Below, one piece after another: positions 1 through 64,000 of a stretch of 64,000 bases of DNA (position 1 is the stretch's first letter; each line of letters opens with the position of its first letter). The notes beneath the pieces are model-generated. The model saw only the letters and a list, made by a program, of their open reading frames with translations. It was not told the origin of the DNA and did no database searches. The position numbers were made by a program, and so were the translations under genes. The stretch is from assembly GCA_963281255.1 (NCBI GenBank), contig OY725496.1, positions 930,001-994,000 of the forward strand, given 5' to 3'. The stretch is from Aphrocallistes beatrix. Its lineage: Eukaryota > Porifera > Hexactinellida > Sceptrulophora > Aphrocallistidae.

Positions 1-500
1 AGAAAATGTTTAAAAAGAAAATATTTGCGAAAAGAAAAAAAATTAGAAACAACAACTAATTTGAGATTTGAAGTTAAATATATGACTATCAATAAAACGG
101 GTTATCGAAATGTAAAATTAGAAACAAATGTATTTCGATTTTTATAAAGTAGGATTTCGCAAGATGGACACTCCGAAAAGTGGGCAACTCCACTACAACG
201 GACAAACCTCGTGGAATGATTAAACAAACCATTTACGCATGTAATAGCCAAGCACTCTCATAGAATTGGATATCTCTTGACAATGAACAAGGGCCATGTC
301 GTCCTCAATGTGTGCCTTATTCGTAGACTCCACTGCAATGCTTATTACGTTATTTGATATTAGTATGTCATATGCACCATGTAAACACTACTTAAAACCT
401 CATAAACTACCTATAGAGATACGTCGTAGGCGTCTACTCATCTAAATAGTGTTTAGAAGTAACACATCATTCTATCACCATACTACTCGCATCTTATATA
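1..500. other. No gene recognised
   Basis: AT-rich sequence with no reading frame or repeat that I recognise. Confidence 0.4.
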
Positions 501-504
501 TTAC

Positions 505-680
505 AACGTAATGTTTTCTATTGTATTTTGTTTGTGCAAATTGATTGAGGAACAGGGAGGTGCTAGAAACGTGAAATTTGGCACACGGGTATTTAATAAT
601 GATTCTAGAAGAGAGTTCGAAGATCTAAGTGAAATGTCACATCTCGCCGAGATAAATACTAGACAGTGATCTGAGACATC
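505..680 (+). repeat. Degenerate fragment of repeat family B
   Basis: Shares a run of similarity with the 5' part of the family B copies at 16020 and 48645: a T-rich leader, then AATTGATTG, a short spacer, GTAGAGATATGAAA-like and CTAAGATCTAAG-like motifs in the same order. Clearly diverged and without the GC-rich end. Confidence 0.5.
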
Positions 681-964
681 TCTGAGACAAGTGTGACATA
701 TTGATATGTCACAGTTATGTCAGATATTGAAATGTATTGGTTGAAATGTTACTCTCAGTCTGGATCATATTTCGAGTTTCTTAGTTCATCAAATGAAATC
801 GGAAGATAATAAGAACAAATATCTCTTCATTTAGAGCAAACATGCATCTACGAGTTATTAGCCGTGTTAACTACGTATAAATATTGACTTATGAAAGAGA
901 CTAAAGTTTAATTAGGAACTAATTAGCAACAAACAAAAATAATGACAGAAAACACAATTAATGA

Positions 965-1877
965 GAAGAAAATATTTGAAGTCTGTAGATATGGTGATAG
1001 GATACAGCAACTAAGTTTTGATTTGAAGCCAGAGCTAATCCTTGAAGGCAATTAAACATTCCACCTTGGTGTCCGTATTAACGTGTGAAGTAGAAATCCC
1101 TCATTTGAGAATATTTTGATCTGGTGAACTAAGTAATCGCTGATAAATAGATTATTTTGGGCGTCAAGACAGAAGAAGAAGGGATACTGGTATTCCTCCA
1201 CCACGAGTTATTAGAGAGCGTGTCTTAGATCCGTTATGAATAAATACATGCACACAAGGAGAATCATCTGGAGTAATGACGTACATTTCCTCTGTCGTTA
1301 CTTTTACATCATAAGGTCTGTGCATAGATGGATGTGTTACCTCTCTTATCGGATGCAGAGAGTTATCTAGGATTTGGATTCTGTTGTTGTTTGCATCAGC
1401 TATGTACACATCTCCATTTGTAGAGACGGAAAGTTGGCGGGGTTCATCGAACTCTCCGATACCAGACCCTCTGCTCCCTAGCCTAGCCACCAGACGGAAG
1501 TCAGTCTCTATCTTCAAGTGGAACACAGCGTGTACGCCCCAGTCCGTTACATACATGTTGTTTCCGTGTATGGCGATACCCCATAATGCTTTCATATGCT
1601 CGTGAGTGTAGCTGTTTAGGAACTCGCCAGACTCTGAAAATATAGACACTCTCGCGAAATTTTCAAATATATCACCCTCGGCGACATAAATGTGGTTAGT
1701 AGATAACTCTATTGCGACACCATGAGGCCACCAGAGTTCACCAGGAGCTTTACCTCTCTTCGCAACAGCTGTTAAGTGGTCCTTGGGCTGTGGGTCGGGA
1801 AATGCTACTGCCATTCTACTAAACTTGGAAGATAGTAATATAATAGAATTGTAAATGAACACAAGTCTCGTGGGCAT
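965..1877 (-). pseudogene. NHL-repeat protein, frameshifted copy
   Basis: The open frame 1877-1164 encodes 237 residues of an NHL beta-propeller protein (blades with GVAIELSTNHIYVAEG, LWGIAIHGNNMYVTD, QLSVSTNGDVYIAD). It closely matches the intact copy at 37197-38114. After the ITRGGG segment the frame is lost, and the remaining blades and the 3' end are recognisable only at DNA level down to about 965. NHL propellers are protein or RNA interaction scaffolds; there is no RING, B-box or coiled coil in this copy. The first about 20 residues precede the conserved M-A-x-A-FPDPQP start and may be 5' leader or intron. I read it as a recently broken member of a local gene array. Confidence 0.75.
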
Positions 1878-2448
1878 ATTTTATATTGGGACAGTGCACC
1901 AGCAACTCAGAGATCAGGTTACGAATGGTCATAATTAACAATTCCATTCTATTTTAATATTACTTAGTGCATTCAAATGTTCTCATTCCAGATTGTATAT
2001 CAAAAGATTGTGAAAAATGGATATTTTCGATTTGAAGATTCAATTCATCAGGAGATCAACTTCAAATCTATATATTACTTGACTTTGATCGGACAATTAT
2101 TGTGGTTTCCACATTCGATTTTTGTACATCGGTTTAGAGTATCGTCGAAAATGCGAATCTTCTCATTGAAAATGACTTAAAACTAAATTTAGAAAATCAT
2201 GGCACAATATCATTAGCAGATTAAATAATTAAAAATCAATGTGAGAAGTAAATGGGCGGTGTTCGGAAAAATAGCTTGTGATAAGAAACATCATGCCACT
2301 CAGCTGAAATCTAGGATTGCACTCATTCATGGTGTCTGTAATGTGAAAGATTGTCATAAAGAACTACACAGACTGCGAGAATTTGATTGGCTAGAGCTTG
2401 ACATCATTGAAGTTAGCATAAATTCGTTAGGTTAGTTTGGGTTGCGAC

Positions 2449-2737
2449 CAGTGGTGTTTTGGGGGGGGAGCGGGGGGGCGCTGCCCCCCCACTTTTTTCG
2501 CTTGGGGGGCGCTCCTTACCTCATACTGACTACCATTTTAATTTTAGCCTTAGAATGTATTACGTAGCATAACAAATTCAAATCAATTGTTGCCATTTTA
2601 AACTAACCATATTCTTTTTCTCTTTCTTATTATCACCATTTCTATACCATCAGGGGATTAAAGTTTCACGAAAAAACATATAACTTTTTTACGGGAAGGA
2701 AGCGCCCCCCACTTCTATTTTTGTCAAAACACCGCTG
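2449..2737. mobile_element. hAT-like MITE 1 (289 bp)
   Basis: Terminal inverted repeat CAGYGGTGTTTTG (12 of 13 identical), and an exact 8-bp target duplication GTTGCGAC at 2441-2448 and 2738-2745. A CAG-start repeat with 8-bp duplication is the hAT signature. G- and C-runs just inside each end; no coding capacity. Confidence 0.85.
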
Positions 2738-2933
2738 GTTGCGACTCAATTTTGTAACGAAGGTTATCAAGTTAAACACATTGAACCACAAGGTCAGAGT
2801 AAGCAAAACTAGACATCACGATTTTACGGATAATCCAAATCCTAGATTGCTCCTTAAACCCGATAAGGGAGATAACACATCCATCCATGCACAGAACTCG
2901 TGACGTCAAATTAACGACGACAGAAGAGATATA

Positions 2934-4235
2934 CAGGGTGTTCAATAAGTTCGTGGAAAATAGTATTTAGAATACTAATAGAGGGTATCTTTAGCTTGGG
3001 ATGCTTTAATCATATATTTTTGTATTTACTTAGATTTTTTAGTATTTCTAGCAGCGATATTCTGATCAATATTCAGATCTTCCTTTGTGTTGTTTGAAAA
3101 AAAATGAATTTTGAGAATTTAGAGCATCGGGCAGTCATTAAATTCCTCTGAAAAAAAAGGATTAAGCGCTACAGAAACGTTTAAAGAGATGAAAGAGGTC
3201 CTCAATGACAATGCCCCAAGTCAATCTATGTTTGCAAAATGGCATGCTGAATTCAAACGTGGAAAACAAAGCATAACAGATGACCCTCGATCAGGAAGAC
3301 CCCCATTTTCACACAATCCAGACACGATCCACTCTATTACCGATATGATACAAAAGGATCACTGCATATCGATAAGAAATATTGCGAATAGAGTAGATTT
3401 ATCTATTGGGACTATTCACTCAATTATTCATGACCAACTTGGGCTCAAGAAATTCAAAGCAAAGTGGATACCAAAAATGTTATCTGAAGATCAAATGCGG
3501 ATCAGAGTGGAGACTAGTAAGAGAATGTTTGACCTGTATATGTCCAATCCAGAAGATTTTCATGCAAGGCTGGTTACAGGAGATGAAACCTGGATATACT
3601 ACCATGATCCTTTAACTGTTAACGAGGCCGCAGAATGGAGACATAAAGATTCTCCCAAGCCCAAAGTCCCTCGACTTGGTAATCCTTGTCCAAAGTCGAA
3701 ATCAAAGGTGATGCTATCAATATTTTGGGATTCTAAGGGATCATTGTTGCTTGATTATCTGCCAAAGAATACAACTGTTACTGGAGCATATTATGCTGAT
3801 CTAATGACGAGATTACGTGATTCAATAAAGACGAATAGGCGTGGGATGCTTAAGAAAATTCCACTCCTTTTACACGATAATGCCCCATCCCACAAAAGCC
3901 ATATTGCACAAGAGGCAATAAGAAATTGTGGCTTTAAACAGGCTGAACACCCACCCTACAGTCCTGATTTAGCTCCCAGTGACTTTTATCTATTTCCTAT
4001 TGCTAAGCAAGCACTACGTGGAAAGAGTTTTGACGAAGATGATGCCTTGGAATCGTGTTTTGAAGACTGGCTGGACGCTCAAGACAAAAAATTCTTTCAT
4101 CATGGTATAGAGAAACTTAAAGATAGATGGCTTAAATGTATTGAACTAAAAGGGAATTATGTTGAAAATTAACAATTAACAATTACTATACTAGTTACAT
4201 AAATGCTAAATTCCACGAACTTATTGAACACCCTG
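2934..4235 (+). mobile_element. mariner element, 1.3 kb, complete ends
   Basis: Perfect 25-bp terminal inverted repeats beginning CAGGGTGTTCAATAAGTTCG, flanked by TA at 2932-2933 and 4236-4237. It contains one transposase gene on the same strand. Size, ends and TA duplication are typical of mariner. It sits inside an NHL gene remnant. Confidence 0.93.
3104..4172 (+). pseudogene. mariner transposase, N-terminal frameshift
   Basis: Cut-and-paste DDD transposase. The main frame 3189-4172 (327 codons) has the N-terminal HTH region (FAKWHAEFKRG, then DDPRSGRPP) and the catalytic motifs VTGDETW, LLHDNAPSH and YSPDLAPSDF. There are 34 residues between the second and third aspartates, so it is a D34D mariner enzyme. 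The natural start appears to be the ATG at 3104 (MNFENLEHRAVIKFL), but that frame hits TGA at an A-run (3150-3158) and the protein continues in another frame as KKGLSATETFKEM, joining the frame that starts at 3189. So one small indel in a homopolymer separates it from a full-length enzyme of about 350 residues. Initiation at 3189 would drop roughly 28 residues of the DNA-binding domain. Confidence 0.88.
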
Positions 4236-4544
4236 TACGTACTTAGTCTAGGAGATTCCCCTTGCGTGCATGCATTTAATCATACCGGACATAAGATACG
4301 CTCTCTGATCACACATGGCGTTGGAATGCAGGTGGCTGGACCCTTCTTCTTCTCTCTCGACACCAAAAAGAAATTAATTATCAGTGATTGGGGTTCAAAC
4401 CAGATCAAAATATTCTCAAATGAAGGAACTCTCCTCCATACGATAGGGTAACGTGGACACCAAGTAGGAATATTTGATTTTCCTTAAGGATCCTTCTAGG
4501 AACCTTCTAGAACCCTCAAGATAAAAGGAATCATTTCTATTACA

Positions 4545-4765
4545 TCCAGCTCATGGGTGCTTCCTTTACAAACAGCTGATACAGTGACACATGCTCCTCT
4601 GATGACGTCAGATACTACTCATGAGTATCCTCAGGTCTGTAGACATGGTAACAGAGTAGGAAACTATTGGTTTGTGAGTGGTGTAGGATCAGGAATAAAG
4701 AAGTCAATACTATCAGTGCTACACTCTGCAATTCCTAGTGATAGAAGTGGGAAGTAGTTATGTAA
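4545..4765 (+). other. Conserved block X, copy 1
   Basis: About 200 bp that recurs at 8033-8220 and 36277-36500, each time a few hundred bp beyond the 3' end of a minus-strand NHL copy. Two copies share the open reading segment MTS-(D/E)-x-THEYPQVCRHGN followed by YWFVS-x-VGSGI; the copy at 8033 is frameshifted. The block contains a TGACGTCA palindrome. I do not recognise a protein family; it may be an exon remnant or a regulatory piece of the duplicated unit. Confidence 0.5.
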
Positions 4766-4884
4766 CTTAGTTCCACATAGTTCGAAATAGTAATTTGGAT
4801 TCAATACACAGAGTTTAATTATGGAAATAAAAGTATCTAACAAACAGTAAGATAGGCAACACTTAAAGCGAAGAAAAAAGTCCG

Positions 4885-5677
4885 TAGTTAGGGTTATAGG
4901 ACACAGCAACTAAATTTTGATTTGAAGTCAGAGCTAATCCTAGAGGAAAATCAAACATTCCTACTTGGTGTCCACGTTCCCTTATCGTATGGAGGAGAGC
5001 CCCTTCATTTGAGAATATTTTAATCTGGCGATCCTAGCAATCGCTGATAAATAGATTCTTTTTGGTGTCAAGACAGAAGAAGATGGGTTTAGATACTTGC
5101 ATTCCTTTACTACGAGTGATTAGAGAGCGTGTCTTATGTCCGGTATGACTAAATACATGCACACAAGGAGAATGTTCTGGAGTAATGACGTACATTTCTT
5201 CTGTCGTTCATTTTACTTCATAAAGCTCATGCATGGATGGATGTGTCACCTCTCTCATCATGTTTAGGGAGCAATCTAAGATTTGTAATCTGTCGTTGTG
5301 TGAATCAGCAATGTACATATCTTCATTAGTAGAGATGGAGATTGGCGGGGTTTATCAAACTGTCCGATACCAGACCCTATCTTCGAGTGGAACACAGCGT
5401 GTACCACCGAGTCTGTTACATACAAGTTGTTCCCTTATATGGCAATACTCCATAATCCTTTCATGTGCTCGTGAGTGTGGCTGTTTAGATACTCTCCTGA
5501 CTCTGAAAATATAAACACTCTCGCGAAATTAAAACCTCCCTCAGCAACATATATGTGGTTAGTGGCTGGATCTATAGCGACACAACGAGGACACCAGAGT
5601 TCACCAGGAGCTTTACTTTCTTTCGCAACAGCTGTTAAGTGGTCCACAGGATGTGGGTCTGGAAATGCTAATGCCAT
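4885..5677 (-). pseudogene. NHL-repeat gene, multiply broken
   Basis: The frame 5677-5435 encodes the conserved start MALAFPDPHPVDHLTAVAK and the first two blades to MKGLWSIAI. Beyond this the match to the intact paralogue (37197-38114) continues on DNA level to about 4885, with an internal deletion near 5380 (the segment between the IGxFD-type and the HLKIE-type positions) and several shifts of frame. It is oriented as the 965-1877 copy and has the same 5' flank. No functional product expected. Confidence 0.72.
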
Positions 5678-5719
5678 TCTACTCTACGTGGAAGATTGCT
5701 AATATGATAGATGTGTTAT

Positions 5720-5870
5720 GTTATTAATGAATGAACAGGTAAGGCTATTGATTTTGGGAAGTGCACTTGTAGTTACAGAGATCATATTACGAATGGTAAA
5801 AATAATTATCAATCCTATTCCATTGCAATATTATAATTGCGTCTCCGTAAAGCGGCACAATTTGTGTCTT
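5720..5870 (-). promoter_or_regulatory. Conserved 5' flank of NHL gene copies
   Basis: Sequence just upstream of the NHL start (GGGAAGTGCAC..., then GATCA.RTTACGAATGGT and CCTATTCCATT-like motifs) recurs upstream of the copies at 1880-1965, 38115-38200 and 38885-39010, and as an orphan at 6575-6740. Conservation may simply reflect duplication; a promoter role is inference. Confidence 0.35.
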
Positions 5871-6344
5871 AATACTTTTAAAAGTCAGCATTAATTTACT
5901 ATAGTTTTGATCAATTAGCTTATTCGAATTTTTGAGGGCGATGCTATTATTATGGGATTGATTATGTGACGGTATATGCCATCAAATACAGAAAAAGAAG
6001 CAAGAGATCCATGTAATATATCTAGATCTCTTTGTTAAGACTTAAAAGTATTAAATTGTTATACGGATTCAACGACATTGTTCTGAATATTTGGTTTTTC
6101 GCAAAATATCTAACTGCGATTCGGTTGATTCGAAAATTTTTGCAACGTTTCAATTGAATATCACTACATTCTAGCTTTGCTATGGACACGTATTTTGGAC
6201 ATTTTGGATCATATGCAGAAAACAGCATAAAGTAAATTCAAATTTGAAGCTATTTGATAGCCAATTGACTCCTTCCCATAAAAATAGAACAAACACCAGT
6301 TCGTTGGTGCTTGACTTGGGAATAAACTAAATTGGAGGCGGATT

Positions 6345-6575
6345 TAGTTCCAAAATAAGAAAAAAGCGAAATTTTCGGCGAAATTTTCACAACTCTGCAA
6401 AAAAAATGGAAAACAACTTTTCACACCTTTTCTATACAAAATAAATGACTACACTATCACAATAGAAATCATTGTACGAGACTACAATAGACCGTCATTG
6501 CTATCAATACTTCAAAGCCACAGCTTATGTTTGATATCTTAAATGTATTATAGTGTATGGCAATAAAAAACATTG
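6345..6575 (+). repeat. Family B interior fragment
   Basis: Matches interior parts of the family B copies at 16165-16280 and 49060-49160 (AAATGACTACACTATCACAA and GCAATAAAAA motifs). It abuts directly on an orphan NHL 5' flank at 6575. Confidence 0.5.
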
Positions 6576-6740
6576 AATGAACAGGAGTTTCGTAAGGCTA
6601 TTTATATTGGGAAGTGCACTAGTAATCACAAGGATCAGGTTACGAATGATAAAAATTATCAATCCTATTCCATTGCAATATTGGAATTGTGTATCAGTAA
6701 AGTGACACGAATTGTGTTCTTAATAAGTTTATTAAATTAA
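6575..6740 (-). pseudogene. Orphan NHL 5' flank
   Basis: Non-coding copy of the region that lies upstream of the short NHL genes (see 5720-5870), with no NHL coding part next to it; the coding part has been lost or replaced by repeat B. Confidence 0.45.
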
Positions 6741-7084
6741 TAAGTTAATAAGTGCTTAATTTACGGAATTTTAAATGAATAAACTAATGTGGAAAGTATA
6801 TATTGAATGATGTAATTAATAACTTGATAATTGGAAAACAATTAATGAAAAACAACAAAAATTTTCTCATTGATAAAATTATGTAAAAAAACTCACTAGA
6901 AAGTTTTCTGTTGAGAAATTCTGTTGAGAACAAAAAGTAGATTTGTCAAAATCACATAACTTAGTTTTAATATCAAACGAGGATGGACAGTAGGTATCGG
7001 TCTCCACTGCTGCCAGATGTGGCTTTGAAATCCAGCCACTTCTTCCTTAATCTCCAAACATTGCTCTTTCTAACTTTTGCTTGA

Positions 7085-7255
7085 TTCTTCGATTGAAGGA
7101 ACAGCTTCGTGATAAACATTTCGCTTGTGATGGCGACGTCATCTCCGCTGTTGACTACTTCCTGGAGGAGCAGGATGAGTCTTCTTTAGGACTGGACTAC
7201 AGAAGCTGAAAGACCGCTGAGGCAAGTGTGTTGCCTTAACGAGGACTATGTTGAA
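7085..7255 (+). pseudogene. mariner transposase C-terminal fragment
   Basis: Translates with frameshifts and a stop to QLRDKHFACDGDVISAV, DYFLEEQDE, FFRTGLQKLKDR and NEDYVEK, the C-terminal end of a mariner transposase (compare ALRGKSFDEDDALES and KLKDRWLKCIE in the copy at 3104-4172). Only this piece and no clear inverted repeats are seen. It is a different, older mariner lineage. Confidence 0.6.
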
Positions 7256-7419
7256 AAATAAAGTCAAAAATGTCTGAAAATATGTTATTCTGTGTATGTG
7301 GTCGGAAACATTTGAATGCCCCTCGTTTATAATCTGCTTTCTATTCGTAAAAGATTGAAAGAAGAGTTGTTAATATTGAAGTTACAATAGGAGAATCTCC
7401 TATATTATTACAGGAATAA

Positions 7420-8032
7420 TTATGTGACGCCGCATGCTATCAAACACAGAAAAAGAAGCACTAGATCCATGTAATCTACCTATATCATGGATGCAATAAA
7501 GTTGTTAAAAGAAATATCATCAATCCAAGTACTGAATAGATTATCACAAATAAGCAGTATTGTATGCGTAACAGCTTTTTAAACACTGTTGAGTTTATTA
7601 ACGAAAGCATCGAATGTATTCAGTAGTTTACTAATGACATTTTCTTTAAAGCTAAAGAAAGTGACATTTCTAGTAAGTGAAAGAAAACAGAAGTATCTGA
7701 ATACTTCATTATTTCATATGCAAATATATACTATAAAGAGTTTATTCATGAAAAGGAATACATTACAAATGTATTGGACAGAAATAATAGGATTCCAGAT
7801 TAGAAGAATAATAGGCTCAGGCTGATAGGATTATTCAAAGAGTTGAGTAATTATTGAATATGATTAACCATCACTAATTCGAAAGTGTAGATTCTGAATC
7901 TGAATTCAGACTTTAGTATCTCTTAGAATTTGATTGCATTGTCTTTACGAATGTTCCAAATGGTTACTATTTGTATAGAAAAGAATCAAATATTTCAAAT
8001 ACTTTTGTCCGGTTAATGTATATAGTACATCT
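7420..8032. repeat. Duplicated block shared with 35.6-36.3 kb
   Basis: Non-coding sequence similar in order and content to about 35640-36280 (AGCTAAAGARAGTGACATT, CTCAGGCTGATAGGA, TTTGTCCGG-type end). 7420-7490 is also repeated at 5940-6010. It forms the upstream part of a duplicated unit that also includes block X and an NHL gene. The 78-codon frame at 7589 is not conserved in the other copy. Confidence 0.5.
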
Positions 8033-8220
8033 CATGGCCACCTCCTCCACAATCAGCTGATACAGTGACACATGCTCCTCTGATGACATCAGAGACTACG
8101 CGTGAGTATCTTCAAATCTGTAGACAGAGAAGATAACAGAGTAGGAGACTATTGGTTTGCCAGTGCTGTAGGATCAGGAATACAGAATTCGATACTATCA
8201 GTGCTATATATTGAACTGAA
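8033..8220 (+). other. Conserved block X, copy 2
   Basis: Second copy of the block at 4545-4765; a small insertion after CTGTAGACA breaks the frame that is shared by the other two copies. Confidence 0.5.
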
Positions 8221-8344
8221 TGGTAATCCGTTACAAAAACAAATGGATAGAGATCAGAGATTAATTAGAAATTAAAAAGAAATAAACAAAATAATGACAG
8301 AAAACACACTTGAAGAGAAGAAAATATTTGAAGACTATAGTTAG

Positions 8345-8536
8345 GGTTCAATGATGCAGCAACTAAGTTTAGATTTGAAGCCAGAGCTAATCATCTAGGA
8401 CAATCAAGCATTCCACTTCGTTGTCCATATTCCTCTATCGTGTGGAGTAGAGATCCTGTCTAGGATTTGGATTCTGTTGTTGAATGTATCAGCGATGTAT
8501 ACATCTCTATTAGTAGAGATGGAGAGTTGGTGAGAT
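8345..8536 (-). pseudogene. NHL gene remnant, left of P-type element
   Basis: The 3' end of an NHL copy (equivalent of 37230-37330) is joined by an internal deletion to the blade with G-D-V-Y-I-A-D-like coding. It stops exactly where the P-type transposon begins. The same gene resumes on the other side at 12345. Confidence 0.65.
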
Positions 8537-8674
8537 CATAGCCTACTATACATATGGCCTAACAGTAAAAAACCCATGGATATTTCAGAAGTCATATCTA
8601 ATAGTACATTTCAACAATGTGGTTATCATTTGTATTAATTAATTGACATTTGACAAAAGTGGTAAATTACATAA

Positions 8675-11455
8675 TCAGGAAGTTCTATGTTTCTTTGCAC
8701 TCTTAACATCACTGTCTGTAGTAGTTGGATGTGTTAGTTTCTTAAGTTTTCGAGTAGTTTCCTTTTGTTTTGATTGGGAAATGACCATAGAATTGAAATT
8801 TTTGACCTTGTTTGCTATTATGCAGTTTGATGTGATGGTTAAAATTCGTTTAAGATAATCCCACCCAAAAAGATTGCAATTGGGACATTTGCTTCTCCAA
8901 TGTTCGCACTGAGCATCTTCTAGCGAAATGATAGAAAGTTCTAAAAGTGTTTTTTTGGGCGCTCCACTAGCAAATCTAATAAGCAGATCATTATCCTGCT
9001 CAATAAGTCTGAAGATCTTCCAAACTAGTACCACAGCATCTAGAACAATATCAGATGGCCATTTTAGATTACCTCTATCAATAACTTCTAAAATTTTATA
9101 CTTCGAATCCGGAGGTTCGTCGAGATGAAGGTATTTGTCTTCTATCAAGCACATCATACACTCACTACAGATTGAGGTATGCTTCCATAACTGCTGAACA
9201 CAATAACCCCCAATAAAGGCTAAAGATTGTAGAGTAGCGGTATCAAGAGAAATATCTGACAAACCAAAGATCACATTTGAGTAAATATCAATATCACTTG
9301 AAGTATCGGTAGTAGTATCATCAGTTGTCGCAGAAAAGGAGCTTATAAAGTCGGACAGAGTTAAGTCATTTGACTGTTGGTTAGAAAATATATTTAGGAT
9401 AGTAGAGACCTTGAGTCGTCGTTCACTCTCGAGAATTTGACAATAGGAAATGTGGTAGTTGGCTCCCGACATCATTCTGTATAAACCAAAATGATGTTCT
9501 AATGCGTCTGTTTGCAAAAAGTAAGTCAAGAAGTAAGTAAATCCACGTTCCTTTGTAAGATAGTTAACTATCCTTGGTAACGCAAGACATGAGTGTTTGA
9601 TACTAGTAAAAGTCTGAGCACTAAGTTTCCCATCTTTTCCGGGAAGTGATTTCCATTTGTCTAGCCAGTCTACAATTTTAGCTAAAAAGCCAAAACGAAA
9701 GTCATTGTAGTAAAATTGTTCAGAAATATCATCATTAAGGCGGATATTCTTGTTGGGCCTGTTAACATTAAAAATCTTCCAAAGCTGGTTAATCGTATTG
9801 ATAAATTCTGAAGTGTGTGTCTTGAACTCCTGAGTACGGGATAAATTCTGAACTTTGATCGCTGAACTGGTGGATTCGCAAAAAATTCTCAGAGCAAGGC
9901 TAACATTTTGACGTTCGAAAGATGTCGGCCAGCAAGCCTTTGCGATTAATCTTGGAGCAAGTTTAGCACATTTATATTGTTCTTCCCTGTATAAAAGACG
10001 AATGTCCTCGAAAGAAGCGCTGTTCACCTGTTGGAAATCCTCAAAGCTAGGATACTTGAGTATTCTGTCATGGTTCTTGACGTTAAGCCAGTTATTACGA
10101 ATCGATTTTAGGACATGAACAAAATCAAAAATCAAAAACAAATTACGAGTGGAATCTACCGGATGTTGTACAACAGGCTGTAGTGTGTGATCAGAAGAAA
10201 ATAATTTGAAGAGATTTACGTTGAGAGGATAGGCATCGGTACTAATTACTTGAACTGAGAGGTTACATTGCTCGACATCACTTATCACTGATTGAATAGT
10301 GGGAAACAATTTCTGGGCAGAAGAACTGCCTAATGGTAAAAGTCGAACTATTGTAGACCATTTTCTGAAAAGGCTAGATACTATTATGGAGAAGACTGTC
10401 TTTGTCGGGTCATTCGGATCTAAAGAACCACCAACAATTTTTCCAGTTTTGTATGTTAGATCTGATTTCACATGTATCTCGTACATTTGTAAAATTACAT
10501 TCTTCTCTTGAGGGGTGAAATTTGATGTTGCTTGCTTGAGATATGTCGTGAAGTTATCGTCAAGCCCAAATGAAGAATACAGCTTTTGTATTGTATTGAA
10601 ATGTGGTAGAGCCAAACATTCTAGAGACTGTAGAAAATTATAACATGTTGAAGAAATGAGGTGAGCCTTGAGCGCTATAATTTGAGTGATGGTATTATAT
10701 CTTCGCCTATTCTTCTGAATACATAAATTTCGGAGCTGACAAAGTGTAAATTGAAGCGAAGGAAGAAGATGAATATCATTGGATTTATCATCAAACTCTT
10801 CCTGTGAATGATCTTCAAGATGGGATACTGCATTCTGAATATTAGTGATAGCTTCAGCGATCATATCCTTAGGCTGGGAAATCTTTGTAGAAGAACAGGA
10901 TATTGCTTCTACTAACTCTGTAAGTAGTGTTTCGATTTGTCTGACATCAGTTATGCAATTAATCCTTAAGGATATCTCTTTGGATTGAAAGTATCCACGT
11001 GCTGTCATCGTAGAATCGATGGTCAATGCGGCTTCGACCCTAATAATTCCTTCTGATTTAGATGGATAAATGAAGTTTAGCATGTTGTCCTGTGACAACC
11101 ACAGAAGCCAAGGTTCCGGATAGCAAGAAGTTATTTTCTCCTTCAGATCAGAAAAACAATCTACTTTAAACTTTTTCGTTTCTATATCTTGTGTTTCGAG
11201 GCTAAGATTTCGAGCGGTGATAAATAAATCTTCTTCCTTAGATTCATGCGAAAACCGAGATAGTCTTGATGTCTTCGTAGAGGATAAATAGCTAGGACAT
11301 CCAGGAAGTATTGAAGGTATAGCACCTTTAACTAAAATTGGCCTCTCTCGTTTGGTATACTTGATCTCCACGCCATCATTTACTCGGATCGTATTTTCAA
11401 TATCCCGTTCGTGGAAATGCATGGCACACACAAAAAACTCTTTGTATACCACTTC
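8675..11455 (-). CDS. P-type (THAP9-like) transposase, main exon
   Basis: Uninterrupted frame of about 926 codons. The first residues (E-V-V-Y-K-E-F-F-V-C-A-M-H-F-H) are the end of a THAP zinc-binding domain (the C-x2-H-F part), so the protein starts in an upstream exon; an AG acceptor lies at 11456-11457 after a TATATAG tract, and the in-frame stop there precludes a start further up. Numbering from the GTG codon at 11452, the RNase H-like part shows ISTDAYPLN (D406), the D-F-V-H-V-L-K-S-I-R-N segment typical of P/THAP9 enzymes and DALEHHFG (E652). Where an early catalytic acidic pair (D-E) is expected, it reads MYEIHVK (Y324-E325). The C-terminus is C/H-rich (CSECMMC, CPNCNLFGW) and basic. 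Length fits THAP9-type proteins of about 900 residues. It could be an old autonomous element or a domesticated gene; the surrounding element ends favour the first. Confidence 0.82.
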   Translation of the reverse strand, partial: EVVYKEFFVCAMHFHERDIENTIRVNDGVEIKYTKRERPILVKGAIPSILPGCPSYLSSTKTSRLSRFSHESKEEDLFITARNLSLETQDIETKKFKVDCFSDLKEKITSCYPEPWLLWLSQDNMLNFIYPSKSEGIIRVEAALTIDSTMTARGYFQSKEISLRINCITDVRQIETLLTELVEAISCSSTKISQPKDMIAEAITNIQNAVSHLEDHSQEEFDDKSNDIHLLPSLQFTLCQLRNLCIQKNRRRYNTITQIIALKAHLISSTCYNFLQSLECLALPHFNTIQKLYSSFGLDDNFTTYLKQATSNFTPQEKNVILQMYEIHVKSDLTYKTGKIVGGSLDPNDPTKTVFSIIVSSLFRKWSTIVRLLPLGSSSAQKLFPTIQSVISDVEQCNLSVQVISTDAYPLNVNLFKLFSSDHTLQPVVQHPVDSTRNLFLIFDFVHVLKSIRNNWLNVKNHDRILKYPSFEDFQQVNSASFEDIRLLYREEQYKCAKLAPRLIAKACWPTSFERQNVSLALRIFCESTSSAIKVQNLSRTQEFKTHTSEFINTINQLWKIFNVNRPNKNIRLNDDISEQFYYNDFRFGFLAKIVDWLDKWKSLPGKDGKLSAQTFTSIKHSCLALPRIVNYLTKERGFTYFLTYFLQTDALEHHFGLYRMMSGANYHISYCQILESERRLKVSTILNIFSNQQSNDLTLSDFISSFSATTDDTTTDTSSDIDIYSNVIFGLSDISLDTATLQSLAFIGGYCVQQLWKHTSICSECMMCLIEDKYLHLDEPPDSKYKILEVIDRGNLKWPSDIVLDAVVLVWKIFRLIEQDNDLLIRFASGAPKKTLLELSIISLEDAQCEHWRSKCPNCNLFGWDYLKRILTITSNCIIANKVKNFNSMVISQSKQKETTRKLKKLTHPTTTDSDVKSAKKHRTS

Positions 11456-11740
11456 CTATATATTGTGTCGCTTGAGCCACCGTGTAAAATTATGGCCACA
11501 AACCACCCGACCTTCCCTCAAGAGTAACGACATTACAAGGGCATTACTAAGCGATACGAATGCTCAAATACAAATCAATCTTAGGAAGTTGATGGGAATG
11601 ATACTCTCTCAGATTCAAATATCTGATAATGGAGCCTACTTTTTAGGGAAGGACGAGTGGTGAACGGGTGATTTGTGGCCATAATTTTACACGGTGGCTC
11701 AAGCGACACAATATATAGGACGTGGTATACAAAGAGTTTT
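11435..11740. repeat. Palindromic insert in the P-type gene
   Basis: Arms of about 70 bp are nearly identical in inverted orientation (CGCTTGAGCCACCGTGTAAA...), 11435-11506 and 11669-11740, around a 160 bp centre. The outer part of the arm contains the first codons of the main transposase exon (CTCTTTGTATACCAC), so the repeat either arose by inverted duplication of the exon edge or contributes the acceptor. It separates the two THAP exons. Confidence 0.7.
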
Positions 11741-11859
11741 CTCTAGATTTTGATTCTGTAAATTGGTATCACTTGTGAATGTGTTAAGAAGTAAATTCAA
11801 GCTTCAATATCGATCCAATAAGGTACAATAAGAGTATATGATAGCACTGATTAGAACTT

Positions 11860-11915
11860 TCTGACCGCCCTAAGTAGTTGCTCTTACATCCAGGAGCCCA
11901 GCATCTGTTTGGCAT
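11860..11915 (-). CDS. THAP domain first exon of P-type transposase
   Basis: ATG at 11915 starts MPNRCWAPGCKSNY, the C-x4-C start of a THAP domain; compare MPNRCSVANCWSNY at 40105. The match ends after about 15-20 residues, so a donor site is expected near 11860 (GT at CGGTCAG or AAAGTT). With the main exon beginning at 11455 it would supply the two N-terminal zinc ligands. The middle of the THAP domain (conserved proline and tryptophan segment) was not found, so an exon may be missing or lost to the palindromic insert. Expression is unproven. Confidence 0.62.
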
Positions 11916-12344
11916 AATCTCGATATTAAGGCGAATAGTAAAGCTAAATAAAATTTCTAATGTGCAGGGAGAAATTAATAAGAATATTAAACAGGAATGA
12001 GCACATGGGAAAGGAAATTGGGTAAGATGGGAACCAAAATATAGAATATACACTATACTAAGTATAATCAGATATGCGAAATAATTACTACTTAATTAAT
12101 TAAAACAAATAATACTATTATAGTATACTGTAGGGACTATGGTAATGTTATTAATTAATTGTAGTCATCTAAATTTGTAAACACTATTTAAGGTTGGGTA
12201 TTATTTAGTATAACTATTATTGTGTACCCATAATATGTAGCAGATAAAAATAGCATATTGTCGAATGAAATACTCAATGACTTCTAGCCAATCCATGGTC
12301 ACAATTTTTCTTTGAGTTGTTGGGCCAGAGTATAGTAGGCTATG

Positions 12345-12384
12345 GTGAGGTCTATTAAATTCTCCGATACCAGACCCTCTGCTT
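12345..12384 (-). pseudogene. NHL gene remnant, right of P-type element
   Basis: Continuation of the remnant at 8345-8536: the TCTCCGATACCAGACCCTCT motif of the NHL genes follows the 7-bp duplication and stops at the start of a family A repeat. Confidence 0.6.
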
Positions 12385-12610
12385 CATATCCATCATTCTA
12401 TTGTGACGTCAACATTACGCATCAAAATTGTAAAAATTGACAAATTTGGTGATTTTTTGTGCGATATCGATTATAACAGTAGGACCGACGTATTTAGAGA
12501 TGTTATCACCCTTATTATTAATCAAAGTGACCCCAGGCGCCCAAAGTGCGCCTCCGGCGGACACAAAGTGTCCGCCAGCCGCGCAGCGCAAGCAAGCGAA
12601 GCGCGCTTGT
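12385..12610 (+). repeat. Repeat family A, copy 1 (right part)
   Basis: Contains the family A landmarks in order: ATTACGCATCAAAA, TGGTGATTTTT, CGATATCGATTATAACAG, TATTTAGAGATGTTATC, the perfect hairpin at 12556-12576 (stem GGCGGACAC / GTGTCCGCC, 3-nt loop) and the end GCAAGCGAAGCGCGCTTGT. Its other terminus (ATTAATCGAGTTTTAATAGT) is found at 13871-13898 beyond a foldback insertion. Confidence 0.8.
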
Positions 12611-12617
12611 ATATATG

Positions 12618-13860
12618 TTATGGGCAATATGAGAAATTGGTCATTTTGCATAATGCCTAGGCAATATGCATAATGATATTTTCTGAGTCAATATGCATAA
12701 TGTCCAGACAATATGCATAATGCTTCTCTCATTGGACAATATACATAATGTCCAGAGACAATATGCATAACGAACCCTTTGATTTTGGTCGCTTTTTTGA
12801 TTGAATTTCTCTTCCGCTAGTTATATAACACCGGTCGACACAATTTCACTTGTTCAAACATTGGTCTTGCTCCTAGCAAAAAATTATGAATGAATGGGTA
12901 CGATTCGGCCATCATTAACTATTATTAGAAACTTATCTCTGCTCCACCGCCTGCATCAAGTTTACTTACCGCTGAACTATAGTTATTATTTAAAACATTA
13001 CATTGAATTTCAACTACACGATATATTTAATAGTTAACGGCTAGTGATTTACCCTAACATGCTAAACATATTTAGAAATAGGGTCATTGAAATATTTCCA
13101 TGTATCAGGCACTTCGCATGATGATAACGCAAACAATAATGAGAGAATGATAATGAAATGCTACTCAATCATAGGCTATGACTCAATTCACAAAATTGTT
13201 AAAAATAATTAGTAGAAATAGGTTTCTATTAAATTTAACCTCTGATCAATAAATATGTATCTTTGTTTAGTAAAAATAATGCTGACAGCAAGAAAATTTG
13301 TATAATGCGTATGGAAAATTGTATTTCGTATATTGTCCAATGAGAGAAGCATGCGAAGTACCTGATACATGGAAATATTTCAATGACCCTATTTCTAAAT
13401 ATGTTTTTCATGTTAGGATAAATCACTAGCCGTTAATTATTAAATATATCGTGTAGTTGAAATTCACTGTAATGTTTTAAATAATAACTATGGTTAAGCG
13501 GTAAGTAAACTTGATGCGGGCGGTGGAGCAGAGATAAGTTTCTAATAATAGTTAACGATGGCCTAATCGTACCCATTCATTCATAATTTTTAATTAGGAG
13601 CAAGACCAATGTTTGAACAAGTGGAATTGTGTCGACCGGTGTTATATAACTAGCGGCAGAGAAATTCAATCAAAAAAGCGATCGAAATCAAAGGGTTCGT
13701 TATGCATATTGTTTCTGGACATTATGTATATTGACTCAGAAAATAGCATTATACATATTGTCTGGACATTATACATATTGACTTAGAAAATAGCATTATG
13801 CATATTGCCTAGGCATTATGCAAAATGACCAATTTCTCATATTGCCCATAACATATACAC
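12618..13860. mobile_element. Foldback element, 1.24 kb palindrome
   Basis: The two ends are long inverted repeats. The outer parts (12618-12780 and 13690-13858) contain several spaced AATATGCATAATG units; the inner arms (to about 13090 and from about 13345) are unique but also inverted copies, including the GTATCAGGCACTTCGCATG segment. The loop is about 250 bp. No coding frame; no obvious direct target duplication. It sits within family A copy 1. Confidence 0.8.
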
Positions 13861-13870
13861 AAACAAACAA

Positions 13871-13898
13871 ACATTAATCGAGTTTTAATAGTAAGGAT
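13871..13898 (+). repeat. Family A outer terminus
   Basis: ATTAATCGAGTTTTAATAGT plus AAGGA, identical to the terminus at 58355-58380; it is the missing end of family A copy 1. Confidence 0.7.
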
Positions 13899-13967
13899 GA
13901 ATTTCCTATGTAGTCCTGGCTGGTAGAATTATTCGTTCCGAAAAGAAGGGACTGATAATAAAGTATA

Positions 13968-14556
13968 CAGGGTGTCTCAAAAGTTCTGCAACAAATTTTG
14001 TTAATGTATTATACATAGATAAATAGATCGAACATCCGATACCTCATTTTAATCAAAAATAGTGAGGATATCTTAATTATTTGGCATTCCAATGGCCTGT
14101 ATTTCTCAATTTATTTGCAATGATGGATCATATATTTCATTGTCTCTTAAATAATATTTTTTAACTCAATAAAAAATCTCACATCCCAGCTACATTTTAT
14201 GGCTATACTTTAAAAAGACTCGTTCTTATCGAAGATTACTGCAACATAAATCAAAAGTAATAATATTATTTTAGTATTATGAATCAATTACAGAATATAG
14301 AATTGATTGATGTAATATTTCATTAGAAAAATAGTTATCTTCAAACTTAACACTTTTGAGCTCCAAATTTTTGAGTAATTAGTATGTAATTATATAAAAT
14401 TTTATGAGAATCTTTTTTGCGTAATGAGTTGGGCTCATTTCTATGCTAGAAGGGTGCTAGATTTCATTTATGGGGGCTAATTTGGAATACAATCAAGTGA
14501 TCTTAGTCAAATTAACAAAGTAAAATTGGTTGTTGCAGAACTTTTGAGACACCCTA
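13968..14556. mobile_element. mariner-type MITE (589 bp)
   Basis: Ends CAGGGTGTCTCAAAAGTTCT...inverted at 14530-14556 over about 26 bp with one terminal change, flanked by TA at 13966-13967 and 14557-14558. The interior has no open frame. The end sequence resembles, but is not identical to, the ends of the mariner at 2934 and Tc1 at 17802. Confidence 0.85.
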
Positions 14557-14588
14557 TATATACAAATAGATAGAGATTAAAGTTGAAT

Positions 14589-14689
14589 GAAGGCTCCACT
14601 AAGTTCTGACCTCAGACGAAAATGTGGACTTATCAAGGAATTATAACGTAATTGTAACCTTTCAACTTGAGCAAGCAAAGCGCGCTTGT
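14589..14689 (+). repeat. Family A, short deleted copy
   Basis: The CTCCACTAAGTTCTGACCTC start segment is joined directly to the GC-rich end (GCAAGCAAAGCGCGCTTGT); the whole middle is missing. The 250 bp around it are also similar to 20306-20640, so the deleted form itself was copied. Confidence 0.65.
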
Positions 14690-15122
14690 GATAATGAGTT
14701 GATGCATATAATCTGAGGAGGGATCGGGTTAATTAACCTAAATCTGTTCAGAACTGAAATACAATGGAAACTCAAAATCAAAATCAAAGGGAACTATCTT
14801 CAACCAGAATCTGTGGAATTATTGTGGACTTTTGTGTGAATTGTATTTGAACGACTCAAACGTTTTCACTCGAGATATGTTTGTGTACTAGAATCAATCA
14901 AATTTGTGTTATGAAAAGGTATACAGCTTTTATTGCTATTCATGTAGCATGTTTTAAGAGAGCAGGTTTAGTATTATGAAGGTATTGATACATCTTATCT
15001 GATATTATCTGAACGTATCTATTAAAATCATTTCTTATGAGCGCGCTTCGATTGCTTGCTTTTCGTGTAAAAACCCACTCATTTTACTAAATGCCTAATT
15101 TGACCATCTGCATGTAATATAT

Positions 15123-15640
15123 ACAAGCGCGCTTCGCTTGCTTGAGATGCTCGGCTGGCGGACACTTTGTGCCCGCCGGAGGCTCCCTTCGGTCGCATGC
15201 GGTCACCATTGATTAATTATAAGGGAGATAACATCTCTAAATACGTCTGTCCTACTGTTATAATCTACATCGCACGAAATATCACCAAATTTATCAAATT
15301 TTAACATTTTTGATGAGTAATGATGACGCCATAACAACCTAATGAACCATCATTTTTTAATGATAGTTGCATCATATGTGAGATATGTTAGCATACAGAA
15401 TCTATTAAAATTTCAGCTTTCTATCTCCTATAATGACTGAGTTATATTCGAATAACTGTATTGCTTAACTTTCAAAATATGACAATGACGTCATAATTCC
15501 ATGATGAGTCGACATTTTCGTCTGAGCTCATAACTTCAATCAATTCGTTACATTCGTTACATGAAATGACTGAAGAAACTGCAAGGCACAGAAAGCTAAT
15601 TTTTGACATGTGGGAGTCTTTTAGAGTCATCAAAAAATAT
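15123..15640 (-). repeat. Family A copies, head to head
   Basis: A minus-strand copy begins with ACAAGCGCGCTTCGCTTGCT at 15123, has the stem-loop GGCGGACAC...GTGCCCGCC, and ends near 15561 with CAATCAATTCGTTAC. It is followed immediately by the opposite orientation (TGAAGAAACTGCAAGGCACA), truncated at about 15640. Confidence 0.75.
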
Positions 15641-16019
15641 GAATTATTCCATGTGGAAGATTCATCAGTGGCACTTCACAATGAAAAGTTATATATGTAA
15701 TTAAAATACATCACTGTACAATTGATCCTAATATTGATCCTTTCATTTCTTCGAAAATCAAACAAACAAACACAAACAGTTAACAGATTCTGAATCGAGT
15801 TTGAATTATCTGAATCTGAGAGTTGGGCCTATCACAAATGAGCCACAAACACAAATATCGATTGAACTTTATTGAAAAATTATGTAATATAAAAGAGACG
15901 CCCAATCGCGGCTAATCACCCATAACAATTATAAAATAGTTGCATTTATTCACATTGCAACAGTATTGAACTAACATGTAATAATCACTGTATAATTTAA
16001 TAAAATCATCAGTTATCTT

Positions 16020-16652
16020 ATATATTAAAATGCTAAGATTTTTTTTGTTTTTGTTTGTCCGAATTGATTGGAGAATTGGAAAGTCGTAGAGATATGAAAA
16101 TTTGCATGTAGGTGTCAAATGATATTACTACGATTAAGTTCTAAGATCTAAGCGAAATTTTAACACATCTGCAAAAAAAATGGAAAACAATGTTTCGCAC
16201 CTTTTCTATACAAAATAAATGACTACACAATCACAATAGAAATCATTGTACAAGTACGACACTACAAATAATGCTGAAAATAAAGACTAACTTCCAACGG
16301 GTGACATGGGGTCTTCAGGGGTGTAGATTTCGAATTACTTATTTTCATATCTATATGATAAATTATTTGTTTACTTTTGTTTACAATAGATACATAAAGT
16401 AAACAAATCTCAAAAATATGCCAGAAACTTGCTTTAAACGGTTGACATGGGGTTTTCAGTGGTGTAGATTTCGAATATCATATTTTCAGATGTATATGAG
16501 AAATTATTCGTCGATCTTTGTTGACAATATTTATTTAATGGAAAAAATTTCCAAAATATGTTTGATTGAGTGACTCCAGGCGCCCGCAGGGCGACTCTGC
16601 GGACACGCAGTGTCCGCAAGCCGCGCAGCGCAAGCAAGCGAAGCGTGCTTGT
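16020..16652 (+). repeat. Repeat family B, copy at 16.0 kb
   Basis: Starts TATTAAAATGCTAAGATTTT and GTCCGAATTGATTGGAGAA; contains two imperfect tandem units of about 130 bp (GGTGACATGGGG / GGTTGACATGGGG to TTTGTTTACAATAG-like); ends with a GC-rich block with hairpin GCGGACACGCAGTGTCCGC and GCAAGCGAAGCGTGCTTGT. The GC-rich end is shared with family A, the body is not. Confidence 0.78.
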
Positions 16653-16837
16653 ATCATAAAATAATCATAAGTATTTTTAATGCATAATAAATTGTACCAA
16701 CGAACATATATTGATTGTAATCACATTTGAATACGTGTAATCGCCTAATTACTATCAGCTGATTGCTAGCGGACAACCAATCACTTGGTGCCTTACTTAG
16801 CTACTTGTGTGTCGCGTGGAGTTAATGCTCTATATTT

Positions 16838-17005
16838 GAAGAGGTGTAAATGTAAATGTAAGAAGTGTATGTAAGATGTAAGAGGTGTAAATGTAAGAGG
16901 TGTAAATGTAAGAAGTGTAAATGTAGGTGTAAATGGTGTAAAGGTGTAAAGTGTAAATATAGAGGTGTAAATAGAGGTGTAAATAGAGGTGTAAATATAT
17001 TTTGA
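16838..17005. repeat. Minisatellite (AGGTGTAAATGTA-like)
   Basis: Degenerate tandem repeat of 10-14 bp units built from AGGTGTAAATGTAAG; 12 or more units. The opposite-strand frame it encodes (LHLHFLHL-type residues) is a repeat artefact. Confidence 0.85.
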
Positions 17006-17094
17006 ATAAAGGAGAATAAGAGCAATAGTTCTATACTAAATACGAACATTATACTACGTCTCGAGGAATTTCATTGCAACGAATTTCTATTGCG

Positions 17095-17799
17095 CTGTAG
17101 TACTGTTTCGTGCCAGGTTGATTCACGTGCCAGATTGATTCACTTGTATTAATGGACCATGGACACTGTAGTGTCGTGCCAGATTAATTCACTTGTATTA
17201 CTGAACCATGGATGCTGAGTTACCGTACCAGATTGATTCATTGTTTTGTGTAATTATGTGATACGAACAATATGCATTGCTTACACAGTATCTGCACTTT
17301 ATGAGGGAGTTACTGTATGATAATTATCACATTTTCGCATACGCAGCTAGTGATTCCGAATTTATTCAAAGGATTATCTTTCAAGGATTGGAATTGGTAA
17401 GCATTTCAACTACGTAGTTTCTGAAAATGGAATAATATTTGATTTTTATTCGTTAATCACTTATGCTGTCATACAAAGTTTGAATCAATCGTTTACAGGA
17501 TTTAAAATTTGATTTTAATCTTTTACTATGGGATTTCTCTACTGATACTATCCTGTAAAACTATCGCATAATGAAAGTTTTTTGTGTACGAGCCCGATAT
17601 TGTAATCATTTGTTTCGTATGTACACTGAAATAATGACTATTATAATTACACAAACAATGAATCAATCTGGTACGGTAACTCAGCATCCATGGTTCAGTA
17701 ATACAAGTGAATTAATCTGGCACGACACTACAGTGTCCATGGTCCATTAATACAAGTGAATCAATCTGGCACGTGAATCAACCTGGCACGAAACAGTAC
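17095..17799. mobile_element. Palindromic MITE with internal sub-repeats
   Basis: Arms of about 160 bp in inverted orientation (GTACTGTTTCGTGCCAGG... and its complement ending at 17799). Within each arm a unit of about 60 bp (CGTGCCAGATTGATTCACTTG, then a CCATGGA motif) is repeated two to three times. The Tc1 element at 17802 is inserted at its right end. Confidence 0.75.
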
Positions 17800-17801
17800 T
17801 A

Positions 17802-19134
17802 CAGGGTGTCAGATAATTATTTTCAAATTTTAATTTGATTATATGCGAAGAAGTAGATGTTGCAGGCATATATCAATCATTTTATGTGTTCATTTATGAT
17901 AATATATTAATAATCAATTTTATAACCATCTCTATCTATTAAGAGACGGCATCTTTTAGGCATAGAAGACCAGTAAGGCTCTAGGAATACAGGATCGATA
18001 TTGCTCCAAATGTCATTAAGCTCACTTTTAAGGGCCGAAATGTTCTTTGGACTGCGTTTGGACAGTTCGTACTTGATCCAACCAAAGAGATTTTCTATTG
18101 GATTAACATCTGGACTTTGGCTTGGCCACTCTAACCTCCTATTAGGCATATTTTCGTTCATCCAAGCCTTTGTTGCCTTCGAGGTGTGCTTTGGATCGTT
18201 GTCCATAACCAAAACCCACTCTTTATTGTGAAATACTTTTGCTTGTGCTAATAAATGAACCTCCAATATCTTTGTAAATAGGGACGAGTCAAGATTTTGA
18301 GTGAATATGCATAAAGGAAATGTTCCTACGGACGAAAATGCAGCCCAGATGTGTATTTTCTGTGTATGTTTGCAAGTGGGTTGCAGGCGAATTTGACCTT
18401 TTTTGGTCCACATTCTGACACGACCTCTTGATAGCCATATAGAAGCTTCATCAGCAAAAATTGAGTGTTCCCATCTTCTTGACATATTGCACTTAGCCCA
18501 TTCTACCCTATAAAGGCGATTCTTTTCGCTTAACATCGGAATTTTTACTGGATACGGCTTCGAGTACTCAAGGTTACGAAGACATCTGTGTACTGTATCT
18601 CGAGAGATAATCACTGGTGATTTTGATGTCAATGTTCGTATAGAGGTAGTAGGATCCAAGCTGATGGATTTCGCGACAAATTTCTTTATTTGAGGAATAA
18701 GTTTAGAGGGTCTACCTGCGCCTTTCTTGTGTTTAATCCCAACTCCTGATTTAATGCTAGAATTTACATTGTAAACAGTCCTGGTGGACACACCTACAAG
18801 TCGACTAATTTCTTCAATCGAGTGCTTTTTACCATCTAATAAGATTCGTATGTGAATGCGCTTTGATAGTTGAGACATAATAGAACAAATTATCTAGCAA
18901 ATAATTGTAAAAATATCAATAAATAAAAATCAATAAAAAAAGTCGCGTCATCATGATGACGTAACGATTTTCAACCTAAAAATCAAATTGTCCACTTAAA
19001 TGAATGATTTTAAATTTAGTCAAAGCCTACTTAGGTTCATTTCCACCAGCAAAATGCAGCTAGTCATAGTTGCTCTAGGTTCTGAAACCATGAATGATAA
19101 ACCAATGTTTTGAAAATAATTATCTGACACCCTG
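17802..19134 (-). mobile_element. Tc1-like element, 1.33 kb, complete
   Basis: Inverted ends CAGGGTGTCAGATAATTATT (about 25 bp, near perfect), flanked by TA at 17800-17801 and 19135-19136. One uninterrupted transposase frame on the minus strand. Both ends and the frame look intact, which makes it the youngest-looking DNA transposon here. Confidence 0.93.
17907..18878 (-). CDS. Tc1-type transposase, intact (323 aa)
   Basis: DDE cut-and-paste transposase acting on the ends of its own element. The N-terminal half has paired HTH units (HSIEEISRLVGVSTRTVY; then a GRPSKL hook and TSIRTLTSKS...ISRDTVHRCL). The catalytic core has IFADEASIW (first D), LVMDNDPKHTS (second D) and SPDVNPIENLFGW (E), with 35 residues between the second D and the E by my count, so DD35E rather than the common DD34E. 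Ends WxxxPxRC-type MPKRCRLLI. No frameshift or stop over 323 codons, and both element ends are present. Start MSQLSKRIHIRILL is the first ATG inside the element. Possibly active or recently active. Confidence 0.93.
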   Translation of the reverse strand: MSQLSKRIHIRILLDGKKHSIEEISRLVGVSTRTVYNVNSSIKSGVGIKHKKGAGRPSKLIPQIKKFVAKSISLDPTTSIRTLTSKSPVIISRDTVHRCLRNLEYSKPYPVKIPMLSEKNRLYRVEWAKCNMSRRWEHSIFADEASIWLSRGRVRMWTKKGQIRLQPTCKHTQKIHIWAAFSSVGTFPLCIFTQNLDSSLFTKILEVHLLAQAKVFHNKEWVLVMDNDPKHTSKATKAWMNENMPNRRLEWPSQSPDVNPIENLFGWIKYELSKRSPKNISALKSELNDIWSNIDPVFLEPYWSSMPKRCRLLIDRDGYKIDY

Positions 19135-19139
19135 TATAT

Positions 19140-20300
19140 AAAACAACGACCATTGCATTTATCCATGGTGTCAAAAGTGAGAGATTGTTTACAGAAATAC
19201 ATACTACAGGAATTTGATGGGTATTCAGATTAGATTACACAATACTCAATAGAGAATGTGACAATTTGACAAGTCAGTTCTTCTATCTACATCAGATAAT
19301 TAGGTATAAATAAGATTGGCTATTCTAACACCTTTAAAATTGTCTCTGTCGTTATGGAAGACTTCGCGCCTATCTCTGAAGGAGAACTTAGAGTCAGAAT
19401 AGCGCCTTTCTTGTGGAGCTTAGAAGTGTCGGGCCTACCATACGATCCTCGACTGCTACGGTAACTCGTCTCGTTAGAAACATTGCAAACACAAACAATA
19501 ACAAAACATAAACAATATGATGATTTAGCTGGTGAATGCTATCTGTTTTGACGCACTAACGTAAACGAACAAAGTTCTCAGCAACAGACACTTAGTCGAA
19601 GACAAGTAAATGTTCTAATCTCTCTTATCTTCAACTATTGCATTGTATACAGCACAGCGCTGTTACGTGTAACTAATCAGGTTGCATAGGAGGAGTTAGT
19701 GGTAGCAGTGTAAAGACATGTGATATCATAACATGTTGTAATTATGATGGAAGTAGAATATGAGATCTTCCATAGACATCCAAGAATGTAAATACATTGC
19801 TAAACTAAGGTAACCAGTATGTAAGCTAAAACAGAGATTTATAAATCATTCTTGGATAATTGTCTGATGTGGAAATAATGAGATAAATAATTAATGTAGT
19901 TGTAAATAAAGTTGTGCTAACAAACATCAAGAATATATTTGTAGCTGTGAGTCATTACATAATGGTAATTCAGCCGAAGAAATTACATAAATCGAGAGAA
20001 AATGAAAGTAGGGGTTGGAGTTGAATGGCGAACATTTCGTCTCTGGACACTCTGTCGTCTGAACATTAGTTAACGGACAACGAGTAGCGGAATTTTCGCT
20101 CTATGAAATACCCCTTTCGCACCTACTTATTTCTCAATCAAAAGTTCTCATTTTCTTACCCTTTTTTCAAACATACTCCACTCCAAAACCCTTAACTTCC
20201 GTTCCAAGCGTTAGTACCCGTTTATTCTAGTCTCTGATTAATGAAGCGAAATTCTCGTGAAACAGAGACGAAAATTACGTTGATATGTGTATATTATTTA
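19140..20300. other. No gene recognised
   Basis: No convincing gene. A segment at 19855-19955 (AACATCAAGAATATATTTGT and flanks) is repeated at 35305-35400, a dispersed or segmental duplicate. Confidence 0.45.
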
Positions 20301-20305
20301 TATAT

Positions 20306-20480
20306 ATACTATAACGATTTGTTTGCAGAAACTACCTGGCACTGAAAGCAAATTTTTGGCATATGAGAACCTTTTGGCTATGGCTCGCTAAGTTCTGATC
20401 TCAGACGAAAATGTCGACTCATCATTGAATTATGACATCATTGGCACCTTTCACCTTGAGCAAGCGAAGCGCGCTTGTGA
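20306..20480 (+). repeat. Family A, short deleted copy 2
   Basis: GTTTGCAGAAACTACCTGGC start segment to GCAAGCGAAGCGCGCTTGTG, missing the middle as in 14589-14689; the similarity between these two continues about 160 bp past the end. Confidence 0.65.
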
Positions 20481-20747
20481 TAATGATCTGATGAGTAGAA
20501 CCGAGGAGAGATTGGGTTAATCTAAATTTGCTCAGAACTGAAGTACAAGAGAACCCCAGAATTAGAATCAAAGAGACTCCCTTCAACAGGAATCCGCGGG
20601 ACTTCCTGTGCGCATCTGTAGAATCCAGAATCTAAAATCCAGGGAAATTTTCAAGAGGGATTGGTAGGTATGCTATGGAGATTTCCACATGAATTTTATG
20701 GGAATAGGATGGGAATGGGAATTGAAATTTCATTTCCATGGCAGCCC

Positions 20748-21009
20748 TCTCGGTATGTCTCTGCTTACTGCAATGCGTGTGCAATATCTCAAAGGTTAAA
20801 TTTTTCCGACTAGCTGGCTCTGCTAATATTAGTCAATGATAATTCTATAAATATAGGCAAATACAGTTTACTCTACTATAATATGGTTGTTCAAACAAAT
20901 ACTGTAATTGGATATCTCTTTAGACATTATTAAGAATAATAATTCGTATTTAATTACATCTCAGCTAGATATGTACATATTAGAATTATTATTGAGTTCT
21001 ATTGAGTGA
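20748..21009 (+). promoter_or_regulatory. Upstream region conserved between paralogues
   Basis: About 250 bp upstream of the coiled-coil/NHL gene is preserved almost colinearly upstream of its paralogue (23632-23882): TCTCTGCTTAC, ATATCTCAAAGGT, ATCTCTTTAGACA, ATTACATCTCAGCTAGATAT, TGAGTTCTATTGAGTGA just before ATG. It probably contains the promoter; the conservation may be only recency of duplication. Confidence 0.45.
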
Positions 21010-22224
21010 ATGGCTACGCGTGAAGGTATTAGAGGAGGTTTGGAGGGATTGGATCGGTTCGATGCTTTAACACAGGAAATAAAAGAGAAGTTCTCTCACT
21101 TCCATTCTCTGCTCGAAACACGAAGAGTGTTTCTTCTTAAGAGAGTGAAGAAAATGAGAGAACTCTACCAGCAGCATCAGGAACTGTCAGTGGCGATAAA
21201 AGAGGTGGAAGATTTCAGTAAAGCAACCAATGAAATGTTGAAAATGAATTTGACTGCAAAGAAGAAAGAAAATACAATTAAAATGTGGGATGATGAAATT
21301 GAAGAGTTAACTGGAAAAAAGGCGGGTTTGCATCAAGTTTCTGCTCTTAAGTTCCTCGACAATAGTGAAATGTTTTCTGATTGTGTGAAGAGAATACATT
21401 TGAGAGAAATAGAAGCAGTGGAGTATAGTAAAAGAAGGGAACCCATTTTCATGAACGAGAAGATAGGATACGGTGAAGGGGAAGTTATTAATCCACAAAG
21501 TTTATCTATTGACGATGCGAATAACGAGGTTTTTGTTGTTGATTACATTAAGAAATTAGTATGTGTCTATTCTTCAGGAGGGGATTTTATTAGAAACTTT
21601 GGAAAAGAACAGCTGAATGGACCTTATGGCATTTGTCTATCTGGAGAATTCATATTTGTATCAAATCTATTAAGTTCAGTAATTTCCAAGTTTAGTAAAA
21701 CTGGAGAGTTTGTGAAGAGTTCTAACTTAGAAGGTGAGAATGCTATTCAGCTTAAGAATCCAAGAGGTATGTGCGTACATAATGAATTTGTATATATTTG
21801 TAATTATGGACATAATAGAATCGAAATGTTGAAACTAGATCTGACATTTGTTAAGAATTTCGGAGAAGATAAACTAGAATATCCACGAGATATCAAACTA
21901 TTCAAAGATCAGATATTTGTTCTCGTTCAACTTAATAGTACAATTCACACATTCAATATAGAACACAATTATCTCCGTTCTATCCATTTCACAGGACTAC
22001 AGAGTCAGATATCTAATGCTTACTTCTTCTCAATTGACAATAATGGTAACTTTATAGTTAGTGACAAAGAACCTGGTTGTTTGAAAGTATTCAATCCTTC
22101 AGGAGAACATGTAGAGACACTAGGAAAAGGATTTCTGTCTCTACCTCAAGGTGTCGCTATAGATAATCAACAGCGTATTGTCGTTATTTGCTTGTCGAAT
22201 TATAAATGTTTCCAAGTTTACTAA
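21010..22224 (+). CDS. Coiled-coil/NHL-repeat protein, intact (404 aa)
   Basis: Residues 1-125 are charged, leucine-rich and helical (a coiled coil: EIKEKFSHFHSLLETRR, KKMRELYQQHQEL, WDDEIEELTGKKA). From about residue 150 follow six NHL-type blades, for example NPQSLSIDDANNEVFVVDY, GPYGICLSGEFIFVSN, NPRGMCVHNEFVYICN, AYFFSIDNNGNFIVSD and LPQGVAIDNQQRIVVI, making a beta-propeller for protein or RNA contacts. This is the TRIM-NHL layout without RING and B-box, so no ubiquitin-ligase activity is expected from this chain alone; cytoplasmic scaffold is the best guess. A stop codon directly precedes the ATG (TGAATGGC), so the start is fixed. Single exon. Paralogue at 23883. Confidence 0.9.
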   Translation: MATREGIRGGLEGLDRFDALTQEIKEKFSHFHSLLETRRVFLLKRVKKMRELYQQHQELSVAIKEVEDFSKATNEMLKMNLTAKKKENTIKMWDDEIEELTGKKAGLHQVSALKFLDNSEMFSDCVKRIHLREIEAVEYSKRREPIFMNEKIGYGEGEVINPQSLSIDDANNEVFVVDYIKKLVCVYSSGGDFIRNFGKEQLNGPYGICLSGEFIFVSNLLSSVISKFSKTGEFVKSSNLEGENAIQLKNPRGMCVHNEFVYICNYGHNRIEMLKLDLTFVKNFGEDKLEYPRDIKLFKDQIFVLVQLNSTIHTFNIEHNYLRSIHFTGLQSQISNAYFFSIDNNGNFIVSDKEPGCLKVFNPSGEHVETLGKGFLSLPQGVAIDNQQRIVVICLSNYKCFQVY

Positions 22225-22499
22225 CTTATTTCATATTTTCTTCATTCTTTTGTTATTTCTTAGAGTGATTTGAGTAGGTTCATTATTTCTTATATACCCC
22301 ACTGTAATGAGAATTGTCAAAGTGTTGAGTCTTGAACTGATCTGTTCTTGAATGTATCTGTTTATCTTAATTGTTGATAACGACCGTATATCCTCGAATA
22401 GTTTCCGGGGCGATTATTAATTTTTAGTACCGTTTACCACCTGAAGTAAAATTAATGTTTCAGTTTTAAGATATTTTTAAATGAATATAAGGCTTTTCC

Positions 22500-23022
22500 T
22501 CACCCCAAAACCTCAAATTTAACTTGTCCATCGAGATCAAAATGGGCTTCATCACTCCAGTCAATATCAAGGACATCAATTTCCCCTTCCTCAATCTTTG
22601 CTAAAATATTTGAAAAAATGACCCTTTTCCTTTTGAAGGTCATTTTGCTTCTGTAAGATCTGTATTTTGTAGGAGAAGAGGATGAGATCATCATGAAGAA
22701 TCCTTCTGACCGTTGTCCTGGACAATTGGAGCTCTTTTGAAAACCTTCTTGAGGAACGGTGAGGAGAATCAGCCGGTTTGTCCTTCATCTTTCGGATGTT
22801 TGACTGGGTCCTGGCAGTGACTGGTGCACCTTATCTGGATAAATCCTGTACAGTGCTGTTCTCTTCAAGTTTCTTAATGATATCAATGATAGTCTGGTGG
22901 TGTGTGGCCTTCCTGCTGTTGTAGAAACGCCTAAACCGTCTTTAAGTTGTGATGAGAGAGCCCTGGCTTTCATAATACCATTTGATGATGCTCGCCCTCT
23001 CTGGCTCTGTGAGCCTTGTCAT
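22500..23022 (-). pseudogene. Tc1/mariner-superfamily transposase remnant
   Basis: From ATG 23022: MTRLTEPERASIIKWYY, then across stops and frameshifts HHQTIIDIIKKLEENSTV, PHRSSRRFSKEL, TVRRILHDDL and, at 22570-22510, the first catalytic motif WSDEAHFDLDG. This is an HTH plus start of the DDE domain of an IS630/Tc1-type transposase of a lineage different from the 17.9 kb copy. The rest of the catalytic domain is missing. At least two in-frame stops and two shifts. Confidence 0.7.
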
Positions 23023-23176
23023 AACTTCCTAGTGATATTGGGGTTAGTAAAATACAAAATAGTTATTGCAGTTATTTCCAAATCTCCAGGTCTAGTAAAG
23101 TCTAGAATCTAGTGCATAGAGCAGACTCAGATAGAACTCTAGTTTGATAATTACTAAATTGACCTACCCTACGACC

Positions 23177-23565
23177 TTAGGCGCCAAGTTTTGGAAAATA
23201 AAATTAAACCTGGGAGGGGCTAAGAGCGAGCGACGGTAAGGGAGTCTGGGGGCAACCCCCCGCAAGCCCCCCATAAAAGTTTTCTGAGATTTTATAAAAT
23301 ATCGATCTACAGCTATTGTTGTCACCTAGGGAAAATAAAATCTCTCTAGTAGAATAAAAATGTAATTGGGATATACATATATAAATATATATATAGAGAG
23401 AGAGAGAGAGAAGGCTCAACATAATTATGGGGTTCAGTTGTAACCTATAAATTTATGTGAAGTCCTGCCATACCACAGCTTCCTCCACTGTCCACTGCCC
23501 GGCACCACGGCCCCCCACAGACAACTTGGGGGGCGCCCCAGGTACCCACACTTGGCGCCAATGCT
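23177..23565. mobile_element. Repeat family C, complete copy (389 bp)
   Basis: Inverted ends AGGCGCCAAG... / ...CTTGGCGCC with 7-bp flanking duplication TACGACC (23170-23176, 23566-23572). C- and G-runs near both ends; an AG-dinucleotide tract (23393-23411) in the middle. Related copies: 49865-50180 and a fragment at 42045-42175. hAT- or P-type origin possible. Confidence 0.7.
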
Positions 23566-23631
23566 TACGACCAGAGTCGTAGCGAACTGAACTTTAGGGT
23601 GCGACACAAAATTATTTGTTTTTTTACACCC

Positions 23632-23882
23632 TCGGAGCGTCTCTGCTTACGGCAATGTGTATATCTCAAAGGTATAATTATTCTCGATTAGCTGACCGTG
23701 GTTCATTTTAGTCAATAATGATTCCATAAATACAAGCGAAAGCAGTGTACTCTACGATAATACAATTGTCTACCAACTGTAATCAGATATCTCTTTAGAC
23801 ACAATTAAGAAATAATTCGTATTTAATTACATCTCAGCTAGATATGTATATATTATATGGATTATTGAGTTCTATTGAGTGA
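23632..23882 (+). promoter_or_regulatory. Upstream region of the second paralogue
   Basis: Duplicate of 20748-21009, starting right after the family C copy, which therefore marks or caused the left limit of the visible duplication. Confidence 0.4.
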
Positions 23883-25075
23883 ATGGCTACGCGTGAAGGT
23901 ATTGGAATTGGTTTGGAGGGTTTGGATCGGTTCGATGGTTTGTTACAGGAAATAAACGAGAAGTTCTCGCATTTCCATTGTCTCCTCGAAACACGAAGAG
24001 TGTCTCTTATTGAGAAAGTAAAGAAGATGAGAGAACTCTACCAGCAGCATCAGGAGCTGTTAGAAGCAATCAAACAGCTGGAAGTAGTTAGGAGAACAAC
24101 CAATGAAGTGTTGAAAATGAATTTGACTGCAAAGGAGAAGGAAAATACAATTAAAATCTGGGATGATAAGATTGAGGAGTTGACTGGAAAAAAGGCGGAT
24201 TTAGAACTAGTTTCAACTCTAAAGCTTGTCGAAAATGATGAGTTTTCTGATTGTGTACAGAGAATACATTTGAGAGAAATAGAAGCAGTGGAGTATTGTA
24301 AGAGAAGAGAACCTCTTGTCATGAAAGGGAATATAGGATATGGTGAAGGAGAAGTTATTGATCCTCATGGTATATCTATTGACGATGCGAGTAATGAAGT
24401 GTTTGTTGTTGATTACTATAAGCACTTAGTATGTGTCTATTCCTCTGAAGGAAATTTTATGAGAAAATTTGGAGAAAAACAGTTAAATAAACCTTATGGC
24501 ATCTGTCTATCTGGTGAATTTCTATTTGTCTCAAATTTATCAAGTTCAATAATTTCCAAGTTTAATAAAACTGGAGAGTTTGTGAAGAGTACTAGCTTAG
24601 AAGGTGAGAATGCTATTCAACTTAAGAGTCCAAAAGGTCTGTGTGTACATAATGAATTTTTGTATATTTGTAATAAGGAACATAACAGAATTGAAGTATT
24701 GAAATTAGATTTGACTTTTGTTTCGAATTTTGGAGAAGACGAACTAGTAAATCCGGGAGATATCAAACTTATTCACACATTCAGTACAGAGCAATTCACA
24801 CATTCAGTACAGAGCACAATTATCTCCGTTCTATTCATTTCACAGGACTACAGAGTCAGATATCTAACGCTTTCTTTTTTACAATTGACAATGGAGGTAA
24901 TTTTATTGTTTGCGACAGAAAAGCTGGTTGTTTGCAAGCACTAAATTCTTCTGGGGAAAGTTTAGAGACATTAGGAAAAGGATTTCTACTTCGACCTCAA
25001 GGTGTCGCTAGAGATATTCAACAGCATATTACCGTCATTTGCTTGTCGGATTATAAATGTTTACAAGTTTACTAA
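23883..25075 (+). pseudogene. Coiled-coil/NHL paralogue, frameshifted
   Basis: Near-duplicate of the gene at 21010 (same MATREGI start after TGA, same coiled coil and blades). Reading is clean for about 295 codons to PGDIKL. At 24775-24830 a 23-bp unit ATTCACACATTCAGTACAGA(GCA) is present twice and about 40 bp encoding a strand of the fifth blade are lost, which changes the frame; the open frame then runs on in a wrong frame to 24944. The rest of the propeller is still recognisable in DNA to the TAA at 25073-25075. Could yield a truncated protein with coiled coil and four blades. Few other changes, so the loss is recent. Confidence 0.85.
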
Positions 25076-25429
25076 CCTATTTAACATTTTCTATTCGTTT
25101 GTTATTTCTTATTAGTGATTTAAATAGGTTTAGTTATTTCTGATATGTCCCTTATTGTAATGAGAATTGTTAAGAAAAACCTATATCCTTGGATAGTAGC
25201 CGGGGCATATATATAAATTTTCAGCCCCGTTAATCATATGATGAAGAAGGAATATTTCAGATTTAAGCATTGGCTTAGAAAACGATATTCACTGTTCTCT
25301 ATCCGGATCTAGAGTGACTATTCCCCAGAGCGTGTAAATTGTGAACCTGTTTCAGTAGTCAGACGAGACTTTGTGTTCACGCTCAAATTTTAATAAGAAG
25401 TGCTGTTCCAATCTGACAATCTGGATTTA

Positions 25430-25690
25430 GGAGGCGTGGACAGAATCCCAGGTCGAGAGTGGTTGAAGGATGCTACATCTGCGGGGGCCGACATTCGTGG
25501 CGTTTCTGTCTAGATAAGAGATCTCCAGTTTGTGGAGAAAAGGGCAATATTTTGAAAGATTGTACAGTCAAGAGGTCAAGCGGCGAGGACAGGAAGATCT
25601 GGCGTATCGGACAAGCAGGGTCAACGGATACTCTAGCAGTAGTGCTTCTAGTGTTAATAATTAACGGCGAAAAAGTTCAAGCATTACTCG
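25430..25690 (+). pseudogene. Retroelement zinc knuckle/protease fragment
   Basis: In-frame stretch GCYICGGRHSWRFCLDKR and SPVCGEKGNILKDCTVKR, a pair of cysteine/histidine knuckles as in retrotransposon gag-pol, followed by INGEKVQALLEKSE where a retropepsin would read L-L-D-T-G. The coding match ends there and passes directly into the tandem repeats. Only a fragment of an LTR-type element; no LTRs seen. Confidence 0.6.
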
Positions 25691-26020
25691 AAAAGTCTGA
25701 GAATTCTATGGGCAGCTATGTATCATAGAATATAATAGAAATGTCTGAGAATTCTATGGATGGCTATGTACGTATAATAGTATCTAAAGAAATGTCTGAA
25801 AATTCTATGAGTGGAATGCATCATAGACGATAATATAAATGTCTGAAATTTCTATGGGTAGCTACATATGTACAGTAGCATACTGATAACTTATCAAAAT
25901 AAATGTATGAACTTCCAATACGAAAATCCATAGTATGCATAAGCATGTGTCTGAGAATTCTACAGCAAAGATAAATCCATGGTTTCATAATACAGTGTCT
26001 GAAAATTCTACGCAACAGAT
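25690..26020. repeat. Degenerate tandem repeat, 45-50 bp units
   Basis: Six or seven units start with ATGTCTGARAATTCTAYGG (25693, 25742, 25793, 25840, 25948, 25996) followed by a variable AT-rich tail. It directly follows the broken protease fragment. Confidence 0.7.
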
Positions 26021-26317
26021 CTAATAAATACTTCGATCAGCTTATGACACTCACATTCAATTAATTTGAGATAAAATACAGGTTTCAGTGCGGATGCGTG
26101 TTTAATGCGGGTCACCTGAGGTCTATGTACTGTCTTACCAGCTCTTACTGAAGAATTTAACAGGGTGGCTCATAAGTTCTGTGACAAGCTTCATTACATA
26201 TAAAATTTCTTATACTCAAACAATCTTAGTTATTAGGGTCTATAGAGATTGTAATTCAAATATTCTCAATGATTTTAAAAGATCTTTCCAGTCTAAGACG
26301 TGGAACTGTGTTTTGTA

Positions 26318-26756
26318 TGGTGATTTTATGGGGGAAAAATGTGTCCTAGCACGCAGCGAAAATTGAGAATTAGGACCCACTGCTTTCGAATGATCATTCT
26401 AGAGTCTTCAAATTCTCACATTTTCCTCGAACACTCTAAATTTGTAGAAATATAAGATGTTTATATCAGTACATATTGAGAACCATTTGGATCAGATTTC
26501 TGGTGGTATGAAAAAAGTGCAATTTTGGGTGATTTTGCAAAATGTACCTAATTTGATCTCGTGAAATAATAACTTTCTCTCATTCCTGATAATGAATTCA
26601 ATGGATTTTTGAAGTACTTCCATAGTGAATGAAAGGTATCTGGTGCTAAATCGTCATTGAACATCGATTATGAAGACATGTTTTATAGAAGCAGTGACCT
26701 TGATTCTCGAGTTTCGCTGCGTGCTAGGACACATTTTTCCCCATAAAAACTCACCA
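26318..26756. repeat. Inner inverted repeat in the composite
   Basis: 54-bp arms (TGGTGATTTTATGGGGGAAA... at 26318-26371 and its complement at 26703-26756), flanked by TA on both sides. The interior (TCTTCAAATTCTCACATTTTC...) recurs at 30487-30640. Non-coding. Confidence 0.6.
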
Positions 26757-26895
26757 TAAGCTTTATCGTAAAACCTCTGACCATATGCTAAGCAATGCCA
26801 TTATCCCTTCTAGTGATAAAAACAAGTTAATATCTATCTTCATGGATCAGCAACGCTCCTTTTACAAGAATGTATGATTATCTCGATACATCAAC

Positions 26896-27438
26896 ATGGA
26901 GAGACTGATGGATCCTACCAATGGAGACCTCTATCTCATCGAAGTTTTGGTTAATGTTGATGGATTGAGCAGTAGAGAACTGTTGATATCTGAGTATGTT
27001 GTGTTAGGACACACTTCTCTCCCTCAAGATATTCTCTGCCGCCCTACAGCTATGAAAATGCACAGAAACACTTCCATTCACTTTCTCGTAACACATCGCA
27101 ATCTCCCACACATGTTGCGAGAGTTTGTTCAGAACATGGAACGGATCTACGTTGAAACGGGAGATGAGGATTTCGGTGTAATAATTGTTAACTATGAATC
27201 TCCTCATATTGATGCTATAACTCTGATGCGTCAGAGCAAACTGAAACACTGATCTATCATAGAGATGGATGGACCATTTGAGAGGACTACTGCAATCAAT
27301 CTCGGAATTGACAGTGTGAGTAACCCAGACAACATTATATTCACTGTCGATCTCTACCTCTACATTCCTTCTCATCTCCCTGACACCACCCGTAAGCACA
27401 CGTTTCAAGGCTATTCTGGATTTGCTCCTATCGTATAA
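26896..27438 (+). pseudogene. Chondroitin GalNAc-transferase-like fragment
   Basis: 118 codons from 26896 to a TGA at 27250, after which the same frame stays open to 27438. The protein reads NGDLYLIEVLVNVDG, then RNTSIHFLVTHRNL...MLREFVQNMERI, and after the stop GPFERTTAINLGID, NIIFTVDLYLYIP and RKHTFQGYSGFAPIV. This order (a V-P-L-like strand, F-x2-F-x-x-N-x-E-R, G-F-S-R-A-like loop, D-x-D region) is that of chondroitin synthase/CSGalNAcT glycosyltransferases. The metal-binding D-V-D is degraded to D-L-Y. It is a piece of the catalytic domain only, with an internal stop, inside the composite element, and so is probably a captured or processed fragment. Confidence 0.5.
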
Positions 27439-27611
27439 CCATCTGGGGGGTCTCAGGCGCTGTAAGTCCCTAGCGTGGTTCAGCGGATAGATTAATTATA
27501 ACAATATTTGATACTGATAAACAAAATAATATCAGTGATCGATCGAAATGGATGTTTAAGCATTTGAGATGTTTTTCCTTTCTGCAGCTTCTATTCCCTC
27601 TGTATCTATTA

Positions 27612-28142
27612 TTAAGAAAAATTTGAAGTCATCCATCTAGGTTCATTTAATTCCATAACAGAACCATATACCCCTCTGGTACATCTGCCAGAACTTGTGA
27701 GAAATTTGCACCCAAATGCATAGTTTAGGAGAGTTGATTTTCCTGAGCTCTGAGGACCGATAATACTCAACACAATGGGAGCTTCAGTGATCTTTATAGG
27801 ACCTTTGTTATAGCGTTGTACGAAGTCAGTTTGTTTAACATGAAAATGTCGCAGCATGCTATTTATTTCTTTGCTGAAAAAAACAAGGTCATCCCCGTCA
27901 ATCAGTTCGAATGGTTCACCACTTATCACATTATTGCACATACTCCTACTTAAGTAATCAAAGTACTCATTAATTGACCTGAGCTTTGCATTGGAATATT
28001 TATTACTCAGAACAGCTTCTCTCCACAGAATTTCGATGGAATATTTATCATTGGCTTGTTCATTGTTGAGAGGTGTTTTTAGGTTAAAAGACATACAAAA
28101 CACAGTTCCAGGTCTTAGACTGGAAAAGTCTTTTAAAATCAT
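27612..28142 (-). pseudogene. Very-large-GTPase (VLIG/GVIN-like) fragment
   Basis: Open frame of 176 codons. Residues near 125-160 read IVLSIIGPQSSGKSTLLNYA with P-loop G-x4-G-K-S, then SSGRCTRGVYGS, where the T of CTRG would be the switch-I threonine. The preceding 120 residues (EINSMLRHFHVKQ, QRYNKGPIKITEAP) match the pre-GTPase region style of interferon-inducible very large GTPases/URGCP. It ends at MTSNFS without the remaining G motifs, so only about a tenth of such a protein is present. Its first 17 codons lie inside the right inverted repeat arm and have a decayed mirror copy in the left arm (26270-26322). A captured, non-functional fragment is most likely. Confidence 0.65.
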
Positions 28143-28213
28143 TGAGAATATTCGAATTACAATCTCTAAAGACCATAACAGCTAAGATTGTTTGAGTATA
28201 AGAAATATTATAC

Positions 28214-29203
28214 CATAGCCTACTGTATATAAGGCCTCACAGTAACTTGCGAATTTGGGACTAGGGATGCGGTAGAAGATGGTTGAACTAATACATGAGC
28301 TGCCTTAAATCATTAACACAGCACAATAGAGCTTAGGAATGTATTGCCAGCATATATAAATATGGCGTCAAACTACCCATATCCGTTGTTAAAATTTAGA
28401 TCAGTCACCATATGGTTGCACAATAGGTTATATTTGTGACAAATTTGTCGATTTTCAGACGCCGTTTAGGGGCACTTCTAAGTGTTTTTATTATAGTTTT
28501 TTTCGCTTAGATGTGATTGGGTTAAAACGAAGAATCCAGAACTTTTTCATGGAATGTTGCTACGGAAACGTGTTTTGGTCAGTTGGGGTTATATCTTGAA
28601 ATCTACAATAGCTACACATTCAAATGTAATTCCATTTGATAGCGAATATACTACTTCCTATTAAGCAATAATATAATTTCGACATAAAATCAATGGTTTA
28701 CGAGATATTCCGCAATATATCTATTGATCACATTTGGCAATTTGTCGAATATCTCGTAAACCATTGAATTTAGAGGTCAAATTATATTATCGCTTAATAG
28801 GAAGTAGTATATTTGCTATCAAATGGAATTATATTTGAATGTGTATCTATTGCAGTTTTCAAGATATAACCCCAACTGACCAAAACACGTTTCCATTTCA
28901 ACACTGGAATGTAGCAACATTCCATGAAAAAAATCCAGATTTTTCGTTTTAACCCATTCACGAAAATCACCAAATTTGTCGCAAATATAACCTATTGTGC
29001 AACTATATGGTGACTAATCTAAATTTTAACAATGGATATGGGTACTTTAACACCATATTTATATATGCTGGTAGTACATTCCTAAGCTCTATTGTGCCTT
29101 CTCAATGATTTAAGGCAGCTCATGATTAGTTCAACCATCTTCTACCGCATCCCTAGTTCCAAATCCGCAAGTTGCTGTGAGGCTTTATATACAATGGGCT
29201 ATG
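28214..29203. mobile_element. Palindromic MITE with P-type ends, copy 1
   Basis: 990-bp near-perfect palindrome, arms about 480 bp, starting CATAGCCTACTGTATATAAG and ending in its complement. Flanking 7 bp ATTATAC is duplicated exactly (28207-28213, 29204-29210). Ends match the P-type transposon at 8537 at 29 of 33 positions. No reading frame. It lies in the right arm of the composite element. Confidence 0.88.
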
Positions 29204-29606
29204 ATTATACTAAATGAAGCTTGTATCAGAACTTATGAGCCACCCTGGTCCCTGAATAATCCCGTAATTGATTGCAATATTTCCCATTTAGCGCAAATGA
29301 ATATTCGTTAGGATTTTTCGAAGGAATATCTGAATATTTGGTAGTATATATATTTTTATTTCAGCTCTATTCAGCACTACTTAATGAATTTTCCAATTTA
29401 CAACAGAGTCGGGTTTTTTTCAATTATCCAATCTGAATTTTTCAGATATCTTCCACATTCTAAATTATTTTTTTCTCTTAGCAATGATTTCACTTTACTG
29501 ATCTTCAACTTGACATTCATTGGTATTCTCATTTATAATAATACAGGTTGTGTCTTAGTTAAAGTATAACAGTTCAATTCAATACAAACTATTCAAAACT
29601 AAAGAA

Positions 29607-30050
29607 ATGGCAACAAATATTCAAGAAATTGTCCCTTACGACACTACTGTGCATTTCGATCGCATCACGGACACATTGAATGGTCTGATTGATCAGTTGA
29701 TCGAGAGGAGAGACACTCTCTGTCAAGTAGTGGTACATCTTCGCGATGACTTCCATAACAAAGAGTCCACTTGTGTCACAGCCATCGAAGAGTTGGATCA
29801 AACTCAGCTGCATCTGAATCAAAATGAAGAAAGTGAACATCAACCTCCCCGCTCACGAGCAAGTAGGACTCGTGTACGAACAGGCCAAGCAACAGCTGTG
29901 TGTTCCCATCCCACTCCCCAACCTCTCCTTCTCCTGTCCCACCTTCTCCCTACTTCAGACACAGATAGAGCAGTTCGGAGATGTAGTCCTGCTGAAAGCA
30001 TCGAATTACTCTCAAAAGCAACAACTTATCCTAACCGCTGGGAGTCCAGT
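29607..30050 (+). pseudogene. Coiled-coil protein (TRIM/NHL type) N-terminal remnant
   Basis: ATG 29607 begins MATNIQEIVPYDTTVHFDRI, then a leucine/charged helix LNGLIDQLIERRDTL...CVTAIEELDQTQLHLNQNE. A one-base shift near 29825 moves the match into another frame: KVNINLPAHEQVGLVYEQAK, FSCPTFSLLQTQIEQFGDV. This layout (coiled coil, then a strand leading to NHL blades) is that of larger NHL proteins. It is cut at about 30050, where a Ty3 gag piece in opposite orientation begins, so the propeller is missing. The ATG is preceded by a clean AT-rich leader. Confidence 0.6.
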
Positions 30051-30484
30051 CCCGCGATGGCCTGCGCTACAACGACAGCATACCAAAGCCTGACTCCTCT
30101 TGGGCGTACTTTTCACGAGGTAAAGCTTCTCTGAGCTCACCTTTGAACTTTGCAGATCATGGACATTACGCTCCGCGGATTCTGTTGCTTGAGCTAGGTC
30201 GAAAGCCTTCTTAAACGTCAAATCCGGCTCGGAAAGCAAACGCCGTTGGATACCATTGTCGCTAATACCACACACAAGACGGTCACGGAGCATACCATTT
30301 AGCGAATCCCCGAAGCCACAATGCTCGGACTGCTTCCTTAGCTCAGTAACGTAGACCGCAACTGCTTCACCGTCCCTGCGAGACCGAGAGTGGAACGTAA
30401 ACCTCTCCACAATAACTGAAGACCTAGGCTGTAGGTGATTCTTCATTAGTTCAACCAGCTGCACGAAGGTCTTCTCGGCCGGTT
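30050..30484 (-). pseudogene. Ty3/gypsy gag fragment
   Basis: Minus-strand frame reads KTFVQLVELMKNHLQP, FHSRSRRDGEAVAVYVTELR, GFGDSLNGMLRDRLVCGI, LTFKKAFDLAQATE and a decayed knuckle CCRCSAGH. This is the capsid-like part and start of the zinc knuckle of a Ty3/gypsy gag of the K02A2.6 type. Codon usage is GC-richer than the neighbourhood, which suggests recent arrival. No LTRs, protease or polymerase adjoin. It is bounded by the coiled-coil remnant on one side and a MITE piece on the other. Confidence 0.78.
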
Positions 30485-30670
30485 TGAGTCTTCAAATTCT
30501 AGGAAAAATTAGCTCACACATTTTCCTCGAACATTAAAAATTTGTATATAAGATGTTCAGATCAGTGCATTTTGAAGACCAATTCGATCAGATTTTTGTG
30601 ATGTAAAAAGATTGCCATTTTGGGGAATTTTGCCTAATGAAGCTTGTAACAGAATTTATGGGTCACCCTG
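30485..30670. mobile_element. MITE right part, as in the composite
   Basis: Interior TCTTCAAATTCT...CATTTTCCTCGAAC and right end ATTTATGGGTCACCCTG followed by TA. The left end is missing, replaced by the gag fragment. Confidence 0.6.
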
Positions 30671-30737
30671 TAGTAAGTGAAATAGGCATCTACTCTATAC
30701 AGTTTCTAAGTATCACAAGCTAAGTGGTAACACGATT

Positions 30738-31817
30738 CATAGCCTACTGTATATAAGGCCTCACAGTAACTTGCGGATTTGGGACTAGGGATGCGGAGGA
30801 AGACCGTTGAGCTAATACATGAGCTGCCTTAAATCATTTACAAAGCACAATAGAGCTTAGGAATATATTATCAGCATATATAAATATGGTGTCAAAGTAC
30901 CCATATCCGTTGTTAAAAATTTGATTAATCACCGTATGGTTGCGCAATAGGTTATATTTGTGACAAATTTGGTGATTTTCAGAGGCCGTTTAGGGGCACT
31001 TCTATGTGTTTTTATTGTAAAATTTTTCGCATAGAACTGAGATGTGAATGGGTTAATAAATACGAAAAATTTGGAATTTTTTCATAGAATGTTGGTACAT
31101 TCCAGTGTTGCTATGGAAACGTGTTTTGGTCAGTTGGCGTTATATCTTGAAAACTGCAATGGCTACACATTCAAATGTAATTCCATTTGATAGCGAATAT
31201 ACTACTTCCTATTAAGTGATAATATAATATCAACCTCTAAATTCAATAGTTTATGAGATATTCGACAAATTATCAAATGTGACCAATATGGTACATTGTC
31301 GAATATCTCATAAACTATTGAATTTAGAGGTCGAAATTATATTATCTTTTAATAGGAAGTAATATATTTACTATCAAATAGAATTACATTTGAATGTCTA
31401 GCTTTTGCGGTTTTCAAGATATGACCCAAACTGACCAAAACACGTTTCCATAGCAACACAGGAATGTACCAACATTCCATTTTAAAAAATCCAAATTTTG
31501 GTATCAACTCATTCAAATCTCAGTTCTATGCGGAAAAATTATAATAAAAACAAAAGTGTCCCTAAACGGCCTCTGAAAATCGCCAAATTTGTCACAAATG
31601 TAGCCTATTGCGCAACCATATGGTGACTAATCAAAATTTTGACAACGGATATAAGTACTTTGACACCATATTTATATATGCTGATAATACATTCCTAAGC
31701 TCTATTGTGCTTTGTAAATTATTTAAGGCAGCTCATGTATTTGCTCAACGGTCTTCCTCCGCATCCCTAGTCCCTAATCCGCAAGTTACTGTGAGGCCTT
31801 ATATACAGTAGGCTATG
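30738..31817. mobile_element. Palindromic MITE with P-type ends, copy 2
   Basis: 1,080-bp palindrome of the same family as 28214-29203, CATAGCCTACTGTATATAAG to the complement. Exact 7-bp duplication CACGATT (30731-30737, 31818-31824). Arms about 500 bp around a short centre at about 31280. Confidence 0.92.
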
Positions 31818-31957
31818 CACGATTACATTTTTAGGCTAGTAGTCAAGAAAGCTAAACCGCACGAATCCTCGAATAGCCTCTATTAATAGGATTCTACTGT
31901 CTCAAGTCTCTACAGTCATTTATTTTATTTTTTCGTTACTACATCATATCAGATATA

Positions 31958-32145
31958 CAGTCCACTCCGCTTAATAGGGTCACTGTTTAATCGGGTCAAC
32001 CGCTTAATCGGGCCACTTCTGGCAGGACCGGAATAGCTTTCACACATAGAAGCTAATACAAAATATTTTCGGTTAATAGGGTTCTCCGCTTAATCGGGTC
32101 AAAATGTCCTCTGACCGATGTGACCCTATTAAGCGGAGTCGACTG
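31958..32145. mobile_element. pogo-like MITE (188 bp)
   Basis: Ends CAGTCSACTCCGCTTAATAG, inverted, flanked by TA. The interior repeats the motif CTTAATCGGGTCA. A second copy, split by a 3.2 kb insertion, is at 56401-59849. Confidence 0.88.
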
Positions 32146-32374
32146 TATATATCAAATGAAATTTCGACAGTTCAATTTAATATTTCAGGAAGTATTTGAT
32201 TAACCTTTTCAATAACCATTTATTATAATATTCAGTTTTTCAAGCTTGAATTCATGAAAGATTTAATAGAATTTGAACCTCAAGTGCCTAAAAACATAGC
32301 TACATAATGTTTAATAGCCACGTTATGCTTATATAATATTTATATAAAGTGGAAAAAACAAAAAACAAAATAGG

Positions 32375-32454
32375 TTAGATTGAGTGACTCAAGGAGTCTG
32401 CAGGACGACTCTGCGGACACGAAGTGCCCGCGAGAGCAAACGAAGCGCGCTTGT
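32375..32454 (+). repeat. Family B GC-rich end fragment
   Basis: GATTGAGTGACTCAAGGAGT to CGAAGCGCGCTTGT with hairpin GCGGACACGAAGTGCCCGC; only the 3' 80 bp. Confidence 0.6.
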
Positions 32455-32499
32455 ACGCGTATATATAATAGCTGAAAACTCACAGGTGTTTTTAAGAAA

Positions 32500-32950
32500 T
32501 TGGCTTACTATAAGTACAATATAATGAGTATTTTTTCGGGGCTTGGAATTTCAGGCCTGGCGGAAAGATTTATTGGTTCAACCGGGATCGACAGATCTAT
32601 CAATTTTACCATGAAGCTCTACTGGTATTTAAGATATTACCAAGATACAATTTATAGTAAAGGTTGGGCCGGACCGGTCATAAATGTTACTACCACCATG
32701 GGCAGACCAATATATTCGACCTGTTCGATATATCAGTTCAGTTATGACCGAACCAAATCGACGTCAAAAATTAGAATGCTCCGCCAGCCCTGAATTCACC
32801 GCAATCTATTATTGTTTCTTAAAATTTGAAAATAGAAAAGTTTACGGCATTAATTTGAAGTGGAGAGCTTCCATAAATGCTCAAAGAGTTCTACTCCATC
32901 TTATCGTGAAATTTCACGTGTTTCTCGCATCTAAACATTACTATAAATAG
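32500..32950 (+). other. Two overlapping short frames, unrecognised
   Basis: Frames of 97 (32500-32793) and 88 codons (32684-32950) overlap in different phases. Neither shows a motif I know. The local G+C is a little higher than around. Possibly a decayed gene or chance. Confidence 0.2.
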
Positions 32951-32999
32951 AAATGAAACGTTATTAAAATGAATGATATTCACAAATTTTTGTATTTAC

Positions 33000-34100
33000 A
33001 AACAATTACACAATACTATTCAAATTACATGTGACTCAATAATTAAATTATTATCCCAAACCAAAGGATTCCAGTTATTTGAAGTGGAGGAATAATGGAA
33101 CAGCAATCATATTTCTATTTGAATTGTATAATACAAATAAGATATAATGATCCTGAATAAGATATCTAAGAGGCTAATACTCGTAGATGTGACTTCATGT
33201 TTACAATATTGATTACCAATATACTACGTAGCTAATAGCTTGCAGCTAACGTTACTTGATTCATAATTTATCTATATGTAAACTTCCCGTTCCTAAGATT
33301 ACTCAAATTATTAAAAGATCAAAAGTACAATATTGATTATTCAATCTTCATTGTGCTTTTGTATGTGTGTATTGGCCAAAGTACATTCAGAAATAGGTAT
33401 AAATAGCAGAATAATAAAATGCATATGATGAAAATAAAGGCAATGGAAAATGCAGTAGAATTAGTTTAAAATGTTCTCGGAAACTAAAAGAGGCGGATAA
33501 TTGTACATTAACAAAATCTACTATATTTCGTTCGTAAAATTATTAGTCCAATAATAGTATTTGATGTCTTGCAACGCGCCTCATTTCCAGAAATGATGCC
33601 ACAAACAATGTACTTAAGTAAATTATGATTCATCACACAATTGCTTCTAAAGGTAAATTAAATTTTCTAAGGATTTTATAAAATCCGCTAATGATCAAGT
33701 TTGTCCATCATGAAAAGTAGATTGGCGCAAAAATCATTGAAATGTTTAGATACACCATATTATATTCATTATATTTCATGCCAAAAAGATCCGTTAAGCT
33801 ATTGGGTAAAATTCCGCAGATTTCAGCAGGTTTGAAACTAACGCATTCATCAAGCTTGTTTCTGTTGGAATTTTTATTAGTAAGTTGTCCTGAAGTTTGA
33901 AAAAACTAGTCATATACACCCCTTGGTTCAATTGATTATCAACAAATAGATGCATTGGGAATGTATCAATGAATATTGATACCTTCATAATAATACAAGG
34001 ATTATTAGTTTTATAGTGACTTATTTTCCAGATTTTCGTAAATTAAGAAACAGTCGAACTCCATATTTGATTTTCCTATTGTAATAATCGTAAGTTCAAC
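33000..34100. other. No gene recognised
   Basis: AT-rich, no convincing coding sequence or repeat. Confidence 0.4.
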
Positions 34101-34104
34101 TGAT

Positions 34105-34307
34105 CTGTAGACTAGTTGGCCTGACCGTTACTAGTGGGGTTTCGTCCCATTTCACGGACTCATCAGGAGGGTGACCCTCGATCCCGTGGTCCTATCTTGG
34201 TCACGCTTCCTTATTGCCAGGACGCCTAATTAACGGCCGCTTCTGCTTCCTTCCGCTTCCCGGTGGTCCTCTGTGACTCACCGCGGTCCCGATACTACAC
34301 CTATCCA
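34105..34307 (-). mobile_element. GC-rich segment carrying the hammerhead
   Basis: Compositionally distinct island (roughly half G+C in an AT-rich region), without a frame. No tRNA-like boxes recognised. A retrozyme-, SINE- or Penelope-derived fragment are options; the element type is not determined. Confidence 0.4.
34128..34190 (-). ncRNA. Hammerhead ribozyme motif
   Basis: The minus strand contains the hammerhead core CTGATGAG (34166-34159) and GAAAC (34143-34139) separated by a stem II hairpin GTCC/GGGAC with loop GTGAAAT. Upstream, GAGGG-TCA-CCCTC forms a 5-bp stem I that directly abuts the core, and the predicted cleavage follows the C of GGGATC (between 34180 and 34179). Stem III would be formed by ACGGG-A-U and A-CCCC with one mismatch or bulge, giving a type III arrangement. 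It lies in a GC-rich segment of about 200 bp (34105-34307) that differs from its surroundings and is probably the body of a small retroelement. Self-cleavage not tested. Confidence 0.8.
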
Positions 34308-34384
34308 ATGCGATATACATGTACAAGTATATCAAACAATTAATTATAAAATTGTTAAACATAGTATTAACTGATATATAAATA

Positions 34385-34569
34385 CAGTCAGGGTCGCTTA
34401 TTGTGAACCACCAGGGGACCAAAAAATCTGTTCATTACAGAGATACTTCATATTAAGCGAACTTGATTCAATACAAACCCTATCTAAGAAACGAAATTGG
34501 GACCAGGAGGTTAGTTCATAATAAACGAATGTTCATATTAAGCGGGTTCATAATAAGCGACCCTGACTG
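34385..34569. mobile_element. pogo-like MITE 2 (185 bp)
   Basis: Ends CAGTCAGGGTCGCTTATTGT / complement with small differences, TA on both sides. Interior has repeats of ATTAAGCG(A/G)(A/G). A left-end fragment occurs at 40588-40662. Confidence 0.85.
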
Positions 34570-34599
34570 TACTTACATTCTCAATGTACTTGTATCAAA

Positions 34600-35640
34600 T
34601 GTCAATCAATTAAACCCATCTTGCGAACTGCTTTGAACTTTGCAAAACGTCGGGACCACATTCCAATACAAATTCGAATAGAAACAGACTGGATGAATGC
34701 GTGAACTATCAAAATTTTATACAATATATCCATTTGATACAAAATATTATGAGTTGTGATGCATCTAAACATTTCGCTGATTTATATGGACATATTGGGA
34801 TATGCTGTGTTGTTAAATAACCTAGCAAAATTAGGCCAATTATATTTTGAATTTTTCTTAGATATTTAGATTAAGGTTGATATTTTAAAGTATTGCATTT
34901 CTGTAGGAAGGAATTGAAATTAAAAATGGGAGACATTTTTCAACAAATCATAGTTTTGCAAATTTGCTAGACAATTATTCCTTCCATCTACATTTGAAGC
35001 AAATAGAGTACCCGTTAGTTTAAACTTTAAAGTGTAATTCTCAGCTAATACTGATGAAATAATTGAATATTATTTCACTCAACAGAGGATAATACGTAAG
35101 TTAAGATCTACCAAAGTGGTACTTATCTTACAAATATGCATAAATTAAGACAGCAGTATAGGTTTAAATGCTTACTGAATGCAAGTAAAGCAGTATAGGA
35201 GTGTCTCAATTTAAAATTATATAAATACTTGTAACTAATAAGAATGAAAAAGGATTGCTACTAAAATAAGATAATCAGCAAGTAAGATAAAAGGTTAATC
35301 AATTTCTGGGATAATTGTCTTATGTGGAAATAAATAAGATGAGAAATTCATGCAAACAAAGTTGAGGTAGCAAACATCAAGAATATATTTGTAGCTGTGA
35401 GTCAGAAAATGTCTGACTAAATAATGATACTAGAATAGCGGAGAGCAGACACACAACCTATGCCACACCTGTACAGACTATACACACGTGTGTTGCATTT
35501 GTCCAGCACCTGCTTCTATGATCTTGTTAACTGCAGTAATAAGATAGGGATATGCCATAATTTAGTAGTGTTAATCTCTCAAGTATTAATCAGCAAGGCT
35601 ATCTTAAAAATACTTCAAAAATACACTAATATTGTATCAA
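34600..35640. other. No gene recognised
   Basis: AT-rich. 35305-35400 repeats 19855-19955; 35500-35560 (GTCCAGCACCTG..., AGTAATAAGATAGG) repeats 37045-37105. Confidence 0.4.
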
Positions 35641-36276
35641 ATACTACTATTAAACTTGTCTGAATAATGACTCAATACTACAAAGATTAAATCATTCCAT
35701 TGTGTTAAGAACAAGACAGTTTGCAGGGATTGAATAATATCTTCAATCCGTGTTGAGAGGCTGACGTTCTCTGTAATTTTCCAGCTAAAGAGAGTGACAT
35801 TCCTAGTACTCTGAGGGGACAACCTTTTAAACAATCATTATTTCACATACAAATAGTATTACAATGAGTATATTCAAGAAGAAGAATACTTCTAGGCGCT
35901 ATTGGATAGAGCTATTCCAACTCCAGATTAGATAATACAATGTTTATGATTCACAGTAGATTTTTCCAATCAATCATTCGTTTCTAACTTTTATGATTAT
36001 CAATCAGTGCCACTTTATTCCACATAGATCCATTTAAAACACTCTACATGATATCAATGAATTATCTATGGTAGCTCAGGCTGATAGGACTATTTTTGAG
36101 TTGAGTAATTTATTAAACATATTCAACTGGGATTGGAAAGTGTAGATTTCGAATATTAAGACATACTTTCAGTATCTGTTAGTATTCGAATGCATTGTTT
36201 TCATAGAAAGATCCAAATTAGTACTATTTGCATGGGAAAGAATAAAGTATTCAAATACCTTTGTCCGGTTGGTATA
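35640..36276. repeat. Duplicated block shared with 7.4-8.0 kb
   Basis: Second copy of the block described at 7420-8032, with extra sequence between the two matching parts. It ends with the AAATACCTTTGTCCGG motif of a MITE end. Confidence 0.45.
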
Positions 36277-36500
36277 CATACATCCCACTGCTCAGCTCCT
36301 CGACAAAGAGCTGTGACAAATGCTCTTCTAATGACGTCAGAGAATACTCATGAGTATCCTCAAGTATGTAGACACGGTAACAGAGTAGTAGACTATTGGT
36401 TTGTGAGTGCTGTAGGATCAGGAATAGAGAAGTCGATATTATAAGTGCTAACTCATTCTTCTTGGAGTAGAAGTGTGTAGCAGTTATGTGACCAATTTTC
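36277..36500 (+). other. Conserved block X, copy 3
   Basis: The best preserved copy: MTSENTHEYPQVCRHGN and VVDYWFVSAVGSGIEKSIL in one frame, then stop. It is about 700 bp beyond the 3' end of the intact NHL gene, tail to tail. Product unknown. Confidence 0.5.
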
Positions 36501-36564
36501 CACATAGTAATGTGACCATATGTGATCATATTTCCACATGGTAAACATTTAAAATTACAAATAC

Positions 36565-37000
36565 AAGTGGCTTCGATTACTTACGCTGAGCGGCTGGCGG
36601 ACACATTGTGTCCACCGGAGGCGCCCGTGTGCCCCTGTGGTCAACTTTGACTGATTATATGGGAGATAAAATCTCTAAATACGTCTGCCCTACTGTTACA
36701 ATCGATATCATTCAAAAATCACCAAGTTTATCAATTTTCAAAAATTGGATGAGTAATGATGACGTCACAACAAAGTGATGAGCTATCATTTTTAATGATA
36801 GTTATATCATGTGTGGAATATGTTAGTATACACATTCTATTAAAATTTCAGCCTTCTATCTCATATCATTTCTGAGGTATGTTCAAATGACTGTATTGCT
36901 TAACTTTTAAAAATGTGATAATGACGTCATAATTCCATGATGAGTCGATATTTTGCTCTGAGCTCAGAATTTAGTGCAGTCATAGCAAAAAGACACCCAA
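36565..37000 (-). repeat. Family A copy at 36.6 kb
   Basis: Decayed GC-rich end, hairpin GGCGGACAC...GTGTCCACC, the ATCGATAT and GATGACGTCA landmarks, to CCAACTGCCAAAAATTAGCT. Inserted between block X and the NHL gene. Confidence 0.7.
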
Positions 37001-37196
37001 CTGCCAAAAATTAGCTTCCAGTGAATTTTAATAAGGCTCATAGAAATTGTCCAGCACCTGTTTCTATGACCATGTTAATTACAGTAATAAGATAGGAATA
37101 GACACAGTACGAAATAGCATGTAAATTACACAAATTTGATATCAAATTTAAATTAGAAACTAAACAGAAACGAACAGATAATGACAGAAAACACAT

Positions 37197-38114
37197 TTAT
37201 AGAGAAGAAAATATTTGAAGTCCGTAGTTATGGTTAGCGGATACAGCAACTAATTTTAGATTTGAAGCCAGTGCTAATCCTAGAGGAAAATCAAACATTC
37301 CACCTTGATGTCCACGTTCCCTTATCGTGTGGAGTAGAGATCCTTCATTTGAGAATATTTTGATCTGGTGATCCCGGGAATCGCTGATAAATAGATTCTT
37401 TTTGTCGTCAAGACACAAAAAGTAGGCTCGAGTTACCTGCATTCCTCTACCACGAGTGATTAGAGAGCGAATCTTGTGTCCTGTATGATTAAATACATGC
37501 ACACAAGGAGAACCATCGGAACAAAGTACGTACATTTCTTCCGTCGTCAATTTTACGTCCCAAGGTTTGTGTATCGTTGGATGCGTCACTTCTCTTATCG
37601 GATGTATAGAGCTATCTAGAATTAGGATTCTGTTGTTATTTGTATCAGCTATGTACACATCTCCATTAGTAGAGATAGAGAGTTGGCTGGGATCATCAAA
37701 CTGTTCGATACCAGACCCTCTGCTCCCTAGCCTAGCCACTAAACGGAGGTCAGTCTCTATCTTCAAGTGAAACACAGCGTGTACTTTCTTGTCCGTTAAA
37801 TATAGGTTGTTTCCGTGAATTGCGATACCCCATAATCCTTTCATGTACTCGTGAGTGTAACTGTTTAGAAACTCGCCAAAATCTGAAAATATAGACACTC
37901 TAGTTAAAATAAAAATTCCCTCAGTGACATATATGTGGTTAGTGGCTGGGTCTATTGCGACAGCACGAGGATACCAGAGTTCACCAGGAGCTTGACCTCT
38001 CTTCGCAACAGCTGTTAAGTGGTCCACAGGCTGTGAGTCGGGAAATGCTATGGCCATTCTACTCAACTGGAAGATCGTTAATAGGGTAGTATTATGAATG
38101 AACAAGAGTATCAT
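37197..38114 (-). CDS. Short NHL-repeat protein, intact (305 aa)
   Basis: The only unbroken member of the short NHL group. Residues 20-25 are the conserved start M-A-I-A-F-P; the 19 residues before it (from ATG 38114) are hydrophobic and not conserved among copies, so ATG 38057 is the likelier start, or the exon begins at the AG in CTTCCAG. Six blades follow: YPRAVAIDPATNHIYVTEG, MKGLWGIAIHGNNLYLTD, DPSQLSISTNGDVYIAD, KPWDVKLTTEEMYVLC, AYFLCLDDKKNLFISDS and FPLGLALASNLKLVAVS. A complete propeller without an N-terminal coiled coil. NHL propellers bind protein or RNA partners; no catalytic function is known for the domain. The 5' and 3' flanks match those of the broken copies, and the 3' side carries block X. 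Confidence 0.82.
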   Translation of the reverse strand: MILLFIHNTTLLTIFQLSRMAIAFPDSQPVDHLTAVAKRGQAPGELWYPRAVAIDPATNHIYVTEGIFILTRVSIFSDFGEFLNSYTHEYMKGLWGIAIHGNNLYLTDKKVHAVFHLKIETDLRLVARLGSRGSGIEQFDDPSQLSISTNGDVYIADTNNNRILILDSSIHPIREVTHPTIHKPWDVKLTTEEMYVLCSDGSPCVHVFNHTGHKIRSLITRGRGMQVTRAYFLCLDDKKNLFISDSRDHQIKIFSNEGSLLHTIRERGHQGGMFDFPLGLALASNLKLVAVSANHNYGLQIFSSL

Positions 38115-38230
38115 AAGGCTACTTATTCAGACAGTGCACCAGTAACTCAGAGATTAATTAACGAATAGTATTAACTAACAATTATATTCTATTTTACCAT
38201 TACTTGGGATATTCAACAAATTCACACTCC
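38115..38230 (-). promoter_or_regulatory. 5' flank of the intact NHL gene
   Basis: Shares GTGCACCAGTAACTCAGAGA-like and TTACTTGG-like motifs with the flanks at 1880, 5720 and 38885. Candidate promoter region; no TATA box I would insist on. Confidence 0.35.
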
Positions 38231-38617
38231 GGATCAATATCTCATAGGATAGTGAAAGAGGATATATTCAATTTGTTCATTGTATTTATTAGAGATTATT
38301 TCCAATTTGTAAAGTATAATTTTACTTTGATAGACAATTATTGTGGTTCGAATGTTTGATTTTTGTAAATCGGTTTAGTGATAAATCTAAACTTAAACCG
38401 AATGTAACTTTAACCGAATGCGAATGCTGATATGCGGTTCTCAACTGAATATCAACTATTTGACAAAGAGTATTTGTTCTCACCGAATATTAAACTATTC
38501 GGTTGCAACCTTGTGCAAAACTAACTTGGAAAATCCTCTAGCCTAAACCCACCCAACCCAGAGAATTCAACCTAAATCCTTCCAATTAATATTCGATTGA
38601 TGTTCCTAAATTGGTTT

Positions 38618-38852
38618 GTATACCCCATATTGATTTCATGTTTTCGTGAGTGTAGCTGTTTAGGTACTCACCCAACTCCGAAAATATTGACACTCTCGCG
38701 AAATTGAAACATCCCTCAGTGACATATATATAGTTAGTGGCTGGGTCTATAGCGACACCAAGAGGATATCAGAGCTCTCCAGGAGCTTTACCTTTCTTTG
38801 CAACAGCTGTTAAGTGGTCTATAGGCTGTGAATCGGTAAATGCTAAGGCCAT
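38618..38852 (-). pseudogene. NHL gene 5' fragment
   Basis: Coding match from the conserved M-A (CAT at 38850-38852) through the first two blades to a point corresponding to LWG-I-A. Stops and a substitution break it. The 3' four blades are absent. It lies head-on behind the intact gene in the same orientation, so this is a tandem duplicate. Confidence 0.65.
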
Positions 38853-39164
38853 TCTATTCAACTGGAAGATTCTAATAGGATAGTATTATGAATGAATAAG
38901 AGTCACGTAAGGCTATTTATAATGGGACAGTTCACCAGTAACTCAGAGATCAGGTTACGAATGGTTATAATTAACAATTATATTCTATTTTATAATTACT
39001 TTGGATATTCAACAAATTCACATTTCAGATCTGTATCTCATAGGATAGCGAAAGAGGATATCTTCGATTTGTTCATTGTAGTTTTAGGGATTATTTCCAA
39101 TTTGTAGTGTATAATTTTACTATGATAGACAATAATTGTGGTTCAAACATTAGATTTTTGTAAA

Positions 39165-39685
39165 TAGGTTTAGTGCAAAATCGAAAATTTAGAAGTTCGA
39201 GTTGTATTATCACCTAATAGGAAGTAGTCCATTGCCTATCAAACACGATCAAATTTGAAGATCTAGTTACTACAGTTTGCACGAAATGGCCCAAACTGAC
39301 CAAAATGCTTTACCATAGCAACGCGGGAATGTAACAACATTCTATTGAAAAATTCTAAATTTTTCAAATCAACTTGTACTAATCTGGGTTCAACACAAAA
39401 ATCATACTTTAATACCATTTAGAAATAGGGTTAAAACAGCTTAGAAAATCGCTAAATTGTCCTTATAATGACCTGTTGCCGCAATGATATGATGACTAAT
39501 CGAAATTTTTCCAACGGATATATGTACTTTGATACCATGTTTATATATGCTGGTAATACATTCTTAATGCCTATTCTGCATGGTTAACGATTTTGGGCTA
39601 ATCGTGTATTAATCCATTCGGCTACTACTTCATCCCTAGTCCATGATTTTCAGTCTACTGTGAGGCATTATTAGAGTAGGTTATG
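39165..39685. mobile_element. Half copy of the P-type palindromic MITE
   Basis: Corresponds to one arm of the palindromes at 28214 and 30738 (CCTAATAGGAAGTAG, CCATAGCAACGCGGGAATGT, ACCATGTTTATATATGCTGG, ending GTAGGTTATG). The other arm is missing; diverged. Confidence 0.6.
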
Positions 39686-39717
39686 CCTTACTATTAAACT
39701 TGATTAATATTTGTATT

Positions 39718-39860
39718 TCGTCTGAGGTCAGAACTTAGTGGGACGATAGCCAAAAGACTCTCACATGCCAAAATCAGCTTTCTGTGCTCGGCAGTTTCTT
39801 CAATCAATTCGTTACATATATATATTCTTACTATTAAAACTCGATTAATGTGTATATATA
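39718..39860 (-). repeat. Family A fragment with outer terminus
   Basis: TCTGAGGTCAGAACTTAGTG to CAATCAATTCGTTAC, then a CTTACTATTAAAACTCGATT terminus. Right third only. Confidence 0.6.
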
Positions 39861-40104
39861 TGTGTGTGCCACAGCCTACGTAACTATAGCCTGTTCACGG
39901 TACGAATTCTACCTCACCATGGATTACTTCAAGTGGATTTTGTAAACAAACCATGATGTCTGAAATAAATTTGACTATGATAAAACGCAGTGTATAATAT
40001 AGGATAAGTATCATTGTTAGTTGATATTGTATTACCTACAATATTTCAACATTTTCATCCTAATTCCTAATTTATTCATCCACACGTACATTTTCCTTAG
40101 CAGT

Positions 40105-40376
40105 ATGCCAAATAGGTGTAGTGTAGCCAACTGCTGGTCCAATTACGACGGCACTGATTACGTTCCAGTGTTTGAAATGTTGAATCATTGGTCCAAGGAA
40201 ATCAAGATGAATGGCGAAGGTTTCTTCATAAAGATGATGCATGGAAATTGGCGAGAGTCTTCATCTGTGCGAGATATTTCTGTGACGAGGATACACTACT
40301 TCACTTTGATATTCCCCAGGGTGACGGTACAGTGAAGAAAGTTTCCAGGAAACCTGGTCTTCGGAAATCTTCCTAA
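40105..40376 (+). pseudogene. THAP-domain remnant
   Basis: ATG 40105 starts MPNRCSVANCWSNYDGTDYV, then PVFEM, HWSKEI. A one-base deletion near 40207 shifts the frame and the match goes on as DEWRRFLHKDD, RVFICARYFCDED and a basic tail VKKVSRKPGLRKS. This is a nearly whole THAP domain (C-x4-C, conserved P and W, C-x2-H-F), but the last zinc ligand is Y instead of H. Downstream (40445-40550) an acidic stretch EEDEAMGEYGAGDMEEF is open. It resembles the first exon of the P-type element at 8537 and is probably an old relative. No transposase core follows. Confidence 0.7.
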
Positions 40377-40587
40377 TCTTCCTAATTGTTCTTCATATTT
40401 AAGTGTGAATTGGGACTCCCAATTTTCATACATACTGAAAAAGCAGCCGAACAAGTAAGCGAGGAAGACGAGGCTATGGGAGAGTATGGAGCTGGTGATA
40501 TGGAGGAGTTTAGGGATGGTTTAAATAGTTTATTGTGGTGAGAGTGCTTAAAACAAATTCAGCTGAATGTATGCGAACATCTGATCT

Positions 40588-40662
40588 CAGTCAGGGTGAC
40601 TTATTGTGAGTCACCAGGGGACTAAAAAATCTGTTCATAATAGAGATACTTCATATTATAAC
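40588..40662. mobile_element. Left end of pogo-like MITE 2
   Basis: CAGTCAGGGTGACTTATTGT and the following 50 bp match 34385-34569; the right half is missing. Confidence 0.65.
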
Positions 40663-40669
40663 TGGAGAG

Positions 40670-41220
40670 ACCCACTAAATGAAATTTTATTTCATTCTAT
40701 TTTGAAAATTTTAATTTGATTTTTTTTAGTGATTTAGTATTAATATTAATCTAAGTGTATATGAGGATCAAAGTTTTTCGATTTTTCAACCTCGAACCCT
40801 CCAAAAGTACATTATGATTAATGAAAAATAGTATACTTTATTCTCCATTTCATCAACATTTCAATATTGGACAAACAAAGGAGTTAAATTTTTTTAGGCT
40901 AAAGGTATTGGTAAGAAGGGGTAAATATGATTTAATTAATGTATAATAGGGTTGAAATCTATGATCTATTGAGCCCAATTTTTGATAAATTGCTAAGAAT
41001 CAAAATGGGAGACGGATTTGGCTAAAAAATATTGAAAAAACCCGCTAAAATCAGAGATCAACAATATTCCAATATATTTTTCAATAAATCAACTTAATAA
41101 TGGGTAAATTCACCGATGACAAGTTACCAAATATCACTAAGAACCTGAATTAAAAGTGATATCATTCAAATATACGCATGTGTCCTTGAGAAAAAAATGT
41201 AGACGTAACGGCTTCGTCAA
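40670..41220. other. No gene recognised
   Basis: AT-rich, no frame or repeat recognised. Confidence 0.35.
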
Positions 41221-41224
41221 ATAA

Positions 41225-41590
41225 GTGATAGGTTGCTTGATCCTTGAACGCCCCCTAGAAAAGGGTTCCTGGCCGTCGTTGCAAAAGGTTACTTTCTACT
41301 ACAATAATCTGGACAACGCGTCGAGTAAAATATCTCTACACAAGTTGGCGTTTGGCCGTCAGCCGAGATCACCAATCGATATGCTCATTAGCACTGGAAA
41401 TACTCCAACAAAGGTTACAGGGTCAGCCAGTATGTATATCGAAACAATAGTAAAGAAGAGGCAAGAATTGAGTGAAATTGCACGAGAAAACAAGGAGTGC
41501 ACCCAATCGGGGGCTAAGAATAAGTATGATAAAGGCAAGAAATATCCAACATCCAACATAACCATGGGAGATTGGGTCATGATTAATTAA
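41225..41590 (+). pseudogene. Ty3/gypsy integrase C-terminal fragment
   Basis: 121 codons: the end of an integrase core and start of its C-terminal domain, with YNN-x-D, LHKLAFGRQPRSPIDMLIS (the H-x-x-L-x-F-G-R-x-P motif), a K/R-rich helix and ITMGDWVMI (the G-D-x-V-x-I strand). No upstream reverse transcriptase. Open but without its own start, truncated directly by a family A repeat on the right. A decayed LTR-retrotransposon remnant. Confidence 0.72.
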
Positions 41591-41597
41591 TATGAAG

Positions 41598-41774
41598 GAC
41601 TTGACAAATTTTGTGATTTTTCGTGCGATATCGATTATAACAGTAGGACAGACATATTTAGAGATGTTATCTCCCTTATAATCAATAAATGTGACCCCAG
41701 GCACCCAAAGGGCGCCTCCGGCGGACATAAAGTCCGCCAGCCGCGCAGCACAAGCAAGCGAAGCGCGCTTGTAA
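41598..41774 (+). repeat. Family A, right part
   Basis: GACAAATTTTGTGATTTTTC to CAAGCGAAGCGCGCTTGT; the hairpin is shortened (GGCGGACATAAAGTCCGCC). Confidence 0.75.
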
Positions 41775-42044
41775 TAATAATATTCACTCCTACATTTCCT
41801 TATATGGTCATAACTAATAACAGCGTTGGAATGACTTGATTGTTTGAATAATAATTCAATAATTAAATTAATAACACAACATGAAGCAAAGGACCAACTT
41901 GAGGATTAGAAATTATAATTCTTGTTCGAGACACCGCGTATATGCAGTGGCGACTCGAGATATTTGAATTTAGGGAAAAATTAATACTACTGTCCTAGAA
42001 TTAGATGACCTGGGTTAATGCAGCAGATGGAGGATTCTGAGCAA

Positions 42045-42175
42045 GAGAAGAGAGCAATTAAGAGGGACTAAGGGGCAGATCACCTTCAAATTTTCGAATT
42101 TTAGACGCTGAAATATCGATCTAAAGCTATTCTAACCATCCATGGAGTAATAAATTCGGTCTAATTCATATTATT
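42045..42175. repeat. Family C fragment
   Basis: GACTAAGGGGCAGATC to TAAATTCGGTCTAA, matching the first third of 23177-23565. Diverged. Confidence 0.4.
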
Positions 42176-42498
42176 ATTCAATAATTTTAATGCATAGATT
42201 CAATACAAAAGTAGAAAGCAACTTTATAACTTTATTTGGGAACATGGAGCTCCACGTCCCCGTAGAATCGCTAATGCGTTTGTGCAGGGATGTATTGAGA
42301 AGGAAGAACACCGTTACCTTACTTTAACTTCCAGAGGGAAGGCGGGGTAACGCAAGGGCGATTCTGTTATATTGCTTTAATTTAGCTTATTTCTGGGGTA
42401 CTGCTGTGCACATTTATGAAGGAATCATTCAGCTTTGACTGAGGGCACATCTCTGCAAATTTATTAACCATTAGACATAAGAATACCTCCCTGATTAT

Positions 42499-42990
42499 AT
42501 GCTCAAACAATCGTTCCCTCCCGTTAAAGAGGTGTCAAAATATATGATCTACATGATAGCATTGCTCCTATTCACCTCCAGCACTTGTCCCGGAGGCTTA
42601 GATCCATTAGCCAATGTGAGTGTCACAATCTCAGCGAATTTAGGGAACTCAACATGGTCCAATATGACCAGAGGTCGATTTACACCGGACACTGTCTTGT
42701 ATATGATTCGAGGCTGGGAGTTGGAATTAGAGTCACAGCAGCCGCTGATAGTAGGAGTTAGTAGCTGTAGTTCATTCAGATCATGTACTGCTTCTGATTG
42801 GCTGAGAGAGAATGTTGGACTGAGTTTAGAAAGGTTTCTGCTTCCTGATTGGTTCACGCATGTGTCTATTTTGACAGCTGTTTCCTCTGGAATGTGTTGG
42901 TGTCACACAGATTATCTCTGTGATTTAGTAACACCTAATCAGATTCATCTTGAAGATAGTGACGTAGCTGTTGATATGGAATGTAATTAG
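42499..42990 (+). CDS. Putative small secreted Cys-rich protein
   Basis: 163 codons, not recognised as any family. [18 protein letters not shown] at residues 16-33 looks like a signal peptide, so ATG 42544 may be the true start. The mature part has N-glycosylation sites (NVS, NST, NMT), eight cysteines after the signal ([19 protein letters not shown]) and W/L-rich segments, and ends DVAVDMECN. The 3' flank (43165-43235) matches the DNA that follows block X at 4700-4765, so it sits in the place of block X in an NHL unit. It may be a first exon. Coding status rests on the frame and signal peptide only. Confidence 0.45.
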
Positions 42991-43249
42991 GCTATGGGAC
43001 ATAATAGTTGGAGAAGTAAATAGGGATATAAAATTCAGAAAATGTTTTCAAAATTTTGCTTTTAAATGAGAGAAATTTCCCTTTTGGAAACAATATTTGA
43101 AGAGTTTTAAGGTCACTTATTGACTTGGCTTGACTCATAAAGGAAAAAAAATTCAAATTAAAAAAGGAGACAACACTATCAATGCTACACTCTATCATTC
43201 ATGGTGATAGAAGTCAGACATAGTTATGTGACCTTTGTTCATTTTGAAC

Positions 43250-43671
43250 CAGTGGCGGCGCCAGGGGGGGCACCAATTTCCGACAGGAATACATGCGTCA
43301 TTCATTTGTCCATGCCTTTACACTATTTACTAGGCTTCTATTATATCGATAAACAGGTTTCTCTAATTCAATAGTGTACACCAATATTTAAGTGTAATAA
43401 AATAACAATAAGTGTAAGAAAATAACATAATCGTCCCGAATCAACTTGGAGGGCATCGTGGATGACTTCGCAAAACTAGGAAATCGTAGAATCGCACTTA
43501 TACTATAAGTACGTATTTATAATTACATACAAATATAAATAAATCAATTGTTGCTACAAATGTCTTTAATGATTAGTTCTCATTGGCGGGTAATCTGTAC
43601 CCAAAAAATTTTGGTACCCCACTGGAAATGATTTGTGCCCCCCCAGTGGCGGCGTCCTGGCGCCGCCTCTG
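43250..43671. mobile_element. hAT-like MITE 2 (422 bp)
   Basis: Ends CAGTGGCGGCGCCAGG / complement (15 of 16) and an exact 8-bp duplication TTTTGAAC at 43242-43249 and 43672-43679. A second, internal CAGTGGCGGCG lies near the right end. Non-coding. Confidence 0.88.
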
Positions 43672-43789
43672 TTTTGAACTAATGAAAAAATGATAAATTC
43701 TCTTTCTATACAAAGAGATAGAGATCAATTTTAATTTGGAACTCAGTAAGAAACAAGCAAATAATTACACAAACATCACCTAGACAAGA

Positions 43790-44285
43790 GCTAAATTCGT
43801 TTTTGGTGTCAAGACAGAAGAAGAAGGGTTTAGTTAACTGCATTCCCACACCACGTGCGTATCTTATATCCGGGATGATTAAATATATGCACACAAGGAG
43901 AATCCTCTGAACTAAGTACGTACATCTCTTCTGTCGTTAATTTTACTTCACAAGGTCTGTGCATGGATGGATGTGTCACCTCTCTTATCGGATGTAGAGA
44001 GCTATCCAGGATTTGAATTCTGTTGTTCTCTGCTTCAGCTATGTACACATATCCATTATAAGAGATTGAGAGTTGGCGGGGTTCATTAAACTGTCCGATA
44101 CCAGATAACCTCTGCTCCCTAGCCTAGCCACCAGACGGAAGTCAGCCTCTATCTTCAAGTGAAACACAGCGTGTACCCACCAGTCCGTTACATACAGGTT
44201 GTTTCAGTGTATGGCGATACCATATAATGATTCAATGTGCTCGTGGGTGTAACTATTTAGGTACTAACCCGATTCTGAAAATATA
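43790..44285 (-). pseudogene. NHL gene fragment
   Basis: Contains the blades VYIAD-like (MYIAEAENNRIQILDSSLHP), REVTHPSMHRP and TTEEMYVLSS plus the following KNEF-type end, in two frames. A deletion near 43852 and an extra base near 44106 break it. It ends abruptly at the GC-rich end of family A (44287). Confidence 0.68.
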
Positions 44286-44286
44286 G

Positions 44287-44329
44287 TGTCCGAAAGCCGC
44301 GGAGCGCAAGCAAGCGAAGCGCGCTTGTT
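44287..44329 (+). repeat. Family A/B GC-rich end only
   Basis: GTGTCCGAAAGCCGCGGAGC to GAAGCGCGCTTGT; a 43-bp fragment joined to the NHL remnant. Confidence 0.6.
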
Positions 44330-44567
44330 AATCAATAAAATCAAAGCTAACTTTAATTTTAAATCCTTCAGGCTAATACTGCATTTGAATATCTTTTGTA
44401 AAAGGTGTAAATTTCTTTGAAATATTGCACCCACGTTCCAATGTCTATGCATAACATTCTATATACTAAGGCAATGGCAGTCACCAAAAAACTTGTACCA
44501 TGGATTGGTTAAATACTCCAATCCTAAAACCGCTGATTAAATAACTATTATTATCAACTACACAGGA

Positions 44568-45600
44568 TGTCTCAAAATTATTGACCTATTGTATTTCTAT
44601 CCAAAAAATATTAGAATAGAGAGATATATGATCGGTCATTTGGATATATAATTTCCATCTAGTTTAATACAAGATTTTATCCTCTCGGGCATTCCATCTA
44701 TCAGAGCTTGTAGATAATTTGGTTTTATGGATGGACCAGGCCGATTCGAGCTGTATTTTTAGGTCACAAATACTTTTGGCGGTGTCCATCTTGTTTAGCT
44801 CTTCCTGAAGATATCCCCACAGGTTCTCAATTGGGTTTAAGTCAGGAGAGTTGCCTGGCCATTGTGGTTTATCCGAAAAGTTAGTTAGGTTCCTCTTGCA
44901 CCAATCTTGGTTTTTTTTTGGATGTGTGAGCAGGGGCGCCGTCCTGCATAAAAACAGCTTTTGACATGTTTTTGAGCATTTTTCTAACCAAAACAGATCC
45001 ATTTTCACGGGTTCTGTGAAGAGTCTCCAAACAGGACTTTGCCAGGATTTCATCTATGTAGTAGGCTGTATTTACTGTTTGTTTGGGAGGGATGAAGTGC
45101 AATTTAGAGATCGCTCGAAAGCTCATCATCCCTCAAACGATAAATTTCGGAGGAAATTTTACAGTTTCCTGTGGGATGATATTTGAGCCATCTCTTGCTC
45201 AAATCCTGTCATTTTGACGATTTGTGGGATGAAATAGCTCAAATGAAGACTCATCAGACCAAAGGATGTTTCTCCAGTCAGCGACAGCCCAGTTCTCCCT
45301 TGTCAGACAGAAATTTAATCTGTTTTCTCTCTGTTTTGAGGAAAGTTTGGGCTGTTTTGGTCGCTTATAGGGTCAAACTTGCAAATCCTTTCTCAAATAG
45401 CGATGGACAGTGTCTTTCGAGACAGGTACACCGTACACATGTCCTCGTAATTTGTGTAGCGATTAATCGCGTAGATTTGTGTCGCTTTCCCAGAGATTTT
45501 GCGATCATGATCTTAGACCGCTGATTCAGTTTTTTTGTCCTTCCAGCCTCCTTCCTATGCTGAAGATCTTTTGAACAATTGTATCTTGCCCATCATCTTC
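44568..45600 (-). pseudogene. Tc1-like transposase/element remnant
   Basis: Minus-strand coding in pieces: from about 45530 HTH parts with frameshifts, 45129-44881 AYYIDEILAKSCLETLH, VFMQDGAPAHTSK, then after a shift in an A-run (44915) NLTNFSDKPQWPGNSPDLNP and IENLWGYLQEEL to 44664. The catalytic D of QDGAPAH and E of SPDLNPIEN are present. The left end ACAGGATGTCTCAAAATTAT (44568) is a plausible inverted-repeat end; I could not find its partner. A lineage separate from the 17.9 kb Tc1. Confidence 0.8.
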
Positions 45601-45669
45601 GAACTGTTCTAATATCCTTCTTGAGTTATTTCTTAAGTAATGTAATTATTATAGAATCATGCATACATA

Positions 45670-46144
45670 CACTCCCATACCAAAAGTATTTGTACACCTC
45701 AAAATTTTCCATCAAATAGTTGTAAAACTAATCTATTTATGAAGTCAACAACATTTAATCTGTAGCAAATACACTAATTTTTATTTTAAATTAGTTTTCT
45801 TCAAATTCAAATTATGAACCTTATAAGTTCTCAATTCAATTACTCTCCTTCAAACATAAATATTTGAACATTTACTTCACTGTGCAACATGCCATAAATT
45901 AATGCCACTATACATGATGGCGTTAGTGGCACTAGGTGTCACGGGTTAAAAATATTTAACTTATAAATAGAATAATTGAGTTGAAAGACTATAAAATGAG
46001 TAAATCGAGTGTGTAGATTTTGAATTTTAAGCCAAATTTAGTCAAACTGTTACTGATTTGTACTATTGACTCCAAAAATAGATACGATTTGTACAATTTG
46101 TATGGGAATTATTGGGGTAGACGAATACTTTTGGTAGGGCAGTG
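45670..46144. mobile_element. Tc1-type MITE (475 bp)
   Basis: Ends CACTCCCATACCAAAAGTAT... and complement GAATACTTTTGGTAGGGCAG(TG), TA on both sides. Related partial copies: 62096-62400, and right ends at 7990-8025, 36240-36275 and 56340-56390. Confidence 0.78.
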
Positions 46145-46149
46145 TACTC

Positions 46150-46840
46150 AAGTTAGGTAGAAACAATTGACTGAATTTAAGAGACTAAAAAGTGTTTACC
46201 TTCCCCAAATTTAGTGAATGCAATCCTCGTTACTACAAAAACGTGGGCATAAGTACCTTTTTTCATTCGAATAAGTACAATTTATCTAAACGTGTTCCAA
46301 ATTAACATCGAAAGCCTGCTGGATGTCAGCTTGGAAAGGCAAAATGTAATTTTGGCCCTTAAGGTTTTCCATTAGTCAACTTTAGCCGGACTGTTAGTTT
46401 ATATAATGGAAAACAACAGTGTAGACAAGAACCAAACTGTTGAGTTCTTGAAATACATCAATTATGCTTAGAAAATGTTCAACGCGAATTGGGTATGGAA
46501 GAATAGTCGTTTAACGACGATGTATCTGCACCCTCAGCAGAAATTTAAAACTTTTATTCTGGCTCTTCCTGTACTAATATTATTCATTAGGCATGTGCTA
46601 CTATGGGACTAGAACATTGTACACTTCTAATAAAGTTAAGACCTATATATAATGCACTAGTATTGGAACGAGAGAATAGTAAATTTGCTAGATTCAAGAA
46701 CTAATTTAATATATTCTTTGTTTATTTAGTCGACTTCACATGCTGTAGAAGTCCAGAATGTGTTACTATATCCTATTGAAAGACTGGAGTGTGATTGTTC
46801 CTTATTACTTGTAGAAGTAAATTGTTCCCTTATGATGCCT
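46150..46840. other. No gene recognised
   Basis: AT-rich, nothing recognised. Confidence 0.35.
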
Positions 46841-46844
46841 CAAG

Positions 46845-46960
46845 TCTCAGGTCTCAAGTCAAGTCAAGTCAAGTCTCTCTCAAGCTAAGTCTAGTCTGTC
46901 CCTCAAGCTAAGTCAAGTCTCTCTCAAGCTAAGTCAAGTTTATCTCTCAAGTCTCAATAT
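46845..46960. repeat. Tandem repeat AAGCTAAGTCAAGTCTCTCTC
   Basis: Five to six imperfect units of 10-23 bp built from TCAAGTC and CTCTCTCAAGCTAAG. Confidence 0.7.
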
Positions 46961-46999
46961 TGTGATTAACTATTCTTTTGATATTTTGTATTTATTAAG

Positions 47000-48640
47000 T
47001 ATTAATTAATTCGACTATGTGCATTAAAAACCAATTAATATATCCCATTTCAATTGTTCTGATATAATAGTTAGTTTGCCAGGGTGGGTTGAATGCCTAA
47101 ATTGATGGAAAATTGAAATATCTACAATATCAAAATTATTGGTTTTGAAGTATTTAACCAATCCATGGTACCAATTTTTTGGTGACTGCCATTGCCTTAG
47201 TATATAGAATGCTATGATTGATGATTTAAGCATATTCCAACTAAATTTTGGGAAAAATGGCAAAAATACACTGAAAATCCACAAATTTCCATGAGGCCCC
47301 TAACCCCGAATATTTTGAGATAATTGTGAAAAATAATTCATATTCTTAGCACTACGAAGTATAACCCATCAGTTTAGAATGAATAAAGATATTCTAAAAA
47401 GTATATTAGGAAGCTAGAACGAAAGTCTACGACTTTACTGGAATAGCTTCACAATTTACACGATCTGGGCAAAAGTTAATCTACATCCGGAAACAATAGG
47501 ATATCGTGAAAATTGATGGTAGAGCAATAATAAATCAAAATATAAAAAATTATAAGTCAAAAGGTGTAGAGAACATTTTTAGTGTGCTAATATTTATGAA
47601 ATAAATAACCAAATATTAAATAAAGGGTTGATTGACTATGCAAAATTTATACTAAATAGTTGTGGTTTACCAATAATTCCCATCCAGTACTTCATCTCTA
47701 GTCCAAAATTTGAGGTTGATACCAGAGGCCTTATATTGAGTAGGTGACTTTGTTTATTAAGTAGCCGATTTAGATTACCTTACATTCGAAAGTAATTTTT
47801 AGCATTAATGAATTTAATCAGTAGTCGTGGTTGGTGTGGGAATTCAGGTTTAGACAGCCGTAGATTTGAGTAGGAATTCTCAACAGGTTTATCGATGAGC
47901 AAAACACGGGCCCCCTTCCCTAGATTAATTAATAGTTTGACTCAAAAATACATATATAAAAAATGTGAATGATAGTGCAGCTCCATTAAGTGGCTCGAAG
48001 GAACGTGAAATATGAATATCGGAATACATCGGAAAATACTCATTTTGTAGTATTCGAAGTGTGAAAATGGAAAATACCCTATATTAGCTGTTGAGAACTC
48101 ACTTCTAGCTTAAATAACAAAAAATCCGAAAGTGTGAAAATATGTATATACATATGTAGTAACTCATAAAATACTCAGATTATTACTTGCAAAATTCGGA
48201 TTCGACAAGATGAAATACCATACATTAGTCGTTGAGATCTTACTTATATCTTTAAAAGCTTTGCAATGGAGGTGTTAAAATATGATTATACACTTATAGA
48301 AACCGGAAGTGATGAGATAATATTGCGAAAGAATATTGAGGGTGCAAATCTACACCATAATAGGATCCTGCATATGAAATTTGGTAAAAATCGGGCTTTT
48401 TGATTTTGCAGTAGCGCGTGTACGGACATACATGCATACATACATACGGATGAATAGGATACTCCATCCATACTATAAGGGAATCTGCATACAGGAGCTG
48501 CACTAAAAATGACTAGACTAGCGGTTATACTTAATGTCATTAAATTTTTCTGTCTCCCACATTTATTGGGAAGAAACGAGGATCTCATTATGGTGATGTC
48601 AAACTTTGCTCACTTGCTCAATTTATTTGAAAATATCTGA
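47000..48640. other. No gene recognised
   Basis: No convincing gene. 47150-47215 is an inverted copy of 44455-44515. A GTATGTATGCATGTA-like patch lies near 48430. Confidence 0.35.
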
Positions 48641-48644
48641 TATA

Positions 48645-49589
48645 TTAATACGCTAGGATTTTTCGTTTGTTTGTTTGGTTGTCCGAATTGATTGAAAAAT
48701 TGGCAAGTCGTAGAGATATGAAAATTGGTATGAAGCTGTCAAATGATATGACTACGATCAAGTTCTAAGATCTAAGCGAAATTTCAACACCTCTTCAAAA
48801 AAAAATGGAAAACAATTTTTCACAACTTTTCTATAAAATATATATGGCTTACACCAGTGGTCTTCAAACTGGGGTACGCGAGGCTTCTCATGGGGGTACG
48901 CGAGCTCTCTTTGAGACGAGTCTGTTAAGTATGTTATATCTCATTCAACCATAATTTCTCCTTACTTGGGGGTACGCGTAAAGTTCAAAAAATAGCCAGG
49001 GGGTACGCTGGGAAAAAAGTTTGAAGACCACTGGCTTACACTATCACAATAAAAGTCACTGTACGACACTACAATAGATTGTCATTGCAATTAATACTTC
49101 AAAGTCACAACTTATGTTTGATATCTTAAATGTTTTATAGTGTATAGCAATAAAAAAGATGTGCATATTTTCACACCTTTATATACATATTTTCACATCA
49201 TTTGACGAATTTTGAAAATTATGCTAGAAACTTGCTTCCAAGGGGTGACATGGGTTTTTTTAGGGGTGTAGGTTTCAAAAATCATATTTTCAGATCGATA
49301 TGATAAATTATTTGTTTACTATTGTTTACAATAGATATATAAAGTAAACAAATTACAAAATTAGGCTAGAGACACTTACTCTCAACGGTTGACATGGATT
49401 TTCAGGGGTGTAGATTTCAAATATCATATTTTCAGATCTATATGATAAATTATTTGTTAACCTTTGTTTAAAATATTTATATAAATTAACAAAATATGCT
49501 GGATTGAGTAATTCCAGGCGTCAGCAGGGCGACTGGCGGACATGAAGTGTCCGCAAGCCGCGCAGCGCAAGCAAGCGAAGCGCGATTGT
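48645..49589 (+). repeat. Repeat family B, longest copy
   Basis: Starts TATTAATACGCTAGGATTTT, GTCCGAATTGATTG, two 130-bp tandem units (GGGTGACATGGG and GGTTGACATGG), and the GC-rich end GCAAGCAAGCGAAGCGCGAT. A hAT MITE (48855-49033) is nested inside. Confidence 0.78.
48855..49033. mobile_element. hAT-like MITE 3 (179 bp)
   Basis: Ends CAGTGGTCTTCAAACT / AGTTTGAAGACCACTG are perfect; exact 8-bp duplication GCTTACAC at 48847-48854 and 49034-49041. Interior has GGGGTACGCG repeated four times. Confidence 0.93.
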
Positions 49590-49864
49590 TTTATTAAAAC
49601 ATTAACATGGAGTTTAAACTACATCAAAATAGAATACTGTGAGAATTTGATACAATTTGTGTTAAGATTGATAAAAAAATATAAATTGATAATAATACAG
49701 TGTACTACTCAAATGGGATTACTCATGAATCCAAAATTATCCAAATTCTAAGAGATAATAAGTTACTGATTTAGAAGATTTCAAATCAAATACCCATTTC
49801 AAAGTTTAAGATATTCCATGTGAGCCACATTTTGGAACTTGTGTTTTGCTTTAGCCAATCTACA

Positions 49865-50180
49865 GATGGTCAAGTTTTGGAAAATTGAATAAAACCTGAG
49901 GGGCCAAGAGCTAGCGAAGCGAGTGACGTTAAGATCTGGGGGACTTGATCCTAGAAATTTCTTTAAATCTTAGAAGCTCAAATATCGATATACAGCTGTT
50001 GTTGATACCTAGCGGAAAATAAATCTCGTACTATATTGTAAGAAAAATGTAATTGGGATATATATTTAGACTCAATTACCATAATTTTGGGGTTAGTTGT
50101 AACCTATAAGTTTGTGTGGAGTCCTGCCATACCACAGCTTCCTCCACTGTTCCATTGCCCATCACCACGGCCCCCACAGG
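49865..50180. repeat. Family C, second copy
   Basis: Colinear with 23177-23540 (AAGTTTTGGAAAAT, ATATCGATATACAGCT, GTAATTGGGATATA, AGTCCTGCCATACCACAGCT). The inverted ends are incomplete. Confidence 0.6.
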
Positions 50181-50317
50181 TTCCGTTTAAATGCATTTCC
50201 CATATGTAATAGACCCAATTTGGTACAATTTGGATTTGAAACAATATAATGTCCCGTCCCGGAAATTAGGCATGCCCTCTCGCTGGTCTCGCAAGGATGT
50301 GTTCTCATTACTATTCA

Positions 50318-51334
50318 TCCTTACTATTAAAACTGGATTAATGTTTGTAACGAATTGATTGAAGAAACTGTCAGTCAAAGGAAGGTCATTTTTGGCATGT
50401 GGGAGTCTTTTAGATATGGCTCCACTAAGTTCTGACCGCACACGAAAATGGTACTCATCATGGAATTATTACGTCATTGTCACCTTTTTTTAGAATTAAA
50501 AATTTCAGTTTTTCGACTATAACTCAGCCATTTTAGATGATAGAAAGTTGAAATTTTAAAAGAATGTGTATATTAATATTCATCACATGTGATTAGGGAT
50601 TCCAATCCCGGGATTTTTTTTGATTGTATCTTGCAGCAAAATTTATTTAAATTTTAATTTGGAAAATTTACACAAGGAAGATATTATTTAATTTAATTCT
50701 TGACAAACTCTTTGAAAACAAGGGATGTACTTTCTGCCATAAAAATATGAGATAATCGTAATTTTTGATTATTTATTATTGTAGAAAGCCTATTTATAGA
50801 TTAATAAATAGTAATACAGTACATACTTGTAAATCGTATTGTTGTTATTTGACACTGAATAGTGTATTTGTAAGTTACCATTGTAAATACGATCTTGTTT
50901 CCAAGTAGTGTGATTGGTAATTATAAGGAAATTGTTCAATTGCTTAAACATAGAGTAGACATAACACTAAATTCGGGATCCCGGGATTGAAACATCGGGA
51001 TCGGGATTATAAAACTAATCCCGGGATTGAATCCCGGAGGTAAAATGGACCGGGATCCCGGGATTGTAACCCCTACATGTGATACAACTATCATCAAAAA
51101 ATGCAGGCTCATCACTCTGTTATGAACCCCTGTCATCATTACGCATTAAAAATATAAAAATTGACAAATTTGATGATTTTTCGAGTGATATCGATTTTAA
51201 CAGTGAGACATACATATTTAGAGATGTTATCTCCCATATAATTAATCAATGTGAGCCCATGCGCTCTTTAGGCGCCTCCGGCGGAAACGAAGTGTCCGCC
51301 AACCGCATAGCGCAAGCAATCGAAGCGCGCTTGT
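50318..51334 (+). repeat. Family A copy interrupted by a hAT-like MITE
   Basis: Outer terminus TCCTTACTATTAAAACTGGA at 50318, GTAACGAATTGATTGAAGAA, then the hAT-like MITE at 50594-51075, then TACAACTATCATCAAAAAAT to CGAAGCGCGCTTGT at 51334. The original copy would be about 530 bp, both termini present. Confidence 0.8.
50594..51075. mobile_element. hAT-like MITE 4 (482 bp)
   Basis: Ends TAGGGATTCCAATCCCGGGA / complement TCCCGGGATTGTAACCCCTA, exact 8-bp duplication CATGTGAT at 50586-50593 and 51076-51083. CCCGGGATT is repeated several times near the right end. Confidence 0.88.
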
Positions 51335-51392
51335 TAGTTCTTAAATTCTAATCCTTACTTTCTGATATTTTAGTTGTATATTCATCCGAATT

Positions 51393-51503
51393 ATGACTAC
51401 TCGACTGTTGATGCAAGCATCACTTATCATTTTGATATTGTCATGTTCGAACAAGGAAACAGTACCCCCTTTCGCCGGCGTGGCCTCTGAAAGGTACAGT
51501 TAA
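51393..51503 (+). CDS. Possible signal-peptide first exon
   Basis: Short frame MTTRLLMQASLIILILSC, a typical secretion signal, then SNKETVPPFAGVASER followed by GGTACAGT, which would serve as a splice donor. No second exon found; the downstream gene is on the other strand. Chance cannot be excluded. Confidence 0.25.
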   Translation: MTTRLLMQASLIILILSCSNKETVPPFAGVASERYS

Positions 51504-51700
51504 ATTCTCCTGCCCTCCCTGCCACCTAACAAAGCTGCGTGTTTTAAGAGAAGAATATAGCATAGTATACACAAATTACAAAATTAAATCCATTTATATA
51601 AATTACAAATGCTAACTTCCCGCTATGTTACAAAGTTTAAGACATAACTGACTCTTCAGTGTATTTAAACACAAGATATTCACTTGAAATAATAATTGAC

Positions 51701-53983
51701 TTAACCATCAACATAAGCACCAAATGTCGTGGCAATGATTGTTGCCGAATAAGGACCAGCTCCTGGTTGAGTCACAGCTCTGATTTTCATTGAGTACCTG
51801 GTATTAAAATCCAAATTTCGTAGAGTATAAGATCTCACTATATTTTCAATTCTGACCACTGATTCCTCACTATGAGTGCTTGTAACTTCGATGGAGATGT
51901 CATAGCCTATGATAACCCCATTTTGTTCAGTAAGTAGAGGCTCTTGCCACACAACCCGAATAAAACTAGAGGATACATGAGCTATTGTGAAGTTTCTGGG
52001 AGGAGCAGTTGGTTCTCGTTCTAACGTCTTGACTAACACAATCGGGGAGTAGGGACCTGGTCCTTGAGAGGTGTAAGCTCGGACCTTTAATTGATAAGTT
52101 TCACCCTCGTGAAGATTAGAAATTACTGACCTTACGAATGTCTCATTTAAGCTATGAACTTTCCGATCGATTCTCATTCCATGATAAGTAACTTGGTAGT
52201 GAGTGATTGCTCCATTCCTTTCCATTTGTGATGGAGGGATCCATATGATTATGATTATATTGGTGTTGCTTATACCGAATAATCTTTGAGGTGCAGCTGA
52301 AGGCACATCTTCATATGTTTCTACCAGTATAACATCTGAATAGGGACCATTGCCTGCTTTATTAACTGCACATAGACGTACGCTGTATTCATTTGCTTCT
52401 TGGAGATCTTCAACTATAAAATAGGTAGCAGTAGAGTTAGCATGCCTTCTGTATACTGAACTGTCAAACCCTCTTCCTTCAATGATAATTAAGTAGAATA
52501 AAATGATGCCATTCTCTTCTTCAGGTAATAAATGATTCCATGAAACAAGTATGGAAGTAGATCCACTCACTTCAACTGCTACATTTTGTGGAGTTTGTCT
52601 GGGAGCTATTTCTTCCGTCCGATTTACAACTTCAAGACAAGGACCCATTCCAGCATCTGTGAAGGCACATATTGATATCTCATATGCAGAGCCTTCTTCT
52701 AAATTTGAAATTATAACATTTCGATTTTTAGTAGTGTGATTACGCTCAGATTTATCTACACGTGAACCATGATACTGGATGATATAGCCAGTGATGACTC
52801 TTTTGGTTTTGTAGCTCTAAATTTGGAGGATTCCAGCTGAAATCTAGTTTAGTCGGATAAAGACCTTCAAAATGCACATGCAATGGCGGGCCTGAAGGTG
52901 CAATTTCGGTTGTTGTAACGGCTATAAAGAAAGAGTAGGGACCACCTCCCTGTGTGGTGTGGATTCTCGCTTTAATATTATATTCCACTCCTTCCATTAG
53001 TCCAATTAAAGCTGCATTAATAGGGATGGTTTGTTTATTACTTATATTGAGAGCTGAAAAAGCAATACTCCTCTCTTCTGTATCAACCACGTTGCCTTTG
53101 TAGGTGACGAGGTAATGTGCCAAGATGCCATTGACATCTTCTATGTCAGGAGGTTGTAGCAGAACAGAGATAGTAGTTGGGGTCTTGGATAGAAAGCGCA
53201 TTTCTGGGCTAGCTGTAGGAACGCCTTCTTGCGTTCTGGTTTCTAACTCAGAGTTATACACGCCTACACCTGCAGAAGTAGCTGCAGCAATACTTAATGT
53301 ATAACTAGTGTACTCATCCAAGTTACTCATGTCGAATGAATTTAGTGTAGCAGAAATAGAAATAAAACTCTCTACTCTTCTATCAGTCCTTCTGTATTTG
53401 ATTGTATACCTCGTTATAACTCCATTTTGGGTTTCTCTATCAGGAGGCGACCAAGTTAATCTAATCGTAAACGGATTAGTAGAGTATGTTGAAATGTCTA
53501 ATGGAGGTGATCCAGGTCGATCAGTCAAAGTTCTCATTGTTATAATGTTAGATGAGTTAGCAGTTTGGCTGTCGATACCAACTACATATATATCATAAGC
53601 TCTGTAAGGTAGGAGACCATTTAACAAAAATTCAAAATTTCGCGTAGTACTAATCTCTGTATACGGGACATCTAGCAAAAAGGTAACATCACGCATCCAT
53701 ATATTGTAGGTTAATTCATTCAATCTTGTAACAGGATAATATACAGTGCCCCATGAGAGACGAATGCTTTGACTTGAATCATCTGCAGCATTTAATTGAA
53801 TGTTTAAGTGTATCAGTTGACATGATGTATGATTGTACAGATAATATCGTTCTCTACAGGAGCAATAATAACTTCCAATTGTATTCGTACATCCGTGATC
53901 ACAGTCATTGGCAACTATGCATTCGTTGACGTCAATACAAGAAAAGTTGTGATGGTTGAAGATAAAGCCAGGAGAACAAATTT
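51701..53983 (-). pseudogene. EGF plus seven FN3-domain protein, one frameshift
   Basis: Extracellular adhesion/receptor-type protein. From 53983 (after a TTTTAG acceptor-like site) the frame reads a calcium-binding EGF domain (DVNECIVANDC, GCTNTIGSYYCSC), then seven fibronectin-III repeats, recognisable by W-x-P-P (LTWSPP, FSWNPP, IIWIPP), NG-x-I-x-x-Y and Y-x-x-x-V-x-A-x-T. The frame 53723-52752 holds repeats 1-4 and 52648-51701 repeats 5-7; the end of repeat 4 lies across a one-base shift at 52795-52811, in the run CAAAACCAAAAGA, where the second frame would read RVITGYIIQYHG. Everything else is clean, so a sequencing error or a very recent lesion are both possible. The ends lack a signal peptide and a membrane segment, so more exons are expected on both sides; the last codons AYVDG may be intron read-through. 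Host gene rather than transposon. Confidence 0.8.
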
Positions 53984-54031
53984 CTAAAAGAATGCATTGG
54001 ATGAAACTTGATTATATATCCCTTTCAAATA

Positions 54032-54093
54032 TTAATACGCTAGGAATTTTTTTTATTCGTCCAAAAAATTGAAGAATTGGAAAATTGCAACTA
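54032..54093 (+). repeat. Family B left end
   Basis: ATTAATACGCTAGGAATTTT and GAAGAATTGGAAAATTGCAA; cut by the MITE at 54094. Confidence 0.5.
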
Positions 54094-54551
54094 CAGTCGA
54101 ACCTGCTATAACGGCCACTTTATATAACGGTCACCTGTCTATAGCGGTCACCAATGAACAGTCCCGTCCGAAATTCCATAATATTGAACCTGTGTATAGC
54201 GGTCACCTGCTCAACGCGGCCAGCGGCCACCCGTTTGTAGTCCCTTACTGACCCTAAAACTGTGTATAACGGCCATCACCTGTCTATAACGGACACTACC
54301 TGTCTATAGCGGCCACCACCTGTCTATAACGGCCATCACCTTTTTCACCTTTTTATGTGTTTATTACAGGATCTGTTACGAACGATAAACAAGTTTCATG
54401 TAATTACGTATTTCAAGTAATGAAACTACATGTAGGAACTATGTTTCATTCTAGATATGGTTAAGACAATCACCTGTATATAACGGTCACCTGTGTATAA
54501 CGGCCAATTTTGTCCAGTCCCTTGGGTGGCCGTTATATACAGGTTCTACTG
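54094..54551. mobile_element. pogo-like MITE 3 (458 bp)
   Basis: Ends CAGTCGAACCTGCTATAACG / complement of CGTTATATACAGGTTCTACTG, TA on both sides. The left half has seven or more TATAACGG(C/T)CA(C)C repeats. A truncated relative in the opposite orientation is at 55548-55740. Confidence 0.82.
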
Positions 54552-54553
54552 TA

Positions 54554-54686
54554 TTATCAAAAAATGATGACTGATCACTCTGTTATAAAGTTATCATTAC
54601 GCAACAAAATTTTAAAAAATGACAAATTTAGTGTTTTTTCGTGTGATATCGATTATAACAGTAGGATCGAAGTATTTAGAGATGCA
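54554..54686 (+). repeat. Family A fragment
   Basis: ATGATGACTGATCACTCTGT to TTTAGAGATGC; it joins directly to the P-type half palindrome. Confidence 0.55.
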
Positions 54687-54689
54687 ATG

Positions 54690-55225
54690 AGTTTTGAGTT
54701 ATGGGCTGATTTTAAGAATGTGACCAAAACACTAAATTGTCGCATAACTCTATAGTCTGTGAATTGAGAGGTTAAAATTGTATTATTACCTAATAGGAAG
54801 TAGCCAATTGCCTATTAAATATAATCAAATTTGAAGATCTAGTTCTTACAGTTTGCAGAGTATGGCTCAAACTGATCAAAATGCTTTACCATAGCAACGT
54901 AGGAATGTAACAATATTTTATTGAAAATGTCTAAATTTTTTAAATCAACTCGTGCTAATCTTAGTTCTACACAAAAACTCTACCTTAATAACATTTAGAA
55001 GTAGGCTTAAAACAGCTTAGAAAATTGCCAAAATCGTGCTTATAATGACCTGTTGCGGAATGATATGATGACTAATCGAAATTTTGACAACGGACATATG
55101 TACTTTGATGCCATGTTTATATATGTTGGTAATACATTCTTAACAAGCTAATCGTGTATTAATCCATTCGGCTATTACCGCATCCTTGGTTATTTTACTG
55201 TGAGGCATCATTATAGTAGGCTATG
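54690..55225. mobile_element. Half copy of the P-type palindromic MITE, 2
   Basis: Parallel to 39165-39685 (CCTAATAGGAAGTAG, CCATAGCAACGTAGGAATGT, CCATGTTTATATATGTTGG) and ending TATAGTAGGCTATG. The left arm is mostly missing. Confidence 0.6.
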
Positions 55226-55515
55226 GATTTTTCAAGACGACATGATAAATATTTTGCTCTTTTATAATGTGAATAAGATCTAGATATTAGACTAGAGACT
55301 AGTTTTCAACTAATCACATTTAGGTTGTAAGGATGTACACTCCAAATATCCGATTTTCAATTCATATTATAAATGCATCCATAGGAACTTCTGAATTTAT
55401 TGATATTCCCAAGACAACTCTGCAAACACAAAATTACTCGCAACCCGTGATTTGCAAGTGCACTAAGTGCGCTTGTCTTTATTAAAACGCTAGGATAGGT
55501 ATGCAGATGTTAAAT

Positions 55516-55519
<4 letters not shown>

Positions 55520-55548
<29 letters not shown>

Positions 55549-55740
55549 CAGTGGAACCTGTATATAACGGCTACCCAAGGGACTGGACAAAATTGGCCGT
55601 TATACACAGGTGACCGTTATATACAGGTGATTGTCTTAATCCCCTTTACGAACGATAAACAATTTTCCATTACTTGAAGTAATTATATTAAACTTGTTTA
55701 TCGTTCGTAACAGGTCCTGTAATAAACATATAAAAAGGTG
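55520..55740. mobile_element. TA microsatellite and truncated pogo-like MITE 3
   Basis: (TA)n at about 55523-55547, then CAGTGGAACCTGTATATAAC and the inverted equivalent of 54551-54355. The far end is missing. Confidence 0.6.
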
Positions 55741-55984
55741 ATAATTATATTTTACATAACTTCGTTAAATGTGAGAAAATATGTATATAAAGGTGTGAAA
55801 ATATGCACAACCTTGTTTATTGCTAAAAAATAAAAATAAAGTATCGGACATAAGTTGCGAATTTGAAGTATTAACCGTAGATTGCCAGATGAGGACACAG
55901 TGTCCCCGATATCGCGTATGTCTCCCAGCCATTTTCAAATGCAAGTGAAACCATATAAATGCTGGACATTCTACAGTTAATAAC

Positions 55985-56087
55985 AACAAGTGCGTTTCGC
56001 TTGGTTGCGCTAGGGGCTGGTGGACACTTTGTGTCCGGTGGAGGCGCCCTTTAGGCGCCTAAGTACACATTGATTAATTACAAGTTT
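55985..56087 (-). repeat. Family A GC-rich end fragment
   Basis: ACAAGTGCGTTTCGCTTGGT, stem GGTGGACAC...GTGTCCGGT, to TTGATTAATTACAAG. Confidence 0.55.
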
Positions 56088-57329
56088 GAAATCGTTTCAA
56101 CCAAATACCAATTCAACCACTTTGTGTCACTAAACGCCATCATATATAATGGCTGTGACTTGGGACAAGTAGCATCAAGTATCAAATGTTAATATAATGT
56201 TAATATTTGGAGTTAGTAATTAAGCTGAGTCTATCCTTTATGAGTAATTATAATGTGTAGTTTACGAATTTGAAATAAAAAATAGAGTATTCCTTACAGT
56301 TTGAGTACATATTCCTTTATGAATAGACCCACTTTAATACTATTTGTTTGGCGGTTTCTGTGGTGGTCGAATACTTTTGTCCGGGTACTATATATATATA
56401 CAGTCAACTCTGCTTAATGGGGTCACTGTTTAATCGGGTTAACCGCTCAATCGGGCCACTTTGGCAGGACTGGAATAGCTCTCGCACATAGAAGCTAATC
56501 ATAGACTACTTAATATACAGATTGGCAAGTAGCCGAAACTCAGAATAAAAAGAGAGGCCAATTTTTAATTTTTTCTCTCTGGTAAAATAGTCGTTTTATA
56601 GTTATAGATTATATACAAAATGAGGTAATCAGGTATGGCGAATCTACTCCGATCATTTTTGAGGTACTTAAGAATGTGGTTTTGTGGTTTAGGCGCTATT
56701 CAATGATGACGATAGCATATATGCACACATTTATATATATATATATATATACGTATATACTTAATTGGGTGACAGAATATAAGATTTCAGATATTGTGTG
56801 CTAAAACTGAAGAGCTTATATCTTAGTATTTTACCATTGTTTGGCGCTTATGTTAGAGGTTAAAGAACAATCAGATATAAATATCAGGGTTTTATACAGA
56901 GGGTGGGTACTCAGGGACTTCCCCTCCCAGAATTGTTTCTCCCCCCCCTAAAATTTGGCCATATACGGTGTATACTTGACAGTTATTTAAACAGATATCT
57001 AAATGGTGATGTATACGGTAAATGGACTGAAGTTCGCCACCCCAGCAAAAAATTCTGTATCAAACCCTGAATATCATTATACATTTTGTAAATTTAATAC
57101 AACCATATTTAAACAAAATAGGTGATTTACAAGGTACTCTTTACATTCAAATTTTTATATCTGTAAATTAACAACTTAACCTAATATTCACGAGTTTCTT
57201 CTTCACCTTGCCCAATGTGCTCAGATCACTTTTCCTTCAGGGAATTATGGCTTTATTATCACACATTAAATGTTTCGTGCTCAATGGGACCCCTTTACTA
57301 ATTTTCGTACATTTTTTATATATTAGATA

Positions 57330-57490
57330 ATGCCTCACAAGTGTTCAGTAGTCAAGTGCCGTACTGGTTCAGTTACCCTCTTCAGCCCTCTACAGTTATG
57401 TAGAAAGCTCATTTTGTGTTGTTCAATGTTTACAAACAAATATCCTTGCTACCATGTTGCCATTGAAGATTCTTATTTATCGTCTACTTG
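57330..57490 (+). pseudogene. THAP-domain start remnant
   Basis: ATG 57330 gives MPHKCSVVKCRTGSVTLFSP, the C-x4-C start of a THAP domain with the following V-x-L-F-S-x-P strand; then the similarity stops. A stop closes the frame at 57490. It is inside the second P-type element, on the plus strand, and presumably is its transposase exon 1. Confidence 0.5.
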
Positions 57491-57687
57491 AAGCCATGTC
57501 AAACCAATGGGATACTACCTTTGCTTGTGACTCACATTATCTTGACCTCCGAAATAGAACAAACTCAATCATTGCAAACCTCTACTTAACTGGACTTTCA
57601 AAGGAAATCAATGAAACAAGGCGTAAAGATCAGGTGGAATCATTCAAGGCTAACAAGCGGGAAAAAAAATGCATAGTGAATTTGTGA
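57454..57687 (+). pseudogene. Possible transposase remnant in the second P-type element
   Basis: 77 codons, hydrophilic and helical (LLEAMSNQWDTTFACDSHYL, RNRTNSIIANLYLTGLSKEI, basic C-terminus). No family recognised by me; position right after the THAP start suggests the internally deleted transposase gene. Confidence 0.3.
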
Positions 57688-57769
57688 CACATTATACAAG
57701 TAGTCTATTTTGTAGAATTGTGTTGTACCTCGTTAATAGACACTTAATATTAAGTAGTCTATGGATATA

Positions 57770-58380
57770 TCCTTACTATTAAAACTCGATTAATGTATGT
57801 TTATTTATTTATATATATATACAAGCTCGCTTCGCTTGCTTGCGCTGCGCGGCTGGCGGACAATTCGTGTCCGCCGGAGGCTCCCTGCCGGTCGCCTGGG
57901 GTGACATTGGTTAATTAAACGGGATATATCAAATCTAAATATGTCCGTCTTAGTTTTAAAATCGAAATCACTCGAATAAACACCAAATTTGTCAATTTTT
58001 AAAATTTTTGATGAGCAATGATGACGTCATAGCAGAGTGATGAGTTATCATTTTTTGATGATAGTTGCATCATATGTGAGGTATGTTAGTATACAGATTC
58101 TATTAAAATTTCAGCCTTCTATCTCCTATAATGGCTGAGTTATGCCCGAATAACTCTGTAGCTTAACTATTAAAAATGTGACAATGACGTCATAATTCCA
58201 TGATGAGTCGACATTTTGCTCTGAGCTCAGAACTTACTGGAGCCATAGCCAAAAGACTCCCACATGCCAAAAATCAGCTTTGTATGTACGGCAGTTTCTT
58301 CAATCAATTCGTTACAGAGATAAATATATATACGTACATATAGTATATATATAGATTAATCGAGTTTTAATAGTAAGGAT
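57770..58380 (-). repeat. Family A, complete copy with both termini
   Basis: Reference copy: TCCTTACTATTAAAACTCGA at the left and its complement at the right (58355-58380), AT microsatellites at both sides, GC-rich end from 57822 with stem GGCGGACA/TGTCCGCC, body with two GATGACGTCA / AATGACGTCATAATTCCATG segments, and CAATCAATTCGTTAC at 58302-58316. 611 bp. Confidence 0.85.
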
Positions 58381-58480
58381 ATCCTTACTATTAAAACTCG
58401 ATTATTGTATCCTTACTATTAAAACTCGATTAATCTATCTTTACTATTAAAACTCGAATAATGTGTATATACATATATAT
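58380..58480. repeat. Threefold array of the family A outer terminus
   Basis: CCTTACTATTAAAACTCGAT is present three times in tandem (58381, 58411, 58441), followed by an AT tract. Confidence 0.8.
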
Positions 58481-58488
58481 ATATATAT

Positions 58489-58990
58489 CTGTAACGATTT
58501 AATTGAAGAAACTGCCGGGCGCAGAAAGCAGATTTTTTCCATGTGGGAGTATTTTGACTATGGCTCCTCCAGTAAGTTCTGAGTTCAGAGCAAAATGTCG
58601 ACTCATCATGGAATTATGACGTCATTGTTACATTTTTAAAAGTTAAGCAGCACAGTTATTCGGGCATAACTCAGCCATTATAGGAGATAGAAGGCTGAAA
58701 TTTTAATAGAATCTGTATACTAACACACTTCACATGTGATGCAACTATCATCAAAAAATGATGACTCAATCACTTTGTTATGACATCATCATTATTCATC
58801 AATTTTTAAAAATTGACAAATTTGGTGATTTTTCGAGTGATATCGATTTTAAAACTAAGATGGACATATTCAGAGATGATATCTCCCTTATAATTAACCA
58901 ATATTACCTCCAGGCGACCGAAAGGAGCCTCTGGCGGACACTTTGTGTCCGCCAGCCGCGCAGCGGAAGCAAGAGAAGCGCGCTTGTATA
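58489..58990 (+). repeat. Family A, copy at 58.5 kb
   Basis: GTAACGATTTAATTGAAGAA to GAGAAGCGCGCTTGT, stem GGCGGACAC/GTGTCCGCC; opposite orientation to 57770-58380. Confidence 0.85.
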
Positions 58991-59021
58991 TATATGTACG
59001 TATATATATATATATCTCTGT

Positions 59022-59512
59022 AACGAATTGATTGAATAAACTGCCGGTCATACAAAGCTGATTTTTGGCATGTGGGAGTCTTTTGGCTATGGCTCCATTA
59101 AGTTCTGAGTTCAGAGCAAAATGTCGACTTATCATGGAATTATGACGTCATTGTCACATTTTTAATAGTTATGCAACAGAGTTATTCGGGCAGAGCTCAG
59201 CCATTATAGGGGATAGAAGGCTGAAATTTTAATAGAATCTGTATACTAACATACCTCACATATGATGCAAATATCATCAAAAAATGATGACTCATCAGTT
59301 TGCTATGACGTCATCATTACGCATCAAAAATTTTAAAATTGATAAATTTGGTGATTTTTCGTGTGATATCGATTATCAAAGTAGGACAGACATATTTAGA
59401 GATGCTCTCTCCCTTATAATTTACCAATGTGATCCCAGGCGACCGAAGGGAGCCTCCGGCGGACACAAAGTGTCCGCCAGCCGCGCAGCGCAAGCAAGCG
59501 AAGCGCGCTTGT
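59022..59512 (+). repeat. Family A, copy at 59.0 kb
   Basis: GTAACGAATTGATTGAATAA to CAAGCGAAGCGCGCTTGT; nearly the same length as the copy before it, with which it is in direct tandem. Confidence 0.87.
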
Positions 59513-59857
59513 ATATATTTATATATATGCTATCATCATCATCATTAAATAGCGCTTAAACCACAAAACCACATTCTTAAGTACCTAAAAAATGATCGGT
59601 GTAGATTCGCCATACTTGATTCCCTCATATTGTATATAATCTATAACTATAAAACGACTATTTCACCAGAGAGAAAAAATTCAAAATTGGCTTCTCTTTT
59701 TTTCTGAGTTTCGGCTACTTGCCAGTCTGTATATTAAGTAGTCTATGAGTTAATGCAAAATATTTTCTGCTAATAGAGTTCTCCGCTTAACAGGGACAAA
59801 ATGTCCTCTGACAGATGTGACCCAATTAAGCGGAGTCGACTGTATATGTAACGAATT

Positions 59858-60316
59858 GATTGAATAAACTGCAAGGCACAAGGAAGTGACAACCTTTTGG
59901 TATTGGTTCTACTAAGTTGTGACCTTAGAAATGTCAACTTATCATGAAATCATGACGTCATTGTCACTTTTTAAAATTTGAAATTTCAGTTTTTCGACCA
60001 TAACTCAGTCATTTTAGGTGATCGAAGGCTGAAATCTTAGTGGAATGTATTGAATATCTCTCAAATATGATAGAACTCTCATTAAAAATGATGATTCCTC
60101 ACTCTGTTATGACGTCTTTATTACGCTTCAAAAATTTAAAATTTTTAGTTTGAAGATTTCTTGAGTTATAGTATTGTTTAAAATGCTAAGGCAAATGCAT
60201 TTAGGGATGTTATCTACATTATAATTGATCATTGCAGCCTAGGCACATGAATGACGGCTCTGGCGGACACAAAGTGTCTGCTAGCCTCGCAACCCAAGCA
60301 TGCGAATCGCACCTGT
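59858..60316 (+). repeat. Family A, diverged copy
   Basis: GTAACGAATTGATTGAATAA, TGATGATTCCTCACTCTGTT, decayed GC end AAGCATGCGAATCGCACCTG. Outside the P-type element. Confidence 0.65.
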
Positions 60317-60491
60317 TTTATCTAATAAAGTAAATAATATAAATGCTCAACCGGCATCCAGAACTGAGGATCAACTTAGATTATTATTTTTTAAAATAAC
60401 ATGAAATTGACAGATATAAGCTTAATTTATGTCTGTTAGGTACTGTGTTGGAATTCAAGTTATAACCTTTGGTACTTGTAATAATTGATTA

Positions 60492-60800
60492 CAAGCGCGC
60501 TTCGGTTGCTTGCGCTGCGCGGCTAGTGGACACTGCGAGTCCGCAGAGTCCCCCTGCGGGCGCCTAGAGTTGCTCAATCAAACCCATTTTGGAATATTTT
60601 ACTTTATGTAAATATAGTAAACAAAAATCAACGAATAATTCCTCATATGGATCAGAAAATATAATTTCGAAATTTACACCGCAGAAAACCCCATGTCAAC
60701 CGTTGGTTGCCAGCCTCTAGCCTATTTTTGTAATTTGTTTACTTTATTCATCTAATGTAAACAAAAATAAATGAATAATTTATCATATTGAACCATATAC
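60492..60800 (-). repeat. Family B right part
   Basis: ACAAGCGCGCTTCGGTTGCT, stem GTGGACACTGCGAGTCCGC, then GAGTTGCTCAATC and two 130-bp-type units with CCATGTCAACCGTTGG and TTTACTTTATTCAT. Confidence 0.65.
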
Positions 60801-61004
60801 TCACTTAAGTAAGGACTGTATGTGTTCAATCTCGGGTCTCGTATTTCGCTCAGGTTAGACATGTGAAATGTATTATTGTTAGATAGGAAGTCGTATTTTT
60901 AGAGTCCATTAGTCATGTTGGGTTACCTCAACTATGTGTGGAATATGAATTTGCGGTTTTCACACCTATTTCAAGTATATTAAAGCGTTATTAATGCATG
61001 ATTT

Positions 61005-61300
61005 TCAAAGATAATCAAGGCAGGAATGGGTTAATTCGGAAAATTTAACTTTTCTAAATGAATGTTGCTACATTCCAGCTTTGCTATGGAAACGTATTTA
61101 AATAATTTGAGCTTATATCTTGAAAACAGTTACAGTTAGACATTCAAATTTGACTGTATTTGATAGAAAATAGGCTACTTTTTATTAGCTCCTAATACAT
61201 TTCATAGCATTAAATCTTCAGGCATAGCCTACTGTATATAAGGTCTGCCATCTACTTGGAAAATCTGGACTAGGGATGCACTAGAGGACGATTATTATAA
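61005..61300. mobile_element. Rearranged P-type MITE pieces
   Basis: An inner arm part (AATGTTGCTACATTCCAG, TTTGCTATGGAAACG, TTATATCTTGAAAACAG) followed by an outer arm CATAGCCTACTGTATATAAG at 61223; the order differs from intact copies. Confidence 0.55.
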
Positions 61301-61304
61301 TCAA

Positions 61305-62090
61305 CCACAACTTTTAATTATGATTTTATCACTAGCTTAATCAATGAGAATACATTATGTGAAGTTGTTTCCCCATATTCTCTGTCACAAATATTTAACC
61401 TAGCCTCCATAATCCATCTCTGCAGCAGATCACTTCCCATTATAAGATGCAAGAACACAGAGAGAGACATTTGACCGACGTTTCGGTTCCCGTTCTCCAT
61501 CCAAAGGATCCTGTTGAAGGGGATACATACAAAACCAAAAGTGGGACTGGAGCTAAACCATATTGCCTTTCATGGTATCTTCTTAATTGCTCGTCGATAT
61601 CTAAAATAAACGGACTCCGTTCTCTGGAGTAAAAGGAAGAATATTGCTTAACAAAGGAGACTCCTAGCTTGAAATATGAGATTGAGGAGAAAGAGAAGTA
61701 CCTTGTCAGGAATTTGCAAGATCTAAAAGGTAAGTATATTTGCTTTCAATTAATACTCGCAAATTGTATTTGTTCCATCTGACAATTGTATCCAAATTAT
61801 TATATTGTGGCAAATCTTAAAAACATCTCGGAGGATGTCATATACAGCGAATGGGTCCTATCCCCTGATACTTTGAAAATAATTGTTTAAAATTTGTGGG
61901 AAAAAAATATGGGTTATATTTCAAATGCAGGTCGCTTGGCCATACCAATATCAATACTGATAATTATATACGTATGTATTTCAATGAAGCATTTATTTCA
62001 GAAAACACAGGGGGAGCTCCCCGACCTTCGGCGTCTATGATGTTTTCTCGTTTATCCTGAAATGTCATTTTTATCTGCATATGTACACTG
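61305..62090. other. No gene recognised
   Basis: Short frames only (61447-61632, 61 codons), none recognised. Confidence 0.35.
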
Positions 62091-62095
62091 CCTGA

Positions 62096-62400
62096 TCAAA
62101 AGTATTCGTACACCCCATAATTTCCCATACAAATAGTTACAATACTGATGTATTTAGAGTTTCAAGAATATTTAATTTGTGAGAGATACACTTAATTTGA
62201 CTTCAAATTCAAATTCTCCACTTTATAATTTTTCAACTTAATTACTCTTCTTCAAGATTAAGTATTTTCAGTATTTGCTTTCCTATGCCACATGTTGCGA
62301 GTGATCACCATTGTATATGATGGCGTTGGTGGTATGAGGTGGCACAGTTTGAAATTTTTTAACTTTGTGGGAGTGTAAACAAGTTGAAAGAACGAGTGTT
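62096..62400. mobile_element. Tc1-type MITE, left part
   Basis: CACTGCCTGATCAAAAGTAT, later TGATGGCGTTGGTGG, parallel to 45670-45975. The right end is replaced by the tandem duplication below. Confidence 0.6.
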
Positions 62401-62420
62401 ATCTTAGCGGCCGATTCAGC

Positions 62421-63053
62421 GGCGGATTCGCATGTCACGTTCAAATATGAATAACTCAGCAAGCATATGTCCTAGATGAAATCTAATTGCACCATTGTGT
62501 AGAGGAGCATTGGTGCATTCATATTTGATATATGAAATTTTAATATCCTGCGTGATGAGTAAGCAGTGACACTTTTAGTCCATGTCACGTATCTGGTGGA
62601 ATAAGTCAGTAAATATGAATGGTAGCAATTAGCCCTTTTAACCACATGAAGATGAGCTTTGGTGCACCCCTGAAATCCATTTTCAAGACTAAATTCGGAA
62701 AACTGGCTGAATGGCAGGGGGCCAAAGTTTGTTGTCGTAGCGGCGGATTCGCATGTCACGTTCAAACATGAATAACTCAGCAAGCATATGTCGTAGATGA
62801 AATCTAATTGCACCATTGTGTAGAGGAGCATTGGTACATTCATATTTGATATATGAAATTTTAATATCCCGCGTGATGAGTAAGCAGTGACACTTTTAGT
62901 CCATGTCACGTATCTGGTGGAACAAGTCAGTAAATATGAATAGTAGCAATTAGCCCTTTTAACCACATGAAGATGAGCTTTGGTGCACCCCTGAAATCCA
63001 TTTTCAAGACTAAATTCGGAAAACTGGCTAAATGGCAGGGGGCCAAAGTTTGT
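62421..63053. repeat. Tandem duplication of a 321-bp unit
   Basis: Units 62421-62741 and 62742-63053 (second slightly shorter) differ at about seven positions, six of them transitions. The minus-strand frame 63077-62472 runs through both because 321 is a multiple of three; its product (FSEFSLENGFQGCTKAHLHV and CYxSYLLTxSTRYVTWTKS repeated) is unrecognised, and the changes do not look constrained, so I do not call a gene. Confidence 0.88.
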
Positions 63054-63322
63054 ATTTACTAGTTTGGTAATAGGCATAACTTCATACTGGTATCCAACTA
63101 GGATGTGATCTAGACAAACTTAGCTATTTATCCATAGTTATCTACGCTCTTGATGAATGTCACTGAATTTGTTTACACAATTGATGCATAATTCCTGGTC
63201 AATTCATAATTAATTAAATATTCCTCGTAAGAACAGACCAAAATTTATTATTCACGGATAAAATTGTTAAGATGATTATTTAAGGATTTCCTGTTCAAAT
63301 TCTGCGAAATGCTCTAAAAGGG

Positions 63323-63529
63323 TTGTCAGGTATGATCATGGAAAACCCCCAATGCTTGATTTGTGCTGGTATTCTCAGCATACAAGGTAATAATATCCGT
63401 AGCCACTACCAAACTGCTCACGAGAGGGGAATACAAAATGTGCAGGTGAATGGATTTCTGAGACAGGTATTGCAAACATTCTCGAGAAAATTCATTGATC
63501 TCAAAGTGCCTAGAGTTGAAGATAATTAG
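63323..63529 (+). CDS. Small zinc-finger-like frame
   Basis: 68 codons: NPQCLICAGILS then NNIRSHYQTAHERG, a C-x2-C...H-x4-5-H finger resembling the BED/TFII-I-repeat type fingers found in ZBED/SPIN-DOC and related transposon-derived proteins. It continues with FLRQVLQTFSRKF and ends DN-stop. May be the first exon of a larger gene or a remnant. The GTCAGGT just before ATG could be an exon start. Confidence 0.35.
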   Translation: MSGMIMENPQCLICAGILSIQGNNIRSHYQTAHERGIQNVQVNGFLRQVLQTFSRKFIDLKVPRVEDN

Positions 63530-63539
63530 GTAGTCTTGT

Positions 63540-64000
63540 CTTCAGTTCACTGACTGATATATTTAAAAAATAAGTTATTTTTATTAATCATTTGAGAAAT
63601 AATTGCCATATTATTTTATATTAACTTCTGAATCTACATTTATATTCGCCCCGCGACCCCAATAATGGAATGTGGCTGCCCGAGGAGATAGGGTTTGGAC
63701 AGCCTTATCATACACTGATGACATAAAATTCATGCAAGTCAACCTAAAAATTGAAATTTCGTAAAAAGGCCTCATAATGTCAAAATAGAAATTGGAATCG
63801 CTCCCGATTTTAATATATTTATTTTCGCTTTAGGACATATTATAAACTTTTGAAGTTTAATTTTGTATAACGAGCATTAATAGTAAACAAATACTTGCTA
63901 ATAAACCTATCAGGTAATTTCGTTCTACTATAATGAATTTAACATGCATTTACCACACGGCTTTGTCTTTTTGATAAATAATGAATAATAATTGTAATTG
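63540..64000. other. No gene recognised
   Basis: AT-rich with no recognisable frame or repeat. Confidence 0.35.

Follow-up and report, generated by a model that had tools for sequence, protein, structure and literature searches.

A P-type transposon copy and two palindromic non-autonomous elements with 7-bp target duplications in the sponge Aphrocallistes beatrix

As far as the available text of its description goes (PMC7776569), the Drosophila P element resembles the transposons reported here in its THAP domain, in its RNase H domain with a GTP-binding insertion and in having a target sequence motif, and it differs from them in its 31-bp terminal inverted repeats (TIRs) and 8-bp target duplications. 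The zebrafish Pdre2/THAP9 system likewise shares a TIR starting with CATA and the THAP–RNase H–GTP-binding layout, whereas its TIRs are 13 bp long and its duplications 8 bp (PMC10983969, partial text). Among non-autonomous elements, the P-MITEs of Anopheles gambiae have, like the palindromes described below, the ends and duplication length of P subfamilies, but those duplications are 8 bp, the central regions are unrelated to P, the TIRs of the P elements themselves are 27–31 bp, and the accessible portion of the source mentions no long palindromes (PMC1562414).

The palindromes and P-type enzymes of A. beatrix resemble Galileo, a known fly transposon. From the portions of its descriptions at hand, Galileo shares with them a P-type transposase with a THAP domain, a 15-bp palindromic target motif, and long foldback TIRs with many two-TIR copies that carry no transposase, and recombination and conversion between its TIRs have been proposed (PMC4168063, PMC3573991, PMC3688188); in D. 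mojavensis those TIRs are 600 bp or longer, and in Galileo-G 1.2 kb (PMC3573991, PMC3688188, in part). Galileo, a member of the P superfamily with long foldback repeats, also makes 7-bp duplications (PMC4168063, in the text available), so that the 7-bp length seen here, which a first-pass annotation had called unusual for P elements, has a precedent. Unlike in Galileo, the transposase-bearing copies here have TIRs of only 28–193 bp, the 500-bp arms sit in separate non-autonomous palindromes, and the target motif is ATAR-N7-YTAT in place of Galileo's AANGT...ACNTT with GTANTAC (as given in the same partial texts).

Three insertions with CATAG...CTATG ends lie in the window (the whole stretch of 64,000 nucleotides analysed), at the positions and with the flanks originally annotated. 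The first, at 8537..12344, is a copy of a P-superfamily transposon that we place in subfamily A, with its transposase on the minus strand and 7-bp flanking duplications, GTGAGAT (8530..8536) on the left and GTGAGGT (12345..12351) on the right, that agree at six of seven bases. The other two are palindromic non-autonomous elements, one of arm subfamily 2 at 28214..29203 between copies of ATTATAC (28207..28213 and 29204..29210), and one of arm subfamily 1 at 30738..31817 between copies of CACGATT (30731..30737 and 31818..31824). Neither contains an ORF of at least 100 aa, and neither is the perfect palindrome it had been taken for, arm-to-arm identity being 0.911 and 0.904. An asymmetric central spacer, common to both arm subfamilies, occupies about 31269..31295 of the second, its limits being approximate and set by reading. 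The window also holds an unpaired end of the palindrome kind (61223..61279, plus strand, one mismatch in 23) with arm-like sequence adjoining at 61024-61187, and two single arm-like sequences, one at 39186..39685 with 71–72% identity to the palindrome arm and an end that by reading resembles that of transposase locus L077, the other at 54717..55143 with 71–73% identity and no outer end.

Element and palindromes are alike in their outer 33 bp, as first noted, but not at the 29 positions then counted: the left end of the element agrees with palindrome ends at 28 of 33 positions, and with the right end of 28214-29203 at 24. Its other (right) end agrees with palindrome ends at only 15–19 of 33. 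The likeness of the ends exceeds chance: when the left end of 30738 is the query and the six ends of the three elements and the end at 61223 are set aside, no ungapped 33-mer in the window, both strands included, scores above 21, a level that the element's own right end, at 19, does not surpass.

Genome-wide, a 23-base version of the end with up to 3 mismatches matched 909 times in forward and 894 times in reverse orientation in 100.5 Mb, counts that take in ends of related subfamilies differing by at most 3 bases, and the reversed pattern gave no match in either orientation of the same search. End pairs were sampled among the first 100 places in a list of 1803, on two contigs (C1 and C2); of 40 palindrome loci retrieved, 10 had an unrecognisable second end and stayed out of the counts. 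The 7-bp duplication holds in this sample, being exact in 24 of 34 end pairs, against 0.74 expected from shuffled flanks, and within one mismatch in 31, while an exact 8-bp duplication occurred in none of the 34. Transposase-bearing copies, the window's included, show it as well (exact in 11 of 14, within one mismatch in 13), as do two more, L077 and C1:4494517-4500745, both exact by inspection; among 32 palindrome-ended copies it failed in two, L017 and L022. Locus L066 was scored as lacking a duplication because its end had been misplaced, and its flanks suggest GTAATAA on both sides. Insertions fall in a palindromic target motif, ATAR-NNNNNNN-YTAT, that is new here, with a weak preference within the 7 bp; as raw base counts, 35 of 43 sites have T at −3, 33 have A at +3, 27 have A at −4 and 29 have T at +2.

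The main open reading frame of the window element (8675..11455, minus strand, 926 aa) encodes a TNP-like RNase H N-terminal domain (PF21787, 34.7 bits against a Pfam cut-off of 24.6), a GTP-binding insertion domain (PF21788, 26.3 against 24.8) and a THAP tail below cut-off. PF21787 also passes among the other genome transposases examined, whereas for PF21788 the window copy is the sole one to do so, and only narrowly is this domain attested, because the other copies fall below the cut-off (L055, 18.2; L080, 20.6) or have no match at E 0.01 (L054, L056, L081). A PDB sequence search returned the P transposase 6p5a, the solved structure of the Drosophila enzyme, as the only match at E ≤ 1 (E 2.4e-6). 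A second frame (11784..12095, minus strand) encodes the beginning of the THAP domain (MPNRCWAPGCKSNY); this frame alone has no Pfam match and is separated from the remainder by an inserted block. The block, which stands in place of the central THAP codons, holds a hairpin (11434..11740) with 76-nt arms, 97% complementary and 155 nt apart, that is not present in copies L050 and L051. The domain is whole by eye in L050. The first catalytic Asp of the window copy has become Tyr (QMYEIH), while QMDEIH is kept in the A copies L050, L051 and L052 and in the C8 copy L058/L061. With this residue changed and the THAP exon disrupted, the window copy looks inactive.

Elsewhere in the genome, THAP domains score 37.8–53.1 bits against a cut-off of 23.9 in L054, L055, L056 and L077; the frames of L080 and L081, both of which begin past the first part of the domain, have no match. 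Three patterns, QM.EIH, [CS]T[DN].YP and LEHHFG, which from alignment we take to mark the catalytic residues, occur together in 19 of 30 loci, with the acidic residue altered in three of the 19 (L049, L051, L066), and the first catalytic Asp is missing in L055. An N-terminal THAP domain, a P-type RNase H with DDE residues and a 7-bp duplication are thus all found in this family, and the original assignment to the P/THAP superfamily stands. THAP domains are known from several transposase families, and the enzyme could in principle belong to one of these, such as Kolobok; this is extremely improbable, given that in the window copy the RNase H and GTP-binding insertion domains of P type both pass their Pfam cut-offs and that its exclusive PDB match is a P transposase, and Kolobok, which duplicates 4 bp (TTAA), is at odds with 7 bp.

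Which of these P-type enzymes moved the palindromes is a separate matter. The first-pass annotation made them partners of the window's own element, and they could accordingly be deletion derivatives of the subfamily A transposon, moved by its transposase, as the 28 of 33 matching bases of the left ends and the shared 7-bp duplications would suggest. The likeness, however, ends after 33 bp: past that base the window element matches at only 9–12 of 37 positions, near chance, against 25–30 of 37 for L056, a transposase copy of another subfamily. Its other end, as above, is hardly alike, the window copy has neither the first catalytic Asp nor an intact THAP domain (other A copies, e.g. L050, retain both), and in a midpoint-rooted tree of in-genome enzymes subfamily A falls outside the group (support 1.000) of subfamilies with the best palindrome-end scores. 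We therefore regard the partnership with subfamily A as unlikely.

The better candidate is L056-like. This copy agrees with the left end of 30738 at 30 of the first 33 and 30 of the next 37 bases (60 of 70 in all), differing from one palindrome at 10 and from the other at 15 of 70, and its homology extends over 156 bp at 72%, weaker than over the end bases. A better match to another transposase family, which had been named in advance as evidence against the original reading, thus exists between subfamilies and not between superfamilies, because L056 matches the palindromes past base 33 and the window element does not. With such ends, homology to about 150 bp and 7-bp duplications, the palindromes are non-autonomous relatives of P-type transposases, MITE-like in having the ends and duplication of a transposase family and no coding capacity, and the two in the window are members of a large family of such elements, which runs to hundreds of copies in the genome. 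The search turned up no transposase-bearing copy that ends exactly as the palindromes do; L056 comes closest, and its TIR of 193 bp, the longest found on a transposase-bearing copy, falls short of 500 bp. At 20 further transposase places, a subset of those found, the flank on the N-terminal side was read; the best end score there was 44 (L102) against 50 for L056, and four places (L084, L086, L090, L101) had no convincing end. A closer partner may exist, since one end per locus was read and part of the transposase places covered.

Other loci were set aside in the search for an autonomous copy with such ends. L027 (5.8 kb) and L013 (2.7 kb) both end like the palindromes and carry TIR-like arms, the former with only a transposase scrap nearest the L080/L081 type inside, the latter with no frame of at least 80 aa; L028 is a palindrome interrupted by an apparent LTR retrotransposon, judging from its long frame; and the transposase near the L047 palindrome end belongs to a separate element, C1:4494517-4500745, with its own ends and an exact GTTATAC duplication.

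Evolutionarily, the arms of the palindromes appear to change in concert, which is new here. Thirteen sites set the two arm subfamilies apart, and at these the two arms of a copy mostly agree in state, yet the asymmetric spacer is common to both subfamilies in the 23 oriented copies. By end motifs, 25 of 27 copies have both ends of one subfamily; one end of L019 is undecided, and L009, which seemed mixed, proved site by site to have a left motif in neither state on an arm otherwise of subfamily 1. Arm-mixed pairs within a copy number 0 of 24 (about 10 expected), and diagnostic cells differ between the arms of the same copy in 24 of 294 cases (0.082), against 0.496 when arms are re-paired. When 25 copies are compared at 52 variable sites, the minor variant lies on both arms 189 times and on one arm 198 times (95 and 369 after re-pairing), so that the concert is strong yet far from complete.

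This pattern could be an assembly effect, reads of the two arms having been collapsed or polished together, since long palindromes are difficult to assemble and L018 contains a central run of N, although that run may instead be a withheld stretch. The arms nonetheless retain differences of 2–11% (identity 0.894–0.981 in 23 full-length copies), and many copies in different places have the same 13 variants on both of their arms, which makes such an artefact very improbable. Repeated formation of palindromes, with one founding fold-back synthesis from a single arm per subfamily, would accommodate the symmetry of each subfamily at most diagnostic cells and the presence of single-arm relatives such as the two in the window; we consider it rather doubtful, as both subfamilies carry an identical asymmetric spacer, and in some copies (L011, L030) each of the two arms has patches with alleles of the other subfamily. 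Because the 13 sites are mostly symmetric while the asymmetric spacer is common to both subfamilies, the sequences point to arm-to-arm conversion instead.

We thus posit, as a very probable reading, that the window holds an inactive-looking P copy and two palindromes that were moved by a same-clade transposase and descend from one ancestral palindrome, with arms kept alike by conversion. The moving enzyme would most likely be of an L056-like subfamily, now presumably rare or lost, whose THAP domain may bind a conserved subterminal motif, CYANGGAT, near the ends, and which would excise the elements and insert them with a 7-bp stagger at ATAR-NNNNNNN-YTAT, leaving 7-bp duplications. The arms would be the element's own ends lengthened to about 500 bp. 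At least two subfamilies would descend from one ancestral palindrome, marked by the spacer, and conversion between arms would act in source copies, plausibly at the repair of excision breaks. More tentatively, and in our judgement somewhat improbably, arm replacement may itself be part of the life cycle, excision-gap repair copying one arm onto the other via a hairpin and keeping the lineage palindromic; the spacer would then mark the founding event, and the age of an insertion could be read from the divergence between its arms, much as that of a retrotransposon is read from its LTRs.

One compact genome thus holds diverse P-type subfamilies that, in the sampled copies, agree in duplication length and in their palindromic target motif, an observation relevant to how a stagger of 7 or 8 bp is fixed by the P transpososome. 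The palindromes offer a natural test of arm homogenisation, their subfamily changes being largely symmetric and their asymmetric spacer unconverted, and, if conversion is confirmed, arm divergence within a copy would be a clock for non-autonomous DNA transposons.

The three insertions described in the first-pass annotation, a subfamily A transposase-bearing element (8537-12344) and two palindromes (28214-29203 and 30738-31817), proved correctly placed and carry CATAG...CTATG ends, and all three have the 7-bp flanking repeats, although one repeat is imperfect. Recounting gave an agreement of 28/33 positions between left ends rather than 29/33, and the palindromes, described as perfect, measured about 90% in symmetry. 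In the 100.5-Mb genome (28 contigs), the 23-base end returned 909 forward and 894 reverse matches at ≤3 mismatches, counts that include related subfamilies, while its reversed control returned 0 at up to 3 mismatches. By reading, the end of a single arm-like sequence at 39186-39685 is closer to that of L077, a transposase-bearing copy with its own end type, than to those of the palindromes, a hint that the arm sequence predates the split of end types.

Duplication length was tabulated from flanks, the check proposed at the outset, in 34 end pairs, 3 in the window and the other 31 in fetched loci (two of these pairings, in locus L032, have one right end in common); the 40 loci came from the first 100 places among the matches listed, on contigs C1 and C2 only, and 10 were dropped because the second end was not recognisable. 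The length in this sample is 7 bp: the repeat was exact in 24/34 pairs (shuffled-flank expectation, 0.74) and within one mismatch in 31/34, with exact 8-bp repeats in 0/34. For transposase-bearing copies, the window's included, it was exact in 11/14 and within one mismatch in 13/14, and exact 7-bp duplications also flank L077 and one further transposase-bearing element. Joined empty sites (n = 43, without a shuffled control) revealed a palindromic preference, with ATAR before the 7 bp and YTAT after. The figure had been thought unusual for P elements, but is already established in the P superfamily, with one Galileo account (PMC4168063) describing long terminal inverted repeats (TIRs), a palindromic target motif of 15 bp and duplications of 7 bp, rarely 8 bp; the palindromes here likewise combine 7 bp with a palindromic target preference. 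In contrast, 8-bp duplications are given for Anopheles P elements and their MITEs (PMC1562414), zebrafish Pdre2 (PMC10983969) and Drosophila P (PMC7776569).

The P/THAP assignment of the transposase held, with P-type RNase H and GTP-binding insertion domains over Pfam cut-offs in the window's 926-aa frame, a match to the solved Drosophila P transposase, and, in four relatives, full THAP domains that score well over cut-off; in the six relatives scanned, the GTP-binding domain was under cut-off or without a match. Genome searches found 65 matching stretches with the window protein and 90 with the enzyme of L056, a copy of another subfamily, many of them fragments, so that copy number is smaller. 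In a tree of 27 copies, grouping largely follows end sequences, except that L064 and L078, whose first bases are L056-like, sit next to L054 and L068, which have CATGG ends. The window copy is apparently inactive: Tyr stands in place of the first catalytic Asp, and a hairpin block with 76-bp arms takes the place of the middle part of the THAP coding sequence; subfamily A copies L050 and L051 have no such block and keep this Asp, L051 having other lesions. Within the block (11434-11740, 76-nt arms), the start of the adjoining exon is repeated in inverted orientation. The transposase-bearing L054 (1101-4691), of which L068 is a near-identical relative, lies between exact 7-bp duplications; its frame runs unbroken for 990 codons from stop to stop and includes THAP together with the three catalytic motifs.

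As to whether the palindromes are partners of the window element, as initially suggested, L056 is nearer: of the 70 outermost bases at their left ends, 30738 and 28214 share 60 and 55 with L056, versus 37 and 37 with the window element, which past base 33 is near chance. Homology with the 193-bp L056 TIR extends over 156 bp at 72%. L056 had the nearest end among the transposase copies compared, which comprised 14 copies plus L077 (the L066 end being wrongly set) and 20 further loci with one end each, 4 without a convincing end. From these end matches, therefore, an L056 relative within the same P clade is the most likely partner, not the window's subfamily A. Most of the subfamilies read have, by eye, a CYANGGAT motif some 35-60 bases in from the end; by positional comparison with the THAP sites of P and Galileo, placed at 41-63 and about 70 bases in PMC3688188, it is a candidate for THAP binding.

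Other elements lie nearby and in fetched loci. A 328-aa Tc1/mariner-like transposase frame occupies 17907-18893 on the minus strand (DDE_3 and HTH_Tnp_Tc3_2 over Pfam cut-offs), and two closely similar long plus-strand frames, at 21010-22224 and 23883-24944, resemble, by reading, a tandemly duplicated TRIM/NHL-type gene, the second apparently disrupted, its likeness continuing in another frame (24695-25075). In L028 (915-5260), a palindrome is split by a 1321-aa frame, gag-pol-like by reading, that lies between 165-bp direct repeats of 99% likeness, apparently through recent insertion of an LTR retrotransposon. L079 (64-2394) holds inverted repeats (about 1 kb, 98% alike) that are 79-81% similar to the palindrome arm and have an inner CATAGCACTCTGTATATAAGGCC end, a related palindromic element nested in the P-like element C1:4494517-4500745.

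The two arms of a palindrome appear to evolve in concert. Twenty-seven palindromes were aligned, L032 being left out afterwards as not palindromic; in 20 of the 23 full-length copies, the copy's own arms were more alike than their mean to other copies (median identity 0.938 within, 0.908 between). In 25 copies (all those aligned except L012 and L032), 52 sites vary; at these, the minor variant occupied both arms in 189 cases and one arm in 198, against means of 95 and 369 under random re-pairing (both-arm maximum 144 in 300 trials). Two arm subfamilies differ at 13 sites spread along the arm, where arms of one copy differed in 24/294 readable cells (0.082; 26 copies), compared with 0.496 after re-pairing (lowest 0.243 in 2000 trials), the re-pairing value being partly built in by picking the sites by subfamily. 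In a separate genome test, two 21-base patterns located 142 places among the matches listed (type 1, 42; type 2, 100), over the span where both types were listed; 94 were unpaired, and the 24 close pairs were 1-1 (11) or 2-2 (13), with 0/24 mixed where about 10 were expected. One asymmetric spacer is common to 23 orientable copies (25 centres shown), the centres of L018 and L032 (2/25) being unreadable or unrelated. Concordant arms together with this common spacer make a single palindrome whose arms convert each other the best explanation. For Galileo, the authors propose that recombination and conversion are drawn to long TIRs (PMC3573991).

Among the open-licence papers listed in our searches, no report of this palindrome/P-type family appeared. 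The initial observation is real and strongly supported, and the parts worth following are the concerted arms and the target motif.
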